This document shows, one piece after another, positions 1 through 64,000 of a stretch of 64,000 nt of DNA. Under the pieces are notes generated by a model, which saw nothing but the letters and a program-made list of their open reading frames with translations, was not told the origin of the DNA and did not search any database. How positions within the stretch are numbered: position 1 is the stretch's first letter; each line of letters opens with the position of its first letter. The position numbers and the translations under genes were made by a program. The stretch comes from Chrysoperla carnea (Eukaryota > Arthropoda > Insecta > Neuroptera > Chrysopidae), in the NCBI RefSeq assembly GCF_905475395.1, contig NC_058342.1, positions 1,236,001 through 1,300,000 on the forward strand, in the 5' to 3' direction.

Positions 1-105
1 CAACTTCTGTCAACAAAACTCTAAATGAATTAAATGTCCGTAGAAGTCGTCATCTGGAACGCAAACGGCCTTGAGTCAAACTGACCGAACTTAGGACCTA
101 TATAC
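1..105 (+). pseudogene. Start of a Jockey-like LINE ORF2 (endonuclease N-terminus), split by Copia
   Basis: An ATG at 34-36 opens a short frame reading MSVEVVIWNANGLESN and then stops. The WNANGL pattern is the usual first motif of the apurinic-like endonuclease at the start of Jockey-type ORF2. Copia then interrupts the sequence, and downstream LINE remnants with the same orientation continue from 4702. The piece is non-functional. The assignment rests on one short motif plus the matching LINE on the other side of the Copia insertion. Confidence 0.65.
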
Positions 106-388
106 TGTTAGTTTTTATATTTAAGTTTCTTTTATTTACAACATCTAGTAAAATTAATTTATGTTTTGAATTTTGAATAATCAACCAATTGTTTGTTAAA
201 TAATTTTGTAATAGATGTCACTATAATCAGTTTAAGTAACAGATGTCACTCTTGTAAAAATAATTGTAATTTCCGTAACCGTCTAGCAGTTGAGTTGAAT
301 AAAAATTATCAAACGTCTAACATACATTTTGTTTTTCTAAAAAGATAGTAAGTCACGTTTTTATCCACAATACTCGTTACAACCTACA
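106..388 (+). repeat. Copia 5' LTR
   Basis: 283 bp, starts TGTTAG and ends CTACA. It is repeated at 4414-4696 with one visible substitution. It should hold the element's promoter and polyadenylation signals; several AATAAA-like stretches lie near 296-305. Confidence 0.95.
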
Positions 389-402
389 GGTTATGGTACC
401 AG
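389..402 (+). other. Primer-binding site
   Basis: The sequence GGTTATGGTACCAG directly follows the 5' LTR. It resembles an initiator-Met tRNA-derived priming site (TGGTAxCAG core), as used by Copia elements, which often prime from an internal tRNA half. This is an inference from position and similarity. Confidence 0.55.
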
Positions 403-520
403 ATTTACTATGACATTAATTAAGAAAAACAGTGGACGTATTATTTCTACGATATTTTTGGATTACTTTTCGTAAAATAAATAATTTTTATCTTAACCAA
501 TACATACATCATACGTTAAA

Positions 521-3500
521 ATGGCGGATACAGCTAAGTTGCAAATTGTAAAATTAAACGATGATAATTATCAAGTATGGAAATATAAAATGGAACTTCT
601 ATTAATAAAAGAAGATTTATGGTCAGTTATCGAGGAAACTGCACCTATAGACGCAACAGAATTAAGCACATGGAACATAAAAGATGGCAAAGCACGTGCA
701 CATATAGGTTTATCAATTGAGGACAATCAAATTATTCACGTTAAAAATAAAGTCACAGCCAAAGCACTGAAGGAGTATCATCAAAAATCAACTTTATCCA
801 ACAAAGTTCGACTTTTAAGACGGTTATGTCGAATGATATTACCTGAGGGAGGAAATATGACAACCCATTTAAATGCGATGGATGAGTGCATGGATGAATT
901 AAGCACATTAGGTGAGCCAATAGCGGACGCTTTAGCAGTAGCATTGTATTTGTCTAGTTTGTCTGAAAGTTATAGTGTTTTAATTACTGCCCTTGAATCA
1001 CGTGCTGAAGCAGATTTGACGAAAACTATGGTCAAAAATAAACTTTTACAAGAGTATAAAAGAAGACAAAATGATGAAAATACAAGTGAAAGTGGTGAAA
1101 AAGTTTATAAAGTTAATAAAATAAATAACACTTTTGACAGTTCTAAAATTTATTGTTTTTTCTGTAAGAAGAAGAATCATTTAAAATCAGATTGCCGCAA
1201 ATTTGCATCATGGAAAAAGAAGAAAGAAAATGAGAATCGTGTGCATAAAGTTAACGTAGTTCAGAAAAACGATAAGGACGAAAACGTTTGTAAAGATGGC
1301 TTAGTTTGTTTGATGTCTAACCAAAATAAAGTAAATTCATCTGAATGGTGTATTGATTCAGGTGCATCTTCACATATGTGTAATTATGAACCACTTTTTA
1401 CGCAATTAAATAAATCTGATATGAATTCAGTTAAACTAGCCGATGGTAGGAATCTACCAATAAAGGGTACTGGCATAGTTCAATTTAAAACTGGTAGTGG
1501 TGTTAAAATACAACTGAGCGAAGTCCAATTCGTACCGAAACTCAAATGTAATTTACTATCAGTCAGTAAATTAGCTAAAAAGGGGTGCAATATTATATTT
1601 AAAAATGAAAAATGTGAAATAAATAAAGATGGAAAAACATTAATGGTAGTGAATTCACGAAATGACATTTATAAAGCAAATCACCAATCCTTCAACGTTA
1701 TGAATCCACAAAAATCGAAATGTATACATGAATGGCATAAAATACTTGGACACCGAAATTTAGTTGATATAAAGAAAATGGCCGAACTGGCAGTTGACAT
1801 GGAAATTAAAGATTGTAGTCATAAAGATATTTGTGAAATTTGTCTACAATGTAAACAAACCAGAGATCCATTTCCACAAAAATCATTAACCAAATCAGCT
1901 GATAAATTGGATTTAATACACACAGATGTATGTGGACCCCTACAAGTTACTACACCTGGAGGTAATAGATATATACTTACTTTAATAGATGATTATTCTA
2001 GATATAACCATATATATTTGCTGAAACAAAAATCTGATGTAAAAGAAAAATTAGTTGAATTTGTAGAAATGATGAAAACGCAACACGGTAAAGTGCCCAA
2101 AATTATTCGATCCGACAGAGGTGGAGAATATTTGACAAATGAATTACGTAACTATTGTAAATCAAAAGGTATTAAAACAGAATTTACTGTACCCAAAACA
2201 CCACAACAAAATGGCGTAGCAGAACGGAAAAATAGAACACTAATAGAAATGACGCGTTGTATGCTAAATAGTTCAAATCTCCATAAACAATATTGGGGAG
2301 AGGCGGTGAATACAGCGAATCACATACTTAATCGTTTACCAAGCAAAAGTATAAAATCAACCCCATATCAACTCTGGTACAACAAAAAACCAAATTTAAA
2401 TTATTTTCGAACTTTTGGTACACCAGCATACGTTCATATTCCAAAAGATGAACGTAAAAAGTTGGACAATACAGCAGAAAAATTATATTTCGTTGGATAC
2501 GAATTTGGTACAAAAGGGTATCGTCTTCTAAACAGTTACACGAACAAAATTAAAATTAGTCGTGATGTAAAATTTATTGAAGCTGAAAAAGAAGAAATAC
2601 AACATGAAATTCAAAATGAAATACATGAAGAACCAAATCATGAAGTCGAAATATTAAATTCTGATTCAGTAGATGAACCAGTTCAACACCAAACAGATTT
2701 AAATGAAGAAAATATAACAATTGGTAATGATCCAGAAGGGGAACACAATGAAAATCAAAATACAAGATCTTCTACAAGACGAAACAAAGGTGTACCACCA
2801 AACCGTTTGATTATGGAAATAAATAAAGTTACGAACCAAAAGATTCCAGATCCAATAACATATGAAGAAGCTATAAATGGACCAAATTCAGTAAATTGGT
2901 TAAAAGCTATGTCGGAAGAAATAAATTCACTTCACGATTATGGAACTTGGAAAATCACAGATTTGCCTCCGAATCAAAGTGCTATTGGATGCAAATGGGT
3001 TTATAAAACAAAAACAGATCAAGATGGTAATGTAGTAAAGTTTAAAGCACGTTTAGTAGCTCAAGGTTTTTCACAAAAATATGGTCGAGACTATGACGAA
3101 GTTTTTGCACCAGTGGCAAATCCGACAACACTAAAAATTTTACTTACTGTAGCTGGAATGAAAAACATGGTAGTTCGACATTTCGACATACAAACTGCAT
3201 ACTTAAATGGTGATTTATCTCATGAAGTTTACATGAAGCAACCTAAAGGATTTGTAGTAGGTAACACTAATCAGGTATGTAAACTAATAAAAAAATTTAT
3301 ATGGTCTTAAACAAGGCGCAAATGAATGGAATAAGAAATTCGATTTAATTATGAAGAAAAATGGTTATGTACAAAGTAAAAACGATTTATGTTTGTATAT
3401 AAAGAAAATCTACAAACAATTCATTTATATTTCAAACCATGTAGATGACATAGTGGTAGCATCAACGGATGTAAAACTTATTGATGATTTTGAAACATTG

Positions 3501-4385
3501 ATGAATACTGAATTAATCATTAAAAATCTTGGAAATTTACAATATTATCTTGGAATACAATTCGAAAGGGATAAAGATAATATATTTTATATGAATCAAG
3601 AAAATTATATTTTAAACAAATTGTATGAATTTAATTTGGAGAATGCCAAGGATTCAACTACACCAATGAATATTGGTTATTTAACACAAAAAATTAATGA
3701 AGAACCATTCGCATCACAAGAAGTTTATCGAAGTGCAATTGGATCGTTGTTGTATTTATCAACAAATACAAGACCAGACATCGCTATTGCAACATCAATA
3801 TTAGCTAGGCGTGTAAGCGACCCAAAACAAAGCGACTGGAACGAAGTGAAAAGAGTTTTCAAATATTTGAAAGCTACAAAATCGTATAAATTAAAATTAG
3901 GTAATTATGATAATGATGAAAATTTTTATTGTTATGTAGATGCCGATTGGGCTGGAGACCCGATAGATAGAAAATCAAATACCGGATATTGTTTTGTTTT
4001 CAATGGTGCACTAATAAATTGGACGAGCCGTAAACAAACATCAATATCATTATCTTCGACTGAAGCTGAATTTATTGCTTTTGCTGAAGCACTACGTGAT
4101 CTTATCTGGATAGTTCGGATATTAAAGGATTTTGACCAGAAAATAAAAACTCCTATCAAAGTATTTGAAGATAACCCGGGGTGTATTAAATTGCTTAATG
4201 ATCGTGTCTGTCATCAACGAGTGAAGCACATCGACATAAAATACAAATTTGTACACCAACATATATCTCAAAAAGAAATTGTAGCAGTTTATTGTCATAC
4301 TGACAACATGGTTGCAGATATGTTAACCAAACCTTTAGATGGATCAAAACTTCAAAAGCATGCAAGAGCAATTGGCTTGTGTTAA
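521..4385 (+). pseudogene. Copia gag-pol polyprotein with one frameshift
   Basis: The first part (521-3310, 929 codons) contains a gag zinc knuckle near residues 211-225 (C-X2-C-X4-H-X4-C), an aspartic protease motif (CIDSGASSHMC, near 278), the integrase HHCC module, and the integrase catalytic D, D, E at roughly 466, 530 and 566. It ends with the N-part of reverse transcriptase (KARLVAQGF, FAPVANPTT, YLNGDL). The second part (from about 3300, first ATG 3351, to 4385) holds the RT catalytic motif and RNase H (YVDADWAGD, SSTEAEF, KHIDIKYKF). The junction near 3287-3300 lies in an A7T3 run, and removing one base restores the expected LYGLKQG motif. The usual YVDD box reads HVDD here, so RT activity is doubtful. 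All domains are in normal Copia order and the length is typical. Confidence 0.95.
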
Positions 4386-4404
4386 TTTAATTTCACTATA
4401 TGTT

Positions 4405-4413
4405 GAGAAGGGG
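4405..4413 (+). other. Polypurine tract
   Basis: GAGAAGGGG directly abuts the 3' LTR. This is the expected plus-strand priming site of an LTR element. Confidence 0.85.
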
Positions 4414-4696
4414 TGTTAGTTTTTATATTTAAGTTTCTTTTATTTACAACATCTAGTAAAATTAATTTATGTTTTGAATTTTGAATAATCAACCAATTGT
4501 TTGTTAAAAAATTTTGTAATAGATGTCACTATAATCAGTTTAAGTAACAGATGTCACTCTTGTAAAAATAATTGTAATTTCCGTAACCGTCTAGCAGTTG
4601 AGTTGAATAAAAATTATCAAACGTCTAACATACATTTTGTTTTTCTAAAAAGATAGTAAGTCACGTTTTTATCCACAATACTCGTTACAACCTACA
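4414..4696 (+). repeat. Copia 3' LTR
   Basis: 283-bp copy of 106-388, followed by the target duplication TATAC at 4697-4701. Confidence 0.95.
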
Positions 4697-4701
4697 TATA
4701 C

Positions 4702-6545
4702 AGCAACCTAGAAATTATAATTATAAACAAAACGAAACTGACTGACAAACACAAAATAAAAATTCCAAATTACCAAATTGTGCGTAAGGACCGGACTGAT
4801 TGCGGGGGCTAGTAGCTATAATTATAAAAAATAACATTGCCAATAAATCAATTTATTTGACAACCGCCTCGCGATAGAGAAAATTTGCATAAAACTCTGT
4901 AACAACACTCACATAATTTCCGCGTACAATAGACCGTCCAATAAATTCACCCACCTTGACCTTGAAATTTTAACATCAGTTGGAGAGAAAGTACTCGTTA
5001 TCAGAGAAATCAAGGCCACGCACTCGACATGGAACAACATCAGAAACAATACGAACGGCATTACCCTACAAACCTTCACTAAAAACAACAATCCTTCACA
5101 CACTCTCCTGAAAACAACACGACACCAACATGCATAGACTTAATACCAAACAAACACATCAAAAACAGTCTAGCCCTAAAATCAGTTCACAACCTTGTAC
5201 ACTTCACACTCACATACACCCCAAAAGAACTGACTGGGAAAAGTTCAAAAGAGACCTTAATGACACTATCAAAATATATAAAAACCTATACAATCCTGAC
5301 GAAATAAACGAAGAGGTTAACACAAAATTCATCTCCTCCTCATTACCCAAAGTGGCAATCCAAACTAGAAAAACTATCCCCAAACGATAACTCCATCTGG
5401 AAAATGACCCAAATCCCTAAAAAACCCAAAAAACCTGCCCCAATTCTGTTCCTTAACAATGACACATACTTCACGGACAACGACAAAGGACCATCATAGG
5501 GGACATCCTAAACAGATACTCCTAACCATTTCCAAAGAAATCATAAACATCATTAAAACACTACCCAATAAGAAATCCCCAGGAGCTGATGGAATAGACT
5601 ATAGAATCATAACAAAATACACACAGAAAACAATAGTACAACGAATTTATATCATAAACGCTATTCTAACAACGGGTTATTTCCCAGGTCAGTGGAAAAA
5701 AGCAATCAGCATACCTATACCGAAGCCAAATAAAGACCCAACCAACCCAAACAACTATCGACCAATAAGCCTCCCGAGTACTCTATCAAAACTGCTTGTC
5801 CACTCTTTCGAAAACCATAATGAATTAATTATTGATGAACAATTTGGATTCATAGCGGGACATATTGAAAAGGCATTAGACACCATCTGGTAGGATTGAC
5901 TCTTGTACAAATTAATCAACTACAAATTTCCTGACCAGCTTATACAACTAATAACCATCTAACCTTAAAAACAGGAAGTTTGTAGTTAAACTAAACAACT
6001 TTCCCTGTGAAGTCAAATGTTCTAGAGCAGGAGTACCCCAAGAAAGCATCCTTGGGCTTGCGCTATTTAATTACTTCATAAATGACTTCCCTAAATTTCC
6101 AAAAACATAGCTAGCCATCTATGCAGACGACACAGCCGTCCAAACGCACTCGTTCAATGCATAGATGACTGATAATCAGACCCAAATTCACCTAAACCTA
6201 GTCCTAAAATTCCTTTATGAATGGAAAATAAAACTAAACGAAAACAAAACTAAGCGTATCATCTTCACAAAAAAAATTAAAGACACCAGGGTTACTTCAC
6301 CATTTCAAATAAAAACCCTAGCTAAGTACAGTGTAAAATACTTGAGAGTAACCCTGGATAAAAACTAAAACTCAAAAATCACATTAAAAAATATCTTTGA
6401 AAAAGTAAACAATTCCATTCGAACTCTATATCCACTCTTAAATGAAAAAAGCCCCATTTCAATCCAAAATAAAAACCTTTTGTACACGGTAATTATTAGA
6501 CCAATAATTAGTTACACCGCACCTGTGTGGACACAAAAAAATCGA
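4702..6545 (+). mobile_element. Jockey-like LINE ORF2 remnant (continues from 1-105)
   Basis: This is a broken non-LTR retrotransposon ORF2. Open stretches lie at 5130-5390 (connector before RT), 5459-5893 (RT: KKSPGADGID, NNYRPISLPS, DEQFGFIAGH) and 6165-6368. The RT catalytic box appears as AIYADDTAV near 6116-6142, and a late motif, PIISYTAPVWTQ, lies near 6500-6535. Stops and frame changes separate the blocks, so no protein can be made. The block ends abruptly near 6545, where histone-flank sequence begins; there is no poly-A tail, so the 3' end is missing. Copia inserted into this copy at the TATAC site. Confidence 0.85.
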
Positions 6546-6559
6546 ACACAACTTACAAT

Positions 6560-6968
6560 TTATAATATATTATTTATTGTGTTAGCTATACCAAATTCTT
6601 TATTATCTTTTATAAGGTGAAATGTTTTCTTAGTTATAAATTATATAATCTCTTCTCAATACGTGTTTCTCTAAACTCGTGCATATAAAAAATATATCAA
6701 TATATGGTTTAATAATAAACTTTATCCAAAATTCAATGGGTTAATGTATAGTATAATATATAATATACAAATTATAATTTTTTATTGCAGAGATAATACA
6801 AAAAAGTATAAGGTAAATATAAATATTCTTTAATAAATTTACTTAATATGTACAACATCCATAGTGTTCAATGTATGTAACAGCATCCCGAATAATATTT
6901 TCTAGGAAGACTTCAAGTACACCACGAGTATCTTCATAAATTAAATCAGAGATACGTTTTACTCCACC
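6560..6968 (-). repeat. Inverted duplicate of the H4 3' end and its downstream flank
   Basis: This stretch is the reverse complement, with scattered changes, of about 8935-9345. It includes 6843-6968, which encodes the last 41 residues of the divergent local H4 ([17 protein letters not shown], ending YGCCTY). The two copies face each other across about 1.9 kb holding the 5S relic and the H3/H4 pair. The N-terminal part of H4 is absent here, so it is a dead fragment. Confidence 0.85.
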
Positions 6969-7234
6969 TATACAAAGACTACAAGACAGATACTTACGAC
7001 TGGTAATGAGCAAAGGCAGATAGACCCGCATAAATACTTTACACGAACTGACTGATATACATGCTGATATACCCACAACTAAAAACTATATCACACACAA
7101 AGGAAAAGGCTTGTTTGCAGAAATTTACATAAGAGCAAAGTAACAAAACATCTCACAGACAAGTTTGTTTTCAATACAACATAAGAAACATAGCTATACT
7201 ACGAGAGTATAAAATATGATATATACAAACAGTC

Positions 7235-7305
7235 GCTCAGTAGCTCAGTGGCAGCGTGATGGACTTCGGTATTGAAAACTAGTGTTTAGGTTCAGCCCAT
7301 GCATC
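7235..7305 (+). other. tRNA-like sequence, possible SINE head
   Basis: An A-box-like TAGCTCAGTGGC (7241-7252) and a B-box-like GGTTCAGCCC (7289-7298) are spaced as in a tRNA gene. The stems pair poorly, so this looks like a decayed tRNA or the pol III head of a SINE. Its identity is unresolved. Confidence 0.45.
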
Positions 7306-7749
7306 CTATAATTTTATTTTTCCATTTTGCTTTACTTTCATATATTTTTATTAGTCAATAACCTTATAAAAATATTAACTTAAATAGTATTAAAGTATTT
7401 ACATAAAAATCACATGGCAAAAATTCAAAACTAAAATTAAATTAATATCATGTATTTTCTATTCTAAATTAAAGTATTGTAAGAAAAAAAAAATATCACA
7501 CCACCCGTCAAAATGTTAAACAGGTTTTTTCCCTCTACCTTTTCCTGAAAATTCCAACCAAACCATACTCCTATAATAACCAAAAACTAGCAATAAAACT
7601 TAAAACATACATTTTCTAAAATTGTAAAATAAAACTAATCCAAGCTGAGGTTGAAAGCCAGCAGGCTAATGACCTTCTATTAGTATCATACAATATGTTA
7701 TCTTTTACATTTTGTAATACATTTTGTAAATGTTATGTATTGTTTATGT
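7306..7749. other. Intergenic, nothing recognised
   Basis: AT-rich sequence between the tRNA-like piece and the 5S relic. I see no coding region or repeat structure. Confidence 0.6.
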
Positions 7750-7751
7750 AA

Positions 7752-7833
7752 TATCGCCGAAATTAAGCAATATTGGGCACAGTCAGTACTTGAATGGGTG
7801 ACCGCTTGAGAACACTGTGTGCGGTTGTCTTTT
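7752..7833 (+). pseudogene. 5S rRNA pseudogene (3' two-thirds)
   Basis: The stretch reads like insect 5S rRNA from its middle onward: CCGAAATTAAGCAA, then AGTACTTGAATGGGTGACCG, CTTGAGAACAC and a T-rich end. The 5' third is missing and several positions deviate (e.g. ATTGGGCACAG). The internal control region is partly kept. It lies inside the histone cluster, in line with the known linkage of 5S and histone genes in some arthropods. Confidence 0.85.
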
Positions 7834-8076
7834 TACTAAAAATATAATTTAATTTTTTTTAACACTCATTGTATATGTTGTTCATTATGGTAATTTATTT
7901 CATTTATCATGGTAACTTTAAAATTTTATGAAATAAAGTTAGTTTTTGGAATAGCAATCGCTTATATTTATATCAGAAATTTAAAAACGTTTTATTTTAT
8001 TTGAATAAATGTTTTAAGAATAATATTTATTTTCCGAAAATATTTCTTTTTTTCTTTAGGTTGTCATTTAAAATCC

Positions 8077-8801
<725 letters not shown>

Positions 8802-9050
8802 ATGACAGGTAGAGGAAAAAAGGGAAAGGGTCTTGGAAAAGGGGGTTCAAAGCATCATAGAAAAGTTTTGCGAGATAATATCCAAGGTATAATAAGACCT
8901 GCAATTCGTCGTCTAGCATGACGAGGTGGAGTAAAACGTATCTCTGATTTAATTTATGAAGATACTCGAGGTGTACTTGAAGTCTTCCTTGAAAATATTA
9001 TTCGGGATGCTGTTACATACACTGAACACTATGGATGTTGTATATATTAA
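8802..9050 (+). pseudogene. Histone H4 pseudogene
   Basis: 83 codons including the stop; H4 is normally 103 residues. It begins [15 protein letters not shown], and codon 40 is TGA (8919-8921) where arginine is expected (CGA to TGA). It continues [17 protein letters not shown] and ends TEHYGCCIY, so the C-terminal ~20 residues, including the H4 C-terminal beta strand, are lost. Part of it is duplicated in inverted orientation at 6843-6968. It is not functional. Confidence 0.95.
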
Positions 9051-9787
9051 GTAAATTTATTAAAGAATATTTATTTTGTTCATAATATTTAGCTTATACT
9101 TTTTTGTATTATCTCTGCAATAAAAAATTATAATTTGTATATTATATATTATACTATACATTAACCCATTGAATTTTGGATAAATTTTATTATTAAACCA
9201 TATATTGATATATTTTTTATATGTACGAGTTTAGAGAAACACGTATTGATAAGAGATTATATAATTTATAACTAAGAAAACATTTCACCTTATAAAAGAT
9301 AATAAATAATTTGGTATAGCTTAACACTTTCAATAAATAATATATTATAAATTTATATTTTTCATTTATTTTTTTTAAATATTAAACATGTTTTTCTAAT
9401 AAATATAAGCGTACATAAACATGTAGTAACGTAAAAAGAAAAAAAAAAGGTAATGAAATGCATTTGTGTCATATTGATTTACGATATATATTCCAAATTT
9501 TTATTATCCCTAAAATCCAGAGTACCTAAATAAAAATTTATTTAAAATTAATAATATTTATATACTAATAAAAAGATATTCAAGTACAAAAAAATATATA
9601 ATATTTTATATTAAATATTATATTATTCGTTTATGTATTTATTGACTTTTTTCAATTTTTTAATTTTTTGTCTATATAAAAATAATTAACTCTTATTTCA
9701 AAAATTTGATGGCGCTCTTAAAAAGAGTGCCGTTTTTATAAGTTGATGTATGTTTATGTTATCAACTAAATAATATTTTCGATTTAT
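9051..9787. other. Histone cluster spacer, AT-rich
   Basis: The first 295 bases are the direct partner of the inverted duplicate at 6560-6842. The rest is AT-rich with no gene that I can see. Confidence 0.6.
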
Positions 9788-10107
9788 TTATTTTGAACTT
9801 GTATATTTTGTTACAGCTTTAGTACCTTCACTACAGCGTGCTTTGCCAATTCACCCGGTAATAATATTCGAACTGTGGTTTGAATTTCCCGATTTGTGAT
9901 TGTTGAACGTTTGTTATATTGAGCTAAACGTGATACTTAAGCAGCAATACGTTCAAAAATATCATTAACAAAACTGTTCATGATACTCATAGCTTTACTA
10001 GAGGTACCAGTATCAGGATGCACTTGTTTTAATACTTTGTTAATGTAAATTGCATATGATTCTTTGCGCTTCCTCTTATTTTGGCTGCTTTTCGTTTTTG
10101 ATGGCAT
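9788..10107 (-). pseudogene. Histone H2B pseudogene
   Basis: It starts [20 protein letters not shown] and keeps the core helices ([20 protein letters not shown], then [12 protein letters not shown]). A TAA stands where Glu is normally found before ASRLA. A second change, a one-base shift near 9830, puts the end ([17 protein letters not shown]) out of frame. The N-terminal tail is shorter than in normal H2B. It is divergent from the H2A at 10360. Confidence 0.93.
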
Positions 10108-10359
10108 TGTTACGAACACTTTATACACACAGATAGTTACAGAACACCAGTCAGTACATATATGAGCTGTATGAGCGAATCCTACTCTCTAAAAATAATA
10201 CTAAAAGGTGATTGGTTGATTTTTAAAGTTTTATATTTTATAAATATTATAAATTAAAATACCCAATTCACATTTTAAACATTTATGTTACAATCGCTAT
10301 AACGTGTAATCTGTGTAATTATATTTAAAAAAATTAATAATTTAATAAATTTATTCGCT
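10108..10359. promoter_or_regulatory. Divergent H2B/H2A intergenic promoter region
   Basis: 252-bp AT-rich spacer between the divergent H2B and H2A relics. TATA-like runs are present but degenerate. The role is inferred from the standard paired arrangement. Confidence 0.4.
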
Positions 10360-10680
10360 ATGTCTGGACGAGGTAAAGGTAGTAAAGTTAAGGGTAAGTC
10401 AAGATCAAGCCGAGCAGGAACACAATTTCCTGTTGGAAGAATTCACAGATTTTTACGAAAAGGAAATTATGCTGAACGAGTAAGTGCTGGTGTCCCAGTA
10501 TATTTGGCTGCTGTTATGGAATATTTGGTTGCAGAAGTTCTCAAGTTAGCTGGTAATGCTGCTCCTGATATCACAAAACTCATCATTCAATCGTCAATCA
10601 TTCCACCCCATTTACAATTGGCAATTCGTAATAACAAAGAATTAAATAAATTTATCTGGCGTAACAAACAATCTTTTTAA
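10360..10680 (+). pseudogene. Truncated divergent histone H2A
   Basis: 106 codons against about 124 for normal H2A. The tail and fold are recognisable ([55 protein letters not shown]). Acidic-patch positions are lost: the usual DEE before LNK reads NKE, and the Glu in AEVLELAGN is Lys. A frameshift after LNK turns the docking domain into a short unrelated end. The sequence is open over its full length, so a truncated product is conceivable. With four dead neighbours, a pseudogene is more likely. Confidence 0.85.
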
Positions 10681-11870
10681 ATATATAAATTATTGTTTTT
10701 TTTTTATATGTTGCTATGGAAATAATTCATCATATTATGATGACATTAAGACAAAATATTATAAGCATATACACGACATATTTTTCAAATGAAAAATTAA
10801 ATTAAGATTTACCTTGATTGAACAATAAAAAAATAAATCTTTTAAAAATTGAATTATTAAAAATTAAATATTTAAAAAAATATTATTTACTATCAAGTTC
10901 ATTCAATTAAATTTCAATTCATTTGTTTTATGATAAAAAAACATATAAACTTTCCATTGCAAATGTTATTTTTTACTAGATACCAAGTGAACTTCGTTTC
11001 ACAAACAATATATGCATTCGTTACTTAAATAATCAGTATCCGTTAATATTATATCAATACGTTACTCTTTTTTTTTATACATATTAATTAAATTTGTAAG
11101 ATTTTATGTCAATTATAGTTCAACTTTATAAATAATATTGTATATTTTCTAAATACAAAAGTTAAGCAACAAAAAAAAAAAGTGAATAACAAGATAAAGT
11201 ATATTAACGTTTTAATACTCGGTACTAGATAGCGCACCCGTTACCAATTATTCGATAGCCTTCGGTAGCCTAACACAGGATGAACCAAAAATATATATAA
11301 ATTTATTTTATTTATTTATTTTATTTTTATAACAAATCTCCTTAACGAAGCTTACAATGATATCTCATATCGTCCTTAACAAAGTTATTATTTTTATTCA
11401 AATTACATAACATAAAATTAAAAAAAATTTTAATAATTATATTCATTAGTTTTTATTTAAATTAATATTATATTACTCTCAACAAATACTATAATCATTT
11501 CTTTTGTCATAAATTTTTTTTATATTTAGAATAAATATAATATTTAAATACTTATATCAGAATAAAATTCCCTTATATAATTAATGAAAAATTAATTTAA
11601 TAGTAAATTATTGATAATAATGCATAAATAAAAGTATTTTTTAATTAAATATATTTTGTCAATGTTCGATTATCACATTTCATAATATTACGTTGTCATT
11701 ATTGACAAAAAAAGTTTTTCCAAAAATGAAATCTTATACTTAGCTGTAGGATTTTTAGTATAAATTTTTATTTTTTATCTTATATGGATTTATTATAAAT
11801 TATTAGTATATAAATAATTAAAACATTTATTAAAACGTGGTATAAATATATAAATTATAAATATATAAAT
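10681..11870. other. AT-rich intergenic, nothing recognised
   Basis: Over 75% AT with scattered homopolymers. No gene, TIR or LTR is recognised. Confidence 0.6.
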
Positions 11871-11878
11871 ATATAAAT

Positions 11879-11951
<73 letters not shown>

Positions 11952-11970
11952 TATATATATATATATATAT

Positions 11971-12029
<59 letters not shown>

Positions 12030-12095
12030 TATATATATATATATAATTTATATATATATATATATATATATAATTTATATATATATATATATATA
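11871..12095. repeat. (AT)n microsatellite
   Basis: About 220 bp of TA repeats broken by AAATTA units. It borders the end of the errantivirus-like LTR; errantiviruses are known to prefer TATA-rich targets. Confidence 0.95.
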
Positions 12096-12560
12096 AATTA
12101 TATTTTAGATTTCGAATGTATTAAAAAAAATACTTTTTTTAATTTAACAACAATACAATGTTAAACTTATTTTAATTTAAATACAATAACAATTATTATA
12201 CACCTTATAATTCTATCGCTAGTTCGCTACAATCAAGCGTGCAAGAAGCCGAACTTGTGTAATGAAAAAGACAATCGTTATCAATTTAACGATGGCTTAT
12301 ATACTAAATTTTGGTTTGTTTTTAGAAAGTATCGCTAGATTGGAATGCAGTTTGATAAGGATGTTTTAGAAAGCTGTTTATAAATGATGTATGTGAAATA
12401 CGTCATTAGATTGGAATGCAATTGAATAAGGATGTTTTTAGAAAGCTATTTATAAATGTTGTATATAAAATACGTCATTGCATATTTGTTAATAACGTCC
12501 TTGACATATTTTATATAAGTATACTTATTAATAGTTTAAGTGAATTTAGGATATATAACT
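12096..12560 (-). repeat. 3' LTR of the errantivirus-like element
   Basis: Read on the minus strand it begins AGTTATATATCC directly after a purine tract and ends TAATT against the (AT)n run. This matches the AGTTA...YAAYT ends of errantivirus LTRs. About 465 bp. Two related 70-80 bp blocks inside it (near 12330 and 12405) share AGATTGGAATGCA. The matching 5' LTR is not present in the window. Confidence 0.75.
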
Positions 12561-12571
12561 CCTCCCTCCTT
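12561..12571 (-). other. Polypurine tract of the errantivirus-like element
   Basis: Minus-strand AAGGAGGGAGG lies just downstream of the env stop and directly abuts the LTR. Confidence 0.8.
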
Positions 12572-12595
12572 AAGATGGAGCTTTAAACAGAAAAG

Positions 12596-13281
12596 TTATT
12601 GGGGCTTTTGTGTAAGCACCACTGGCTCTTGGGGTGCTGAAGGCGTATATTTTATCTTTTCGATAATTCTAGCACGATTCTTTCTATTTTTATAATATTT
12701 AATATAACTAAAAATAAATATTGAAATAAGAAAAATAATTAAGATAATAATATTTGTAGAAATGTGAGTATAATGTTGATATTTGATGAGTTCCAGTTCA
12801 TTTGTGTTTTCTAGAGTTTTAAAGTTTAATACATCCAGTGTAGAATCGTTGGATAATTGCGTTATTTCCATTTTGTTGTAGATTATTTGCTCCAATTTAT
12901 ATGTAGAAGTACTTGATGAGATGGTTCCATAAATTATACCATTAATAATAACCATACATTTGTTATAATGGATATACAGTTTTCCAGTAAAATTAGTGAT
13001 GTTTTTTCCGCAGGTTGTATTAATATTTATAGGTTTATTAACGTAAGCAATTATGTGGTTATTTTCGACTTCTTCTATGAAACTTGTTTCGACAGTGTGA
13101 TGTAACGTGCATTGCGCTGGTTCGTTTTGTAGGATTTTTACTTCGCAAGTATTAATTGAGTTATTTTGTAATTGTAATTGTTTACACATATAGAGTTGTT
13201 CTATTTGCTTGCAAGGTTTGGTTACGAATGAATATTGTTTTTGATTAAGGAGCAGGTAGTTGGATTTTGGGATAATTATTG
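12596..13281 (-). pseudogene. Errantivirus-like envelope, C-terminal part with membrane anchor
   Basis: The open frame runs from the LINE junction to a TAA at 12596. It carries several cysteines in the ectodomain, a hydrophobic anchor near the end (IIILIIFLISIFIFSYI) and a basic, proline-containing cytoplasmic tail. This is the layout of the baculovirus-F-like Env of insect errantiviruses. The N-terminal part, with the cleavage site and fusion peptide, is at 51935-52788, separated by the 38.6-kb nested insertion. The gene is therefore broken in two; the N-part also carries its own frameshift. Confidence 0.85.
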
Positions 13282-13286
13282 TACTA
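13274..13286. other. Target-site duplication of the LINE, left copy
   Basis: AATTATTGTACTA here is repeated at 51922-51934. The two copies bracket 38.6 kb of nested insertions inside one env gene and fix both ends of the LINE. Confidence 0.9.
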
Positions 13287-13777
13287 ATAATAATAATAAT
13301 AACGTTTATTTGTTTGACTATCGTACAGCGATTATAACAAAGAAGCGTTCAGTTGCATTGAACGGATAAATAAATAAATAAATAAAAATATGTATGTTTA
13401 TACAAGTAGTAACTAATATGATTCCAAAAAAACAAATACGGAAAAAAAAAAAAAAAAAAAAAAATTTCATCTCAAGTACTAAATAGAAAATTATATGTAA
13501 CTAATTCTGGGTTTGTATAAATCTGTAAAACACCATAAATATATAAAATTATAAACTATAACAATAAATATAAATATTATAGATAACAATATAAAAAACA
13601 ATAATAATATAAATAACAATAAAATATGATTTAGATAATAATGTTAAATTTATAATCAAAATAGACATGTGAATCTATAATAACAAAGAGTAGAACTTTT
13701 TTTTTAAAACAGATAAACAATGTAATAAATGCAAGATTATTGAAGTGTTCATTGGACACTAACTCGAGACTGGGTAG

Positions 13778-16140
13778 TTACTCATTTAGCACGAATGCTC
13801 TTAGGCGGAAAGAATTTACAGTAAAGTGGTATATATCATTTAGTTGCTCATATGAGTTTATATGGAATAAACTAAACCAGGGTTTTATATTGTTTCCAAT
13901 ATATGATAAGGAATACTTCAAATACTGAGATCTGTATGCCTTATATATCGGACATCTGATAAAAAAGTGATATAGGTCGTCAGTTTCACCAGTGTTACAA
14001 ACTGGGCATCTTTCTTTATAGTTTAAGGTGTATTGCTGGTTACTAATTAGTAATCGAAAACTAAACTGACTTGTTGTTTTTATTTGTGTAATAAGGCGTA
14101 ACTTAGATATAGCACAGCGGATGTTCAAGTACTCATAATTGTAGTTGTTGAGCTGGAATAAGTGGCCATAGATGTCACTGTAGTGGGATGCTTCTAATGA
14201 TTCCAAGTCGTTATGGTGCATTTTCTTCGAGTAGAGGTCAATAACTTCAGCAATGTCATTTTTAATAGTTTCAACTCGATGAGAGTTTAAAAGTTCGACT
14301 CTATCCACGCCCGTCAGTATGTTTCGAAGCTGATTACACCAATTACCATCACAGGATATGTCCGATGTAGAAAATTCATATAACTGATTATAACATATTT
14401 TTATGAGTCTATTATTTGGAGTGGTTATGAGGTGACGCCAGTATTTAAGAATTCTTTTTACGATTTCTATCGAGATGTTAGATCTACGTGTTTCCAGACG
14501 AACCATAAAGTTTGGAGTGCTTCTTGCAAGGCAGAGGATCGACTTGATAAATTTAATTTGGACTGATTCGACTTTCTCCATGTAATTGTAAGCCCAGACC
14601 TCTGAAGCATAAAGCAAGGTGGCTCGTGAGATGCTGTCAAACAGTTGGCATTTGGTTGACCAGGAGTCGGACTTGCAACAACTTAGGATTCGCTTCACTC
14701 GGGCGTTAGCAATGTTGGCTTTGTTAATGGCGTTATTCGTGGCTTGGAGAAATTTGCAAGTCGAACTAAATTTCACTCCTAAATAAACACATTGTTGTTC
14801 GATTTGTATTGGTTCTGAGTTGTATGTGAAGGTTGGTAGATTTTTGCACTTTGGTGAATTTCTGAACACTATAATTTTAGTCTTTTTGATGTTTACAATT
14901 AATTTGTTTTTAGTGCAGTATGAAGAGAGGTGGTTTAATTTTTGTTGAATATCAAACGGAGAGTACCCAAATATTATCATGTCGTCGGCGTAGCACAATG
15001 TCAGCAGGTCACACTTTTGGTTTATATCTAGCCCAGAAAAGCCAGCCCCGCGAAATGAGTCTTCAATATCCCCAATAAAGAGGTTGAACAAAGTTGGAGA
15101 TAGCGTTTCCCCCTGTAGAACTCCTGACGTCAAATCAATGTATTTCGATAGGTTTCCATGCAACTTAATTCTTGCCTTAGCGTTGGTATAAAGATGTTTA
15201 ACCACTCTTAGTGCTTTCCCCGAGATTCCGATGTCGTATAATTTTGCCCACAGTAGTTCGTGGTTTAAGGAGTCAAACGCAGCTTTGAAATCTACAACCA
15301 GAGCATAGACATGTCTGCGCTTGATTTGGACTTGAATCGTTAGCAGTGAGTTCAGGATGAAGATATTATCAACACAACTGCGACCGGTTCGGAAACCATT
15401 TTGGTTTTCCGGTAGTAGGTTTTTTTCCTCAATCCAGGTTTGCAAACGATAATTTAATATAGTCGTGAACAGCTTAAGCAGTGTATTTAACAGTGCAATC
15501 GGACGGTAATTTCTCGGATCCTTTGTATCTCCACATTTATGAATAAGAACAATTTGAGATTCTGTCCACTGTTTTGGGAGAGTTTCAGAGGATATGATTT
15601 TGTTAAACATGTTCAGAATATAATGGATCCAGTTGGGAGGTAGGTGTTTGTAGAATTCATTGGTAACTCCGTCGATGCCTGGAGATTTGTTATTCTTCCT
15701 TTGACTCAGACCAAGTTGAAGTTCGTCGAGGGTGATTTCGTTGTCTAAAAAAGGGTGAGAGGAGTCATGAAAACACAGAGAATGTTGAGTTTTTTGACCA
15801 TATAGGTTTGAGAAATATGCAAAACAGACATCGGGATCAAGATCGTTGTTTCGGGAGTTTATATTACCAGAAAACTTACGAACCACCTTCCAGAACTCGA
15901 TATTATCTTTGGCGCAGGCTATTGCATCCGTAATTCTTCTTGAATAGTCCAGTTTAGCGTTCCTAACTGACATCCTGTATTCGGTTCGAAGCTTTCGATA
16001 GTCATGTAGGTAAGGTTCAATAAATCCTTGCTTTTTTGCTCTTTTGTAAGCAGTGTTTAGTGCCCTTCTCAAATTTCTTAAGTCCTTCGAAAACCAATTT
16101 TTCTTTAATGTGGGATGACTGTGGATGCAACTTTGTGTTG
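13778..16140 (-). pseudogene. LINE ORF2, reverse transcriptase part
   Basis: The open frame starts upstream of the first Met (16072), with LKKNWFSKDLRNLRRALN in frame from about 16110. RT motifs come in order: SPGIDGVTNEF, NYRPIALLNTLLKLF, QNGFRTGRSCVDNIF, VVDFKAAFDSLNHELLW, GVLQGETLSPTLFNLFI and the catalytic YADDMIIFG. A C-terminal zinc motif of C-X2-C...H-X4-C type (CPVCNTGETDD then H and C) follows. The RT is intact over about 760 codons. It is out of frame with the endonuclease by one base near 16110-16140. Confidence 0.93.
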
Positions 16141-17178
16141 AACGGCCAAGTTTGAGTTAATAGCCGAATCGTAGATACAATACAAAAGATTTTGAAAAAG
16201 TTCGTCAACACTCTGACTGTTGAAGTAGAGGCGCTTATCTCTTGCCATGCTGATCGCATATTCAAAACTTTTATCTTCCTTCCATTGAAAATAATCGGAA
16301 TAAACGCAGGCAAGCTTTTGATGGTTTCTGCAGCCTGGAAAAGAACGAGACTGAAAAGTATTTTCCAAAATAATGGAGCACAATAAATGGGAAGATTCAC
16401 CTGATTCGTTCACCGTGAAATCCTTCACCAGGTCCAAGTATGCACCGTGTACCCATGCTAAGTCGATAACGCTAGCACCATTATAAGCTATATATGTAGG
16501 AGCAGCTATAGGGTCGCTGGGGGCCCTACCATTTAAGGCGACGAAATCCATGGCATTAAAAGACTCGGCCAACAGGCGACCGCGCTTATTAACTATTAAA
16601 TCTGACGATTTTCTTTTGTAGGACAAGTGCGAATGATTAAAAACTGATTCGTCAAAGTCCTGATTTAATACACCAATCCGACTATTAAAGTCACCGACCA
16701 AAATCAGCATGCATTCGTGTGTCGTAAGTATTTCGTTGATGGTTTCTGTCAGAAAACTGATAGTACGTTGTGAATCAAGGTCCGGTCTAAAATATACTAC
16801 ACCTACAATGATGGGCTCCAATTCATAGAAAATTTTCACGAATATAAATAAATTAGTTGAGCCCAAAATCTTATATGTGAAGTTTGGTGTTTTCTTAATT
16901 AATAGGATGAGGCCTCCACTAGCACGACCCATTGATTTTTCTTTTGTGGCATTACATTCAATAGACACAAAATTCTCCAGGAATGTAGGTAGGGGAACAT
17001 CAGTTTCAATTAACCAGGTTTCTACGAGACCAATTACATCAGATTCCGTTAGAATATTTTCGTAATCAGAGGAAGCGTTGTATATGTTTTTATAGCCAGA
17101 GACGTTCCAGAAGGAAATTTTAAAATTTTGAATATGGTTGTTGGTGTTAGTAAAGCTGCTATAATCGCTGTCTGGTTG
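16105..17178 (-). pseudogene. LINE ORF2, apurinic-like endonuclease part
   Basis: The frame begins directly after the ORF1 stop codon and in the same frame. It has the first endonuclease motif (KISFWNVSGYKN), then VIGLVETWL, GGLILLI, LVGDFNSRIG, and the late SSHLL, equivalent to the SDH catalytic motif (here SSH; Asp replaced by Ser). No ATG precedes the first endonuclease motif. Translation would then need readthrough, reinitiation or a non-ATG start. The frame ends at 16105 by a one-base shift before RT. The change at the SDH-like site may reduce cleavage. Confidence 0.88.
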
Positions 17179-18024
17179 TCAATGCTTAGAATGTCTTGCA
17201 TTGGAAGCATCACTCAAATATTTTTCGATTGGGCCAGGAGTGCTTATTTTCTTTGTCTTATTCGAAATACGTTTTCGCTTCTTTGGTTCTCTTTCGGGTG
17301 TAGCAATGCTCTCGTGTATATTGTTGGCCTCGTCAGATAAATATTCGCTGGTGTCTGACTTATAACTATTCTTTCCTTGGTTATCGTATTTGTATATTAA
17401 ATGTTGTATGCGTTCGAGGTCATATACGCCCAGACTCTCATCATGGAGGACAACTTTATCATAGTTCCAGCGGATATTCATACCTTTAGATTTGGCATCT
17501 TTAAAAAAAGGCAACAGCTCCCGCCTATCGCTTAAAACCTCTTTGCTAAAGTGCTCCGAGATATATAGTTCCGAACCAGCTAGCACTTTCTTCTTTCTCA
17601 TAATTTCGTAGCGAGTTTTTTCAGTGCGAAATTTTACTAGTATTAAGGATTTATTTTTAAAGTTTTGTATTTCCTCGATCTCAGCAGGATCTATGTTAAT
17701 TTGCAGCTTGGATCGAATGACTTCTAAAATACTTTCTTTCAAGTTAATGTTTTCCTGTTGTATGTTCAACCCATGAAATATTAAGTTCTTTTTACGGCTA
17801 TCGCGCATAAGATTTTTGAGGCTATTATCTTGTTTGATAATTATCGCTTTCATTTCCGATTTATCGTTTTTCAATGTTTTTATCTCTTTTTTTAATGATT
17901 TAATTTCTGAATTCATGTGAATAATAGACGATTTGAGTTCTTTCAATTCAGTATTGGTGTCGGCGACCTTCGAAGTAAGTCCGCGAATTGCCTCAGTTAA
18001 ATCGTTAATTTCTTTGGCCTGCAT
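17179..18024 (-). CDS. LINE ORF1, coiled coil and RRM-like protein
   Basis: 281 codons. Residues about 5-75 form a heptad-rich coiled coil (EINDLTEAIRGL, ELKSSIIHMNSEIKSLKKEI). Then comes KKNLIFHGLN, a typical start of the RRM-like domain in L1/CR1-type ORF1 proteins, and a C-terminal domain with ELLPFFKDAKSKGMNIRWNY. The last 60 residues are basic and Ser/Lys-rich (EREPKKRKRISNKTKK), a likely nuclear-localisation and RNA-binding tail. It probably trimerises and binds element RNA as a nucleic-acid chaperone. It is intact, ends TGA, and ORF2 continues in the same frame. Confidence 0.88.
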   Translation of the reverse strand: MQAKEINDLTEAIRGLTSKVADTNTELKELKSSIIHMNSEIKSLKKEIKTLKNDKSEMKAIIIKQDNSLKNLMRDSRKKNLIFHGLNIQQENINLKESILEVIRSKLQINIDPAEIEEIQNFKNKSLILVKFRTEKTRYEIMRKKKVLAGSELYISEHFSKEVLSDRRELLPFFKDAKSKGMNIRWNYDKVVLHDESLGVYDLERIQHLIYKYDNQGKNSYKSDTSEYLSDEANNIHESIATPEREPKKRKRISNKTKKISTPGPIEKYLSDASNARHSKH

Positions 18025-18884
18025 TGTTTAAAGAGGTAATACCGTTTATTTAAACACAAAATTTAATTATAAAATTAGCAAATTTTGTTTTTAAAATAAT
18101 CTCAAGCGACACAATTTTTAACTTCCACAAGCTTTATAATAGATTTATTTTTATTTTATTTCCTTTTATATGTTTAGAACACTTACAGCACAGCAAAAAA
18201 AAATTATTTCCACAGAGCTATCAGAAGTTCTCACTATCGTTTTATGTAAAATGGGTTATAAAATAATTGGTTTAAAATACACAAATTTTAAAATCTGCAG
18301 TTTATACACAAATGTGATTAGAAGCAGAAAAAATAAAAAAATGCAAAACAAAAAGTGCACGGTATTAAAGTCGCCAGCAACGGGGATCGAACTCAGGTTT
18401 CAGTTCTATATATATTTACTATATTATAGAGCGTACACTATACCCACTGCACCACGTTTGCGATAGCAAATACATTAAAGTTTATTAACATGACAAGCAG
18501 ACAGTGCTTGCCTATCTCTAGTTTAGAGTATAAAAAATAAAAATAAATTTTTTTTTTTTTTTACTTTCTTTAATTTTCAATTTCAGTTGAATCTATTTTC
18601 TATCAGCATTTAGATGTTTATTTTCATAACTAGCTCACTTTTACAATGTTATAGCACTTAAATTCTTGTTTGGTACGTTTTTCACTATGGTTGCGTAAAC
18701 ACTTTGGTTATGTTAAAGATTTCTTTTTTTTTTTCTTTTTTAGATTAGTGTCGCTTTTTTTTTTTTACTCGAAAAATTTTGATTTTATACAGTAGAATCT
18801 ATATGAACGTTTTCACATTAAAATTTATATAAATTCCTATTTAAAGTACATTTTGAAGTTAGATATTCCACAGCACCAATAACA
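18025..18884 (-). other. LINE 5' UTR with a tRNA-like insertion
   Basis: Non-coding 5' region of the LINE. At about 18370-18463 (minus) a tRNA-like block has an A-box-like TGGTGCAGTGGGTA and a B-box-like GAGTTCGATCCC about 60 nt apart, more than a normal tRNA without an intron. It may be a SINE head or an internal pol III-type promoter. The remainder has T-rich homopolymers. Confidence 0.5.
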
Positions 18885-18890
18885 CGTCTG
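18885..18890. other. 6-bp target duplication of Polinton 1, left copy
   Basis: CGTCTG here and at 51888-51893 flank the AGT...ACT ends of Polinton 1. Six-bp duplications are the hallmark of Polinton/Maverick integration. Confidence 0.9.
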
Positions 18891-19039
18891 AGTAGATAAG
18901 CTATACCGTTTCTAGCTCACTTTGGACCATTTTTACATGTTATTTCTTATGGGAAATTCTAAGGTTCATTTTGCACTTTTTGTACCCTTTTTGTAATGTA
19001 AATTGTCTAACTTGAACACATACTTACTAAATGTATACA

Positions 19040-19295
19040 AGTACAACCCATCTGAATACACTAGAATACTCTTGTTAACATACATCATACTCTTTACTTA
19101 CCATTATTTTATATTATATTCAGTACAACCCATCTGAATACACTAGAATACTCTTGTTAAGCCACTTTCATACTCTTTACTTACCATTATTTTATATTAT
19201 ATTCAGTACAACCCATCTGAATACACTAGAATACTCTTGTTAACCCACTTTCATACTCTTTACTTACCATTATTTTATATTATATTCAGTACAAC
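19040..19295. repeat. Three-unit 82-bp tandem repeat near the Polinton 1 end
   Basis: Units start GTACAACCCATCTGAATACA, with a fourth partial unit. The units differ mainly at AACATACAT versus AACCCACTT or AGCCACTTT. Mirror copy at about 51483-51738; a single further unit lies at 23620-23720 and 47058-47158. Confidence 0.9.
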
Positions 19296-19488
19296 CCAAC
19301 TTATTGAATATATTTTTACTCGTGATTTACATACTGACAAAGTGGAATGATGTTTGATTATTGTAGAAATAACTAATTTATCTTAGCGTTTATGACGTAA
19401 TTGTTGATATAATTGTCAACATAATTCTTGATGTATGAACAGCGTATATTATTAATAAGTATATGTATTGCTTAAAAAAATATTAGTT

Positions 19489-19561
19489 ACTACTATAAGA
19501 TTTGAACGCGGGCCCTCATGAGTGGAAGTCTACTATGCTAACCACTCAACCACAAGACCTT
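19489..19561 (-). other. tRNA-like sequence in the Polinton 1 arm
   Basis: On the minus strand an A-box-like TGGTTGAGTGGTTAGC and a B-box-like GCGTTCAAATC are spaced as in a tRNA, with CTTCCAC in the anticodon region. The mirror copy is at 51217-51289 (+), with one base changed just outside. A more decayed relative lies at about 23916-23981 and 46797-46862. It may be a tRNA relic or pol III promoter. Confidence 0.5.
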
Positions 19562-20869
19562 GTTACAACATAGACAAAAAAGTTAATAACTTAAAAACGT
19601 TTTTACAAAAATAATTTAAAATAATATATTCATGAAGGTCAACAACTGTATTAATTAATATTCAAGTATATTATTTACACATAGTTTTCAATATAATCTT
19701 TTTGAATGTAATTTGATATTTAATTGTTTGTTACGTATATATTTAAACATTTTAGTAGAAATCATTAATTTGATTCCCATTTCTTAACTTTTTCTCACAT
19801 CCAAATGTATGTATGTATTATATATTTTTTATTTAAAGGAATATGATTAATTTTTCCAATAATAAAAGTTATGAATTATTATTTAACATTCACAACTATA
19901 AATGCAACTTATATGGGCTAATTCAAAGGTACCTCACCTACTAACTTGACATGATTGCATTTAATATAGTTTTATATAATACTTATCGAATATAACAGAA
20001 ACCAATAATACAGATAACAACAATTATGCAGCATTTTACAAGCGAGACCATCTGAACATAATTAATTTATAAAACTAATTGTGTATTATAAAAACATCAT
20101 GAAGATCATTACCAAATGTAATTAAAAGCATTTTTTCTCCAGAAACTTACCTGCAATAACATCTACTTAAAAAATTAGAAGCTCATCTGTAATAATGTTT
20201 AGATACAAATTTGTACCATAGGAATATTATTTAAAGTGTTTTGTAAAAAGAAACTCAATCACATTATTTTGATTTTTTATTTTATTAGTAAACAATAATA
20301 ATATACAGTATAATAATATTAATATATGCAAAATTATAGATAGATAGCTAATTTACAAGGTAATAATTCAATGGTTAAAGGAAACTAATACATTTTTAAA
20401 TTTATTAGTAAACAATTGATATACAATACAATAATATTAATACTAAATTATAAATAGATAATTAATTTATAAGATAACAATTCTATTCGCTAAAAGAAAA
20501 CTCTAATTAATTTGTTTAATTATTAGTAAATAATTTAATTTATAAGATTCTACAAGTCCTATGACAAATTTTAAAACATAAGATTTTTTTTTTGTATATA
20601 TGGACACATATTCAATTTGTTTTAGATGTTATAAAAATTAATTTTACGTTACACACACATAATCACTCTTTAATGAGATGATATTCTAAAAATCAACAAA
20701 AAACGTTTTGGCATAATATTAAATAGGTAATAATTAATTAATTAATTAAAGTTTACACTGATTTTTTAACAATATTGAGATTATTGAGATAACTTATATT
20801 AACTTATGAATACAAGAACTAAGTGATATTAATGTTGATCTCATCAACGAATAAATGATATTATCTTGC
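19562..20869. other. AT-rich arm segment, no gene recognised
   Basis: Non-coding. It shares blocks with 23990-25840 (for instance the ACTTATCGAATAT and AACTAATTG-type stretches), so the arm contains an old internal direct duplication. Mirror at 49909-51216. Confidence 0.6.
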
Positions 20870-23538
20870 TCACGAATTAACTATACCTTTTTCTTTTTTG
20901 ATACAAGATCCATCTATCTCTTCAACTTTTCGTTTATAAGAAGTTTTCAAAGAGTAGTGAGCCGAAGATAGTGTATTATAGGAACCAGGTATAATGTATC
21001 GCTTATCATCATAAGGGCTTAGAGCAATTTTTGTCTGAGTTTGAGTATAAAGTTTAAGTTTTTCAGATTTTATGAGGTTTTGATTAACCGATATCTCTTT
21101 AAAGTTCTCCAAACATTTAACATAATCTTTAAATGTTATTTTCGTACTAAGAACCGACCTTTTAACTCCCTTAGCTTTTTTTGTTAACCTAAGATTATTT
21201 AATTCTTGTTTAATATTCCCATGATAGCATCGAATGTAGCATCATCAAGTGATTTTGCATCTTTTTCTGGAGGGGTTGCTATTTTTAACGTATATAATTT
21301 TGATCTTAATCCAACAAAATGAGTCATAGGAGTTCCATTGTTTTCATCCTTCATCATAACAAGCACTTTTTTATTAACGCAAGGTATATTATAAACATTA
21401 GAAGGATGGTAATCACTGGTATCAAAATACTTGTAACAATCTCTTTTTATCATTTCATAGGGATCATGGTTTTTAATTTCATAAATAACCGAGTCAGTAT
21501 CTGTATAGATAGCGGTAGAATCATCACCCAACTGTGGAATCATATAGCCATAATGAAAATCATAAATTGTAGTTTTAGCTAAATCTAAGATTGCCATACC
21601 AATATACAAAGGCTTATTGAAGAATATCTCCATCTTTTTCAACTCAATGGCCACCAAGTTGGGATTGAAAATTGTACAAGAATGAAATTCGGGTTTAGAT
21701 ATATAAGCTTCTGCCCCATATCGACCCTCCCATTTCGTAACAAGCTTAACATTTGAATGTTTTCTAATATTTTCCATTGTTTTTCCAAAGACAGCATTAT
21801 TCATTAATTTATACAAATTTTTCTCAAAATCATTATTGGCATTCTTTCGTAGATTGGTATTTAAATCAATATATGATCGAAGCCAAGGCAACTGTTTAAA
21901 TTTTAAAACTTTATGAATTTTTGTTAATTTTAATCTGTAGTTTAATGCTTGCTTCAAAGTTTTATAATGAATTTCATATCGCTCTTTATCATGAAGGGTA
22001 CTCAACAATTTACTCTGTTTAGAATTAGGTGCTGATCTATGTTCAGGGCAAAAAGGTAAATCCTTATGTTTATCAAGTTTTTCAGGATATTTGAGATCAA
22101 CTTCTAGGAAATATCCACTATCGACATCATCCGAAATCATTGAAACATCAATATTTGTATCACACCACTCAAAACCACTGTAAGGAAGACACTGACTCAT
22201 CGCCCATCCATATTGATTGTTAATGTCTAAATAAAGTAAATGCACTTCAGGCTTGGATGGATCAAATCCTGGAACGTATTTATTATTCGCTGTGGAACGT
22301 CGTTTCATACATTGACTCAAACCACCGCGAATTCCTCGTTCAACAAACATCATCATATCTATATCAGTCAACAATTCGAGCTCAATATTTATATACTTCA
22401 ACATACATTCTCACGTCTAGAACACTGTTTTTCCTCCAATCGATTATAGAATGCTTCTATGTTCGGTAGTTGAGTGTAATTAAATTTGTCAAACGAATCA
22501 ACAAAATCATATGGCATTACACCTTTCTTTGTCAACAATTGAAACTGATTTTCCGAAATTTTAGAAAAATGCTTCTTCATGTTGGGAAATTCCAACAAGT
22601 ATGATACTAGCTTATCGAGGGAAGACGCTAAAAATCTATACGAATCTATGAAACGGAATTTAATAGATGAATCATCAATGTTTTTGGTAAAAGAAATATA
22701 TTTTTCTTTAGTAACAGGTAGTAGTTCAACGCGTCCACCAATCTTTGTTGCAACATCCTCCACAATCAATATACCATCATAATTCGACATATTATGGAAA
22801 ACTACAGGAACCACATGACTGTCTTGATAGTTAATATTACATGATTCATGTGCGGGACCTCTATAATTAGTTCCATCTCTATATCCACCACTTTTCGACA
22901 TAAGATGAAAATGGTCTCCAACTTTTTTCTCTCCATCAACAAACGGCTTATTGCATATATGACAACATGATGATTTTAGAAAATCTTTCTCTTCAATGAT
23001 AGTTAATGGATCCATCTCATATGAACATAAAAATATTGTTTCTACTTCTTCAGATATTCGCATCAATTACTTTGTAAACCAATCCATACAATCCATTCCC
23101 CGATATGAGTGATAATAAGATAGGGAATCATCATAAGCACATTTAAAATAATACCCCACAACAGCAGGTATATGTTTTTGATATCGAATTTTATCATCCA
23201 TTGGTTCCAATAAACTTTCAATGTCTGCGTAGATAATAAATGGTGTTTTCTCTTCTTTTTTTTTTAAATTTTAAAATATTTTCTCCTTCCTTAGGCATTC
23301 TTATCGCACAATCATTCATTTTCTTACAGTTTTCATAATGGGTGTTTACATGTACAGTTTTCAATTTTTCTTCTGAGTAGAAATAATGTAAACATCTATC
23401 ACAGAAAAACTTCCTATGACTATCTTTATTAAGTTGTGAAGAAACCAAACGTGATAGATTTTTAACCCAAACGTAATGATAACGAATGGGTAATAAATTA
23501 TTATCATCATCATCATCATAATGATTCTGAATCATCAA
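20870..23538 (-). pseudogene. polB: Polinton 1 DNA polymerase B, left copy (dead)
   Basis: This is a protein-primed family B polymerase (DNA_pol_B_2 type) in four broken blocks: 23538-23218, 23066-22398, 22404-21199 and 21112-20870. Visible parts are a Cys/His finger (FFCDRCLHYF), the ExoI motif YADIES in a shifted frame near 23220, an endonuclease-VII-like CHICN...CNINYQD motif, ExoII HNMSNYDG, and polymerase motifs DINNQYGWAM, KLMNNAVFGKTME and YTDTDSVIYE. Compared with the intact gene at 38679-42560, about 65 residues are deleted at 22400, removing the ExoIII Y..TD motif, and the N-terminal ~300 residues are absent. In-frame stops and shifts add to this. It is inactive. Confidence 0.93.
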
Positions 23539-24415
23539 TAAGTTTATATGCTTAATCGTTTTATTTTTGCTCAGATAACATGGTTTAACACATGCATACT
23601 ACTAATGTATATTATAATTAAGTACAACCCATCTGAATACACTAGAATACTCTTGTTAACCCACTTTCATACTCTTTACTTACCATTATTTTATATTATA
23701 TTCAGTACAACCCAACTTATTGAATACATTTTTTACCCATGATTTACATACTGACAAAGAAGTGAAATGATGTTTGATTACTGTAGAAATAGTTGATTTA
23801 TCATAGCGTTTATGACGTAATTGTTGATATAATTGTCAACATAACTTCTTGATGTATGAACAGTGAATATTATTAATAAGTACATGTATTGCTTAAAAAA
23901 ATTTTAGTTACTACTATAAGATTTGAACGCATGTTTGTTGAATGGAAGGCGGTTATGCTAACCATTCATATACGGATCAACGTACCGTAGTTATGGAAAA
24001 AGTTAATTAGTTGAAAACATTGAAATTTTATATAACTAAATAACAAAATTATTTGAAGGTCAACGACGTATATTGTTAAGATTAATTTTAATATGATATA
24101 TTTTTTAAAATACCTACGATCCAGTTTGTGAATGTAATTTAACATTATTTTTCATGCGTACCTACATATTGTATTTAGATATTTTATTAGAAATAGTTTA
24201 ATTTGTTTTGTATTTCTTACCTTTATCTCATATCCATATTTAAAGATATCAAATTAATTATTCCAGTAATAAAAGTTTTGAATTTTTATTTATGATTCGC
24301 TATTATTAATACAACTTATATGAACTAATTCAAAAGTACGTACATACCTTACATATTAACTTAGTATAAACACTTTTAATATACAGTTTTTTACTTTATA
24401 ATACTTATCGAATAT
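23539..24415. other. Arm segment with an 82-bp repeat unit and decayed tRNA-like piece
   Basis: It begins with one unit of the terminal 82-bp repeat, then sequence parallel to 19300-19480, then the decayed tRNA-like block. No gene. Mirror at 46363-47239. Confidence 0.6.
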
Positions 24416-24720
24416 CGGATCAATTTGGATAATATCGGAGCATTTTGGATAATATCGGAGCAATTTTTATCAAAAATTGATATTATCGGAGCAATTTTTA
24501 TCAAAAATTGATATAGTCGGAGCAATTTTTATCAAAAATTGATATTATCGGAGCAATTTTTATCAAAAATTGATATAGTCGGAGCAATTTTTATCAAAAA
24601 TTGATATTATCGGAGCAATTTTTATCAAAAATTGATATAGTCGGAGCAATTTTATCAAAAATTGATATAGTCGGAGCAATTTTTATCAAAAATTGATATT
24701 ATCGGAGCAATTTGGGTAAT
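24416..24720. repeat. 33-35 bp satellite with an internal dyad
   Basis: Seven to eight units of TCGGAGCAATTTTTATCAAA plus AATTGATAT(T/A). Each contains the palindrome TATCAAAAATTGATA. Mirror copy at about 46058-46362. A related GGAGTAAT-type satellite lies at 63535-63640 near the same position of Polinton 3. Confidence 0.93.
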
Positions 24721-25082
24721 ATCGGTTTGATTTGACTATTTGTATGTTTGCACTTATTCCAGAATCTAATCAAATTATGAACTTGACATTTTTAAGTCAT
24801 CATTTAAGGTAAGTTCATTATTTCAATCAGAATTCATATTGATTCACAAACATCTTCTACACTAATACCTGGAATTGGGGAAATATGATGGATGTATTTT
24901 TTTGAAAATATCTTGTAATTCCAATAATTTTAAAATAATAAAAATGTTTTATCTTGATAGACTGTTTTATTTTTAAAAATTATTCATAGAACGTATTACT
25001 AAATGATTTTTAAAAAGAAATTACTAAATGATTTTTAATAAGAAATTACTAATTTTATGTTAAAAGTTAATATCAACTTGTT

Positions 25083-25145
25083 ATTTAATTATATTTGTTT
25101 TTCGCAAGTGATGAATTATAGACAGTATTTCTTTTCCAACATATG
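25083..25145 (-). pseudogene. 3' tail of the Polinton C2H2-finger gene
   Basis: About 20 codons matching the end of the gene at 61568-62086 (GKEILSIIHHLRKTNIIK) plus its 3' flank. Mirror at 45633-45695. It shows that Polinton 1 once shared this gene with Polinton 3. The rest of the gene is gone. Confidence 0.75.
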
Positions 25146-25847
25146 TAGGAAAAGATAACATTTGACCTTGATGAGATTAGTTACCTTAAGTCAACAACAG
25201 TAGACTTACGCGTTGAGTCTGAAGCTAGTCCTTATTTCCTAACAAAAACGCAAGTTCTCTGTTTAGTGTTCCTCAACAGATACTTTATATGTAATTCTTT
25301 AACAAATAATGTTAATAAAGAGGCTTAAGTCATACATAGTGGACGTACATATATTATTAATTGTTTTATTTTATCAGTGTTTACAAAACATATAGTCATT
25401 TATTTGTGAACTTGCATGTTTAATACAAAAGAAAGAGCTGAATGAGTAGATTAATGCACTCAAAACAGGTGAACAATCAACAGTCATACAAGATAACTTA
25501 AGTCTATAACTAAAGAAAAACTCTAATTAATTTTTCATTTCTTATTAAACAATCTGATATACTAGATTCTACAAACTCTATAACAAATTTTAACACAAGA
25601 CATTTTTAATATATGAACTTACAAAAATTAATTTTACCATAATCATATCTCAATATGATGACTTTCTAAAAATGAACAATTAGATTTTAATATAATGTTA
25701 AATATGTAATAATTTATAGATAATTAAAGTTTAAACTAATTTTTAGCAAAAGCTAGATTATTGAAATATAATTTTAATAACTTATGAATACAAGAACTAA
25801 GTGATATTAATGTTGATCTCATCAACGAATAAATGATATTATCTTGC

Positions 25848-26183
25848 TCACGAATTAACTATACCTTTTTCTTTTTTGATACAAGATCCATCTATCTCTT
25901 CAACTTTTCGTTTATAAGAAGTTTTCAAAGAATAGTGAGCCCAAGGTAGTGTATTATAGGAACCAGGTATAATGTATCGCTTGTCATCATAAGGACTAAG
26001 AGCGATTTTTGTTTGAGTTTGAGTATAAAGTTTAAGTTTTTCAGATTTTATGAGGTTTTGATTAACCGATATCTCTTTAAAGTTCTCCAAACATTCAACA
26101 TAATCTTCAAAAGACCACACCTCATAGAATACGAATAGCATTAAATTTTTCAAAATAGCTAGGTCCCAACAAATTTTTTTCAT
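25848..26183 (-). pseudogene. Second PolB C-terminal fragment in the left arm
   Basis: The last ~85 residues repeat the C-terminus of the dead PolB at 20870-21112, from the DYVECLENFKEI region to the end GIVNS. They follow about 26 unrelated residues (MKKICWDLAILKN). Changes such as LPWAHYS against LSSAHYS show it is an independent duplicate. Its 3' flank also matches that of the main copy. Mirror at 29544-29879 (+). Confidence 0.88.
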
Positions 26184-27530
26184 AAGTTTTCAATACTTGG
26201 TTGAAAAAAAAAAAAAAACAAAATTTTATTAAAATATATAGATAAATTTTGTGTTTTAGGTATTTAATTGCCTCTTAATAGGTAAAATTGATATTCTACC
26301 ATAAGTTCAGTTCATAGTATTTTTAAAATGACAAAAAAGTTAGGAAAAACCCAAATTTTTCACAAAATATCCACATTTTTTGTGTTTCAATGATAATTTA
26401 GTTTGTAAATGTGCAAATAATTTAGACATAATTGACAACTTTACAGATAGTAATTGATGATTGTAATAATTAATTATTATAGTTTTGTGTCATATTATTT
26501 CTTCAAAAATGACAAAAAACATTCAAAAACAAAAAATTCACATAAAAAAGGAGTAGCTATTATGTTTCAGTGATACATTATGTTGTAAATCCCGATTATT
26601 TGTTTCTTATTATTTTTGTGAGTGACAAAAAGGTGGAAGAAACATAAAATTTGCATGAAAAATGGCTTATTTTTATGTAATATGAAAAATGCCTAAGAAA
26701 CTATTAATTTTACATAAATTTTAATATTTTTTTGTTCTTTGAACTATAATTTCACCCCACTGACTCTAAATACAAGTCTTAACGATATGATTTTCAAAAT
26801 TAAGAATGAGGATAAATGTATGATAAATCACAACACCATATACATTCCATAATAATTTTGAATAAATTAGAGTGGTACACGTTATTTTCTTAAATAATCA
26901 CAGGAGATAAACGCAAGGGCTAAAAACACGCAGACCTAACAAACTTGATCCCATTAAACCAACCAGTAGATCAGTGCTAAATCATGAAAATATATTTTCA
27001 TACACCTTTTTTGTTTGCCAGAAATACTTAAAAATTGTTAACTTTGTGTGCTAGAACACTAATTTAAGCTTCAAATGAGTAAATACCCCAAATTTTTATT
27101 AATGTATTTGTTAAGTCTTAAGTCGAAATTTTCATAAAAAAAAAAAATCAATTTTTATGTTTCCTAGCAGTAATTAGGGTAAATTTTGTTTATTTTTATG
27201 ATAAAATCAACTCTTCTCGAGATATTTCAAATTTTTAGATTTATAAGTAAGATTGCATTTAAGTTAGATTGATAATTTACTTATTTTATATATCATATAA
27301 GTAACATATTCAATACCCAAGAAAAAGACACACGCTATTTTCTTAAATAATCTCTGTTTTATAAAAATAAATCAAAATTCTCCTGTCCCGTTAGATTTCA
27401 TATCATGGTATATGAATACTATCAAAAATTATCAAATTTAACCTCAAAAAATTTTTCAAAAAACTCCTTAGCATGGATATGAAGCGAGAAATCAGAGTAT
27501 TAAAGCAGATATAAAAACAATTTTATTAAA
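26184..27530. other. Inner arm, non-coding
   Basis: AT-rich sequence with runs such as TGACAAAAA and AAAATTTTTCA; no gene recognised. Mirror at 28197-29543. Confidence 0.6.
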
Positions 27531-27770
27531 AAATTGATAAAATCAGAGTATTAAAGCAGTTATCGAATCAATTTTGTTAAAAAATTAAGAAAAATCGGAG
27601 TAGTTTTTAACAAAAACTTATAAAATCGGAGTAGTTTACAACAAAAATTGATAAAACCAGAGTAATCTGTAACAAAAAATTGATAAAACCAGAGTAATCT
27701 TTAACAAAAATTGATAAAACCAGAGTAATCTTTAACAAAAAATTGATAAAATCGAAGTAGTTTTATCATT
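27531..27770. repeat. ~31-bp tandem repeat beside the palindrome centre
   Basis: Units of AAAATTGATAAAACCAGAGT plus AATCTTTAAC, with older variants (AAAATCGGAGTAG). Mirror at about 27957-28197. Confidence 0.88.
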
Positions 27771-27779
27771 TATATGGTT

Positions 27780-27948
27780 GGGTGGGGGTTGGGTTGGGTT
27801 GGCTTGGGTTGGACGGCGATGGTGGTTCAATAATATTTTAGAAAAACGCATTTACCTTTACAGTGAATATTTCTAAATGCGTTTTTCTAAAATATTATTG
27901 AACCACCATCGCCGTCCAACCCAAGCCAACCCAACCCAACCCCCACCC
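27780..27948. other. Palindrome centre with G4-type tracts and ~19-nt loop
   Basis: Four G runs separated by 1-2 nt lie at 27780-27798, with the complementary C runs at 27930-27948. Between them is a perfect stem ending GAAAAACGCATTTA / TAAATGCGTTTTTC around the asymmetric loop 27855-27873. This is the axis of the 17.9-kb palindrome. Confidence 0.9.
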
Positions 27949-30089
27949 AACCATATAAATGATAAAACTACTTCGATTTTATCAATTTTTTGTTAAAGAT
28001 TACTCTGGTTTTATCAATTTTTGTTAAAGATTACTCTGGTTTTATCAATTTTTTGTTACAGATTACTCTGGTTTTATCAATTTTTGTTGTAAACTACTCC
28101 GATTTTATAAGTTTTTGTTAAAAACTACTCCGATTTTTCTTAATTTTTTAACAAAATTGATTCGATAACTGCTTTAATACTCTGATTTTATCAATTTTTT
28201 AATAAAATTGTTTTTATATCTGCTTTAATACTCTGATTTCTCGCTTCATATCCATGCTAAGGAGTTTTTTGAAAAATTTTTTGAGGTTAAATTTGATAAT
28301 TTTTGATAGTATTCATATACCATGATATGAAATCTAACGGGACAGGAGAATTTTGATTTATTTTTATAAAACAGAGATTATTTAAGAAAATAGCGTGTGT
28401 CTTTTTCTTGGGTATTGAATATGTTACTTATATGATATATAAAATAAGTAAATTATCAATCTAACTTAAATGCAATCTTACTTATAAATCTAAAAATTTG
28501 AAATATCTCGAGAAGAGTTGATTTTATCATAAAAATAAACAAAATTTACCCTAATTACTGCTAGGAAACATAAAAATTGATTTTTTTTTTTAATGAAAAT
28601 TTCGACTTAAGACTTAACAAATACATTAATAAAAATTTGGGGTATTTACTCATTTGAAGCTTAAATTAGTGTTCTAGCACACAAAGTTAACAATTTTTAA
28701 GTATTTCTGGCAAACAAAAAAGGTGTATGAAAATATATTTTCATGATTTAGCACTGATCTACTGGTTGGTTTAATGGGATCAAGTTTGTTAGGTCTGCGT
28801 GTTTTTAGCCCTTGCGTTTATCTCCTGTGATTATTTAAGAAAATAACGTGTACCACTCTAATTTATTCAAAATTATTATGGAATGTATATGGTGTTGTGA
28901 TTTATCATACATTTATCCTCATTCTTAATTTTGAAAATCATATCGTTAAGACTTGTATTTAGAGTCAGTGGGGTGAAATTATAGTTCAAAGAACAAAAAA
29001 ATATTAAAATTTATGTAAAATTAATAGTTTCTTAGGCATTTTTCATATTACATAAAAATAAGCCATTTTTCATGCAAATTTTATGTTTCTTCCACCTTTT
29101 TGTCACTCACAAAAATAATAAGAAACAAATAATCGGGATTTACAACATAATGTATCACTGAAACATAATAGCTACTCCTTTTTTATGTGAATTTTTTGTT
29201 TTTGAATGTTTTTTGTCATTTTTGAAGAAATAATATGACACAAAACTATAATAATTAATTATTACAATCATCAATTACTATCTGTAAAGTTGTCAATTAT
29301 GTCTAAATTATTTGCACATTTACAAACTAAATTATCATTGAAACACAAAAAATGTGGATATTTTGTGAAAAATTTGGGTTTTTCCTAACTTTTTTGTCAT
29401 TTTAAAAATACTATGAACTGAACTTATGGTAGAATATCAATTTTACCTATTAAGAGGCAATTAAATACCTAAAACACAAAATTTATCTATATATTTTAAT
29501 AAAATTTTGTTTTTTTTTTTTTTCAACCAAGTATTGAAAACTTATGAAAAAAATTTGTTGGGACCTAGCTATTTTGAAAAATTTAATGCTATTCGTATTC
29601 TATGAGGTGTGGTCTTTTGAAGATTATGTTGAATGTTTGGAGAACTTTAAAGAGATATCGGTTAATCAAAACCTCATAAAATCTGAAAAACTTAAACTTT
29701 ATACTCAAACTCAAACAAAAATCGCTCTTAGTCCTTATGATGACAAGCGATACATTATACCTGGTTCCTATAATACACTACCTTGGGCTCACTATTCTTT
29801 GAAAACTTCTTATAAACGAAAAGTTGAAGAGATAGATGGATCTTGTATCAAAAAAGAAAAAGGTATAGTTAATTCGTGAGCAAGATAATATCATTTATTC
29901 GTTGATGAGATCAACATTAATATCACTTAGTTCTTGTATTCATAAGTTATTAAAATTATATTTCAATAATCTAGCTTTTGCTAAAAATTAGTTTAAACTT
30001 TAATTATCTATAAATTATTACATATTTAACATTATATTAAAATCTAATTGTTCATTTTTAGAAAGTCATCATATTGAGATATGATTATG
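27864..30089. repeat. Palindrome right arm, inner part
   Basis: Reverse complement of 25638-27863. It ends in ATTATG, the left copy of the Polinton 2 target duplication. The arm resumes at 45141. Confidence 0.92.
29544..29879 (+). pseudogene. Second PolB C-terminal fragment, right-arm copy
   Basis: Mirror image of 25848-26183 with the identical translation. See that entry for the match to the main PolB tail. Confidence 0.88.
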
Positions 30090-32470
30090 AGTAGAAGAGT
30101 CACAGCGGTTTCAGCACAGTTTGACCTCAAGTAACCCCGCTTTGATGGTACACTTTTCCAAAAAGGGCAAACCTAGGTGAATGTTGGAAACCTCGTAAGT
30201 TGGAGGGGATAGATGACGTCATTGACCAATAGTATATCAAGATGGCGTTGGGAGGTGTGGTGGGGCGTGGCTGACAGAGCGTTAGTGTGTTTCTTGGCGG
30301 AAGTGAGGCTTAAAGTGGTGGGCGTGGTTTTGGAAGTGGGGCTTAAAGGGGGCGGGAATTGGACGTTAGATAATCAACCCCAAAGAATGGTACACTTTTC
30401 CAAAAAGGGCAAACCTCGGTTGAATGCGAAGTTGGAGGGGGGACATCATTGACCAATAGTAGCGCTGTAAAAATCAAGATGGCGTCGGGAGGTGTGGTGG
30501 GGGAAGGAATGGCTGCCTAAGCATTGATGAAGTCATTGGCTTTGACCAATAGTGGCGGAGAGTGAACAGGGGGCGGGACGTAAGGGCAAACCTAGGTGAA
30601 TGTTGGAAACCTCGACATTGGCCAATAGTAAATCAAGATGGCGTCGGGAGGTGTGGTGGAGGAGAATAATGGCTGCCTAAGCATTGATGACGTCATTGGC
30701 TTTGACCAATAGTGGCGGAGAGTGAACGGGGGGCGGGACGTTGACATTAGTTAGCAATTTTCAAGAATATGTTAATTTGACCTTGAAAAATATTGTAATT
30801 TGACACTTTATACATGATAAAATTCAAGATACGTGACCGGATGTTAATATTTTTTTTTTTTTATTGAATTAGCAATGTAATATGACACTTGAAATTTACA
30901 TAATAAAAATACATGTTCAAACTTGTTTGAATGGACTTTGATCTTAAAATAATTTTACACGTGTCAGCAATTTTCAAGAATATGTTAATTTGACCTTGAA
31001 AAATATGATATCATCATCTTGTAACAAGTTCAAACTTGTTTGAAATAATTTTACATGTGTCAAAACACGTGACCGGATATTAATATTTTTTTATGATTAA
31101 GCAATGTAATATGACACTTGAAATTTACATAATAAAAATACATGTTCAAACTTGTTTGAATGGACTTTGATCTTAAAATAATTTCACACGTGTCAGCATT
31201 TTTCAAGAATATGTTAATTTGACCTTGAAAAATATGATATCATCATCTTGTAACAAGTTCAAACTTGTTTGAAATAATTTTACATGTGTCAAAACACGTG
31301 ACCGGATATTAATATTTTTTTATGATTAAGCAATGTAATATGACACTTGAAATTTACATAATAAAAATACATGTTCAAACTTGTTTGAATGGACTTTGAT
31401 CTTAAAATAATTTCACACGTGTCAGCATTTTTCAAGAATATGTTAATTTGACCTTGAAAAATATGATATCATCATCTTGTAACAAGTTCAAACTTGTTTG
31501 AAATAATTTTACATGTGTCAAAACACGTGACCGGATGTTAATATTTTTTTTTATTGAGTCAGCATTGTAATATGACACTTGAAATTTACATAATAAAAAT
31601 ACATGTTCAAACTTGTTTGAATGGACTTTGATCTTAAAATAATTTCACACGTGTCAGCAATTTTCAAGAATATGTTAATTTGACCTTGAAAAATATGATA
31701 TCATCATCTTGTAACAAGTTCAAACTTGTTTGAAATAATTTTACATGTGTCAAAACACGTGACCGGATGTTAATATTTTTTTTTTTATTGAATTAGCAAT
31801 GTAATATGACACTTGAAATTTACATAATAAAAATACATGTTCAAACTTGTTTGAATGGACTTTGATCTTAAAATAATTTTACACGTGTCAGCTATTTTCA
31901 AGAATATGTTAATTTGACCTTGAAAAATATGATATCATCATCTTGTAACAAGTTCAAACTTGTTTGAAATAATTTTACATGTGTCAAAACACGTGACCGG
32001 ATGTTAATATTTTTTTATGATTAAGCAATGTAATATGACACTTGAAATTTACATAATAAAAATACATGTTCAAACTTGTTTGAATGGACTTTGATCTTAA
32101 AATAATTTTACACGTGTCAGCAATTTTCAAGAATATGTTAATTTGACCTTGAAAAATATGATATCATCATCTTGTTACAAGTTCAAACTTGTTTGAAATA
32201 ATTTTACACGTGACCGGATGTTAATATTTTTTTATGATTAAGCAATGTAATATGACACTTGAAATTTACATAATAAAAATACATGTTCAAACTTGTTTGA
32301 ATGGACTTTGATCTTAAAATAATTTTACACGTGTCAGCAATTTTCAAGAATATGCTGAAATAGATTTGACCTTGAAAAATATGATATCATCATCCTGTTA
32401 CAAGTTCAAACTTGTTTGAATAAAAATACATATTCAAACTTGTTTGAACATGTTTAAACTTGTTTGAATC
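30090..32470. repeat. Polinton 2 left TIR
   Basis: Pairs with 42970-45134: the outer 700 bp follow x + y = 75224, and farther in the unit copy numbers differ. Inner end approximate. Confidence 0.88.
30110..30745. promoter_or_regulatory. GC-rich TIR island with CCAAT, CRE, GC-box and YY1-like motifs
   Basis: An abrupt GC-rich block in an AT-rich genome. Repeated motifs are GACCAATAGT (inverted ATTGG, the NF-Y site), TGACGTCA (CRE/ATF, e.g. 30212 and 30688), GGGGGCGGGACG (GC box) and AAGATGGCG (YY1/pho-like), arranged as recurring ~60-120 bp cassettes. Copies are at 44480-45115 (inverted) and 56835-57445 (Polinton 3). Short reading frames over it are accidental. Promoter or origin-enhancer use is an inference from the motifs. 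Confidence 0.7.
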
Positions 32471-32510
32471 GCATTAGATCTTAAAATAATTTTACACGTG
32501 TTATGAGATT
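30750..32510. repeat. TIR array of ~230-bp units with 16-bp dyads
   Basis: Seven or so units run from GTGTCAGCAATTTTCAAG to TTAAAATAATTTTACAC. Each unit has two copies of the dyad TTCAAACTTGTTTGAA (7-bp arms, TT spacer), a CACGTG box in AACACGTGACCGG, and ACACGTGT. The same array fills 42970-44475 (inverted) and 57445-58275. Fragments lie at 59829-60085 and 60792-61160. Confidence 0.93.
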
Positions 32511-32546
32511 AGAATAAAAGTTTTTTTTAAAAAAAAACTTATAAAT

Positions 32547-32585
<39 letters not shown>

Positions 32586-32639
32586 TTAATGATTAAAATT
32601 TACATTTTAAAAAAAATTTACAGAAAAAAATTATTATTA

Positions 32640-33960
32640 TGAATCTGAAAAAACACACAAAGTATTGGTGACACTACAGTTCAATAAATTCATCAAATCC
32701 ATTCCTATAACGACCTGCATTCATAGAGAAATTTTTCATTATTACAACAAATCCATTTGGATAATTTAATTAATCATCGTTTTGTTTTATCTATGAAATG
32801 ACCTCACCACCTTATTTTCAGGTTATAAATACACCTTGTTTGTGCTAATTATATTCGCACCATCAAGTAATTTTGAGTAATAAACATGAATCAAAAAACA
32901 TTTGTATTACAACAATATTTTTATATTGTTTTGTGTTAGTTAAAAATTGCTTCAATAAAATTTCATGAACCTAGTCTAATATATATATTCATATTAAAAA
33001 ATACATTTCCTTTTTTAAAACACAAATATGTTCACAAAAGCGGTCCACTATGACAAAAATTTTTTTTTTTGTTACAAGTATGTTCACAAAAACTTTCCAC
33101 TATAAAAGGAGACTTTTTTTATCAATATATGAATCATGTAAAGAGTCGAACCCTAACCACCTGACTTTAACGTTAGATCCATGTTTAGCTAAGACCTTTT
33201 CCACTAAATAAGTGTTTGTTTTGTGTTAAATACATCAGAAATTTCAGAATAAAAAATCATTTTATAAAATCTATGTATTTTTATTTTTAAATATTTATAT
33301 ATTATGAATCTGAAAAAACACACAAAGTATTGGTGACACTACAGTTCAATAAATTCATCAAATCCATTCCTATAACGACCTGCATTCATAGAGAAATTTT
33401 TCATTATTACAACAAATCCATTTGGATAATTTAATTAATCATCGTTTTGTTTTATCTATGAAATGACCTCACCACCTTATTTTCAGGTTATAAATACACC
33501 TTGTTTGTGCTAATTATATTCGCACCATCAAGTAATTTTGAGTAATAAACATGAATCAAAAACATTTGTATTACAACAATATTTTTATATTGTTTTGTGT
33601 TAGTTAAAAATTGCTTCAATAAAATTTCATGAACCTAGTCTAATATATATATTCATATTAAAAAATACATTTCCTTTTTTAAAACACAAATATGTTCACA
33701 AAAGCGGTCCACTATGACAAAATTTTTTTTTGTTACAAGTATGTTCACAAAAACTTTCCACTATAAAAGGAGACTTTTTTATCAATATATGAATCATGTA
33801 AAGAGTCGAACCCTAACCACCTGACTTTAACGTTAGATCCATGTTTAGCTAAGACCTTTTCCACTAAATAAGTGTTTGTTTTGTGTTAAATACATCAGAA
33901 ATTTCAGAATAAAAAAATCATTTTATAAAATCTATGTATTTTTATTTTTAAATATTTATA
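32640..33960. repeat. Two ~660-bp tandem modules of Polinton gene scraps
   Basis: Modules at about 32640-33300 and 33301-33960. Each holds the last ~25 codons of the packaging ATPase (minus, ends DEFIEL), a promoter-like piece (TTATAAATACACC, then a start reading MNQKTFVLQQYFYI) and the 3' end of the integrase chromodomain (minus). The promoter piece recurs at 59680-59828. The repeat of three unrelated gene ends in fixed order suggests they were joined once and then duplicated. Confidence 0.85.
33100..33218 (-). pseudogene. Integrase chromodomain fragment, first module
   Basis: The minus strand reads LVEKVLAK, GSNVKVRWLGFDSLHDSYID, then a frame change in a T/A run. It matches the Polinton integrase tail at 37430-37633. 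A second copy is at about 33762-33878. Confidence 0.75.
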
Positions 33961-34019
33961 ATACAATTAAAAAATACATCTCCTTTTTTAAAACACAAAT
34001 ATGTTCACAAAAGCGGTCC

Positions 34020-34240
34020 ACTTTGGATTGTGAACTTTTTGTAATTCTTAGCAACCGCATAGAAACAGCCCTTTATATCATCGTTGTTGTAGTCATTCAG
34101 TAAACATGTTCTTAGGTTTGTAATTGGGATGTTTCACCTCGCGATTGGTGAATATTTCCGGTGTCCATGAATGAAAACCATGACGCTGTTCTAAATTTAC
34201 ATATCCTAGATACAGACCTGTTTAACCCAATGTTGAACAA
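34020..34240 (-). pseudogene. Integrase C-terminal fragment upstream of the chromodomain
   Basis: The minus strand contains GYVNLEQRHGFHSWTPEIF followed by TNREVKHPNYKP. This resembles the short conserved 'sWt.EiFtI.eV' region between the Polinton integrase core and chromodomain. Stops and shifts follow, then a decayed chromodomain start (DIKGCFYA). Moderate confidence, from pattern only. Confidence 0.55.
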
Positions 34241-34537
34241 CTAGAGCCTAATCAACCAAATGAATTTATCTCATAGAATAATTCTAATGGTCCAGATGAT
34301 AATTATTTTGAATAATTATGTATGCAACAGATGTAATATTTTAAATGTAATGTAATGTAAGAAGGTTTTATTTAAATAAAAAAAAAAATGTCTGTGTAAT
34401 AATGTCATGTATTATAAAAACAATACAAAAATATAAAATATAAATATTAATTAATATATCATAAATATTAACCTGAAAAATAAAAATAAAAAACATTAGA
34501 AATTTTAAAATAAAATTGAACATATAAAGTACTCACT

Positions 34538-34883
34538 TCACATTATTCCCCACATGCTGTCTTCGATTAAATATGTAATAAGTTCTAAGAGTATGTTGAT
34601 ATAATTATGCGGTTCTAAAATAATAAAAACTCATTAATAAATTATCTTAAGAAAAAAAACAATTAAGACTTACTAAATGTTAAGTAATATATTATTTGGT
34701 ATAATCCACACTCGTGGATTATACCCCCATTGATGTACACCTGCACAACTTGTATTGCCGTTTGAATTTGCACTTAAAAACACAAAAAATTATAATTAAT
34801 AATTTATTAGTTAACAATAAAATTTTAAACATACTTGTTGACACTAAATAATAAATTTGGTGATACATTTGAACTTTCTCCAT
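34538..34883 (-). CDS. Small three-exon gene, predicted 74 residues
   Basis: I do not recognise the product. Exons: 34883-34835 (ATG start), 34772-34674, 34614-34538 (TGA). Introns of 62 bp (34773-34834, GTATGT...TTTTAAG) and 59 bp (34615-34673, GTAAGT...ATTTTAG) are both phase 1, and the joined frame stays open. The product begins MEKVQMYHQIYYL, has a middle QTAIQVVQVYINGGI and an end LLELITYLIEDSMWGIM: hydrophobic/aromatic-rich, no signal peptide, no clear long membrane span. The intron sizes match those of the PolB gene in the same element. It could be a real Polinton gene, a captured host exon set, or chance; the coincidence of two consensus introns keeping frame argues against chance. 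Confidence 0.5.
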
Positions 34884-34960
34884 TGTAAAAAATTAACTTT
34901 TATGTTTAACCAGAAAAAATAACTCTATTTATATTAAAATAAATGCAATCCTACAAAAGT

Positions 34961-35409
34961 CATCTTGAGAAAGAATTTATTCAGGATTGTGTTAGAAATT
35001 CGATACACCAATATATATACAGGGTATTCTGTTATTAACTGTAGATCGTCAGCCTACGGAATAAGCTCATAAAACGAAGGAAAAAGTCATTTACCAATTT
35101 TGGATTTGAGGCCTGGTTTGGGCGCTACAGTTATGGTAAAAATTGATAAATTTGTTCATTCACTGACTATGATTCGATAACCAGCAGCCAATGATAATCA
35201 GTAGATAATAATATTAAACTAAAGAAGGGACTGATTTCAATTGGATTATATCATTTTTTTATTATATTTTTCCTAGAAAACATTAGATTCCTAGTAAAAA
35301 AACAAATTACATCATAAAAGGCGGTGTGTAGTTAATAACAGAATACCCTGTATATATATTGGTGCGTCGAATTTCTAACACAATCCTGAATAAATTCTTT
35401 CTCAAGATG
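34961..35409. mobile_element. Fold-back (MITE-like) element with 79-bp inverted repeats
   Basis: 34961-35039 and 35331-35409 are inverted repeats, nearly perfect, around a 291-bp spacer without coding capacity. The inner ends read ACAGGGTATTCTGTTATTAAC, similar to the ACAGGGTGTTC ends of many insect MITEs, set in TATATA. The pairing extends imperfectly beyond (near 34944 and 35425). Confidence 0.85.
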
Positions 35410-35435
35410 ATTTTTTGCATGATTGCAGTTTATAA

Positions 35436-35486
<51 letters not shown>

Positions 35487-35514
35487 GTTTATTCACATAA
35501 AGTATTGGGTGACA

Positions 35515-36172
35515 CTACAGTTCAATGAATTCATCAAATCCATTCCTATAACGACCTGCATTCATAGAGAAATTTTTCATTATTACAACAAATCCATTTG
35601 GTGAACTCCAACAATGTCGATATAAATCATGAAATTTTTGAAAATTCATATCAGAGCCAACATGATCGTAGAATATGTGTTTTAGATTCATTTCGTCCGT
35701 TTTGAATAACACCAAGCAATTAACATTGTCCCTTATGTTATGCTTTGGAACACATGCGTAGCTCTGACATAGGTAGAAACAATCAATTTTTCGATGACGA
35801 CCCATACTAAAGTATTCTCTACTTCTCTGTTGTGAATGACAGCTCACATCATCAAAAATGAAAAGACTTTTTTATCGAGCTTCATTCAGACTAGGAATTT
35901 CACTAGTATCACTAAGTGGAAAAATAGCCAACCCCTTACACTAATTTTAAAGTCTCTTCTAGTAATTGATATTTCGGTTAGTAAACAGATTTACTGTACA
36001 CATAAATGTTTTCAAAGTGTAAACCATTTTCATCTTAAATTAAATTCAACATAACATTGGTTTTACCACAACCACTAGGGCCACATATTATTGTTCGTAG
36101 TGAATCTGAAAATAGAGGACCATGATATGTTTGTGTGTCTGTATTTTCTGGGAATAAACACTCAGAGCGGGT
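35515..36172 (-). pseudogene. Polinton 2 packaging ATPase (A32-like), broken
   Basis: This is the genome-packaging ATPase of Polintons, FtsK/HerA superfamily. The C-terminal part is open (35847-35515: YFSMGRHRKIDCFYLCQSYA, HNIRDNVNCLVLFKTDE, ending RNGFDEFIEL). Upstream on the same strand the Walker A motif GPSGCGKTN lies near 36065-36090, preceded by a stretch reading HGPLFSDSLRTIIC. Between them are at least two in-frame TAA codons (after NVMLNLI and after SKSVY) and further shifts near 35870-35930. Both TAA stops are shared with the Polinton 3 copy at 60221-60791, so the two descend from one dead gene. Confidence 0.88.
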
Positions 36173-36509
36173 TGTTGTTTATGAAAATGCAATGTAACTA
36201 AGACTAAAATTTCAATACAACCCAGAGCACTTTACGATACAGATCTACATGCGTATGCTAAACAATTTAAAATTCCGTATTTTTGTAGTGTTTTTATGTG
36301 TGACACCCTACCTAAAAGATCATATAAATTAATATTAAAAAATTAGATGATTATGTATTTTGTTTTAATATAAAATTATAATTTTTTAAAATAAAATTTT
36401 TTTATCTAATCTATAGTACAAGTTCATTTATTATATTCAATATAAAGAGCATATTATATGGGTTGATTGATGATGCTTGTTAGATTTGAAAACCAGACCT
36501 CTTTCTAAA

Positions 36510-36840
36510 CAGACCAGTATTAAACAGGTCAAAACCAGTATTAAACAGCTACAGACCAGTATTAAACAGATACAGACCAGTATTAAACAGGTTTTCACCG
36601 ATTTTGCTCCGACTTTCGCCGAATTTACTCCGGTTTTCACCGATTTTGCTCCGACTTTCGTCGATTTTACTCCGGTTTTACTCCGGCTTTCACCGATTTT
36701 ACTCCGACTTTCGCTGATTTTACTCCGGTTTTACTCCGACTTTCACCGATTTTACTCCGACTTTCGCCGATTTTACTCCGGTTTTACTCCGACTTTCGCC
36801 GATTTTACTCCGGTTTTACTCCGGCTTTTTAATTTTTGAT
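36510..36840. repeat. Minisatellites: ACCAGTATTAAACAG and TTTTACTCCGACTTTCGCCG types
   Basis: At 36510-36595 units of ACCAGTATTAAACAGxTACAG; at 36596-36835 units of about 20-40 bp built from TTTTACTCCGAC and TTTCGCCGA. Long open frames over them are a by-product of units whose length is a multiple of three. Confidence 0.9.
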
Positions 36841-37034
36841 AAAGTTATTATAAACTTGTTATTTAATTATATTTGTTTTCCTCAAGTAATGGATTATAGA
36901 TAGTATTTCTCTTCCGATGTTTGTAGAATGTAGCCTTCTTAATTTAACAATTAATATATTAGGATCACTATTGAAATCAATATTTTTTTTTTTTTCATAA
37001 GTTTTCAATACTAGGTTGAAAAAACTGTTTAATA

Positions 37035-37425
37035 CTGGTTTTGACCTGTTAAATACTGGTTTTGACCTGTCTAGAAAGAGACCTGTTTAGAAAGAGACCT
37101 GTTTAGAAAGAGACCTGTTTAGAAACAGACCTGTTTAGAAAGAGACCTGTTTAGATACAGACCTGTTTAGAAAGAGACCTGTTTAGATACAGACCTGTTT
37201 AGATACAGACCTGTTTATATACAGACCTGTTTAGAAACAGACCTGTTTAGAAAGAGACCTGTTTAGAAAGAGACCTGTTTAGATACAGGCCTGTTTAGAA
37301 ACAGACCTGTTTAGAAAGAGACTTGTTTAGAAAGAGACCTGTTTAGAAAGAGACCTGTTTAGAAACAGACCTGTTTAGAAACAGACCTGTTTAGAATCAG
37401 ACCTGTTTAGAAAGAGACCTGTATA
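37035..37425. repeat. 15-bp minisatellite AGACCTGTTTAGAAA
   Basis: About 25 units of GACCTGTTTAGA(A/T)A(G/C)A. The same family occurs at 61390-61500 and 63315-63530 in Polinton 3, and as the reverse type ACCAGTATTAAAC at 36510-36595. Confidence 0.93.
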
Positions 37426-37429
37426 TTTA

Positions 37430-37633
37430 TTGAAGGATAACAGCAACGAAGATATAAAGGGTGGTTTCTATGCCGAAGAATTACAAAAAGTTCACGATCC
37501 AAACATTTATTTAGTGGAAAAGGTCTTAGCTAAACGTGGATCCAACGTTAAAGTCAGGTGGTTAGTGTTCGACTCTTTACATGATTCATATATTGACAAA
37601 AAAGTCTTATTTTATAGTGGACCGTTTTTATGA
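37430..37633 (+). pseudogene. Polinton integrase C-terminal chromodomain fragment
   Basis: The frame is open from within the minisatellite edge (YLLKDNSNEDIKGGFYAEEL) into a chromodomain (NIYLVEKVLAKRG, VKVRWLVFDSLHDSYI) and a short end, LFYSGPFL. In Polintons the retrovirus-like integrase ends in this manner: a linker with GGFYxEELQKV, then a chromodomain that can bind methylated histone tails. The catalytic core is absent, so this is the 3' end of a lost gene. One expected aromatic-cage Trp is Tyr here. Confidence 0.8.
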
Positions 37634-37729
37634 ACATACTTGTAACAATAAAAAATTTGTCATAGTGGACCGCTTTTGTGAACATACTTGTGATTTATAA
37701 AAAAAAAAATAAAAAATATCACATTGTAA

Positions 37730-38011
37730 AAATATTATTTTTATTGTAAAATTTTATCTCTAACATATAAAAACAGAGTTGTATTATAATAATATTTAAA
37801 AAATATATATTTATAAATTATCGAAATTGTAAAATTTTATCTCTAACATATAAAAACAGAGTTGTATTATAATAATATTTAAAAAATATATATTTATAAA
37901 TTATCGAAAATACATTATAATTATTATTCTGAAAAGTATAAAAACAGAGTTGTATTATAATAATATTTAAAAAATATATATTTATAAATTATCGAAAATA
38001 CATTATAATTA
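37730..38011. repeat. ~100-bp tandem repeat after the integrase tail
   Basis: Three units containing AAAACAGAGTTGTATTATAA and AAATTATCGAAA. The same sequence follows the integrase tail at 63890-64000, so it marks one conserved Polinton junction. Confidence 0.9.
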
Positions 38012-38438
38012 TTATTCTGAAAAGTGTCCATTGTCATCATCATCATCTTTCTTCATAAGATAATTTTCAGTCATTTCTTTCACTTGAACATAGTCGGATA
38101 ACTCGTTTGATGTAAATACACTGTAGTAAGATTGTTCAAAAATGGATAGTCCTACAATTCCATCTGTTTGTCCAGAGTGGATATTTTTTAAAATCCAGTT
38201 CCAAATTTGTTTGTCTTCATCGTCTGACGATGGGGGAAAATTTCACTTCTAAGTCCATTTGTTCTACCTTATCAATAAGGTAGTTTAAAGTTTCCGGTCG
38301 ACCACATTTAATTGCCATATTAACTAATGTTTTAAAATACTTTGTTAACACATTGTTTATAGTACTTAAACTACAATTATCTTTAATCATATTAACAATA
38401 CAGTTGTTATCACTATTATGATTACCAAAGTCTTGCAT
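38012..38438 (-). pseudogene. Polinton 2 acidic-tailed protein, one frameshift
   Basis: The first block, 38438-38217, opens MQDFGNHNSDNNCIVNMIKD and contains KYFKTLVNMAIKCGRPETLN, a helical, ankyrin-like stretch. At a C5 run (about 38228-38232) the frame breaks; reading on in the next frame gives PSSDDEDKQIWNWILKNI, then SIFEQSYYSVFTSNELSDYV and an acidic end KKDDDDDNGHFSE to a TAA at 38012. Losing one C would join the two into about 140 residues. This may be a sequencing slip or a real mutation. Function unknown. It lies head-to-tail behind PolB. Confidence 0.6.
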
Positions 38439-38678
38439 TTTGTATGTTTAAACTAACACTAAATTGTTTTCTATAATAATTCAACCTAACTATCAATTTT
38501 TTGACACCCCCACCACTACTCTATCAATTGTTCATGCGCACTACTCTATCAATTGTTTGTACACCTATCACAATACCGAACCACTTTGAGGATCATCACA
38601 ACAACAGCAGGACACATTTCTGAAACAACAGCAAAAATTAGCTAAATATTAAAAACATAAAATATAAAATACTTACAC

Positions 38679-41600
38679 TCAACAAATAATGCTATAGTGG
38701 CCCCATGGTTTTGTTTCACATGAATTGTGAGTAATGTGTCGTTTTTGGTCAAATGGTGATAAGCCCACTTTCTGCTGTTTGATGGTATGTAAGCGGTGTC
38801 GCTTGGATTGGATGCTTTGCTGAACACGGTAAAAGTTACGGTTCTCAAGCAAACACCGCTTATAGTCCTCAAAAGTAAGTTTTCGGATAGCTGACTTCTT
38901 GAGACCCTTGGATCGTTTAGTCTCTTTTTTATTTTGCACCCGAATAGCATACATTTTGCTACGTAATCCGACAAATTCTAGCATAACATCACCATTATTT
39001 TCATCGGACATTAAACCCTTGACTTTCTTATTACGTAGTGGCATACCATAGATGTTGTCGGGTGCATAGTCAGCCGTATCAAAACGATTAATATCCTGTT
39101 TCATGACCTCATAGACGTCAGTATTTCTCACGCTATAAATTAGACTATCGGTGTCTGTGTATAATAACCTGACATTTGTGGGGTTGTACCGTTGGTACAT
39201 GTAGTTGTAGTGGAAGTCATACACAAACGTTTTCGATATGTCTAAAATTGTGAAGCCTATGTAGATGGGTTTGTTGAAACGTATCTGTGATTTTTTCATT
39301 TCAACAATACTGACGTCATTGTCGAGCACCATCATACTGTGAAAATTGGGGTTGGCAATTAATTTCTTCACACCATGTTTTCCATCCCAATTTTTTCGTA
39401 TGTACACAACCCGATGTTTCCTCACATTCTCCATGGTTTTACCGAAGATGGCATTAATCATGAGTTTGAATAATGCTTTTTCAAACTCATTTGAGGCGTT
39501 CTTGCGCATCTCGGTATTGAAATCAATATATGGTTTCAACCATGCAGATTGATCGAATTGTAACACACGGTGGTATTTTGTTACCTTAACACCGAGTTGT
39601 GTATACAGTTTTAAATTCCTGTAGTGCACGACATAGTTGGTCTTATTGTAAAGGGTTGACAGAAGATATTTTTGTTTTGATCCAGGTGGTTTCGTTGTCT
39701 CCGGACATGGCGGTAAATCGCTAAAGTTATCATGTAGATGTTGGGGTATTTCAAGGTCTACTTCTAAAATGTACCCGACTGGTGAATCATCTGCAACATC
39801 CTCGATGTTTGGTGTGTCAACCCACTTAAAATTTCCTGTTGGTAGGTATCCACACATTGCTGCACCATATAGGTTCACCACATCGTAATACATAAGGTAG
39901 ACATCTTCTTGAGTTTTATCATACCCCTCTTCCATGTACTTATTGTTTGCCTTAGCATAGCGATTAGAACATTGACTTACACCGCCTCTGATTCCTTTCT
40001 CGATAAACAACAAGTCATCAATATCCGTGAACAATTCCAATTTGATATTGGTGTATTTCAACATGGCGCTCCACGTATAGCCAGGAAGTGTGTAATAGTG
40101 ACTAGGATCGAGACTATAGCTATGAATACAAGTGTTACGGAAATTTTCAAAAATATCCGCAAGTAGTAACACATCAGTTTTCATATACAGGTCTGAATAA
40201 TCACCTAGTGTATGTAAATTGAATGTGTTCCATACCTGTATCGCATGGTTATAATCCTCATCCGTTATGTGTTCATCTGTTAACACACTGTAAAACGCCT
40301 CCTTTGGTGGTAATTTTGTCTCTTGGAGACGTCCCCAGCTACTCATGTATTCATATGGAAATACACCTTTTCTCGTTAGCAATTGAAATTGTTCATCATT
40401 ACTGACCTATAAAAAAATAGAAAACAAATTACAACCCTGTATTAAAAATTAATTATTTTTTATCATTTACCTCTTTATGTAAAATGGATTTTTTATCATT
40501 ATCTAAATATGAGGCCAGATTTTCCAACTTGTCTGCGAGAAATCGGAAGGAATCAATGAATCTTAATTGAATGTCCGAGACGTGCTTTGTGAAACTGATG
40601 TACTTTTCTTTGTTGATGGGCAACACATCAACTTGACCGTCGATTTCCGTCAGCAGAGCTTCAATAATAAAATGCGAATCGTATCCACTTAAGTTGTGCA
40701 TCACAACAGGTATCACCCTTGAATCTTGATAATTCAGATTACAAAATTGGTGTGCTGCTCCACGGTAGATACCTAAAATAGATTAATATAAAATTAGATG
40801 AAATTAAAAAATAATAAATAACCTGCATTACCTGTGCGATGTGAATGGTCGCGAACACGTATGGAATTGGATACGAAATCTTTACCACAAATGTGACACT
40901 TCTCTGCTGACATAAAATCCAGTTCTTGTTCGACGGTGAGCGGATACATTGGTTTAACGTGTTTTATTTTTTGCTCTAATGAGTACGCTACTTGTTCCAG
41001 TTCATGAACAAACCACTTGACACAATCAGCACCACGGTATGCCTTATAAAACGATTGGTTGGGATCATGGGTACAATGAACATAGTAACCTACACTGTAG
41101 GGTACATGTTTTTGAATATTTTTTGTATAAGACCCATGATCCATTTCCATGTCTTCATGATGTTGTGGTACCAATAGTGCCTCAAAGTCAGCGTACACCA
41201 TATACTCAACACGTTCCTTGCTGTTGAAATCTTTGAACTCAACGAACCGCTCGTCATCAGTTTCAGGCATTCGTACCCGCACTGCTTCTTTCTCACCACA
41301 ATTTACTGAATGCTGTTGGAGTTTGCCTTCTGTAGCAAAATAGTTGAGACATCGATCACATAAAAATATTTTATGCTCGAATTTTGTTACACCCGATCGA
41401 GCCAACTTTGCTAAATTTTTTATCCAGCAAAAGTGGTGACTGTTCCCATTCTCCACAGCCAATAGATGAATTTTCTGCCCCGCAGTGTTCGAACTAACGC
41501 GTACAGGGAAAATTTCCAAACCATGTATAAACGAATCTTTGTAGCCGTACACGTTAATCGATAAATGCGGGTTCATCTTTTCAAATTTATTAATTTGATC

Positions 41601-42560
41601 TAGAGACATGGGAAACTTTAATCCATCATATTTTAAATGATATTTATAGTGCGGGTACTTAGTTAAACGTTGAGGATTCCTTTCAACCGGGTAAAGTGCT
41701 GACATTATCGACCATAGAAAACAATGTTGGTCTTTATTCTGGACATTAACCACAGCCAATTTATTTTTGATGACTGGTGGTAGTTCACAAAAAGTCCCAG
41801 CTGTGATCGGAGAGTACTTATTCATGTGGACTCGAATATTTATGATCATGTCAAGAGCCCAACCGCTATCGCGTTCCTGGAATTCTTCCAATTTTTTCAA
41901 CAAATAGTTTTTGACATGATCAATGTACCACTCCTGCATGTCCGTTGTCAGATACATTTCCTTGGCCGGCGTTATAAAAGTTTTCAAATCCTCCTCTTTG
42001 GTGGTGGGCTTAATGAAATTGCCCGTGAACATAATATACACCTGAAATAAAATCTCATTAGACTATTTAAATTATAAATCTTAAATTTTACTTACCTTGA
42101 GGGGATGCTTCACTAGCTCACGCCGAACGTGTCTTCTAAACATTGGAAATGCCCGGTTGAAAAATATATTTGGATCTTTATAATCCAAATTTGTAATCAT
42201 ACCAGTCTTCACCCTGCCCTGATGGTGGGTTTCAATTGTCTCCCAGATTAGATGTCGATTTTGTTTTTTGGTGACTCCACCACCTTGTTTAACTAAATCT
42301 AATCGCAGTCGGTGAAGTTGCCGCTGGTATGATTTACAAAGTCCAATATTAGCTTCAAGACGCAGAGGATTTTCTTTCTTTAACATCAACATCTTTTTGA
42401 ATAAGCGGATGTTCTGCTTATTAAGTATCATCCATCGCTCAGCTTCCTCCACCGTCTTGATGAGCCTCAACGCTCTCTCCACTTTCTTCATCATATCAGT
42501 GCTACCACCTTGAGGTACCGCGTTTAGCGTTTGCATAACATTTTGTTCGTAGGTGTCCAT
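38679..42560 (-). CDS. polB: Protein-primed DNA polymerase B, four exons, 1234 residues
   Basis: Replicates the Polinton genome from terminal-protein-primed ends. Exons: 42560-42096, 42041-40832, 40772-40471, 40406-38679; introns of 54, 59 and 64 bp all have GT-AG ends (GTAAGT, GTAATG, GTAAAT donors; TTTCAG, TTTTAG, TTATAG acceptors), and the joined frame is open throughout. The N-terminal ~350 residues precede a Cys/His finger ([10 protein letters not shown]...H..C) and ExoI YADFEALL. An endonuclease-VII-like CHICGKDF...RDHSHRTG motif crosses intron 2, followed by Exo[12 protein letters not shown] and Exo[14 protein letters not shown]. Polymerase motifs: [41 protein letters not shown], then LRSKMYA. 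All catalytic residues I can check are present. A further 58-bp GTAAGT...GAAAG intron may lie in the leader (42561-42618). Length fits Polinton PolBs. Confidence 0.93.
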
Positions 42561-42757
42561 CTTTCAAAAAAATTATATTTAAGTTTCACAATATTATTTA
42601 AAAAATTTATACACTTACCGTTATATTTTCAAATACTAAGCAAAATATACGTTACCGAACCGTTCAACACTAAAGTTAACTTACAACTGAGTAATATTTG
42701 TTTTTTGTATAAAATATATAGACTAAGTTTAGAATAATAAATATACCAAAAACAAAA

Positions 42758-42816
<59 letters not shown>

Positions 42817-42969
42817 GAAAAAACTAACTGAAGCAAAGGTGAATTTCAAAAGAGATACTTCAACAGCTACGTACATCACTTTTTATAGCATTATCCCCAC
42901 CACTAAAAAAGTTGTAATTTGATATTTTTATAATCGTAATTCAAACTAATTATTTTTTCTTGGAATTCA
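42561..42969. other. PolB upstream region with (AAT)n microsatellite
   Basis: Contains the possible leader intron (42561-42618) and an AAT repeat of about 19 units at 42758-42816; a poly-Leu reading frame there is accidental. TATA-like TATAAAATATATAG lies near 42705-42720. It meets the TIR near 42970. Confidence 0.6.
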
Positions 42970-43880
42970 GACAAGTTTAAACATGTTCAAACAAGTTTGA
43001 ACATGTTCAAACAAGTTTGAACTTGTAGCAGGATGATGATATCATATTTTTCAAGGTCAAATTAACATATTATTGAAAATAGCTGACACGTGTAAAATTA
43101 TTTTAAGATCAAAGTCCATTCAAACAAGTTTGAACATGTATTTTTATTATGTAAATTTCAAGTGTCATATTACATTGCTAATTCAATAAAAAAAAAAATA
43201 TTAACATCCGGTCACGTGTTTTGACACATGTAAAATTATTTCAAACAAGTTTGAACTTGTTACAAGATGATGATATCATATTTTTCAAGGTCAAATTAAC
43301 ATATTCTTGAAAATTGCTGACACGTGTGAAATTATTTTAAGATCAAAGTCCATTCAAACAAGTTTGAACATGTATTTTTATTATGTAAATTTCAAGTGTC
43401 ATATTACAATGCTGACTCAATAAAAAAAAATATTAACATCCGGTCACGTGTTTTGACACATGTAAAATTATTTCAAACAAGTTTGAACTTGTTACAAGAT
43501 GATGATATCATATTTTTCAAGGTCAAATTAACATATTCTTGAAAAATGCTGACACGTGTGAAATTATTTTAAGATCAAAGTCCATTCAAACAAGTTTGAA
43601 CATGTATTTTTATTATGTAAATTTCAAGTGTCATATTACATTGCTTAATCATAAAAAAATATTAATATCCGGTCACGTGTTTTGACACATGTAAAATTAT
43701 TTCAAACAAGTTTGAACTTGTTACAAGATGATGATATCATATTTTTCAAGGTCAAATTAACATATTCTTGAAAATTGCTGACACGTGTAAAATTATTTTA
43801 AGATCAAAGTCCATTCAAACAAGTTTGAACATGTATTTTTATTATGTAAATTTCAAGTGTCATATTACATTGCTAATTCA

Positions 43881-43914
<34 letters not shown>

Positions 43915-45134
43915 TAACATCCGGTCACGTGTTTTGACACATGTAAAATTATTTCAAACAAGTTTGAACTTGTTACAAGATGATGATATCATATTTTTCA
44001 AGGTCAAATTAACATATTCTTGAAAATTGCTGACACGTGTGAAATTATTTTAAGATCAAAGTCCATTCAAACAAGTTTGAACATGTATTTTTATTATGTA
44101 AATTTCAAGTGTCATATTACAATGCTGACTCAATAAAAAAAATATTAACATCCGGTCACGTGTTTTGACACATGTAAAATTATTTCAAACAAGTTTGAAC
44201 TTGTTACAAGATGATGATATCATATTTTTCAAGGTCAAATTAACATATTCTTGAAAATTGCTGACACGTGTGAAATTATTTTAAGATCAAAGTCCATTCA
44301 AACAAGTTTGAACATGTATTTTTATTATGTAAATTTCAAGTGTCATATTACATCGCTGACTCAATAAAAAAAAATATTAACATCCGGTCACGTATCTTGA
44401 ATTTTATCATGTATAAAGTGTCAAATTACAATATTTTTCAAGGTCAAATTAACATATTCTTGAAAATTGCTAACTAATGTCAACGTCCCGCCCCCCGTTC
44501 ACTCTCCGCCACTATTGGTCAAAGCCAATGACGTCATCAATGCTTAGGCAGCCATTATTCTCCTCCACCACACCTCCCGACGCCATCTTGATTTACTATT
44601 GGCCAATGTCGAGGTTTCCAACATTCACCTAGGTTTGCCCTTACGTCCCGCCCCCTGTTCACTCTCCGCCACTATTGGTCAAAGCCAATGACGTCATCAA
44701 TGCTTAGGCAGCCATTCCTTCCCCCACCACACCTCCCGACGCCATCTTGATTTTTACAGCGCTACTATTGGTCAATGATGTCCCCCCTCCAACTTCGCAT
44801 TCAACCGAGGTTTGCCCTTTTTGGAAAAGTGTACCATTCTTTGGGGTTGATTATCTAACGTCCAATTCCCGCCCCCTTTAAGCCCCACTTCCAAAACCAC
44901 GCCCACCACTTTAAGCCTCACTTCCGCCAAGAAACACACTAACGCTCTGTCAGCCACGCCCCACCACACCTCCCAACGCCATCTTGATTTACTATTGGTC
45001 AATGACGTCATCTATCCCCTCCAACTTACGAGGTTTCCAACATTCACCTAGGTTTGCCCTTTTTGGAAAAGTGTACCATCAAAGCGGGGTTACTTGAGGT
45101 CAAACTGTGCTGAAACCGCTGTGACTCTTCTACT
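42970..45134. repeat. Polinton 2 right TIR
   Basis: Inverted copy of the left TIR: array units at 42970-44475, GC-rich motif island at 44480-45115, terminus CTCTTCTACT at 45134. One unit carries a ~31-base A run (near 43885-43910) not seen in the left TIR. Confidence 0.9.
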
Positions 45135-45140
45135 ATTATG
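45135..45140. other. 6-bp target duplication of Polinton 2, right copy
   Basis: ATTATG; left copy at 30084-30089. The other palindrome arm keeps the unoccupied site CATAAT at 25638-25643. Confidence 0.95.
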
Positions 45141-48100
45141 GTAAAATTAATTTTTGTAAGTTCATATATTAAAAATGTCTTGTGTTAAAATTTGTTATAG
45201 AGTTTGTAGAATCTAGTATATCAGATTGTTTAATAAGAAATGAAAAATTAATTAGAGTTTTTCTTTAGTTATAGACTTAAGTTATCTTGTATGACTGTTG
45301 ATTGTTCACCTGTTTTGAGTGCATTAATCTACTCATTCAGCTCTTTCTTTTGTATTAAACATGCAAGTTCACAAATAAATGACTATATGTTTTGTAAACA
45401 CTGATAAAATAAAACAATTAATAATATATGTACGTCCACTATGTATGACTTAAGCCTCTTTATTAACATTATTTGTTAAAGAATTACATATAAAGTATCT
45501 GTTGAGGAACACTAAACAGAGAACTTGCGTTTTTGTTAGGAAATAAGGACTAGCTTCAGACTCAACGCGTAAGTCTACTGTTGTTGACTTAAGGTAACTA
45601 ATCTCATCAAGGTCAAATGTTATCTTTTCCTACATATGTTGGAAAAGAAATACTGTCTATAATTCATCACTTGCGAAAAACAAATATAATTAAATAACAA
45701 GTTGATATTAACTTTTAACATAAAATTAGTAATTTCTTATTAAAAATCATTTAGTAATTTCTTTTTAAAAATCATTTAGTAATACGTTCTATGAATAATT
45801 TTTAAAAATAAAACAGTCTATCAAGATAAAACATTTTTATTATTTTAAAATTATTGGAATTACAAGATATTTTCAAAAAAATACATCCATCATATTTCCC
45901 CAATTCCAGGTATTAGTGTAGAAGATGTTTGTGAATCAATATGAATTCTGATTGAAATAATGAACTTACCTTAAATGATGACTTAAAAATGTCAAGTTCA
46001 TAATTTGATTAGATTCTGGAATAAGTGCAAACATACAAATAGTCAAATCAAACCGATATTACCCAAATTGCTCCGATAATATCAATTTTTGATAAAAATT
46101 GCTCCGACTATATCAATTTTTGATAAAATTGCTCCGACTATATCAATTTTTGATAAAAATTGCTCCGATAATATCAATTTTTGATAAAAATTGCTCCGAC
46201 TATATCAATTTTTGATAAAAATTGCTCCGATAATATCAATTTTTGATAAAAATTGCTCCGACTATATCAATTTTTGATAAAAATTGCTCCGATAATATCA
46301 ATTTTTGATAAAAATTGCTCCGATATTATCCAAAATGCTCCGATATTATCCAAATTGATCCGATATTCGATAAGTATTATAAAGTAAAAAACTGTATATT
46401 AAAAGTGTTTATACTAAGTTAATATGTAAGGTATGTACGTACTTTTGAATTAGTTCATATAAGTTGTATTAATAATAGCGAATCATAAATAAAAATTCAA
46501 AACTTTTATTACTGGAATAATTAATTTGATATCTTTAAATATGGATATGAGATAAAGGTAAGAAATACAAAACAAATTAAACTATTTCTAATAAAATATC
46601 TAAATACAATATGTAGGTACGCATGAAAAATAATGTTAAATTACATTCACAAACTGGATCGTAGGTATTTTAAAAAATATATCATATTAAAATTAATCTT
46701 AACAATATACGTCGTTGACCTTCAAATAATTTTGTTATTTAGTTATATAAAATTTCAATGTTTTCAACTAATTAACTTTTTCCATAACTACGGTACGTTG
46801 ATCCGTATATGAATGGTTAGCATAACCGCCTTCCATTCAACAAACATGCGTTCAAATCTTATAGTAGTAACTAAAATTTTTTTAAGCAATACATGTACTT
46901 ATTAATAATATTCACTGTTCATACATCAAGAAGTTATGTTGACAATTATATCAACAATTACGTCATAAACGCTATGATAAATCAACTATTTCTACAGTAA
47001 TCAAACATCATTTCACTTCTTTGTCAGTATGTAAATCATGGGTAAAAAATGTATTCAATAAGTTGGGTTGTACTGAATATAATATAAAATAATGGTAAGT
47101 AAAGAGTATGAAAGTGGGTTAACAAGAGTATTCTAGTGTATTCAGATGGGTTGTACTTAATTATAATATACATTAGTAGTATGCATGTGTTAAACCATGT
47201 TATCTGAGCAAAAATAAAACGATTAAGCATATAAACTTATTGATGATTCAGAATCATTATGATGATGATGATGATAATAATTTATTACCCATTCGTTATC
47301 ATTACGTTTGGGTTAAAAATCTATCACGTTTGGTTTCTTCACAACTTAATAAAGATAGTCATAGGAAGTTTTTCTGTGATAGATGTTTACATTATTTCTA
47401 CTCAGAAGAAAAATTGAAAACTGTACATGTAAACACCCATTATGAAAACTGTAAGAAAATGAATGATTGTGCGATAAGAATGCCTAAGGAAGGAGAAAAT
47501 ATTTTAAAATTTAAAAAAAAAAGAAGAGAAAACACCATTTATTATCTACGCAGACATTGAAAGTTTATTGGAACCAATGGATGATAAAATTCGATATCAA
47601 AAACATATACCTGCTGTTGTGGGGTATTATTTTAAATGTGCTTATGATGATTCCCTATCTTATTATCACTCATATCGGGGAATGGATTGTATGGATTGGT
47701 TTACAAAGTAATTGATGCGAATATCTGAAGAAGTAGAAACAATATTTTTATGTTCATATGAGATGGATCCATTAACTATCATTGAAGAGAAAGATTTTCT
47801 AAAATCATCATGTTGTCATATATGCAATAAGCCGTTTGTTGATGGAGAGAAAAAAGTTGGAGACCATTTTCATCTTATGTCGAAAAGTGGTGGATATAGA
47901 GATGGAACTAATTATAGAGGTCCCGCACATGAATCATGTAATATTAACTATCAAGACAGTCATGTGGTTCCTGTAGTTTTCCATAATATGTCGAATTATG
48001 ATGGTATATTGATTGTGGAGGATGTTGCAACAAAGATTGGTGGACGCGTTGAACTACTACCTGTTACTAAAGAAAAATATATTTCTTTTACCAAAAACAT

Positions 48101-51100
48101 TGATGATTCATCTATTAAATTCCGTTTCATAGATTCGTATAGATTTTTAGCGTCTTCCCTCGATAAGCTAGTATCATACTTGTTGGAATTTCCCAACATG
48201 AAGAAGCATTTTTCTAAAATTTCGGAAAATCAGTTTCAATTGTTGACAAAGAAAGGTGTAATGCCATATGATTTTGTTGATTCGTTTGACAAATTTAATT
48301 ACACTCAACTACCGAACATAGAAGCATTCTATAATCGATTGGAGGAAAAACAGTGTTCTAGACGTGAGAATGTATGTTGAAGTATATAAATATTGAGCTC
48401 GAATTGTTGACTGATATAGATATGATGATGTTTGTTGAACGAGGAATTCGCGGTGGTTTGAGTCAATGTATGAAACGACGTTCCACAGCGAATAATAAAT
48501 ACGTTCCAGGATTTGATCCATCCAAGCCTGAAGTGCATTTACTTTATTTAGACATTAACAATCAATATGGATGGGCGATGAGTCAGTGTCTTCCTTACAG
48601 TGGTTTTGAGTGGTGTGATACAAATATTGATGTTTCAATGATTTCGGATGATGTCGATAGTGGATATTTCCTAGAAGTTGATCTCAAATATCCTGAAAAA
48701 CTTGATAAACATAAGGATTTACCTTTTTGCCCTGAACATAGATCAGCACCTAATTCTAAACAGAGTAAATTGTTGAGTACCCTTCATGATAAAGAGCGAT
48801 ATGAAATTCATTATAAAACTTTGAAGCAAGCATTAAACTACAGATTAAAATTAACAAAAATTCATAAAGTTTTAAAATTTAAACAGTTGCCTTGGCTTCG
48901 ATCATATATTGATTTAAATACCAATCTACGAAAGAATGCCAATAATGATTTTGAGAAAAATTTGTATAAATTAATGAATAATGCTGTCTTTGGAAAAACA
49001 ATGGAAAATATTAGAAAACATTCAAATGTTAAGCTTGTTACGAAATGGGAGGGTCGATATGGGGCAGAAGCTTATATATCTAAACCCGAATTTCATTCTT
49101 GTACAATTTTCAATCCCAACTTGGTGGCCATTGAGTTGAAAAAGATGGAGATATTCTTCAATAAGCCTTTGTATATTGGTATGGCAATCTTAGATTTAGC
49201 TAAAACTACAATTTATGATTTTCATTATGGCTATATGATTCCACAGTTGGGTGATGATTCTACCGCTATCTATACAGATACTGACTCGGTTATTTATGAA
49301 ATTAAAAACCATGATCCCTATGAAATGATAAAAAGAGATTGTTACAAGTATTTTGATACCAGTGATTACCATCCTTCTAATGTTTATAATATACCTTGCG
49401 TTAATAAAAAAGTGCTTGGTATGATGAAGGATGAAAACAATGGAACTCCTATGACTCATTTTGTTGGATTAAGATCAAAATTATATACGTTAAAAATAGC
49501 AACCCCTCCAGAAAAAGATGCAAAATCACTTGATGATGCTACATTCGATGCTATCATGGGAATATTAAACAAGAATTAAATAATCTTAGGTTAACAAAAA
49601 AAGCTAAGGGAGTTAAAAGGTCGGTTCTTAGTACGAAAATAACATTTAAAGATTATGTTAAATGTTTGGAGAACTTTAAAGAGATATCGGTTAATCAAAA
49701 CCTCATAAAATCTGAAAAACTTAAACTTTATACTCAAACTCAGACAAAAATTGCTCTAAGCCCTTATGATGATAAGCGATACATTATACCTGGTTCCTAT
49801 AATACACTATCTTCGGCTCACTACTCTTTGAAAACTTCTTATAAACGAAAAGTTGAAGAGATAGATGGATCTTGTATCAAAAAAGAAAAAGGTATAGTTA
49901 ATTCGTGAGCAAGATAATATCATTTATTCGTTGATGAGATCAACATTAATATCACTTAGTTCTTGTATTCATAAGTTAATATAAGTTATCTCAATAATCT
50001 CAATATTGTTAAAAAATCAGTGTAAACTTTAATTAATTAATTAATTATTACCTATTTAATATTATGCCAAAACGTTTTTTGTTGATTTTTAGAATATCAT
50101 CTCATTAAAGAGTGATTATGTGTGTGTAACGTAAAATTAATTTTTATAACATCTAAAACAAATTGAATATGTGTCCATATATACAAAAAAAAAATCTTAT
50201 GTTTTAAAATTTGTCATAGGACTTGTAGAATCTTATAAATTAAATTATTTACTAATAATTAAACAAATTAATTAGAGTTTTCTTTTAGCGAATAGAATTG
50301 TTATCTTATAAATTAATTATCTATTTATAATTTAGTATTAATATTATTGTATTGTATATCAATTGTTTACTAATAAATTTAAAAATGTATTAGTTTCCTT
50401 TAACCATTGAATTATTACCTTGTAAATTAGCTATCTATCTATAATTTTGCATATATTAATATTATTATACTGTATATTATTATTGTTTACTAATAAAATA
50501 AAAAATCAAAATAATGTGATTGAGTTTCTTTTTACAAAACACTTTAAATAATATTCCTATGGTACAAATTTGTATCTAAACATTATTACAGATGAGCTTC
50601 TAATTTTTTAAGTAGATGTTATTGCAGGTAAGTTTCTGGAGAAAAAATGCTTTTAATTACATTTGGTAATGATCTTCATGATGTTTTTATAATACACAAT
50701 TAGTTTTATAAATTAATTATGTTCAGATGGTCTCGCTTGTAAAATGCTGCATAATTGTTGTTATCTGTATTATTGGTTTCTGTTATATTCGATAAGTATT
50801 ATATAAAACTATATTAAATGCAATCATGTCAAGTTAGTAGGTGAGGTACCTTTGAATTAGCCCATATAAGTTGCATTTATAGTTGTGAATGTTAAATAAT
50901 AATTCATAACTTTTATTATTGGAAAAATTAATCATATTCCTTTAAATAAAAAATATATAATACATACATACATTTGGATGTGAGAAAAAGTTAAGAAATG
51001 GGAATCAAATTAATGATTTCTACTAAAATGTTTAAATATATACGTAACAAACAATTAAATATCAAATTACATTCAAAAAGATTATATTGAAAACTATGTG

Positions 51101-51887
51101 TAAATAATATACTTGAATATTAATTAATACAGTTGTTGACCTTCATGAATATATTATTTTAAATTATTTTTGTAAAAACGTTTTTAAGTTATTAACTTTT
51201 TTGTCTATGTTGTAACAAGGTCTTGTGGTTGAGTGGTTAGCATAGTAGACTTCCACTCATGAGGGCCCGCGTTCAAATCTTATAGTATTAACTAATATTT
51301 TTTTAAGCAATACATATACTTATTAATAATATACGCTGTTCATACATCAAGAATTATGTTGACAATTATATCAACAATTACGTCATAAACGCTAAGATAA
51401 ATTAGTTATTTCTACAATAATCAAACATCATTCCACTTTGTCAGTATGTAAATCACGAGTAAAAATATATTCAATAAGTTGGGTTGTACTGAATATAATA
51501 TAAAATAATGGTAAGTAAAGAGTATGAAAGTGGGTTAACAAGAGTATTCTAGTGTATTCAGATGGGTTGTACTGAATATAATATAAAATAATGGTAAGTA
51601 AAGAGTATGAAAGTGGCTTAACAAGAGTATTCTAGTGTATTCAGATGGGTTGTACTGAATATAATATAAAATAATGGTAAGTAAAGAGTATGATGTATGT
51701 TAACAAGAGTATTCTAGTGTATTCAGATGGGTTGTACTTGTATACATTTAGTAAGTATGTGTTCAAGTTAGACAATTTACATTACAAAAAGGGTACAAAA
51801 AGTGCAAAATGAACCTTAGAATTTCCCATAAGAAATAACATGTAAAAATGGTCCAAAGTGAGCTAGAAACGGTATAGCTTATCTACT
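45141..51887. repeat. Palindrome right arm, outer part
   Basis: Reverse complement of 18891-25637 (x + y = 70778). Contains the C2H2 tail (45633-45695), satellite (46058-46362), decayed tRNA-like piece, PolB copy, tRNA-like piece (51217-51289) and terminal 82-bp repeats. No gene lies outside those. Confidence 0.93.
47240..49908 (+). pseudogene. polB: Polinton 1 DNA polymerase B, right copy (dead)
   Basis: Mirror of 20870-23538 with the same four blocks (47240-47560, 47712-48380, 48374-49579, 49666-49908), the same TAA before the second block and the same ~65-residue deletion at 48380. One residue differs: KKVLGMM here, KKVLVMM on the left; Gly matches the wider context less ambiguously, but direction is unknown. 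Shared damage shows the gene was already dead when the palindrome arose, or that the arms are homogenised. Confidence 0.93.
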
Positions 51888-51893
51888 CGTCTG
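51888..51893. other. 6-bp target duplication of Polinton 1, right copy
   Basis: CGTCTG, matching 18885-18890. Confidence 0.9.
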
Positions 51894-51921
51894 TCTTTCA
51901 AAGCGTCAACTTACTAACCGC
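51894..51921 (-). mobile_element. Separated 5' end of the LINE
   Basis: 28 bases between the Polinton 1 duplication and the LINE target duplication. On the minus strand the LINE starts GCGGTTAGTAAGTTGACGC. Confidence 0.85.
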
Positions 51922-51934
51922 AATTATTGTACTA
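51922..51934. other. Target-site duplication of the LINE, right copy
   Basis: AATTATTGTACTA, identical to 13274-13286. Confidence 0.9.
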
Positions 51935-52788
51935 TGATTTGTGGGTAGAGGTCTTAGTCTGTAAGTTGTGTATGATTCATTGGTCATTTGTGGGATTTGT
52001 ACAGCGAAAATTAGGTTAGAGTTGTTGAAATACGCTTTTAATTCTAGGATTTCATAAATTTGTTCGTCATTATAATTTTGAATGATTTGTGGGAGTTTGC
52101 TTTTAACAAGTGATAATTAATTTTTATTTAAAATGTGTTTTGATAATAAGCCAAGTTGTGCCAATTGCACTGATTGGATAATGTTATCTACATGGTCGGT
52201 AAGTGTAGTGATTTGGGTTTGTAAAGCAAAGTAAACTTGAGTGGCAAGTAGTCGATGTTCGATATTACTGAAGTTTTTTATAGATTTTGATATAATTTGT
52301 AATCGCGTTTGTTCTGTGTTTATGAATTTAGTGATGTTCGAGAAACGTTGGATCATTTGAGAGTTTAGTTTATGTTGATTGTTAATTGAGTCTTGAGTCA
52401 AAAGGGAATTGTCTTGTAAATTGCGTATCTGTTTGTTTATTTCTAGAGCGTCGTCATTGTCCATATTTCCAGTAATTTTCTTAATTACACTGCCTAATCC
52501 GTCTATTAATCCACGGGTATGTCGGTGATTTATTTTAAGTGAGTAAACTTTATCTAATAGATTTTGAGCAGATTGTTGAAGATCAGGGTTATAAAAAAAT
52601 GTAGTATTTTCTTCTAATTTATTTAAAGTATTCTTAATTTCTAAAGTTGTAGTTTCTAAATTATTTAAGTCGACTATATGGATAAGATTATTGTAGTGGG
52701 TGGTTACCAGGGTTTTTCCTAAGTTAAGTGCTAGTAATCCCTGTGTATGCGTCAAGTCATGAAATTCTATTTGTTGACTGGTCGCCAT
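51935..52788 (-). pseudogene. Errantivirus-like envelope, N-terminal part
   Basis: Residues from 52788 downward include a furin-type RHTR site followed by a Gly-rich fusion-peptide-like stretch (GLIDGLGS), then long helical segments rich in Asn/Gln: the F-protein-like layout of insect errantivirus Env. No clear N-terminal signal peptide is seen, so the 5' end may be missing or spliced. The frame stops at 52117, and env-like sequence continues in another frame to the LINE insertion at 51934. The membrane-anchor half is at 12596-13281. The first 32 bases overlap the integrase end. Confidence 0.85.
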
Positions 52789-54319
52789 TGCGAACCTGCA
52801 AAGAAGATTTTCTCGTTTTAATTTTCGATTTATGATACTTCCTATTCTTATTGGTTGTAAAGGCTAACTTTTTATCTTTTTGTACTTTAACTTTGTCAAA
52901 AGTTGGTAGTAATTTAGAATTTCTTTGGTTAACTTTTACGTAGGTTGTTTGTCCTTCTACTAGTGTAGGTGGGTTATTTAAAGTTTCGTTTTTCTTTTCG
53001 ATTCTTTTGAGTAAATTTTGGTTATTTTGTTTTATTAGATCTTGAATTAGTTTTGATTCATTTAGATGATGGGAATTGTAATCGTTAAGGGCGTTATTAG
53101 TCTTAGGTTCAATTAACGAGTTTTCTCTTATACCATTGATTACTTCGAAAGGAGTTAATTTAGTAGTAGAATGAATTGAATTATTATAGGTCAGGACGGC
53201 TAATGTGACCATTTCGTCTAGAGATAAATTTTCTTTCTTAACTCGTAGTACTTTTAATGTTTCTACGATTGAAGAGTGAGATCTTTCAATTGGTGCGTTT
53301 CCTTGTGATGTTCTAGCACAAGTAGTGTGGTTCGTAATTTGGTAGATGTGCAAGAATTCTTTAAAATTAATGTTTTCGAATTCTAATCCAGGGTCATGAA
53401 ATATTTTAGATGGTATTCCATGTCTAGCTAGGTATTGTTTAAGTCCTTTTAATACTTCTATACCATTTTTGGATGGCAGGGGTATTAGTTCAAGAAATTT
53501 AGAAAATTTATCTATGATAGATAAATAGATAGATTTTTCAACAAAGAAAAGGTCTATATGTAGTATTTCGAAAGGCATTGTTGCTTGTTCAGTTTGATTT
53601 TGTTTAAGTTTTAGGGGATGTCTTTCATATTTTGCTTGAGCACAAACTTCACACGAATTTATGTATGTCGATATTTTTTGTTTCATATTATCGAAATAGT
53701 ATCGTCTCTTTAAGTGTTGTAATGTCTCATCGATACCTCTGTGTATAGATATATCGTGATAGTTTTTTATGAGTTGGGATTGTTCGTCGATATTTTCAAT
53801 GTCTTCAAGTATTTTAGTGCAACGTATTATTTTATAATTTTGAAAGTATTCTTTATGAATGTTTGTTATTGTAGAAAAAGTTTCGTCGTCTGTGTAGACA
53901 GCGTTTACTTTATTAGGCGAAAAGTATTGTTTGATAATATTCGTGATTGATTCGTTTTTAAAGTGGGGATTTTCAAATACTTGTCGTTTTCTAGTATTTT
54001 TAAAAAATGAAAGATTAGAATGTTTGTTACTGATGGTTTTTTTAAATATTACTTGATTGTTGAATTCATTTAAGGCTCTTTCTGCTATAGGTATGCCTTT
54101 ATAGAGGTTTTCGTCGGCTGAATGTTGAGTAGATATTTCAACATCAACAGAGTCAGTTTCGTTATTATTTAGTTGTATGCGAGATAATGCATCTGCATTG
54201 GTATTTTGTTTCTTTTGTGAGTCGTTAGTCACAAGTACTTTAGCAATGAAGTTATTTGCTTCGTATACGCTAGATAAGGATTTTATGTTATCGTCAATTT
54301 CAACATGGGGGATAAGCAC
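52757..54319 (-). pseudogene. Errantivirus-like integrase with RNase H stub
   Basis: Opens with NTNADALSRI, the usual end of RNase H in gypsy-like elements. Then comes the HHCC zinc module (HDISIHRG...CEVCAQAK) and the integrase core with D (LHIDLFF), D (IFHDPGLEFEN) and E (GNAPIERSHSS). A C-terminal domain follows with GQTTYVKVN. About 520 codons are intact. The RT and most of RNase H, normally ~650 residues between protease and this block, are missing: only about 80 bp separate the protease end (54404) from this frame. An internal deletion is the simplest reading. Confidence 0.9.
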
Positions 54320-54403
54320 GTCGCCATTCTTTTTATTGGTTTTTATGGAAATAAACTTTTGTTCGTTTCCGTTAATAGCATGAATTTGGGGTCTATCAAG
54401 GGG

Positions 54404-54776
54404 TTATAAATGCAACTTGTTTATGATTCCGTTTAGATTTATAGTGTTTGAATCATAATCAATATTTGCTTTGAGTTTTTTCAAAGTTTCGTTACCGATT
54501 ATTCCGTCAAAGAAATGATCGAATTTAAATATGAGGAAAAATATGGGATTGTCATTATTTAAATTTGCTAAATAATCAACTCTGACTTTCTGCGTTATTT
54601 TATGTTCTTTCAATGCAGTTTTTACGATAGTATTTGTTGGAATGGTTGTTGGGAAATAAATAAGATGTTTTGGGTCGAGAAAATTGTTGTCAGCTCCAGT
54701 ATCGATTAAGAATCGTAACTTATCGATCTTAATATACGGGAGGGTACCGTTGGTTTTATGGTAATTTAGTTCTAAC
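54404..54776 (-). pseudogene. Errantivirus-like aspartic protease
   Basis: The frame lies -1 relative to gag, overlapping its end (gag stop at 54772). It reads LLELNYHKT, then the active-site RFLIDTGADNNFLDP and the later FDGIIGNETLKKLKANIDY, typical of gypsy-type proteases. It ends at 54404 where RT should begin. The -1 arrangement suggests gag-pol frameshifting in the parent element. Confidence 0.82.
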
Positions 54777-55760
54777 AGTCCGGAGGATCGGATGTCGAGG
54801 CTATATTCGTAAAATTTTCATTTAAATATTCGTTCGTATCGTATTGATCGTACGGGGGGTCATAATATTCATCCTCTTGGTGGTAGTCAATTGGATCGTC
54901 TTGGTAATCGTCAGTTTCGGTATTATGTAATACTTTTCTGGTATTACCTGAACTAACGTCCATTGGGGTTGGTCTATATGATTGTTGTTGTTGTGGTCTA
55001 TAAGTATTGTTTAAGGGTTGGTTTGATTGTTGTGGTCGGTATTGCTGTTGTGCAAAGACAGGAGGTCTTTGATGGGGGGCTTGACTTTTATAAAAGGGGT
55101 TTTGGTTGTTGTACATTGGGGAATTTGACTGGTGTGGTGGCTTGAAGTTACTATTGTACGTGTTATTTTGAGGATTTAGTGGTGGTCTAAAGGTATTGAA
55201 ATTATTTGGGGGTCTATGCATGTAAGACGGGGTGTAGTTAGTTTTTTGTTGTGGTATCATGGGTTTTGAGTTATGAATAGGTCTCCTAGAGTTATCAGAA
55301 TTATAACTAGGTTGCCTATTGCTAATCCTAAACCGGTCTAAATTCGATTGTTGCATACTCAATTCGTTCAAGCATATATCGTATGCGTTTTTAATCGAAG
55401 TTGGATTGTTAGCCCTAACTATGTATCCTAGTTTGGGATCTAATCCTGCAATAAATGATTTGAGCACAATCATTACATTCAGGTCCGTTTGTCCAAGGAT
55501 ATAGTCTGCTGATTTTGATTGGTCGATCGAATTTAGTAATGCCGTCTGTAAATCAGATACTTCTGCAAAATATTGTTCCAAAGGTTTATTACCTTGTGAA
55601 ATAGTATTGAGCAGATGAAGAATTGTTTCAACAGTACGTCTATCAGAAAATTGCGTTCTTAAGTGTGTTTCAATAGTTGTCCAGTCAGCTGGATCTCCTA
55701 TGGAAATTAACACGTCATTTGCTTTACCGATTATTTTGTTTGGCAACAGCCAAATTACAA
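54772..55760 (-). pseudogene. Errantivirus-like gag, 5' truncated
   Basis: About 324 codons. The capsid-like part has DWTTIETHLRTQFSDRRTVE, KPLEQYFAEVSDLQTALL and ADYILGQTDLNVMIVLKSFI; then a long Pro/Asn/Gln-rich basic tail (RPPNNFNTFRPPLNPQNN type) replaces a zinc knuckle, as usual for errantiviruses. The N-terminus is missing: the frame runs into a TAG near 55775 and no LTR follows. It is a 5'-truncated copy. Confidence 0.82.
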
Positions 55761-55800
55761 ATATTTTGTTTTTCTATTTTTTAGCTGATCTTGTTTCATA

Positions 55801-56787
55801 ATGTCAAGTTTATATAAAGAACAAATTATCACAAGACTCCAAGCAAAGGAGCGAACTCATGTCAATGAAGATTTTAACAGCATTAATGCAAATATAAGTT
55901 TTGTTTATAGTGAAGCTGAGTCTTTAGATAGCCTTGACGAATTGAGAGACCTAAATAATATGATCGCAGACCTAAAAAGAAAGTTATCATTGTCGCAAGA
56001 TTTGAACCGTCGATATGAGGATGAAATTGATGAATTAAAACGGCAGTTGCATAAAGGTATGACAGACAGGGTAGAAACTGAACATAAAAGTACAAATACT
56101 TAAAATATCATCACAGAAAAATCAGTTCAAACTGAAGCTGATATAAATAATATCATTTTATCTGCTAAACTAAACATAAAAAACCCTAAAACCATAGTAT
56201 GTAAAAAAGTCCCTAAGCCAATGTCATCCTCGAACGTCACTGCACCTAAACTTCCACCCAAGGTATTTATATGTGCCGATCAATTTGGTAAAAAATTTTC
56301 GACACTACTTAAAGAACGTCTGCCAAATAATAGTTCTGTGTGTTCAGATATTCTCACGAATGGATCATTTATAAATATTTTTGAAAATGTCAAAATGACT
56401 GCAAAAAGTTTAGGAAAATCGGACACAATTATTATTTTTTTAAGTAGCTATCATATTTTTTCGATCTGTGATAGCTCTAGCGAAATAAAACAAAATTTTA
56501 AAGATCATTTAAATGAATTGATACAAAATTGTAAAAACACAAATGTTATTTTTTCTACAATACCCTATAGATATGACACATTTGAATATAACAACATGAT
56601 TTTCAAAACTAATGAATTTATCGAGTATACCATGTTCAAATATGACAATACTAATACTTTATATTTAAATAAAATAATTAAAAATAGTCATTTTCAAAAA
56701 AACGGTTATTTATTAAAATTATCAAGCAAACATGAAATTATGATGCACATCAAAAAATATATTTTGGGTGAAATAAAAGATGACCGA
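55801..56787 (+). pseudogene. Coiled-coil plus SGNH-like ORF, one stop, cut by Polinton 3
   Basis: Codons 1-100 form an acidic coiled coil (ADLKRKLSLSQDLNRRYEDE). A TAA at 56101-56103 interrupts, and the same frame continues without further stops into VFICADQFGKKFSTLLKE and KSDTIIIFLSSYHIF, the pattern of a decayed SGNH/GDSL-like fold (block I 'D' and the 'tViv.lG.nD' strand, catalytic residues not clearly kept). Similar coiled-coil plus SGNH proteins occur as ORF1 of some retroelements. Polinton 3 cuts the frame at 56788, so the last residues to 56832 are TIR sequence. Family call is tentative. Confidence 0.5.
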
Positions 56788-58275
56788 AGTAGAAGAGTCA
56801 TGTATGTTTCAGCACAGTTTGACCTCAAGTAACCCCGCTTTGATGGTACACTTTTCAAAAAAGGGCAAACCTAGGTGAATGTTGGAAACCTCGGAAGTTG
56901 GAGGGGATAGATGACGTCATTGACCAATAGTAAATCAAGATGGCGTTGGAAGGTGTGGTGGGGGTGAGGGATGACATAAACGGGGCTTGACCAATAGTGG
57001 TGGGGGAGTGAACGGGGGGCGGGACGTTGACATCATGTACGTTTTGGCCCAGTTGGATGGTACACTTTTCCAAAAAGGGCAAACCTAGGTGAATGTTGGA
57101 AACCTCGGCATTGACCAATAGTAAATCAAGATGGCGCTGGGAGGTGTGGTGTTGGGGAATAATGGCTGCCTAAGCATTGATGACGTCATTGGCTTTGACC
57201 AATAGTAGCGCTGTAAAAATCAAGATGGCGTCGGGAGGTGTGGTGTTGGGGAATAATGGCTGCCTAAGCATTGATGACGTCATTGGCTTTGACCAATAGT
57301 AGCACTGTAAAAATCAAGATGGCGTCGGGAGGTGTGGTTGAATTGGTGGGGAGGAATGGCTGCCTAAGCATAAACGGGGGGATGACGTCATTGGCTTTGA
57401 CCAATAGTGGCGCTTGACGGAGAGTGAACGGGGGGGCGGGACGTTGACATTAGTCAGCAATTTTCAAGAATATGTTAATTTGACCTTGAAAAATATTGTA
57501 ATTTGACACTTTAAATATACATGATAAAATTCAAGATACGTGACCGGATGTTAATATTTTTTTATGATTAAGCAATGTAATATGACACTTGAAATTTACA
57601 TAATAAAAATACATGTTCAAACTTGTTTGAATGGACTTTGATCTTAAAATAATTTCACACGTGTCAGCAATTTTCAAGAATATGTTAATTTGACCTTGAA
57701 AAATATGATATCATCATCTTGTAACAAGTTCAAACTTGTTTGAAATAATTTTACATGTGTCAAAACACGTGACCGGATGCTAATATTTTTTTATGATTAA
57801 GCAATGTAATATGACACTTGAACGTGTTAGATAATAATTTGCAAATCTGAATTCCAAGAAAAGAATATTATGAGTCAGCAATTTTCAAGAATATGTTGAA
57901 ATAGATATCATCTAACCTTGAAAAATATTGTAATTTGACACTTTAAGTATACACGATAAAATTCAAGATACGTGACCGGATGTTAATATTTTTTTATTGA
58001 ATCAGCAATATAATATGACACTTGAAATTTACATAATAAAAATACATGTTCAAACTTGTTTGAATGGACTTTGATCTTAAAATAATTTTACACGTGTCAG
58101 CTATTCTCAAGAATATGTTGAAATAGATTTGACCTTGAAAAATATGATATCATCATCCTGCTACAAGTTCAAACTTGTTTGAATAAAAATACATGTTCAA
58201 ACTTGTTTGAACATGTTTAAACTTGTTTGAATCGCATTAGATCTTAAAATAATTTTACACGTGTTATGAGATTAG
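56788..58275. repeat. Polinton 3 left TIR
   Basis: GC-rich motif island (56835-57445, with at least five GACCAATAGT, several TGACGTCA and AAGATGGCG) then two to three ~230-bp units, some rearranged. Shorter array than in Polinton 2. Confidence 0.88.
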
Positions 58276-58386
58276 ATAATAATTTCTGCTGGTGGGGGAT
58301 TTTTGGAGTGGTGGTAATCATATAAAAAAGGCGCTCAACATTACGGTAATATCAGTTTTCATTAAATTTTCATAATATTAATCAAA

Positions 58387-58791
58387 ATGAATAGAGCAGA
58401 ATTAAAATTTTTCATAATATTAATCAAAATGAATAGAGCAGAATTAAAATTATTTGATAGTTGTTTAGTGCGACCATGCATAAAAATGGACGACTTACCA
58501 CTGAAAAAAAAATTAAAAATACTAAAAATGGAGCGGATTCTAACGAAACATGGGCCATCAATAAAAGTTTCACTGGATATAAGCCTAGATGGTACAGAAA
58601 ACGAGTGGGTTTTTCTACCATCTAGGTTTGCAGTGTTGACGGACAACATGATTAAGTTATTTAACACAAAACCGGGGTATTTGATGGTGGAGGAGAAAAT
58701 TGGAAGAAGTCACCAACTGAGACTGCGCCTATTCGAAGACGATGGTGATGATGATGATGATGACTATGTTCAAGAACATCAAAATTTTTAA
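58387..58791 (+). CDS. Small acidic-tailed Polinton protein, putative OB-fold
   Basis: 134 codons from the first ATG. A 42-bp direct duplication of the start region (58387-58428 and 58429-58470) gives two in-frame ATGs, and the second (58429) may be the original start, giving 120 residues. The core has KHGPSIKVSLDISLDG, WVFLPSRFAVLTDNMIKLFN and HQLRLRLFED, like small proteins encoded by many insect Polintons that read 'fGPsi...VFLPkRf'. It ends in an acidic Asp run. Single-stranded-DNA binding is my inference. A TATA-like CATATAAAAAAGG lies at about 58319. It is next to the TIR, so TIR motifs could drive it. Confidence 0.6.
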   Translation: MNRAELKFFIILIKMNRAELKLFDSCLVRPCIKMDDLPLKKKLKILKMERILTKHGPSIKVSLDISLDGTENEWVFLPSRFAVLTDNMIKLFNTKPGYLMVEEKIGRSHQLRLRLFEDDGDDDDDDYVQEHQNF

Positions 58792-58912
58792 CAAATCATT
58801 CCTATATTGAATTTTATTACTGCAAGATATATATATTTTATTGTTATTGTTATAAAAAAATTGTAAAGTTTAGGTTTTTGATATTTAAAAAAAAAATAAT
58901 ACTAAATAAATT

Positions 58913-59585
58913 ATGGATATTTTTGTAAAAAATGGTGTTTATTTCAATTCATTACAATTATGGGGTACAATGTCGCTACAAAATCATATTGATCTGTTTC
59001 AAAATTCGGAGATGATTTACCCAGAATATTTTAATGTGAGTATTGTTTGATAAGATCTGTTTAGAAAATTGTAGCCAAATATTTTTATAGATGGAATTTT
59101 ATCAACTTATGGAGGCATGTCGTTGGAGTATACCTACAAAGTTAATCGACACATTACGGTATTCTTATTTAGAAGTTGATGATTGCTTTCATATTGCTGC
59201 ATTTATAGTAAGAAATTGTTTGGATGCAATCTTATTTGTAAATTATGCGAAAAAGTTCAACTACTTTAAAAGAGATTTCAATCAGTTTGAAATATTACTA
59301 AATGAATGTTGTGATGATCTTACTCATGGAAGTAACTTGAGAAAAAATTGGGGTACATACGATATCCGCCGAAAACAATGGATTGGTGATAGTGCTAGAC
59401 ATGATGAGAGAATGTTTTTATGGTATGAACAAATAGATCCTAAAATTCTCTGTAGAATGCTATACCAACAAATGGATGGTGGAAATATACCGAAATGGTT
59501 CGAGCCATGGATATGTGCTACAAATTGTAATGAAATAGACAGATGTGATTGTGGAAGAAATAGTGATGATCATGATTGTATATAG
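58913..59585 (+). CDS. Two-exon Polinton gene, 205 residues, unknown function
   Basis: Exon 1 58913-59035 (ATG, 41 codons: MDIFVKNGVYFNSLQLW...), intron 59036-59090 (55 bp, GTGAGT...TTTTTATAG, phase 0), exon 2 59091-59585. The exon 2 product contains FHIAAFIVRNCLDAILF, a hydrophobic helix, KNWGTYDIRRKQWIGD and a Cys-rich end (ICATNCNEIDRCDCGRN). Exon 2 alone has an ATG, so a 164-residue form is also possible. I do not recognise the family. The short intron matches those in Polinton 2. Position between the OB-fold-like gene and ATPase suggests an element gene. Confidence 0.65.
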
Positions 59586-59639
59586 AAATAAAAACATGAA
59601 TATAATTGTCTATGATAAGTTTTTTTAAAAATGTGTTTG

Positions 59640-60220
59640 TATTTACAATAAAAAACACCTATAATTTAATTAATCATTGTTTTGTTTTATCTATGAAATG
59701 ACCTCACCACCTTATTTTCAGGTTATAAATACACCTTGTTTGTGATAATTATATTCGCACCATCAAGTAATTTTGAGTAATAAACATGAATCAAAAAACA
59801 TTTGTATTACAACAATATTTTTATATTGCTTGAAATTTACATAATAAAAATACATGTTCAAACTTGTTTGAATGGACTTTGATCTTAAAATAATTTTACA
59901 CGTGTCAGCTATTCTCAAGAATATGTTGAAATAGATTTGACCTTGAAAAATATGATATCATCATCCTGTTACAAGTTCAAACTTGTTTGAATAAAAATAC
60001 ATGTTCAAACTTGTTTGAACATGTTTAAACTTGTTTGAATCGCATTAGATCTTAAAATAATTTTACACGTGTTATGAGATTAGAATAAAGGTTTTATTTA
60101 ATAAAAATCTTATAAATATTTTTTTTTATTTATTAATGATTAAAATTTACATTTTAAAAAAAATTTACAGAAAAAAATTATTATTATGAATCTGAAAAAA
60201 CACACAAAGTATTGGTGACA
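59640..60220. other. Promoter scrap and TIR-unit fragment
   Basis: 59680-59828 repeats the TATA-containing promoter and start (MNQKTFVLQQYFYI) found at 32810-32945. It is joined at 59829 to a TIR-array fragment running to 60085, then to ATPase 3' flank. No complete gene. Confidence 0.75.
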
Positions 60221-60791
60221 CTACAGTTCAATAAATTCATCAAATCCATTCCTATAACGACCTGCATTCATAGAGAAATTTTTCATTATTACAACAAATC
60301 CATTTGGTGAACTCCAACAATGTCGACATAAATCATGAAATTTTTGAAAATTCATATCAGAGCCAACATGATCGTAGAATATGTGTTTTAGATTCATTTC
60401 GTCCGTTTTGAATAACACCAAGCAATTAACATTGTCCCTTATGTTATGCTTTGGAACACGTGCGTAGCTCTGACATAGATAGAAACAATCAATTTTTCGA
60501 TGACGGCCCATACTAAAGTATTCTCTAATTCTCTGTTGTGAATGACAGCTCACATCATCAAAAATGAAAAGACTTTTTTCTCGAGCTTCATTCGGACTAA
60601 GAATTTCACTAGTATCACTAAATGGAAAATATCCAACCCCTTCCACTAATTTTAAAGTCTCTTCTAGTAATTGATATTTCGGTTAGTAAACAGATTTACT
60701 GTAAACATAAATGTTTTCAAAGTGTAAACCATTTTCATCTTAAATTAAATTCAACATAACATTGGTTTTACCACAACCACTAGGGCCACAT
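60221..60791 (-). pseudogene. Polinton 3 packaging ATPase (A32-like), broken
   Basis: The open block 60646-60221 has Walker B in KSLFIFDDV, then YFSMGRHRKIDCFYLCQSYA, the sensor-like HNIRDNVNCLVLF and the C-terminal RNGFDEFIEL. Walker A GPSGCGKTN is at about 60762-60788 in the same frame, but two TAA codons (after NVMLNLI and SKSVY, at expected Glu and Gln positions) interrupt. Sequence upstream of Walker A is replaced by a TIR fragment at 60792. It would pump DNA into capsids if intact; it is dead here. Confidence 0.9.
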
Positions 60792-61305
60792 ATGATATCA
60801 TCATCTTGTAACAAGTTCAAACTTGTTTGAAATAATTTTACATGTGTCAAAACACGTGACCGGATATTAATATTTTTTTATGATTAAGCAATGTAATATG
60901 ACACTTGAAATTTACATAATAAAAATACATGTTCAAACTTGTTTAAATGGACTTTGATCTTAAAATAATTTTACACGTGTCAGCTATTCTCAAAAATATG
61001 TTGAAATAGATTTGACTTTGAAAAATATGATATCATCATCCTGTTACAAGTTCAAACTTGTTTGAATAAAAATACATGTTCAAACTTGTTTGAACATGTT
61101 TAAACTTGTTTGAATCGCATTAGATCTTAAAATAATTTTACACGTGTTATGAGATTAGAATAAAGGTTTTATTTAATAAAAATCTTATAAATATTTTTTT
61201 TTTTTATTTATTAATGATTAAAATTTACATTTTAAAAAAAATTTACAGAAAAAAATTATTATTATGAATCTGAAAAAACACACAAAGTATTGGTGACACT
61301 ACAGT
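60792..61305. repeat. TIR-array fragment and duplicated ATPase 3' flank
   Basis: 60792-61160 is one and a half TIR units; 61160-61305 repeats the ATPase 3' flank (as 60085-60230) up to the ACACTACAG before its stop. Confidence 0.85.
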
Positions 61306-61390
61306 ATGGGATTAAAAAAGAAAAAGACGAAAAAGGCAAAGAAAACTATAAACTTTATAGCATCAGTGCGAAAGGCACGAAATGCCTTGT
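61306..61390 (+). pseudogene. Lys-rich N-terminus of a truncated Polinton gene
   Basis: ATG, then GLKKKKTKKAKKTINFIASV and RKARNAL before the frame enters the minisatellite. The basic start resembles those of small DNA-associated or minor virion proteins in Polintons, but too little is left to name it. Confidence 0.35.
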
Positions 61391-61502
61391 TTCTAAACAG
61401 ACCAGTATTAAACTGGTCAAAACCAGTATTAAACAGACCTGTTTCTAAACAGACCAGTATTAAACCGGTCAAAACCAGTATTAAACAGACCTGTTTCTAA
61501 AC
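61390..61502. repeat. Minisatellite ACCAGTATTAAAC / GACCTGTTTCTAAAC
   Basis: Same family as 36510-36595 and 37035-37425. Here the two unit types alternate. Confidence 0.9.
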
Positions 61503-61567
61503 AGACCTATTATTTCAAGTTACTCCATCAGTCAGTTCACAACCGATACAGTTTTTTTTTGATAAAC

Positions 61568-62086
61568 ATGTTTAAATGTGAATATTGTGATCTCATATTT
61601 TCTCGGAAATTTAATAAAAATAGACACATTCAGCGTTGTCACGCCTCTGATTTCAACAATGCTATTCAAAATATACATAATGATAAAGATTGTTCTATTG
61701 CTGAATCTAGTAAAAGAAAACGAACATTGAGCAATTCTTCAAAGAGTTCGGAATCTATCGTTGCTAAAACTTCAAAGTTAAAACCAAATGATGATGAATC
61801 ATATGATGATATTTCATTTAATGAATCAGAGAGTAGCAATCAAAGGTTTAATCTGGAAATGAGTAGTGATAGAAGCAAATTGGATAATTCACAAACTAAA
61901 CAATACAAGGAATATGAATCAGCTATGAATAGTAAGAGTGTCCTAGAGGTTGATGAAAATATTTCTTATTATAATGTTGATCCCAATGTATTAATTGATA
62001 CATTAAGAAGTCTATATTCTACAGATGTTGGAAAAGAAATACTGTCTATAATTCATCACTTGCGAAAAACAAATATAATTAAATAA
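61568..62086 (+). CDS. Polinton C2H2 zinc-finger protein
   Basis: About 172 residues from the ATG at 61568. One C2H2 finger is at the very start (MFKCEYCDLIFSRKFNKNRH and the final H in QRCH). Then a long Ser/Asp/Glu-rich, probably disordered region (SKRKRTLSNSSKSSES may be a nuclear signal), and a C-terminal helical end DPNVLIDTLRSLYSTDVGKE. Likely a nuclear DNA- or RNA-binding regulator of the element. Its last ~20 codons also survive in both arms of Polinton 1. Open and intact. Confidence 0.75.
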   Translation: MFKCEYCDLIFSRKFNKNRHIQRCHASDFNNAIQNIHNDKDCSIAESSKRKRTLSNSSKSSESIVAKTSKLKPNDDESYDDISFNESESSNQRFNLEMSSDRSKLDNSQTKQYKEYESAMNSKSVLEVDENISYYNVDPNVLIDTLRSLYSTDVGKEILSIIHHLRKTNIIK

Positions 62087-62339
62087 CAAGTTGATATTAA
62101 CTTTTAACATAAAATTAGTAATTTCTTATTAAAAATCATTTATGTATTTTGTTTTAATCTAAAATTGTAATTTTTTTTTAAATAAAATTTTTTTTTATCT
62201 AATCTGTAGTACAAGTTGATTTATTATTATTCCTTATAAAGAGCTTATTATCTAGGTTGATTGCTGATGCTTGTTAGGTTATTAAGCGCTGTTTATCAAC
62301 TGTATAGGTCATTTAATTTGTGATCTTTCATGTGATAAC

Positions 62340-63314
62340 ATGCTTCAGACAACGAAACAGCTAGCTAAGTTGAGAGATATTATACAGAAAAAGTATAACG
62401 CACTCAAAGCTGATGAACAAACAGCGACCATTTCATTAGAAAAAGCATTTAAGCCCATCACTGATCCGTTGAATAAGCTAGTAGAAAAACAAGAGAACAA
62501 AAATGATTTTACTCGAATTAATATAAAACGCAAGATGGAAGATGATACATTAGAAGACAATAAAGATGAACTATTAAATTATACGCCAATGAAGGCTCGA
62601 AAATTATTTGAAGATACTCCAGTAGTCACAAAACAAAATCTATCAGACACCTATGAGGATGATGCATTACACACTCCTGATGTTGTATTTAGGGAGATTA
62701 TAAAATCACCAGAGAATAATCAGCATGCACTTCAGCATTTTACAAAGACTTATGGAGATATGGCCGGTAAATACATTTATTTTATATTATCGAATAAAGA
62801 TGATAAGCTTATCGATAATATTTACGGATTACGTTATGATAATGCTGCTGATAGATTATATGTAGGTAATTCAGTGGTTCACATTAAGCATAACGATATA
62901 CAAGTCAACGAAAAATGGTACGACGGGACATCAGGTTTATATGAGCTTTTAGTAAAACAGATACCAAAACATTATTCAGAGCAAGACATGCGTAACTATT
63001 TAGAAATTGTAACATCAACAAACGCTTATAGACGGAATTATGACTCTCGGGGTCAAATTCAAGGAACTAGAGGTTTAAAGTATAAAAAAATCATTAAGAA
63101 ACATCTATACCCATCGGCTCCTGCTTCTGGTAGCGGTCTAACATTATCACGAGTAACTAATAATCCCATAGATTATGTGTACTGGAATACAATCGACGAA
63201 CTTTGCGACAGATTACGGCTGTTATGCGCATCACGTGACGCGGGAAATTTCAGCCACCAAAATGAGATAAATAGTTTGATACAAGAGTTAAGGGAAGAAA
63301 ACATAATATACTGA
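62340..63314 (+). CDS. DUF8207-type Polinton protein
   Basis: 324 residues, open. Residues 1-45 form a helix rich in Lys/Gln (LAKLRDIIQKKYNALKADEQ). A disordered middle follows, then a folded part (YIYFILSNKDDKLIDNIYGL, VNEKWYDGTSGLYELL, TNAYRRNYDSRGQIQGTRGL). The C-terminal ELCDRLRLLCASRDAGN followed by HQNEINSLIQELREENII is the signature of a family often found in insect and cnidarian Polintons and listed as DUF8207. The role is unknown; a virion or assembly role is conjecture. It follows the C2H2 gene in the same orientation by 250 bp. Confidence 0.75.
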   Translation: MLQTTKQLAKLRDIIQKKYNALKADEQTATISLEKAFKPITDPLNKLVEKQENKNDFTRINIKRKMEDDTLEDNKDELLNYTPMKARKLFEDTPVVTKQNLSDTYEDDALHTPDVVFREIIKSPENNQHALQHFTKTYGDMAGKYIYFILSNKDDKLIDNIYGLRYDNAADRLYVGNSVVHIKHNDIQVNEKWYDGTSGLYELLVKQIPKHYSEQDMRNYLEIVTSTNAYRRNYDSRGQIQGTRGLKYKKIIKKHLYPSAPASGSGLTLSRVTNNPIDYVYWNTIDELCDRLRLLCASRDAGNFSHQNEINSLIQELREENIIY

Positions 63315-63640
63315 CAACCGGACCTGTTTCTAAACAGACCAGTATTAAACCGATCAAAACCAGTATTAAACCGGTCAAAAACAGTATTAAACAGACCTGT
63401 TTAGATACAGACCTGTTTAGATGCAGATCTGTTTAGATACTGACCTGTTTAGTTACAGACCTGTTTAGATACAGACCTGTTTAGAAACAGACCTGTTAAG
63501 ATACAGACCTGTTTAGATACAGACCTGTTTAGTATTATCGGAGTAATTTGGAGTAATTTGGAGTAATATCGGAGTAATTTGGAGTAATATCGGAGTAATA
63601 TCGGAGTAATTTGGAGTAATATCGGAGTAATTTGGAGTAA
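63315..63640. repeat. GACCTGTTTAGA minisatellite and GGAGTAAT satellite
   Basis: 63315-63530 has ACCAGTATTAAAC then ACAGACCTGTTTAGAT units; 63535-63640 has TATCGGAGTAATTTGGAGTA units akin to the satellite in the Polinton 1 arms. Confidence 0.9.
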
Positions 63641-63719
63641 TTTTTCCCAACCCCAGGTATTAGTGTAGAAGATGTTTGTGAATCAATATGAATTCTGATT
63701 CAAAATAATGATAATTTAC

Positions 63720-63815
63720 CTTAAATGATGATGGATCCAAAGTTAAAGTCCGGTGGTTAGGGTTCGACTCTTTACATGATTCATATATTGATAAAAAAAG
63801 TCTTATTTCATAGTG
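63720..63815 (+). pseudogene. Integrase chromodomain fragment of Polinton 3
   Basis: Reads GSKVKVRWLGFDSLHDSYID, then a frame break in an A run. The same piece as 37540-37610. Upstream integrase is absent. Confidence 0.75.
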
Positions 63816-63834
63816 GACCGCTTTTGTGAACATA

Positions 63835-64000
63835 TTTGTGTTTTATAAAAAAAAAAAAAAATAAAAAATATCACATTGTAAAAATATTTTTTTTATTGTA
63901 AAATTTTATCTATAACATATAAAAACAGAGTTGTATTATAATAATATTTAAAAAATATATATTTATAAATTATCGAAAATACATTATAATTATTATTCTG
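63835..64000. repeat. Post-integrase repeat, runs off the window
   Basis: Matches 37670-38015 (AAAACAGAGTTGTATTATAA, AAATTATCGAAAATAC). In Polinton 2 PolB lies ~650 bp beyond this point, so a Polinton 3 PolB may lie just outside the window. Confidence 0.85.

Follow-up and report, generated by a model that had tools for sequence, protein, structure and literature searches.

A palindromic element with Polinton ends

The window analysed here, a stretch of 64,000 nucleotides from Chrysoperla carnea, contains an element with the ends of a Polinton/Maverick and the layout of one large palindrome, which raises the question of how this palindrome arose and whether it was already complete when it entered the chromosome. 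The outer element occupies positions 18891-51887 and lies within an exact 6-bp target duplication. At the left junction CGTCTG (18885-18890) is followed by AGTAGATAAGC from 18891 onwards, and at the right junction GCTTATCTACT runs up to 51887 and is followed by CGTCTG (51888-51893). AG(T)-type termini combined with a 6-bp target duplication characterize Polintons/Mavericks and are found here as AGTAGATAAGC...GCTTATCTACT between the CGTCTG copies. A previous reading of this DNA, based on its letters alone (the sequence-only reading), had called both outer ends authentic, and the AGT ends inside the CGTCTG duplication bear this out. The main parts of the locus are as follows.

18885..18890, no strand: left copy of the CGTCTG target duplication (sequence comparison of the ends)
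18891..27854, plus strand: palindrome arm 1, from the terminus to the loop (arm alignment)
27855..27873, no strand: loop of 19 nt, non-palindromic (arm alignment)
27874..30089, minus strand: inner part of arm 2, ending in the ATTATG copy at 30084-30089 (arm alignment)
30090..45134, no strand: nested second Polinton, 15,045 bp (ATTATG on both sides, TIRs, PolB pieces)
45135..45140, no strand: second ATTATG copy, on the other flank of the nested Polinton (end comparison)
45135..51887, minus strand: outer part of arm 2, up to the right terminus (arm alignment)
51888..51893, no strand: right copy of the CGTCTG target duplication (sequence comparison of the ends)

The outer arms (18891-25643 and 45135-51887) are reverse complements over 6,753 bp with two differences (19490/51288 and 21359/49419), and their outermost 599 bp are identical. 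The inner arms show no differences between 25644-26203 and 29524-30083 and a single one (27136/28592) between 26205-27854 and 27874-29523, while an A-run at about 26204 differs in length by one base, giving one substitution and one A-run indel in 2,211 columns. Aligned as a whole, with the nested Polinton left in place, the arms differ at four of 8,964 columns (three substitutions and the A-run indel; 99.96% identity). An inverted match of such length is not chance, and the proposal that the two halves are near-exact reverse complements around a loop of about 19 nt is confirmed. By subtraction, the outer element without the nested Polinton and one copy of its duplication measures 17,946 bp; the claimed partition into 2 x 8,973 is arithmetically right (8,973 versus 2,226 + 6,747).

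The arms reach from duplication to duplication, so that the element is, as had been suggested, palindromic over its whole length. Symmetry ends at CGTCTG: over the following 100 bp, the two flanks have the same base at 27 positions, irrespective of whether the duplication is counted. An 18-base terminal motif, searched with up to three mismatches, occurs twice in the window, both times at the outer element's own ends. Instead of TIRs flanking a unique core, as expected of a Polinton/Maverick, the unique part amounts to 19 nt, and the arrangement is the one expected of a snap-back genome, namely an inverted dimer of one terminal part carrying the same terminus at both ends.

Gene content and rearrangement of the arms

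The recognizable contents of each arm are a broken PolB gene and an internal direct duplication.

20870..23598, minus strand: PolB pseudogene of arm 1, five pieces in three frames (matches to the nested PolB; relatives)
47712..49579, plus strand: mirror of the two longest PolB pieces in arm 2, ORFs of 222 aa and 401 aa (ORF list)
19012..21133, plus strand: subterminal region and PolB 3' end, first copy in arm 1, segments 19012-19993 and 20468-21133 (self-comparison)
23584..26111, plus strand: second, diverged direct copy of the subterminal region, segments 23584-24415 and 25487-26111 (self-comparison)

Five minus-strand pieces in arm 1 (23598 to 20870) match the PolB of the nested Polinton with 33-60% identity. 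The gene reads outward, from the centre towards the terminus, and its N-terminus is missing. Near 22.4 kb, about 61-64 residues are absent when compared with six of the seven relatives that align to both adjoining pieces, 53 when compared with the seventh (P0011) and 65 when compared with the nested PolB; the pieces around this gap overlap, leaving no room for an intron. The remaining pieces are separated by one stop and frame changes. All these lesions are common to both arms, and one of the four arm differences (21359) falls within PolB. The arm PolB gene is dead.

Based on homology, the encoded polymerase appears to have been a Polinton-type PolB. Pfam assigns DNA_pol_B_2 to 22398-23066 (E=1.9e-7). 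The 401-aa piece has no Pfam match, yet it matches insect PolB-like proteins with up to 70% identity, the best being from Exocentrus adspersus, with relatives in beetles and other insects among the best 120 of 7,870 matches (7,998 candidates scored). For the same piece, no solved structure was matched by sequence at E 0.1, PHROGs returned nothing at E 0.1 and viral_contigs yielded no confirmed relative. A search with a 16-row PolB alignment found one locus in viral_contigs and seven in genome_contigs (32-59% identity over the best segment). None of these eight loci gave an inverted self-match (blastn, default megablast words, E 1e-5), seven of them being pieces of 3-7 kb and thus little informative, and the exact 22-base terminus had no match in viral_contigs. 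The previous assignment to the Polintons is upheld by the AGT ends, the 6-bp duplication and a PolB of Polinton type, the best named relatives of which come from beetles and other insects.

Other genes typical of Polintons/Mavericks (integrase, packaging ATPase, protease and capsid) were not recognized: none of these families was matched in any of the 17 stop-to-stop frames of at least 60 aa in arm 1 (Pfam thresholds of E 0.01, 1, 0.1 and 0.1), a search that also misses the main PolB piece and could therefore let decayed gene remnants escape. Weak matches below the cut-off in other frames (IF2_N, ATG101, TRIQK, Baculo_PEP_C and others) were taken as chance. The outer element is at most a non-autonomous derivative, and with neither an integrase nor a capsid gene recognized in these frames, any movement would have needed helpers.

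Within arm 1, 19012-19993 pairs with 23584-24415 and 20468-21133 with 25487-26111. The two subterminal copies share 76-91% identity by segment (90-94% in the best sub-blocks), and the second copy adjoins the truncated PolB on its centre side. Neither this internal direct duplication nor the A-run length difference had been mentioned in the sequence-only reading. Taken together, the orientation of PolB, its lesions and the internal duplication indicate that rearrangement and loss of function preceded the mirroring of the arm. The description as a snap-back or head-to-head dimer of one terminal half agrees with the sequence as far as the inverted dimer with the same terminus twice is concerned, but an ordinary Polinton cut in half would not give this arm: a truncated, internally deleted and outward-reading PolB is followed by a diverged subterminal copy.

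A probably younger Polinton nested in arm 2

The nested Polinton has AGTAGAAGAG ends and an ATTATG target duplication. Its insertion site is uninterrupted in arm 1, with a single ATTATG, and the simplest reading is that the nested insertion is younger than both arms. In outline its anatomy is ordinary, and it provides a comparison with ordinary TIRs within the same window: the TIRs measure 772 bp with three differences, inverted similarity extends to about 2.1 kb (96.7%) because of arrays of 229-232-bp repeats, and the middle is devoid of long inverted repeats. PolB is present in pieces reading inward, together with the end of a packaging ATPase (Pox_A32, Pfam E=3.3e-5, 23.9 bits versus a cut-off of 22.8). 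No integrase or capsid family was found by Pfam in any of its nine frames of at least 90 aa, and thus the nested Polinton is probably defective too.

The supposedly younger nested TIRs differ at three of 772 positions, compared with three substitutions in 8,964 columns between the arms. Possibly, the nested TIRs were not identical when they came in, or gene conversion has prevented the arms from diverging, or the assembly consensus has smoothed the arms. Conversion or smoothing would mean that the likeness of the arms can neither date the palindrome nor show how it began, and any argument from the identical outer 599 bp would lose weight.

The centre of the palindrome

The loop agrees with its own reverse complement at 4 of 19 positions. 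The 189 nt surrounding it (27770-27958) fold at -109.5 kcal/mol, with a z of -26.55 relative to their shuffles. No target duplication is present at the centre in the sequence read, and the terminal motif, searched with 18 bases and up to three mismatches over the whole window, is absent from it. The arms carry a pair of mirrored motifs close to the loop.

27780..27798, plus strand: G-quadruplex-type motif, arm 1 (plain pattern)
27930..27948, minus strand: mirrored G-quadruplex-type motif, arm 2 (plain pattern)

This pair, 66-84 nt from the centre, represents the only G-quadruplex-type motifs that a plain pattern finds in the 64 kb, and the motif appeared in none of 500 first-order shuffles of the arm. 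It may have caused a polymerase to stall, an idea that is only suggestive as the motif was noticed post hoc.

Origin of the palindrome

We consider it somewhat probable that the outer element arose when a Polinton that was already defective replicated into a snap-back or inverted dimer, which the integrase of a helper then inserted. The starting molecule would have been a Polinton genome that was already rearranged, encoded no working polymerase and depended on the protein-primed PolB of a helper for its replication. Protein-primed replication would begin at each end and displace a strand. A 3' end near the present centre could fold back at a short inverted repeat and copy its own strand to the terminus, resulting in a hairpin. 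One further round from the hairpin's single open end would yield a linear inverted dimer with the same authentic terminus twice. The integrase of a helper Polinton, which needs only two ends, would then have joined this dimer to the chromosome, creating the CGTCTG duplication, and an ordinary Polinton would later have inserted into arm 2. We infer the snap-back during replication, the integration as a palindrome, the use of helper enzymes and each later step up to integration.

Symmetry running exactly from duplication to duplication is the outcome predicted for the insertion of a completed linear molecule whose two ends were identical, and the snap-back model explains this boundary as well as the intact ends despite a dead gene and the short loop. 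The lack of a terminal motif at the centre also speaks for this origin. The outer ends lack the decay that PolB shows (599 identical bp versus several PolB lesions); intact ends together with a dead PolB fit a molecule already defective at integration, and a 19-nt loop fits a hairpin turn. The suggestion that the element was inserted as such receives indirect support from the extent of the symmetry, whereas the near-identity of the arms is by itself no proof, as gene conversion from arm to arm could yield it. Several observations count against a snap-back origin: a single copy is known, an integrase gene was not found in the arm, and the nested TIRs differ more than the arms do. The required short inverted repeat is not visible either, because everything is now palindromic. 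Further, the same structure would result if two sister molecules, broken 19 nt apart, were joined head to head, and additional events are needed, given that the arm was already rearranged (PolB orientation and internal duplication).

A less likely history, though one deserving serious attention, is that the palindrome was made in the chromosome after insertion, through a break in an ordinary Polinton, invasion of the left TIR by the right TIR and copying of the left half up to the break, with conversion since. Such in-place formation would also keep both flanks, both ends and CGTCTG, it explains a decayed PolB common to both arms, and conversion would explain why the arms differ less than the later nested TIRs. 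It requires, however, a break, copying to the exact broken end and conversion reaching the identical outermost 599 bp. Moreover, had the PolB lesions, at least four in number, accumulated after insertion into the chromosome, several differences would be expected in the outer TIR, which was not copied, and none is seen; this argument is rough, as it uses a general ratio between small indels and substitutions, and is void if conversion is frequent.

It is improbable that the palindrome is an assembly artefact, the real element having very long TIRs around a unique core that was lost or folded, perhaps with arm differences smoothed by the consensus. Near-identical inverted arms are hard for assemblers, and the TIRs of the younger nested element show more divergence than the arms. 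A simple folded read, on the other hand, would mirror the flank too, whereas palindromy halts at the duplications; the nested Polinton and its duplication are found in one arm only, and the arms differ at four places. Even if the centre is misassembled, each outer arm is anchored in its own flank, which leaves TIRs no shorter than about 6.7 kb. The view could nevertheless change if the centre has lost a core or if the arms have been smoothed.

An origin from two independent insertions, or from a head-to-head fusion of two elements, has almost no likelihood: inverted neighbouring copies can arise from two insertions in general, but the terminal motif is confined to the two outer ends, arguing against head-to-head insertions of complete elements, the centre has neither ends nor a duplication, and the breakpoints would have to coincide within 19 nt.

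Implications for Polinton replication

Polintons are believed to be copied as linear DNA through protein priming, and intermediates of this process are difficult to observe. If the snap-back origin is correct, a chromosomal inverted dimer with authentic ends represents the fossil of a Polinton replication intermediate and connects these elements with the defective genomes formed by other replicons that use protein priming. Other genomes can be screened by a simple rule that follows from it: look for Polinton ends and a 6-bp duplication around an inverted repeat that takes up the entire element. More speculatively, and rather doubtfully, the outer element may represent a self-complementary Polinton parasite, a palindromic and coding-dead linear replicon using the PolB and integrase of a helper. 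Each displaced strand of such a parasite would fold into a complete duplex with an intact origin end, and a family of palindromic copies might compete with full-length Polintons or, if transcribed across the centre, give rise to dsRNA against them. The term defective-interfering, used in the sequence-only reading, applies to the outer element as an analogy.

Comparison with known systems

Palindromic defective adenovirus genomes and yeast pGKL1 hairpin plasmids are defective derivatives of protein-primed linear DNAs and consist of one end as an inverted dimer or a hairpin. These molecules are extrachromosomal and are not known as integrated transposons. Foldback-type transposons such as Galileo consist largely of inverted repeats; they have a different transposase family and arms shorter than those of the outer element. 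AAV is a parvovirus that relies on hairpin priming and has no PolB.

In the available portion of a study of AAV (PMC8235507), snap-back genomes are called a major category of defective particles and can replicate with Rep and helper functions. They share with the outer element self-complementarity and the combination of one genome moiety with an ITR, symmetric forms included; that portion presents them as genomes inside particles and does not describe insertions into a chromosome that are flanked by a target duplication (PMC8235507). Foldback-type transposons such as Galileo are named in a passage of PMC8504770. Origin-dependent inverted-repeat amplification in yeast, as outlined in part of PMC4689423, likewise generates inverted dimers from hairpin-ended linear DNA that turns at small interrupted inverted repeats and leaves a small junction loop, but from a chromosomal or plasmid origin and with no integrase or terminal protein. 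The smallest loop reported there for stable inverted junctions is 17 bp at one locus, similar in size to the 19-nt loop found here (PMC4689423).

With ordinary Polintons/Mavericks, as far as the sections used of a vertebrate survey go, the outer element shares AGT-type ends, a 6-bp duplication, a Polinton-type PolB and a length of about 18 kb (PMC8097293). Intact vertebrate Mavericks are 12.7-24.6 kb long (mean 16.9), a range that includes the outer element's 17.9 kb, and their TIRs measure 46-1,447 bp (mean 402), according to the same sections (PMC8097293). There, short TIRs surround a core with integrase and capsid genes, whereas in the outer element the inverted repeat is everything but 19 nt and a dead PolB alone is recognizable; in vertebrate Mavericks the two gene modules are mostly oriented towards the centre, though not in every case (PMC8097293). 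According to the abstract of this survey, Polinton particles have not been observed so far (PMC8097293). No palindromic Polinton appeared among the titles and abstract openings that searches of an open-access library, which leaves subscription papers mostly outside, brought up. Palindromic defective genomes and foldback transposons are known kinds, and a palindromic integrated Polinton would be a new form.

Nested Polinton and its relative at the right edge of the window

The terminal inverted repeats (TIRs) of the nested Polinton, the second element inserted in arm 2 of the palindrome, differ at 3 of 772 positions (30090-30861 and 44363-45134), a proportionally higher rate than that between the arms of the host palindrome. 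Gene conversion between the palindrome arms is possible. A 229-232-bp repeat, arranged in inverted arrays (30849-32420 and 43006-44400), lengthens the TIRs of the nested Polinton. Within this element, a segment of about 670 bp is also duplicated in tandem with 98.7% identity (32625-33960), and an extra partial copy of it (35508-35601) overlaps the end of the ATPase.

A third Polinton starts with AGTAGAAGAGTCA at position 56788, reaches 64000 and continues past the window end. It is related to the nested Polinton, with about 79% identity across the first 1.4 kb, and also contains diverged units of the 229-232-bp repeat. Its packaging-ATPase piece (60224-60682) is 97% identical over 118 aa to the nested Polinton's ATPase.

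Minisatellites with a common CGGAG/CTCCG core are found in both the outer and nested elements:

24411-24713, minisatellite with CGGAG/CTCCG core
27489-27763, minisatellite with CGGAG/CTCCG core
36592-36823, minisatellite with CGGAG/CTCCG core

The first of these has a match at about 63550-63641, a stretch into which the third Polinton may reach.

Copia retrotransposon and PolB relatives

At the left edge of the window, a Copia retrotransposon (106-4696) has two ORFs, which encode domains of gag, integrase and reverse transcriptase. Its 283-bp direct repeats (106-388 and 4414-4696) are 99.6% identical and the element is therefore probably a young LTR insertion.

Relatives of the Polinton-type DNA polymerase B (PolB) are encoded on contigs of bacterial MAGs (loci L002-L008), which perhaps represent eukaryotic or viral contamination of the MAG bins.
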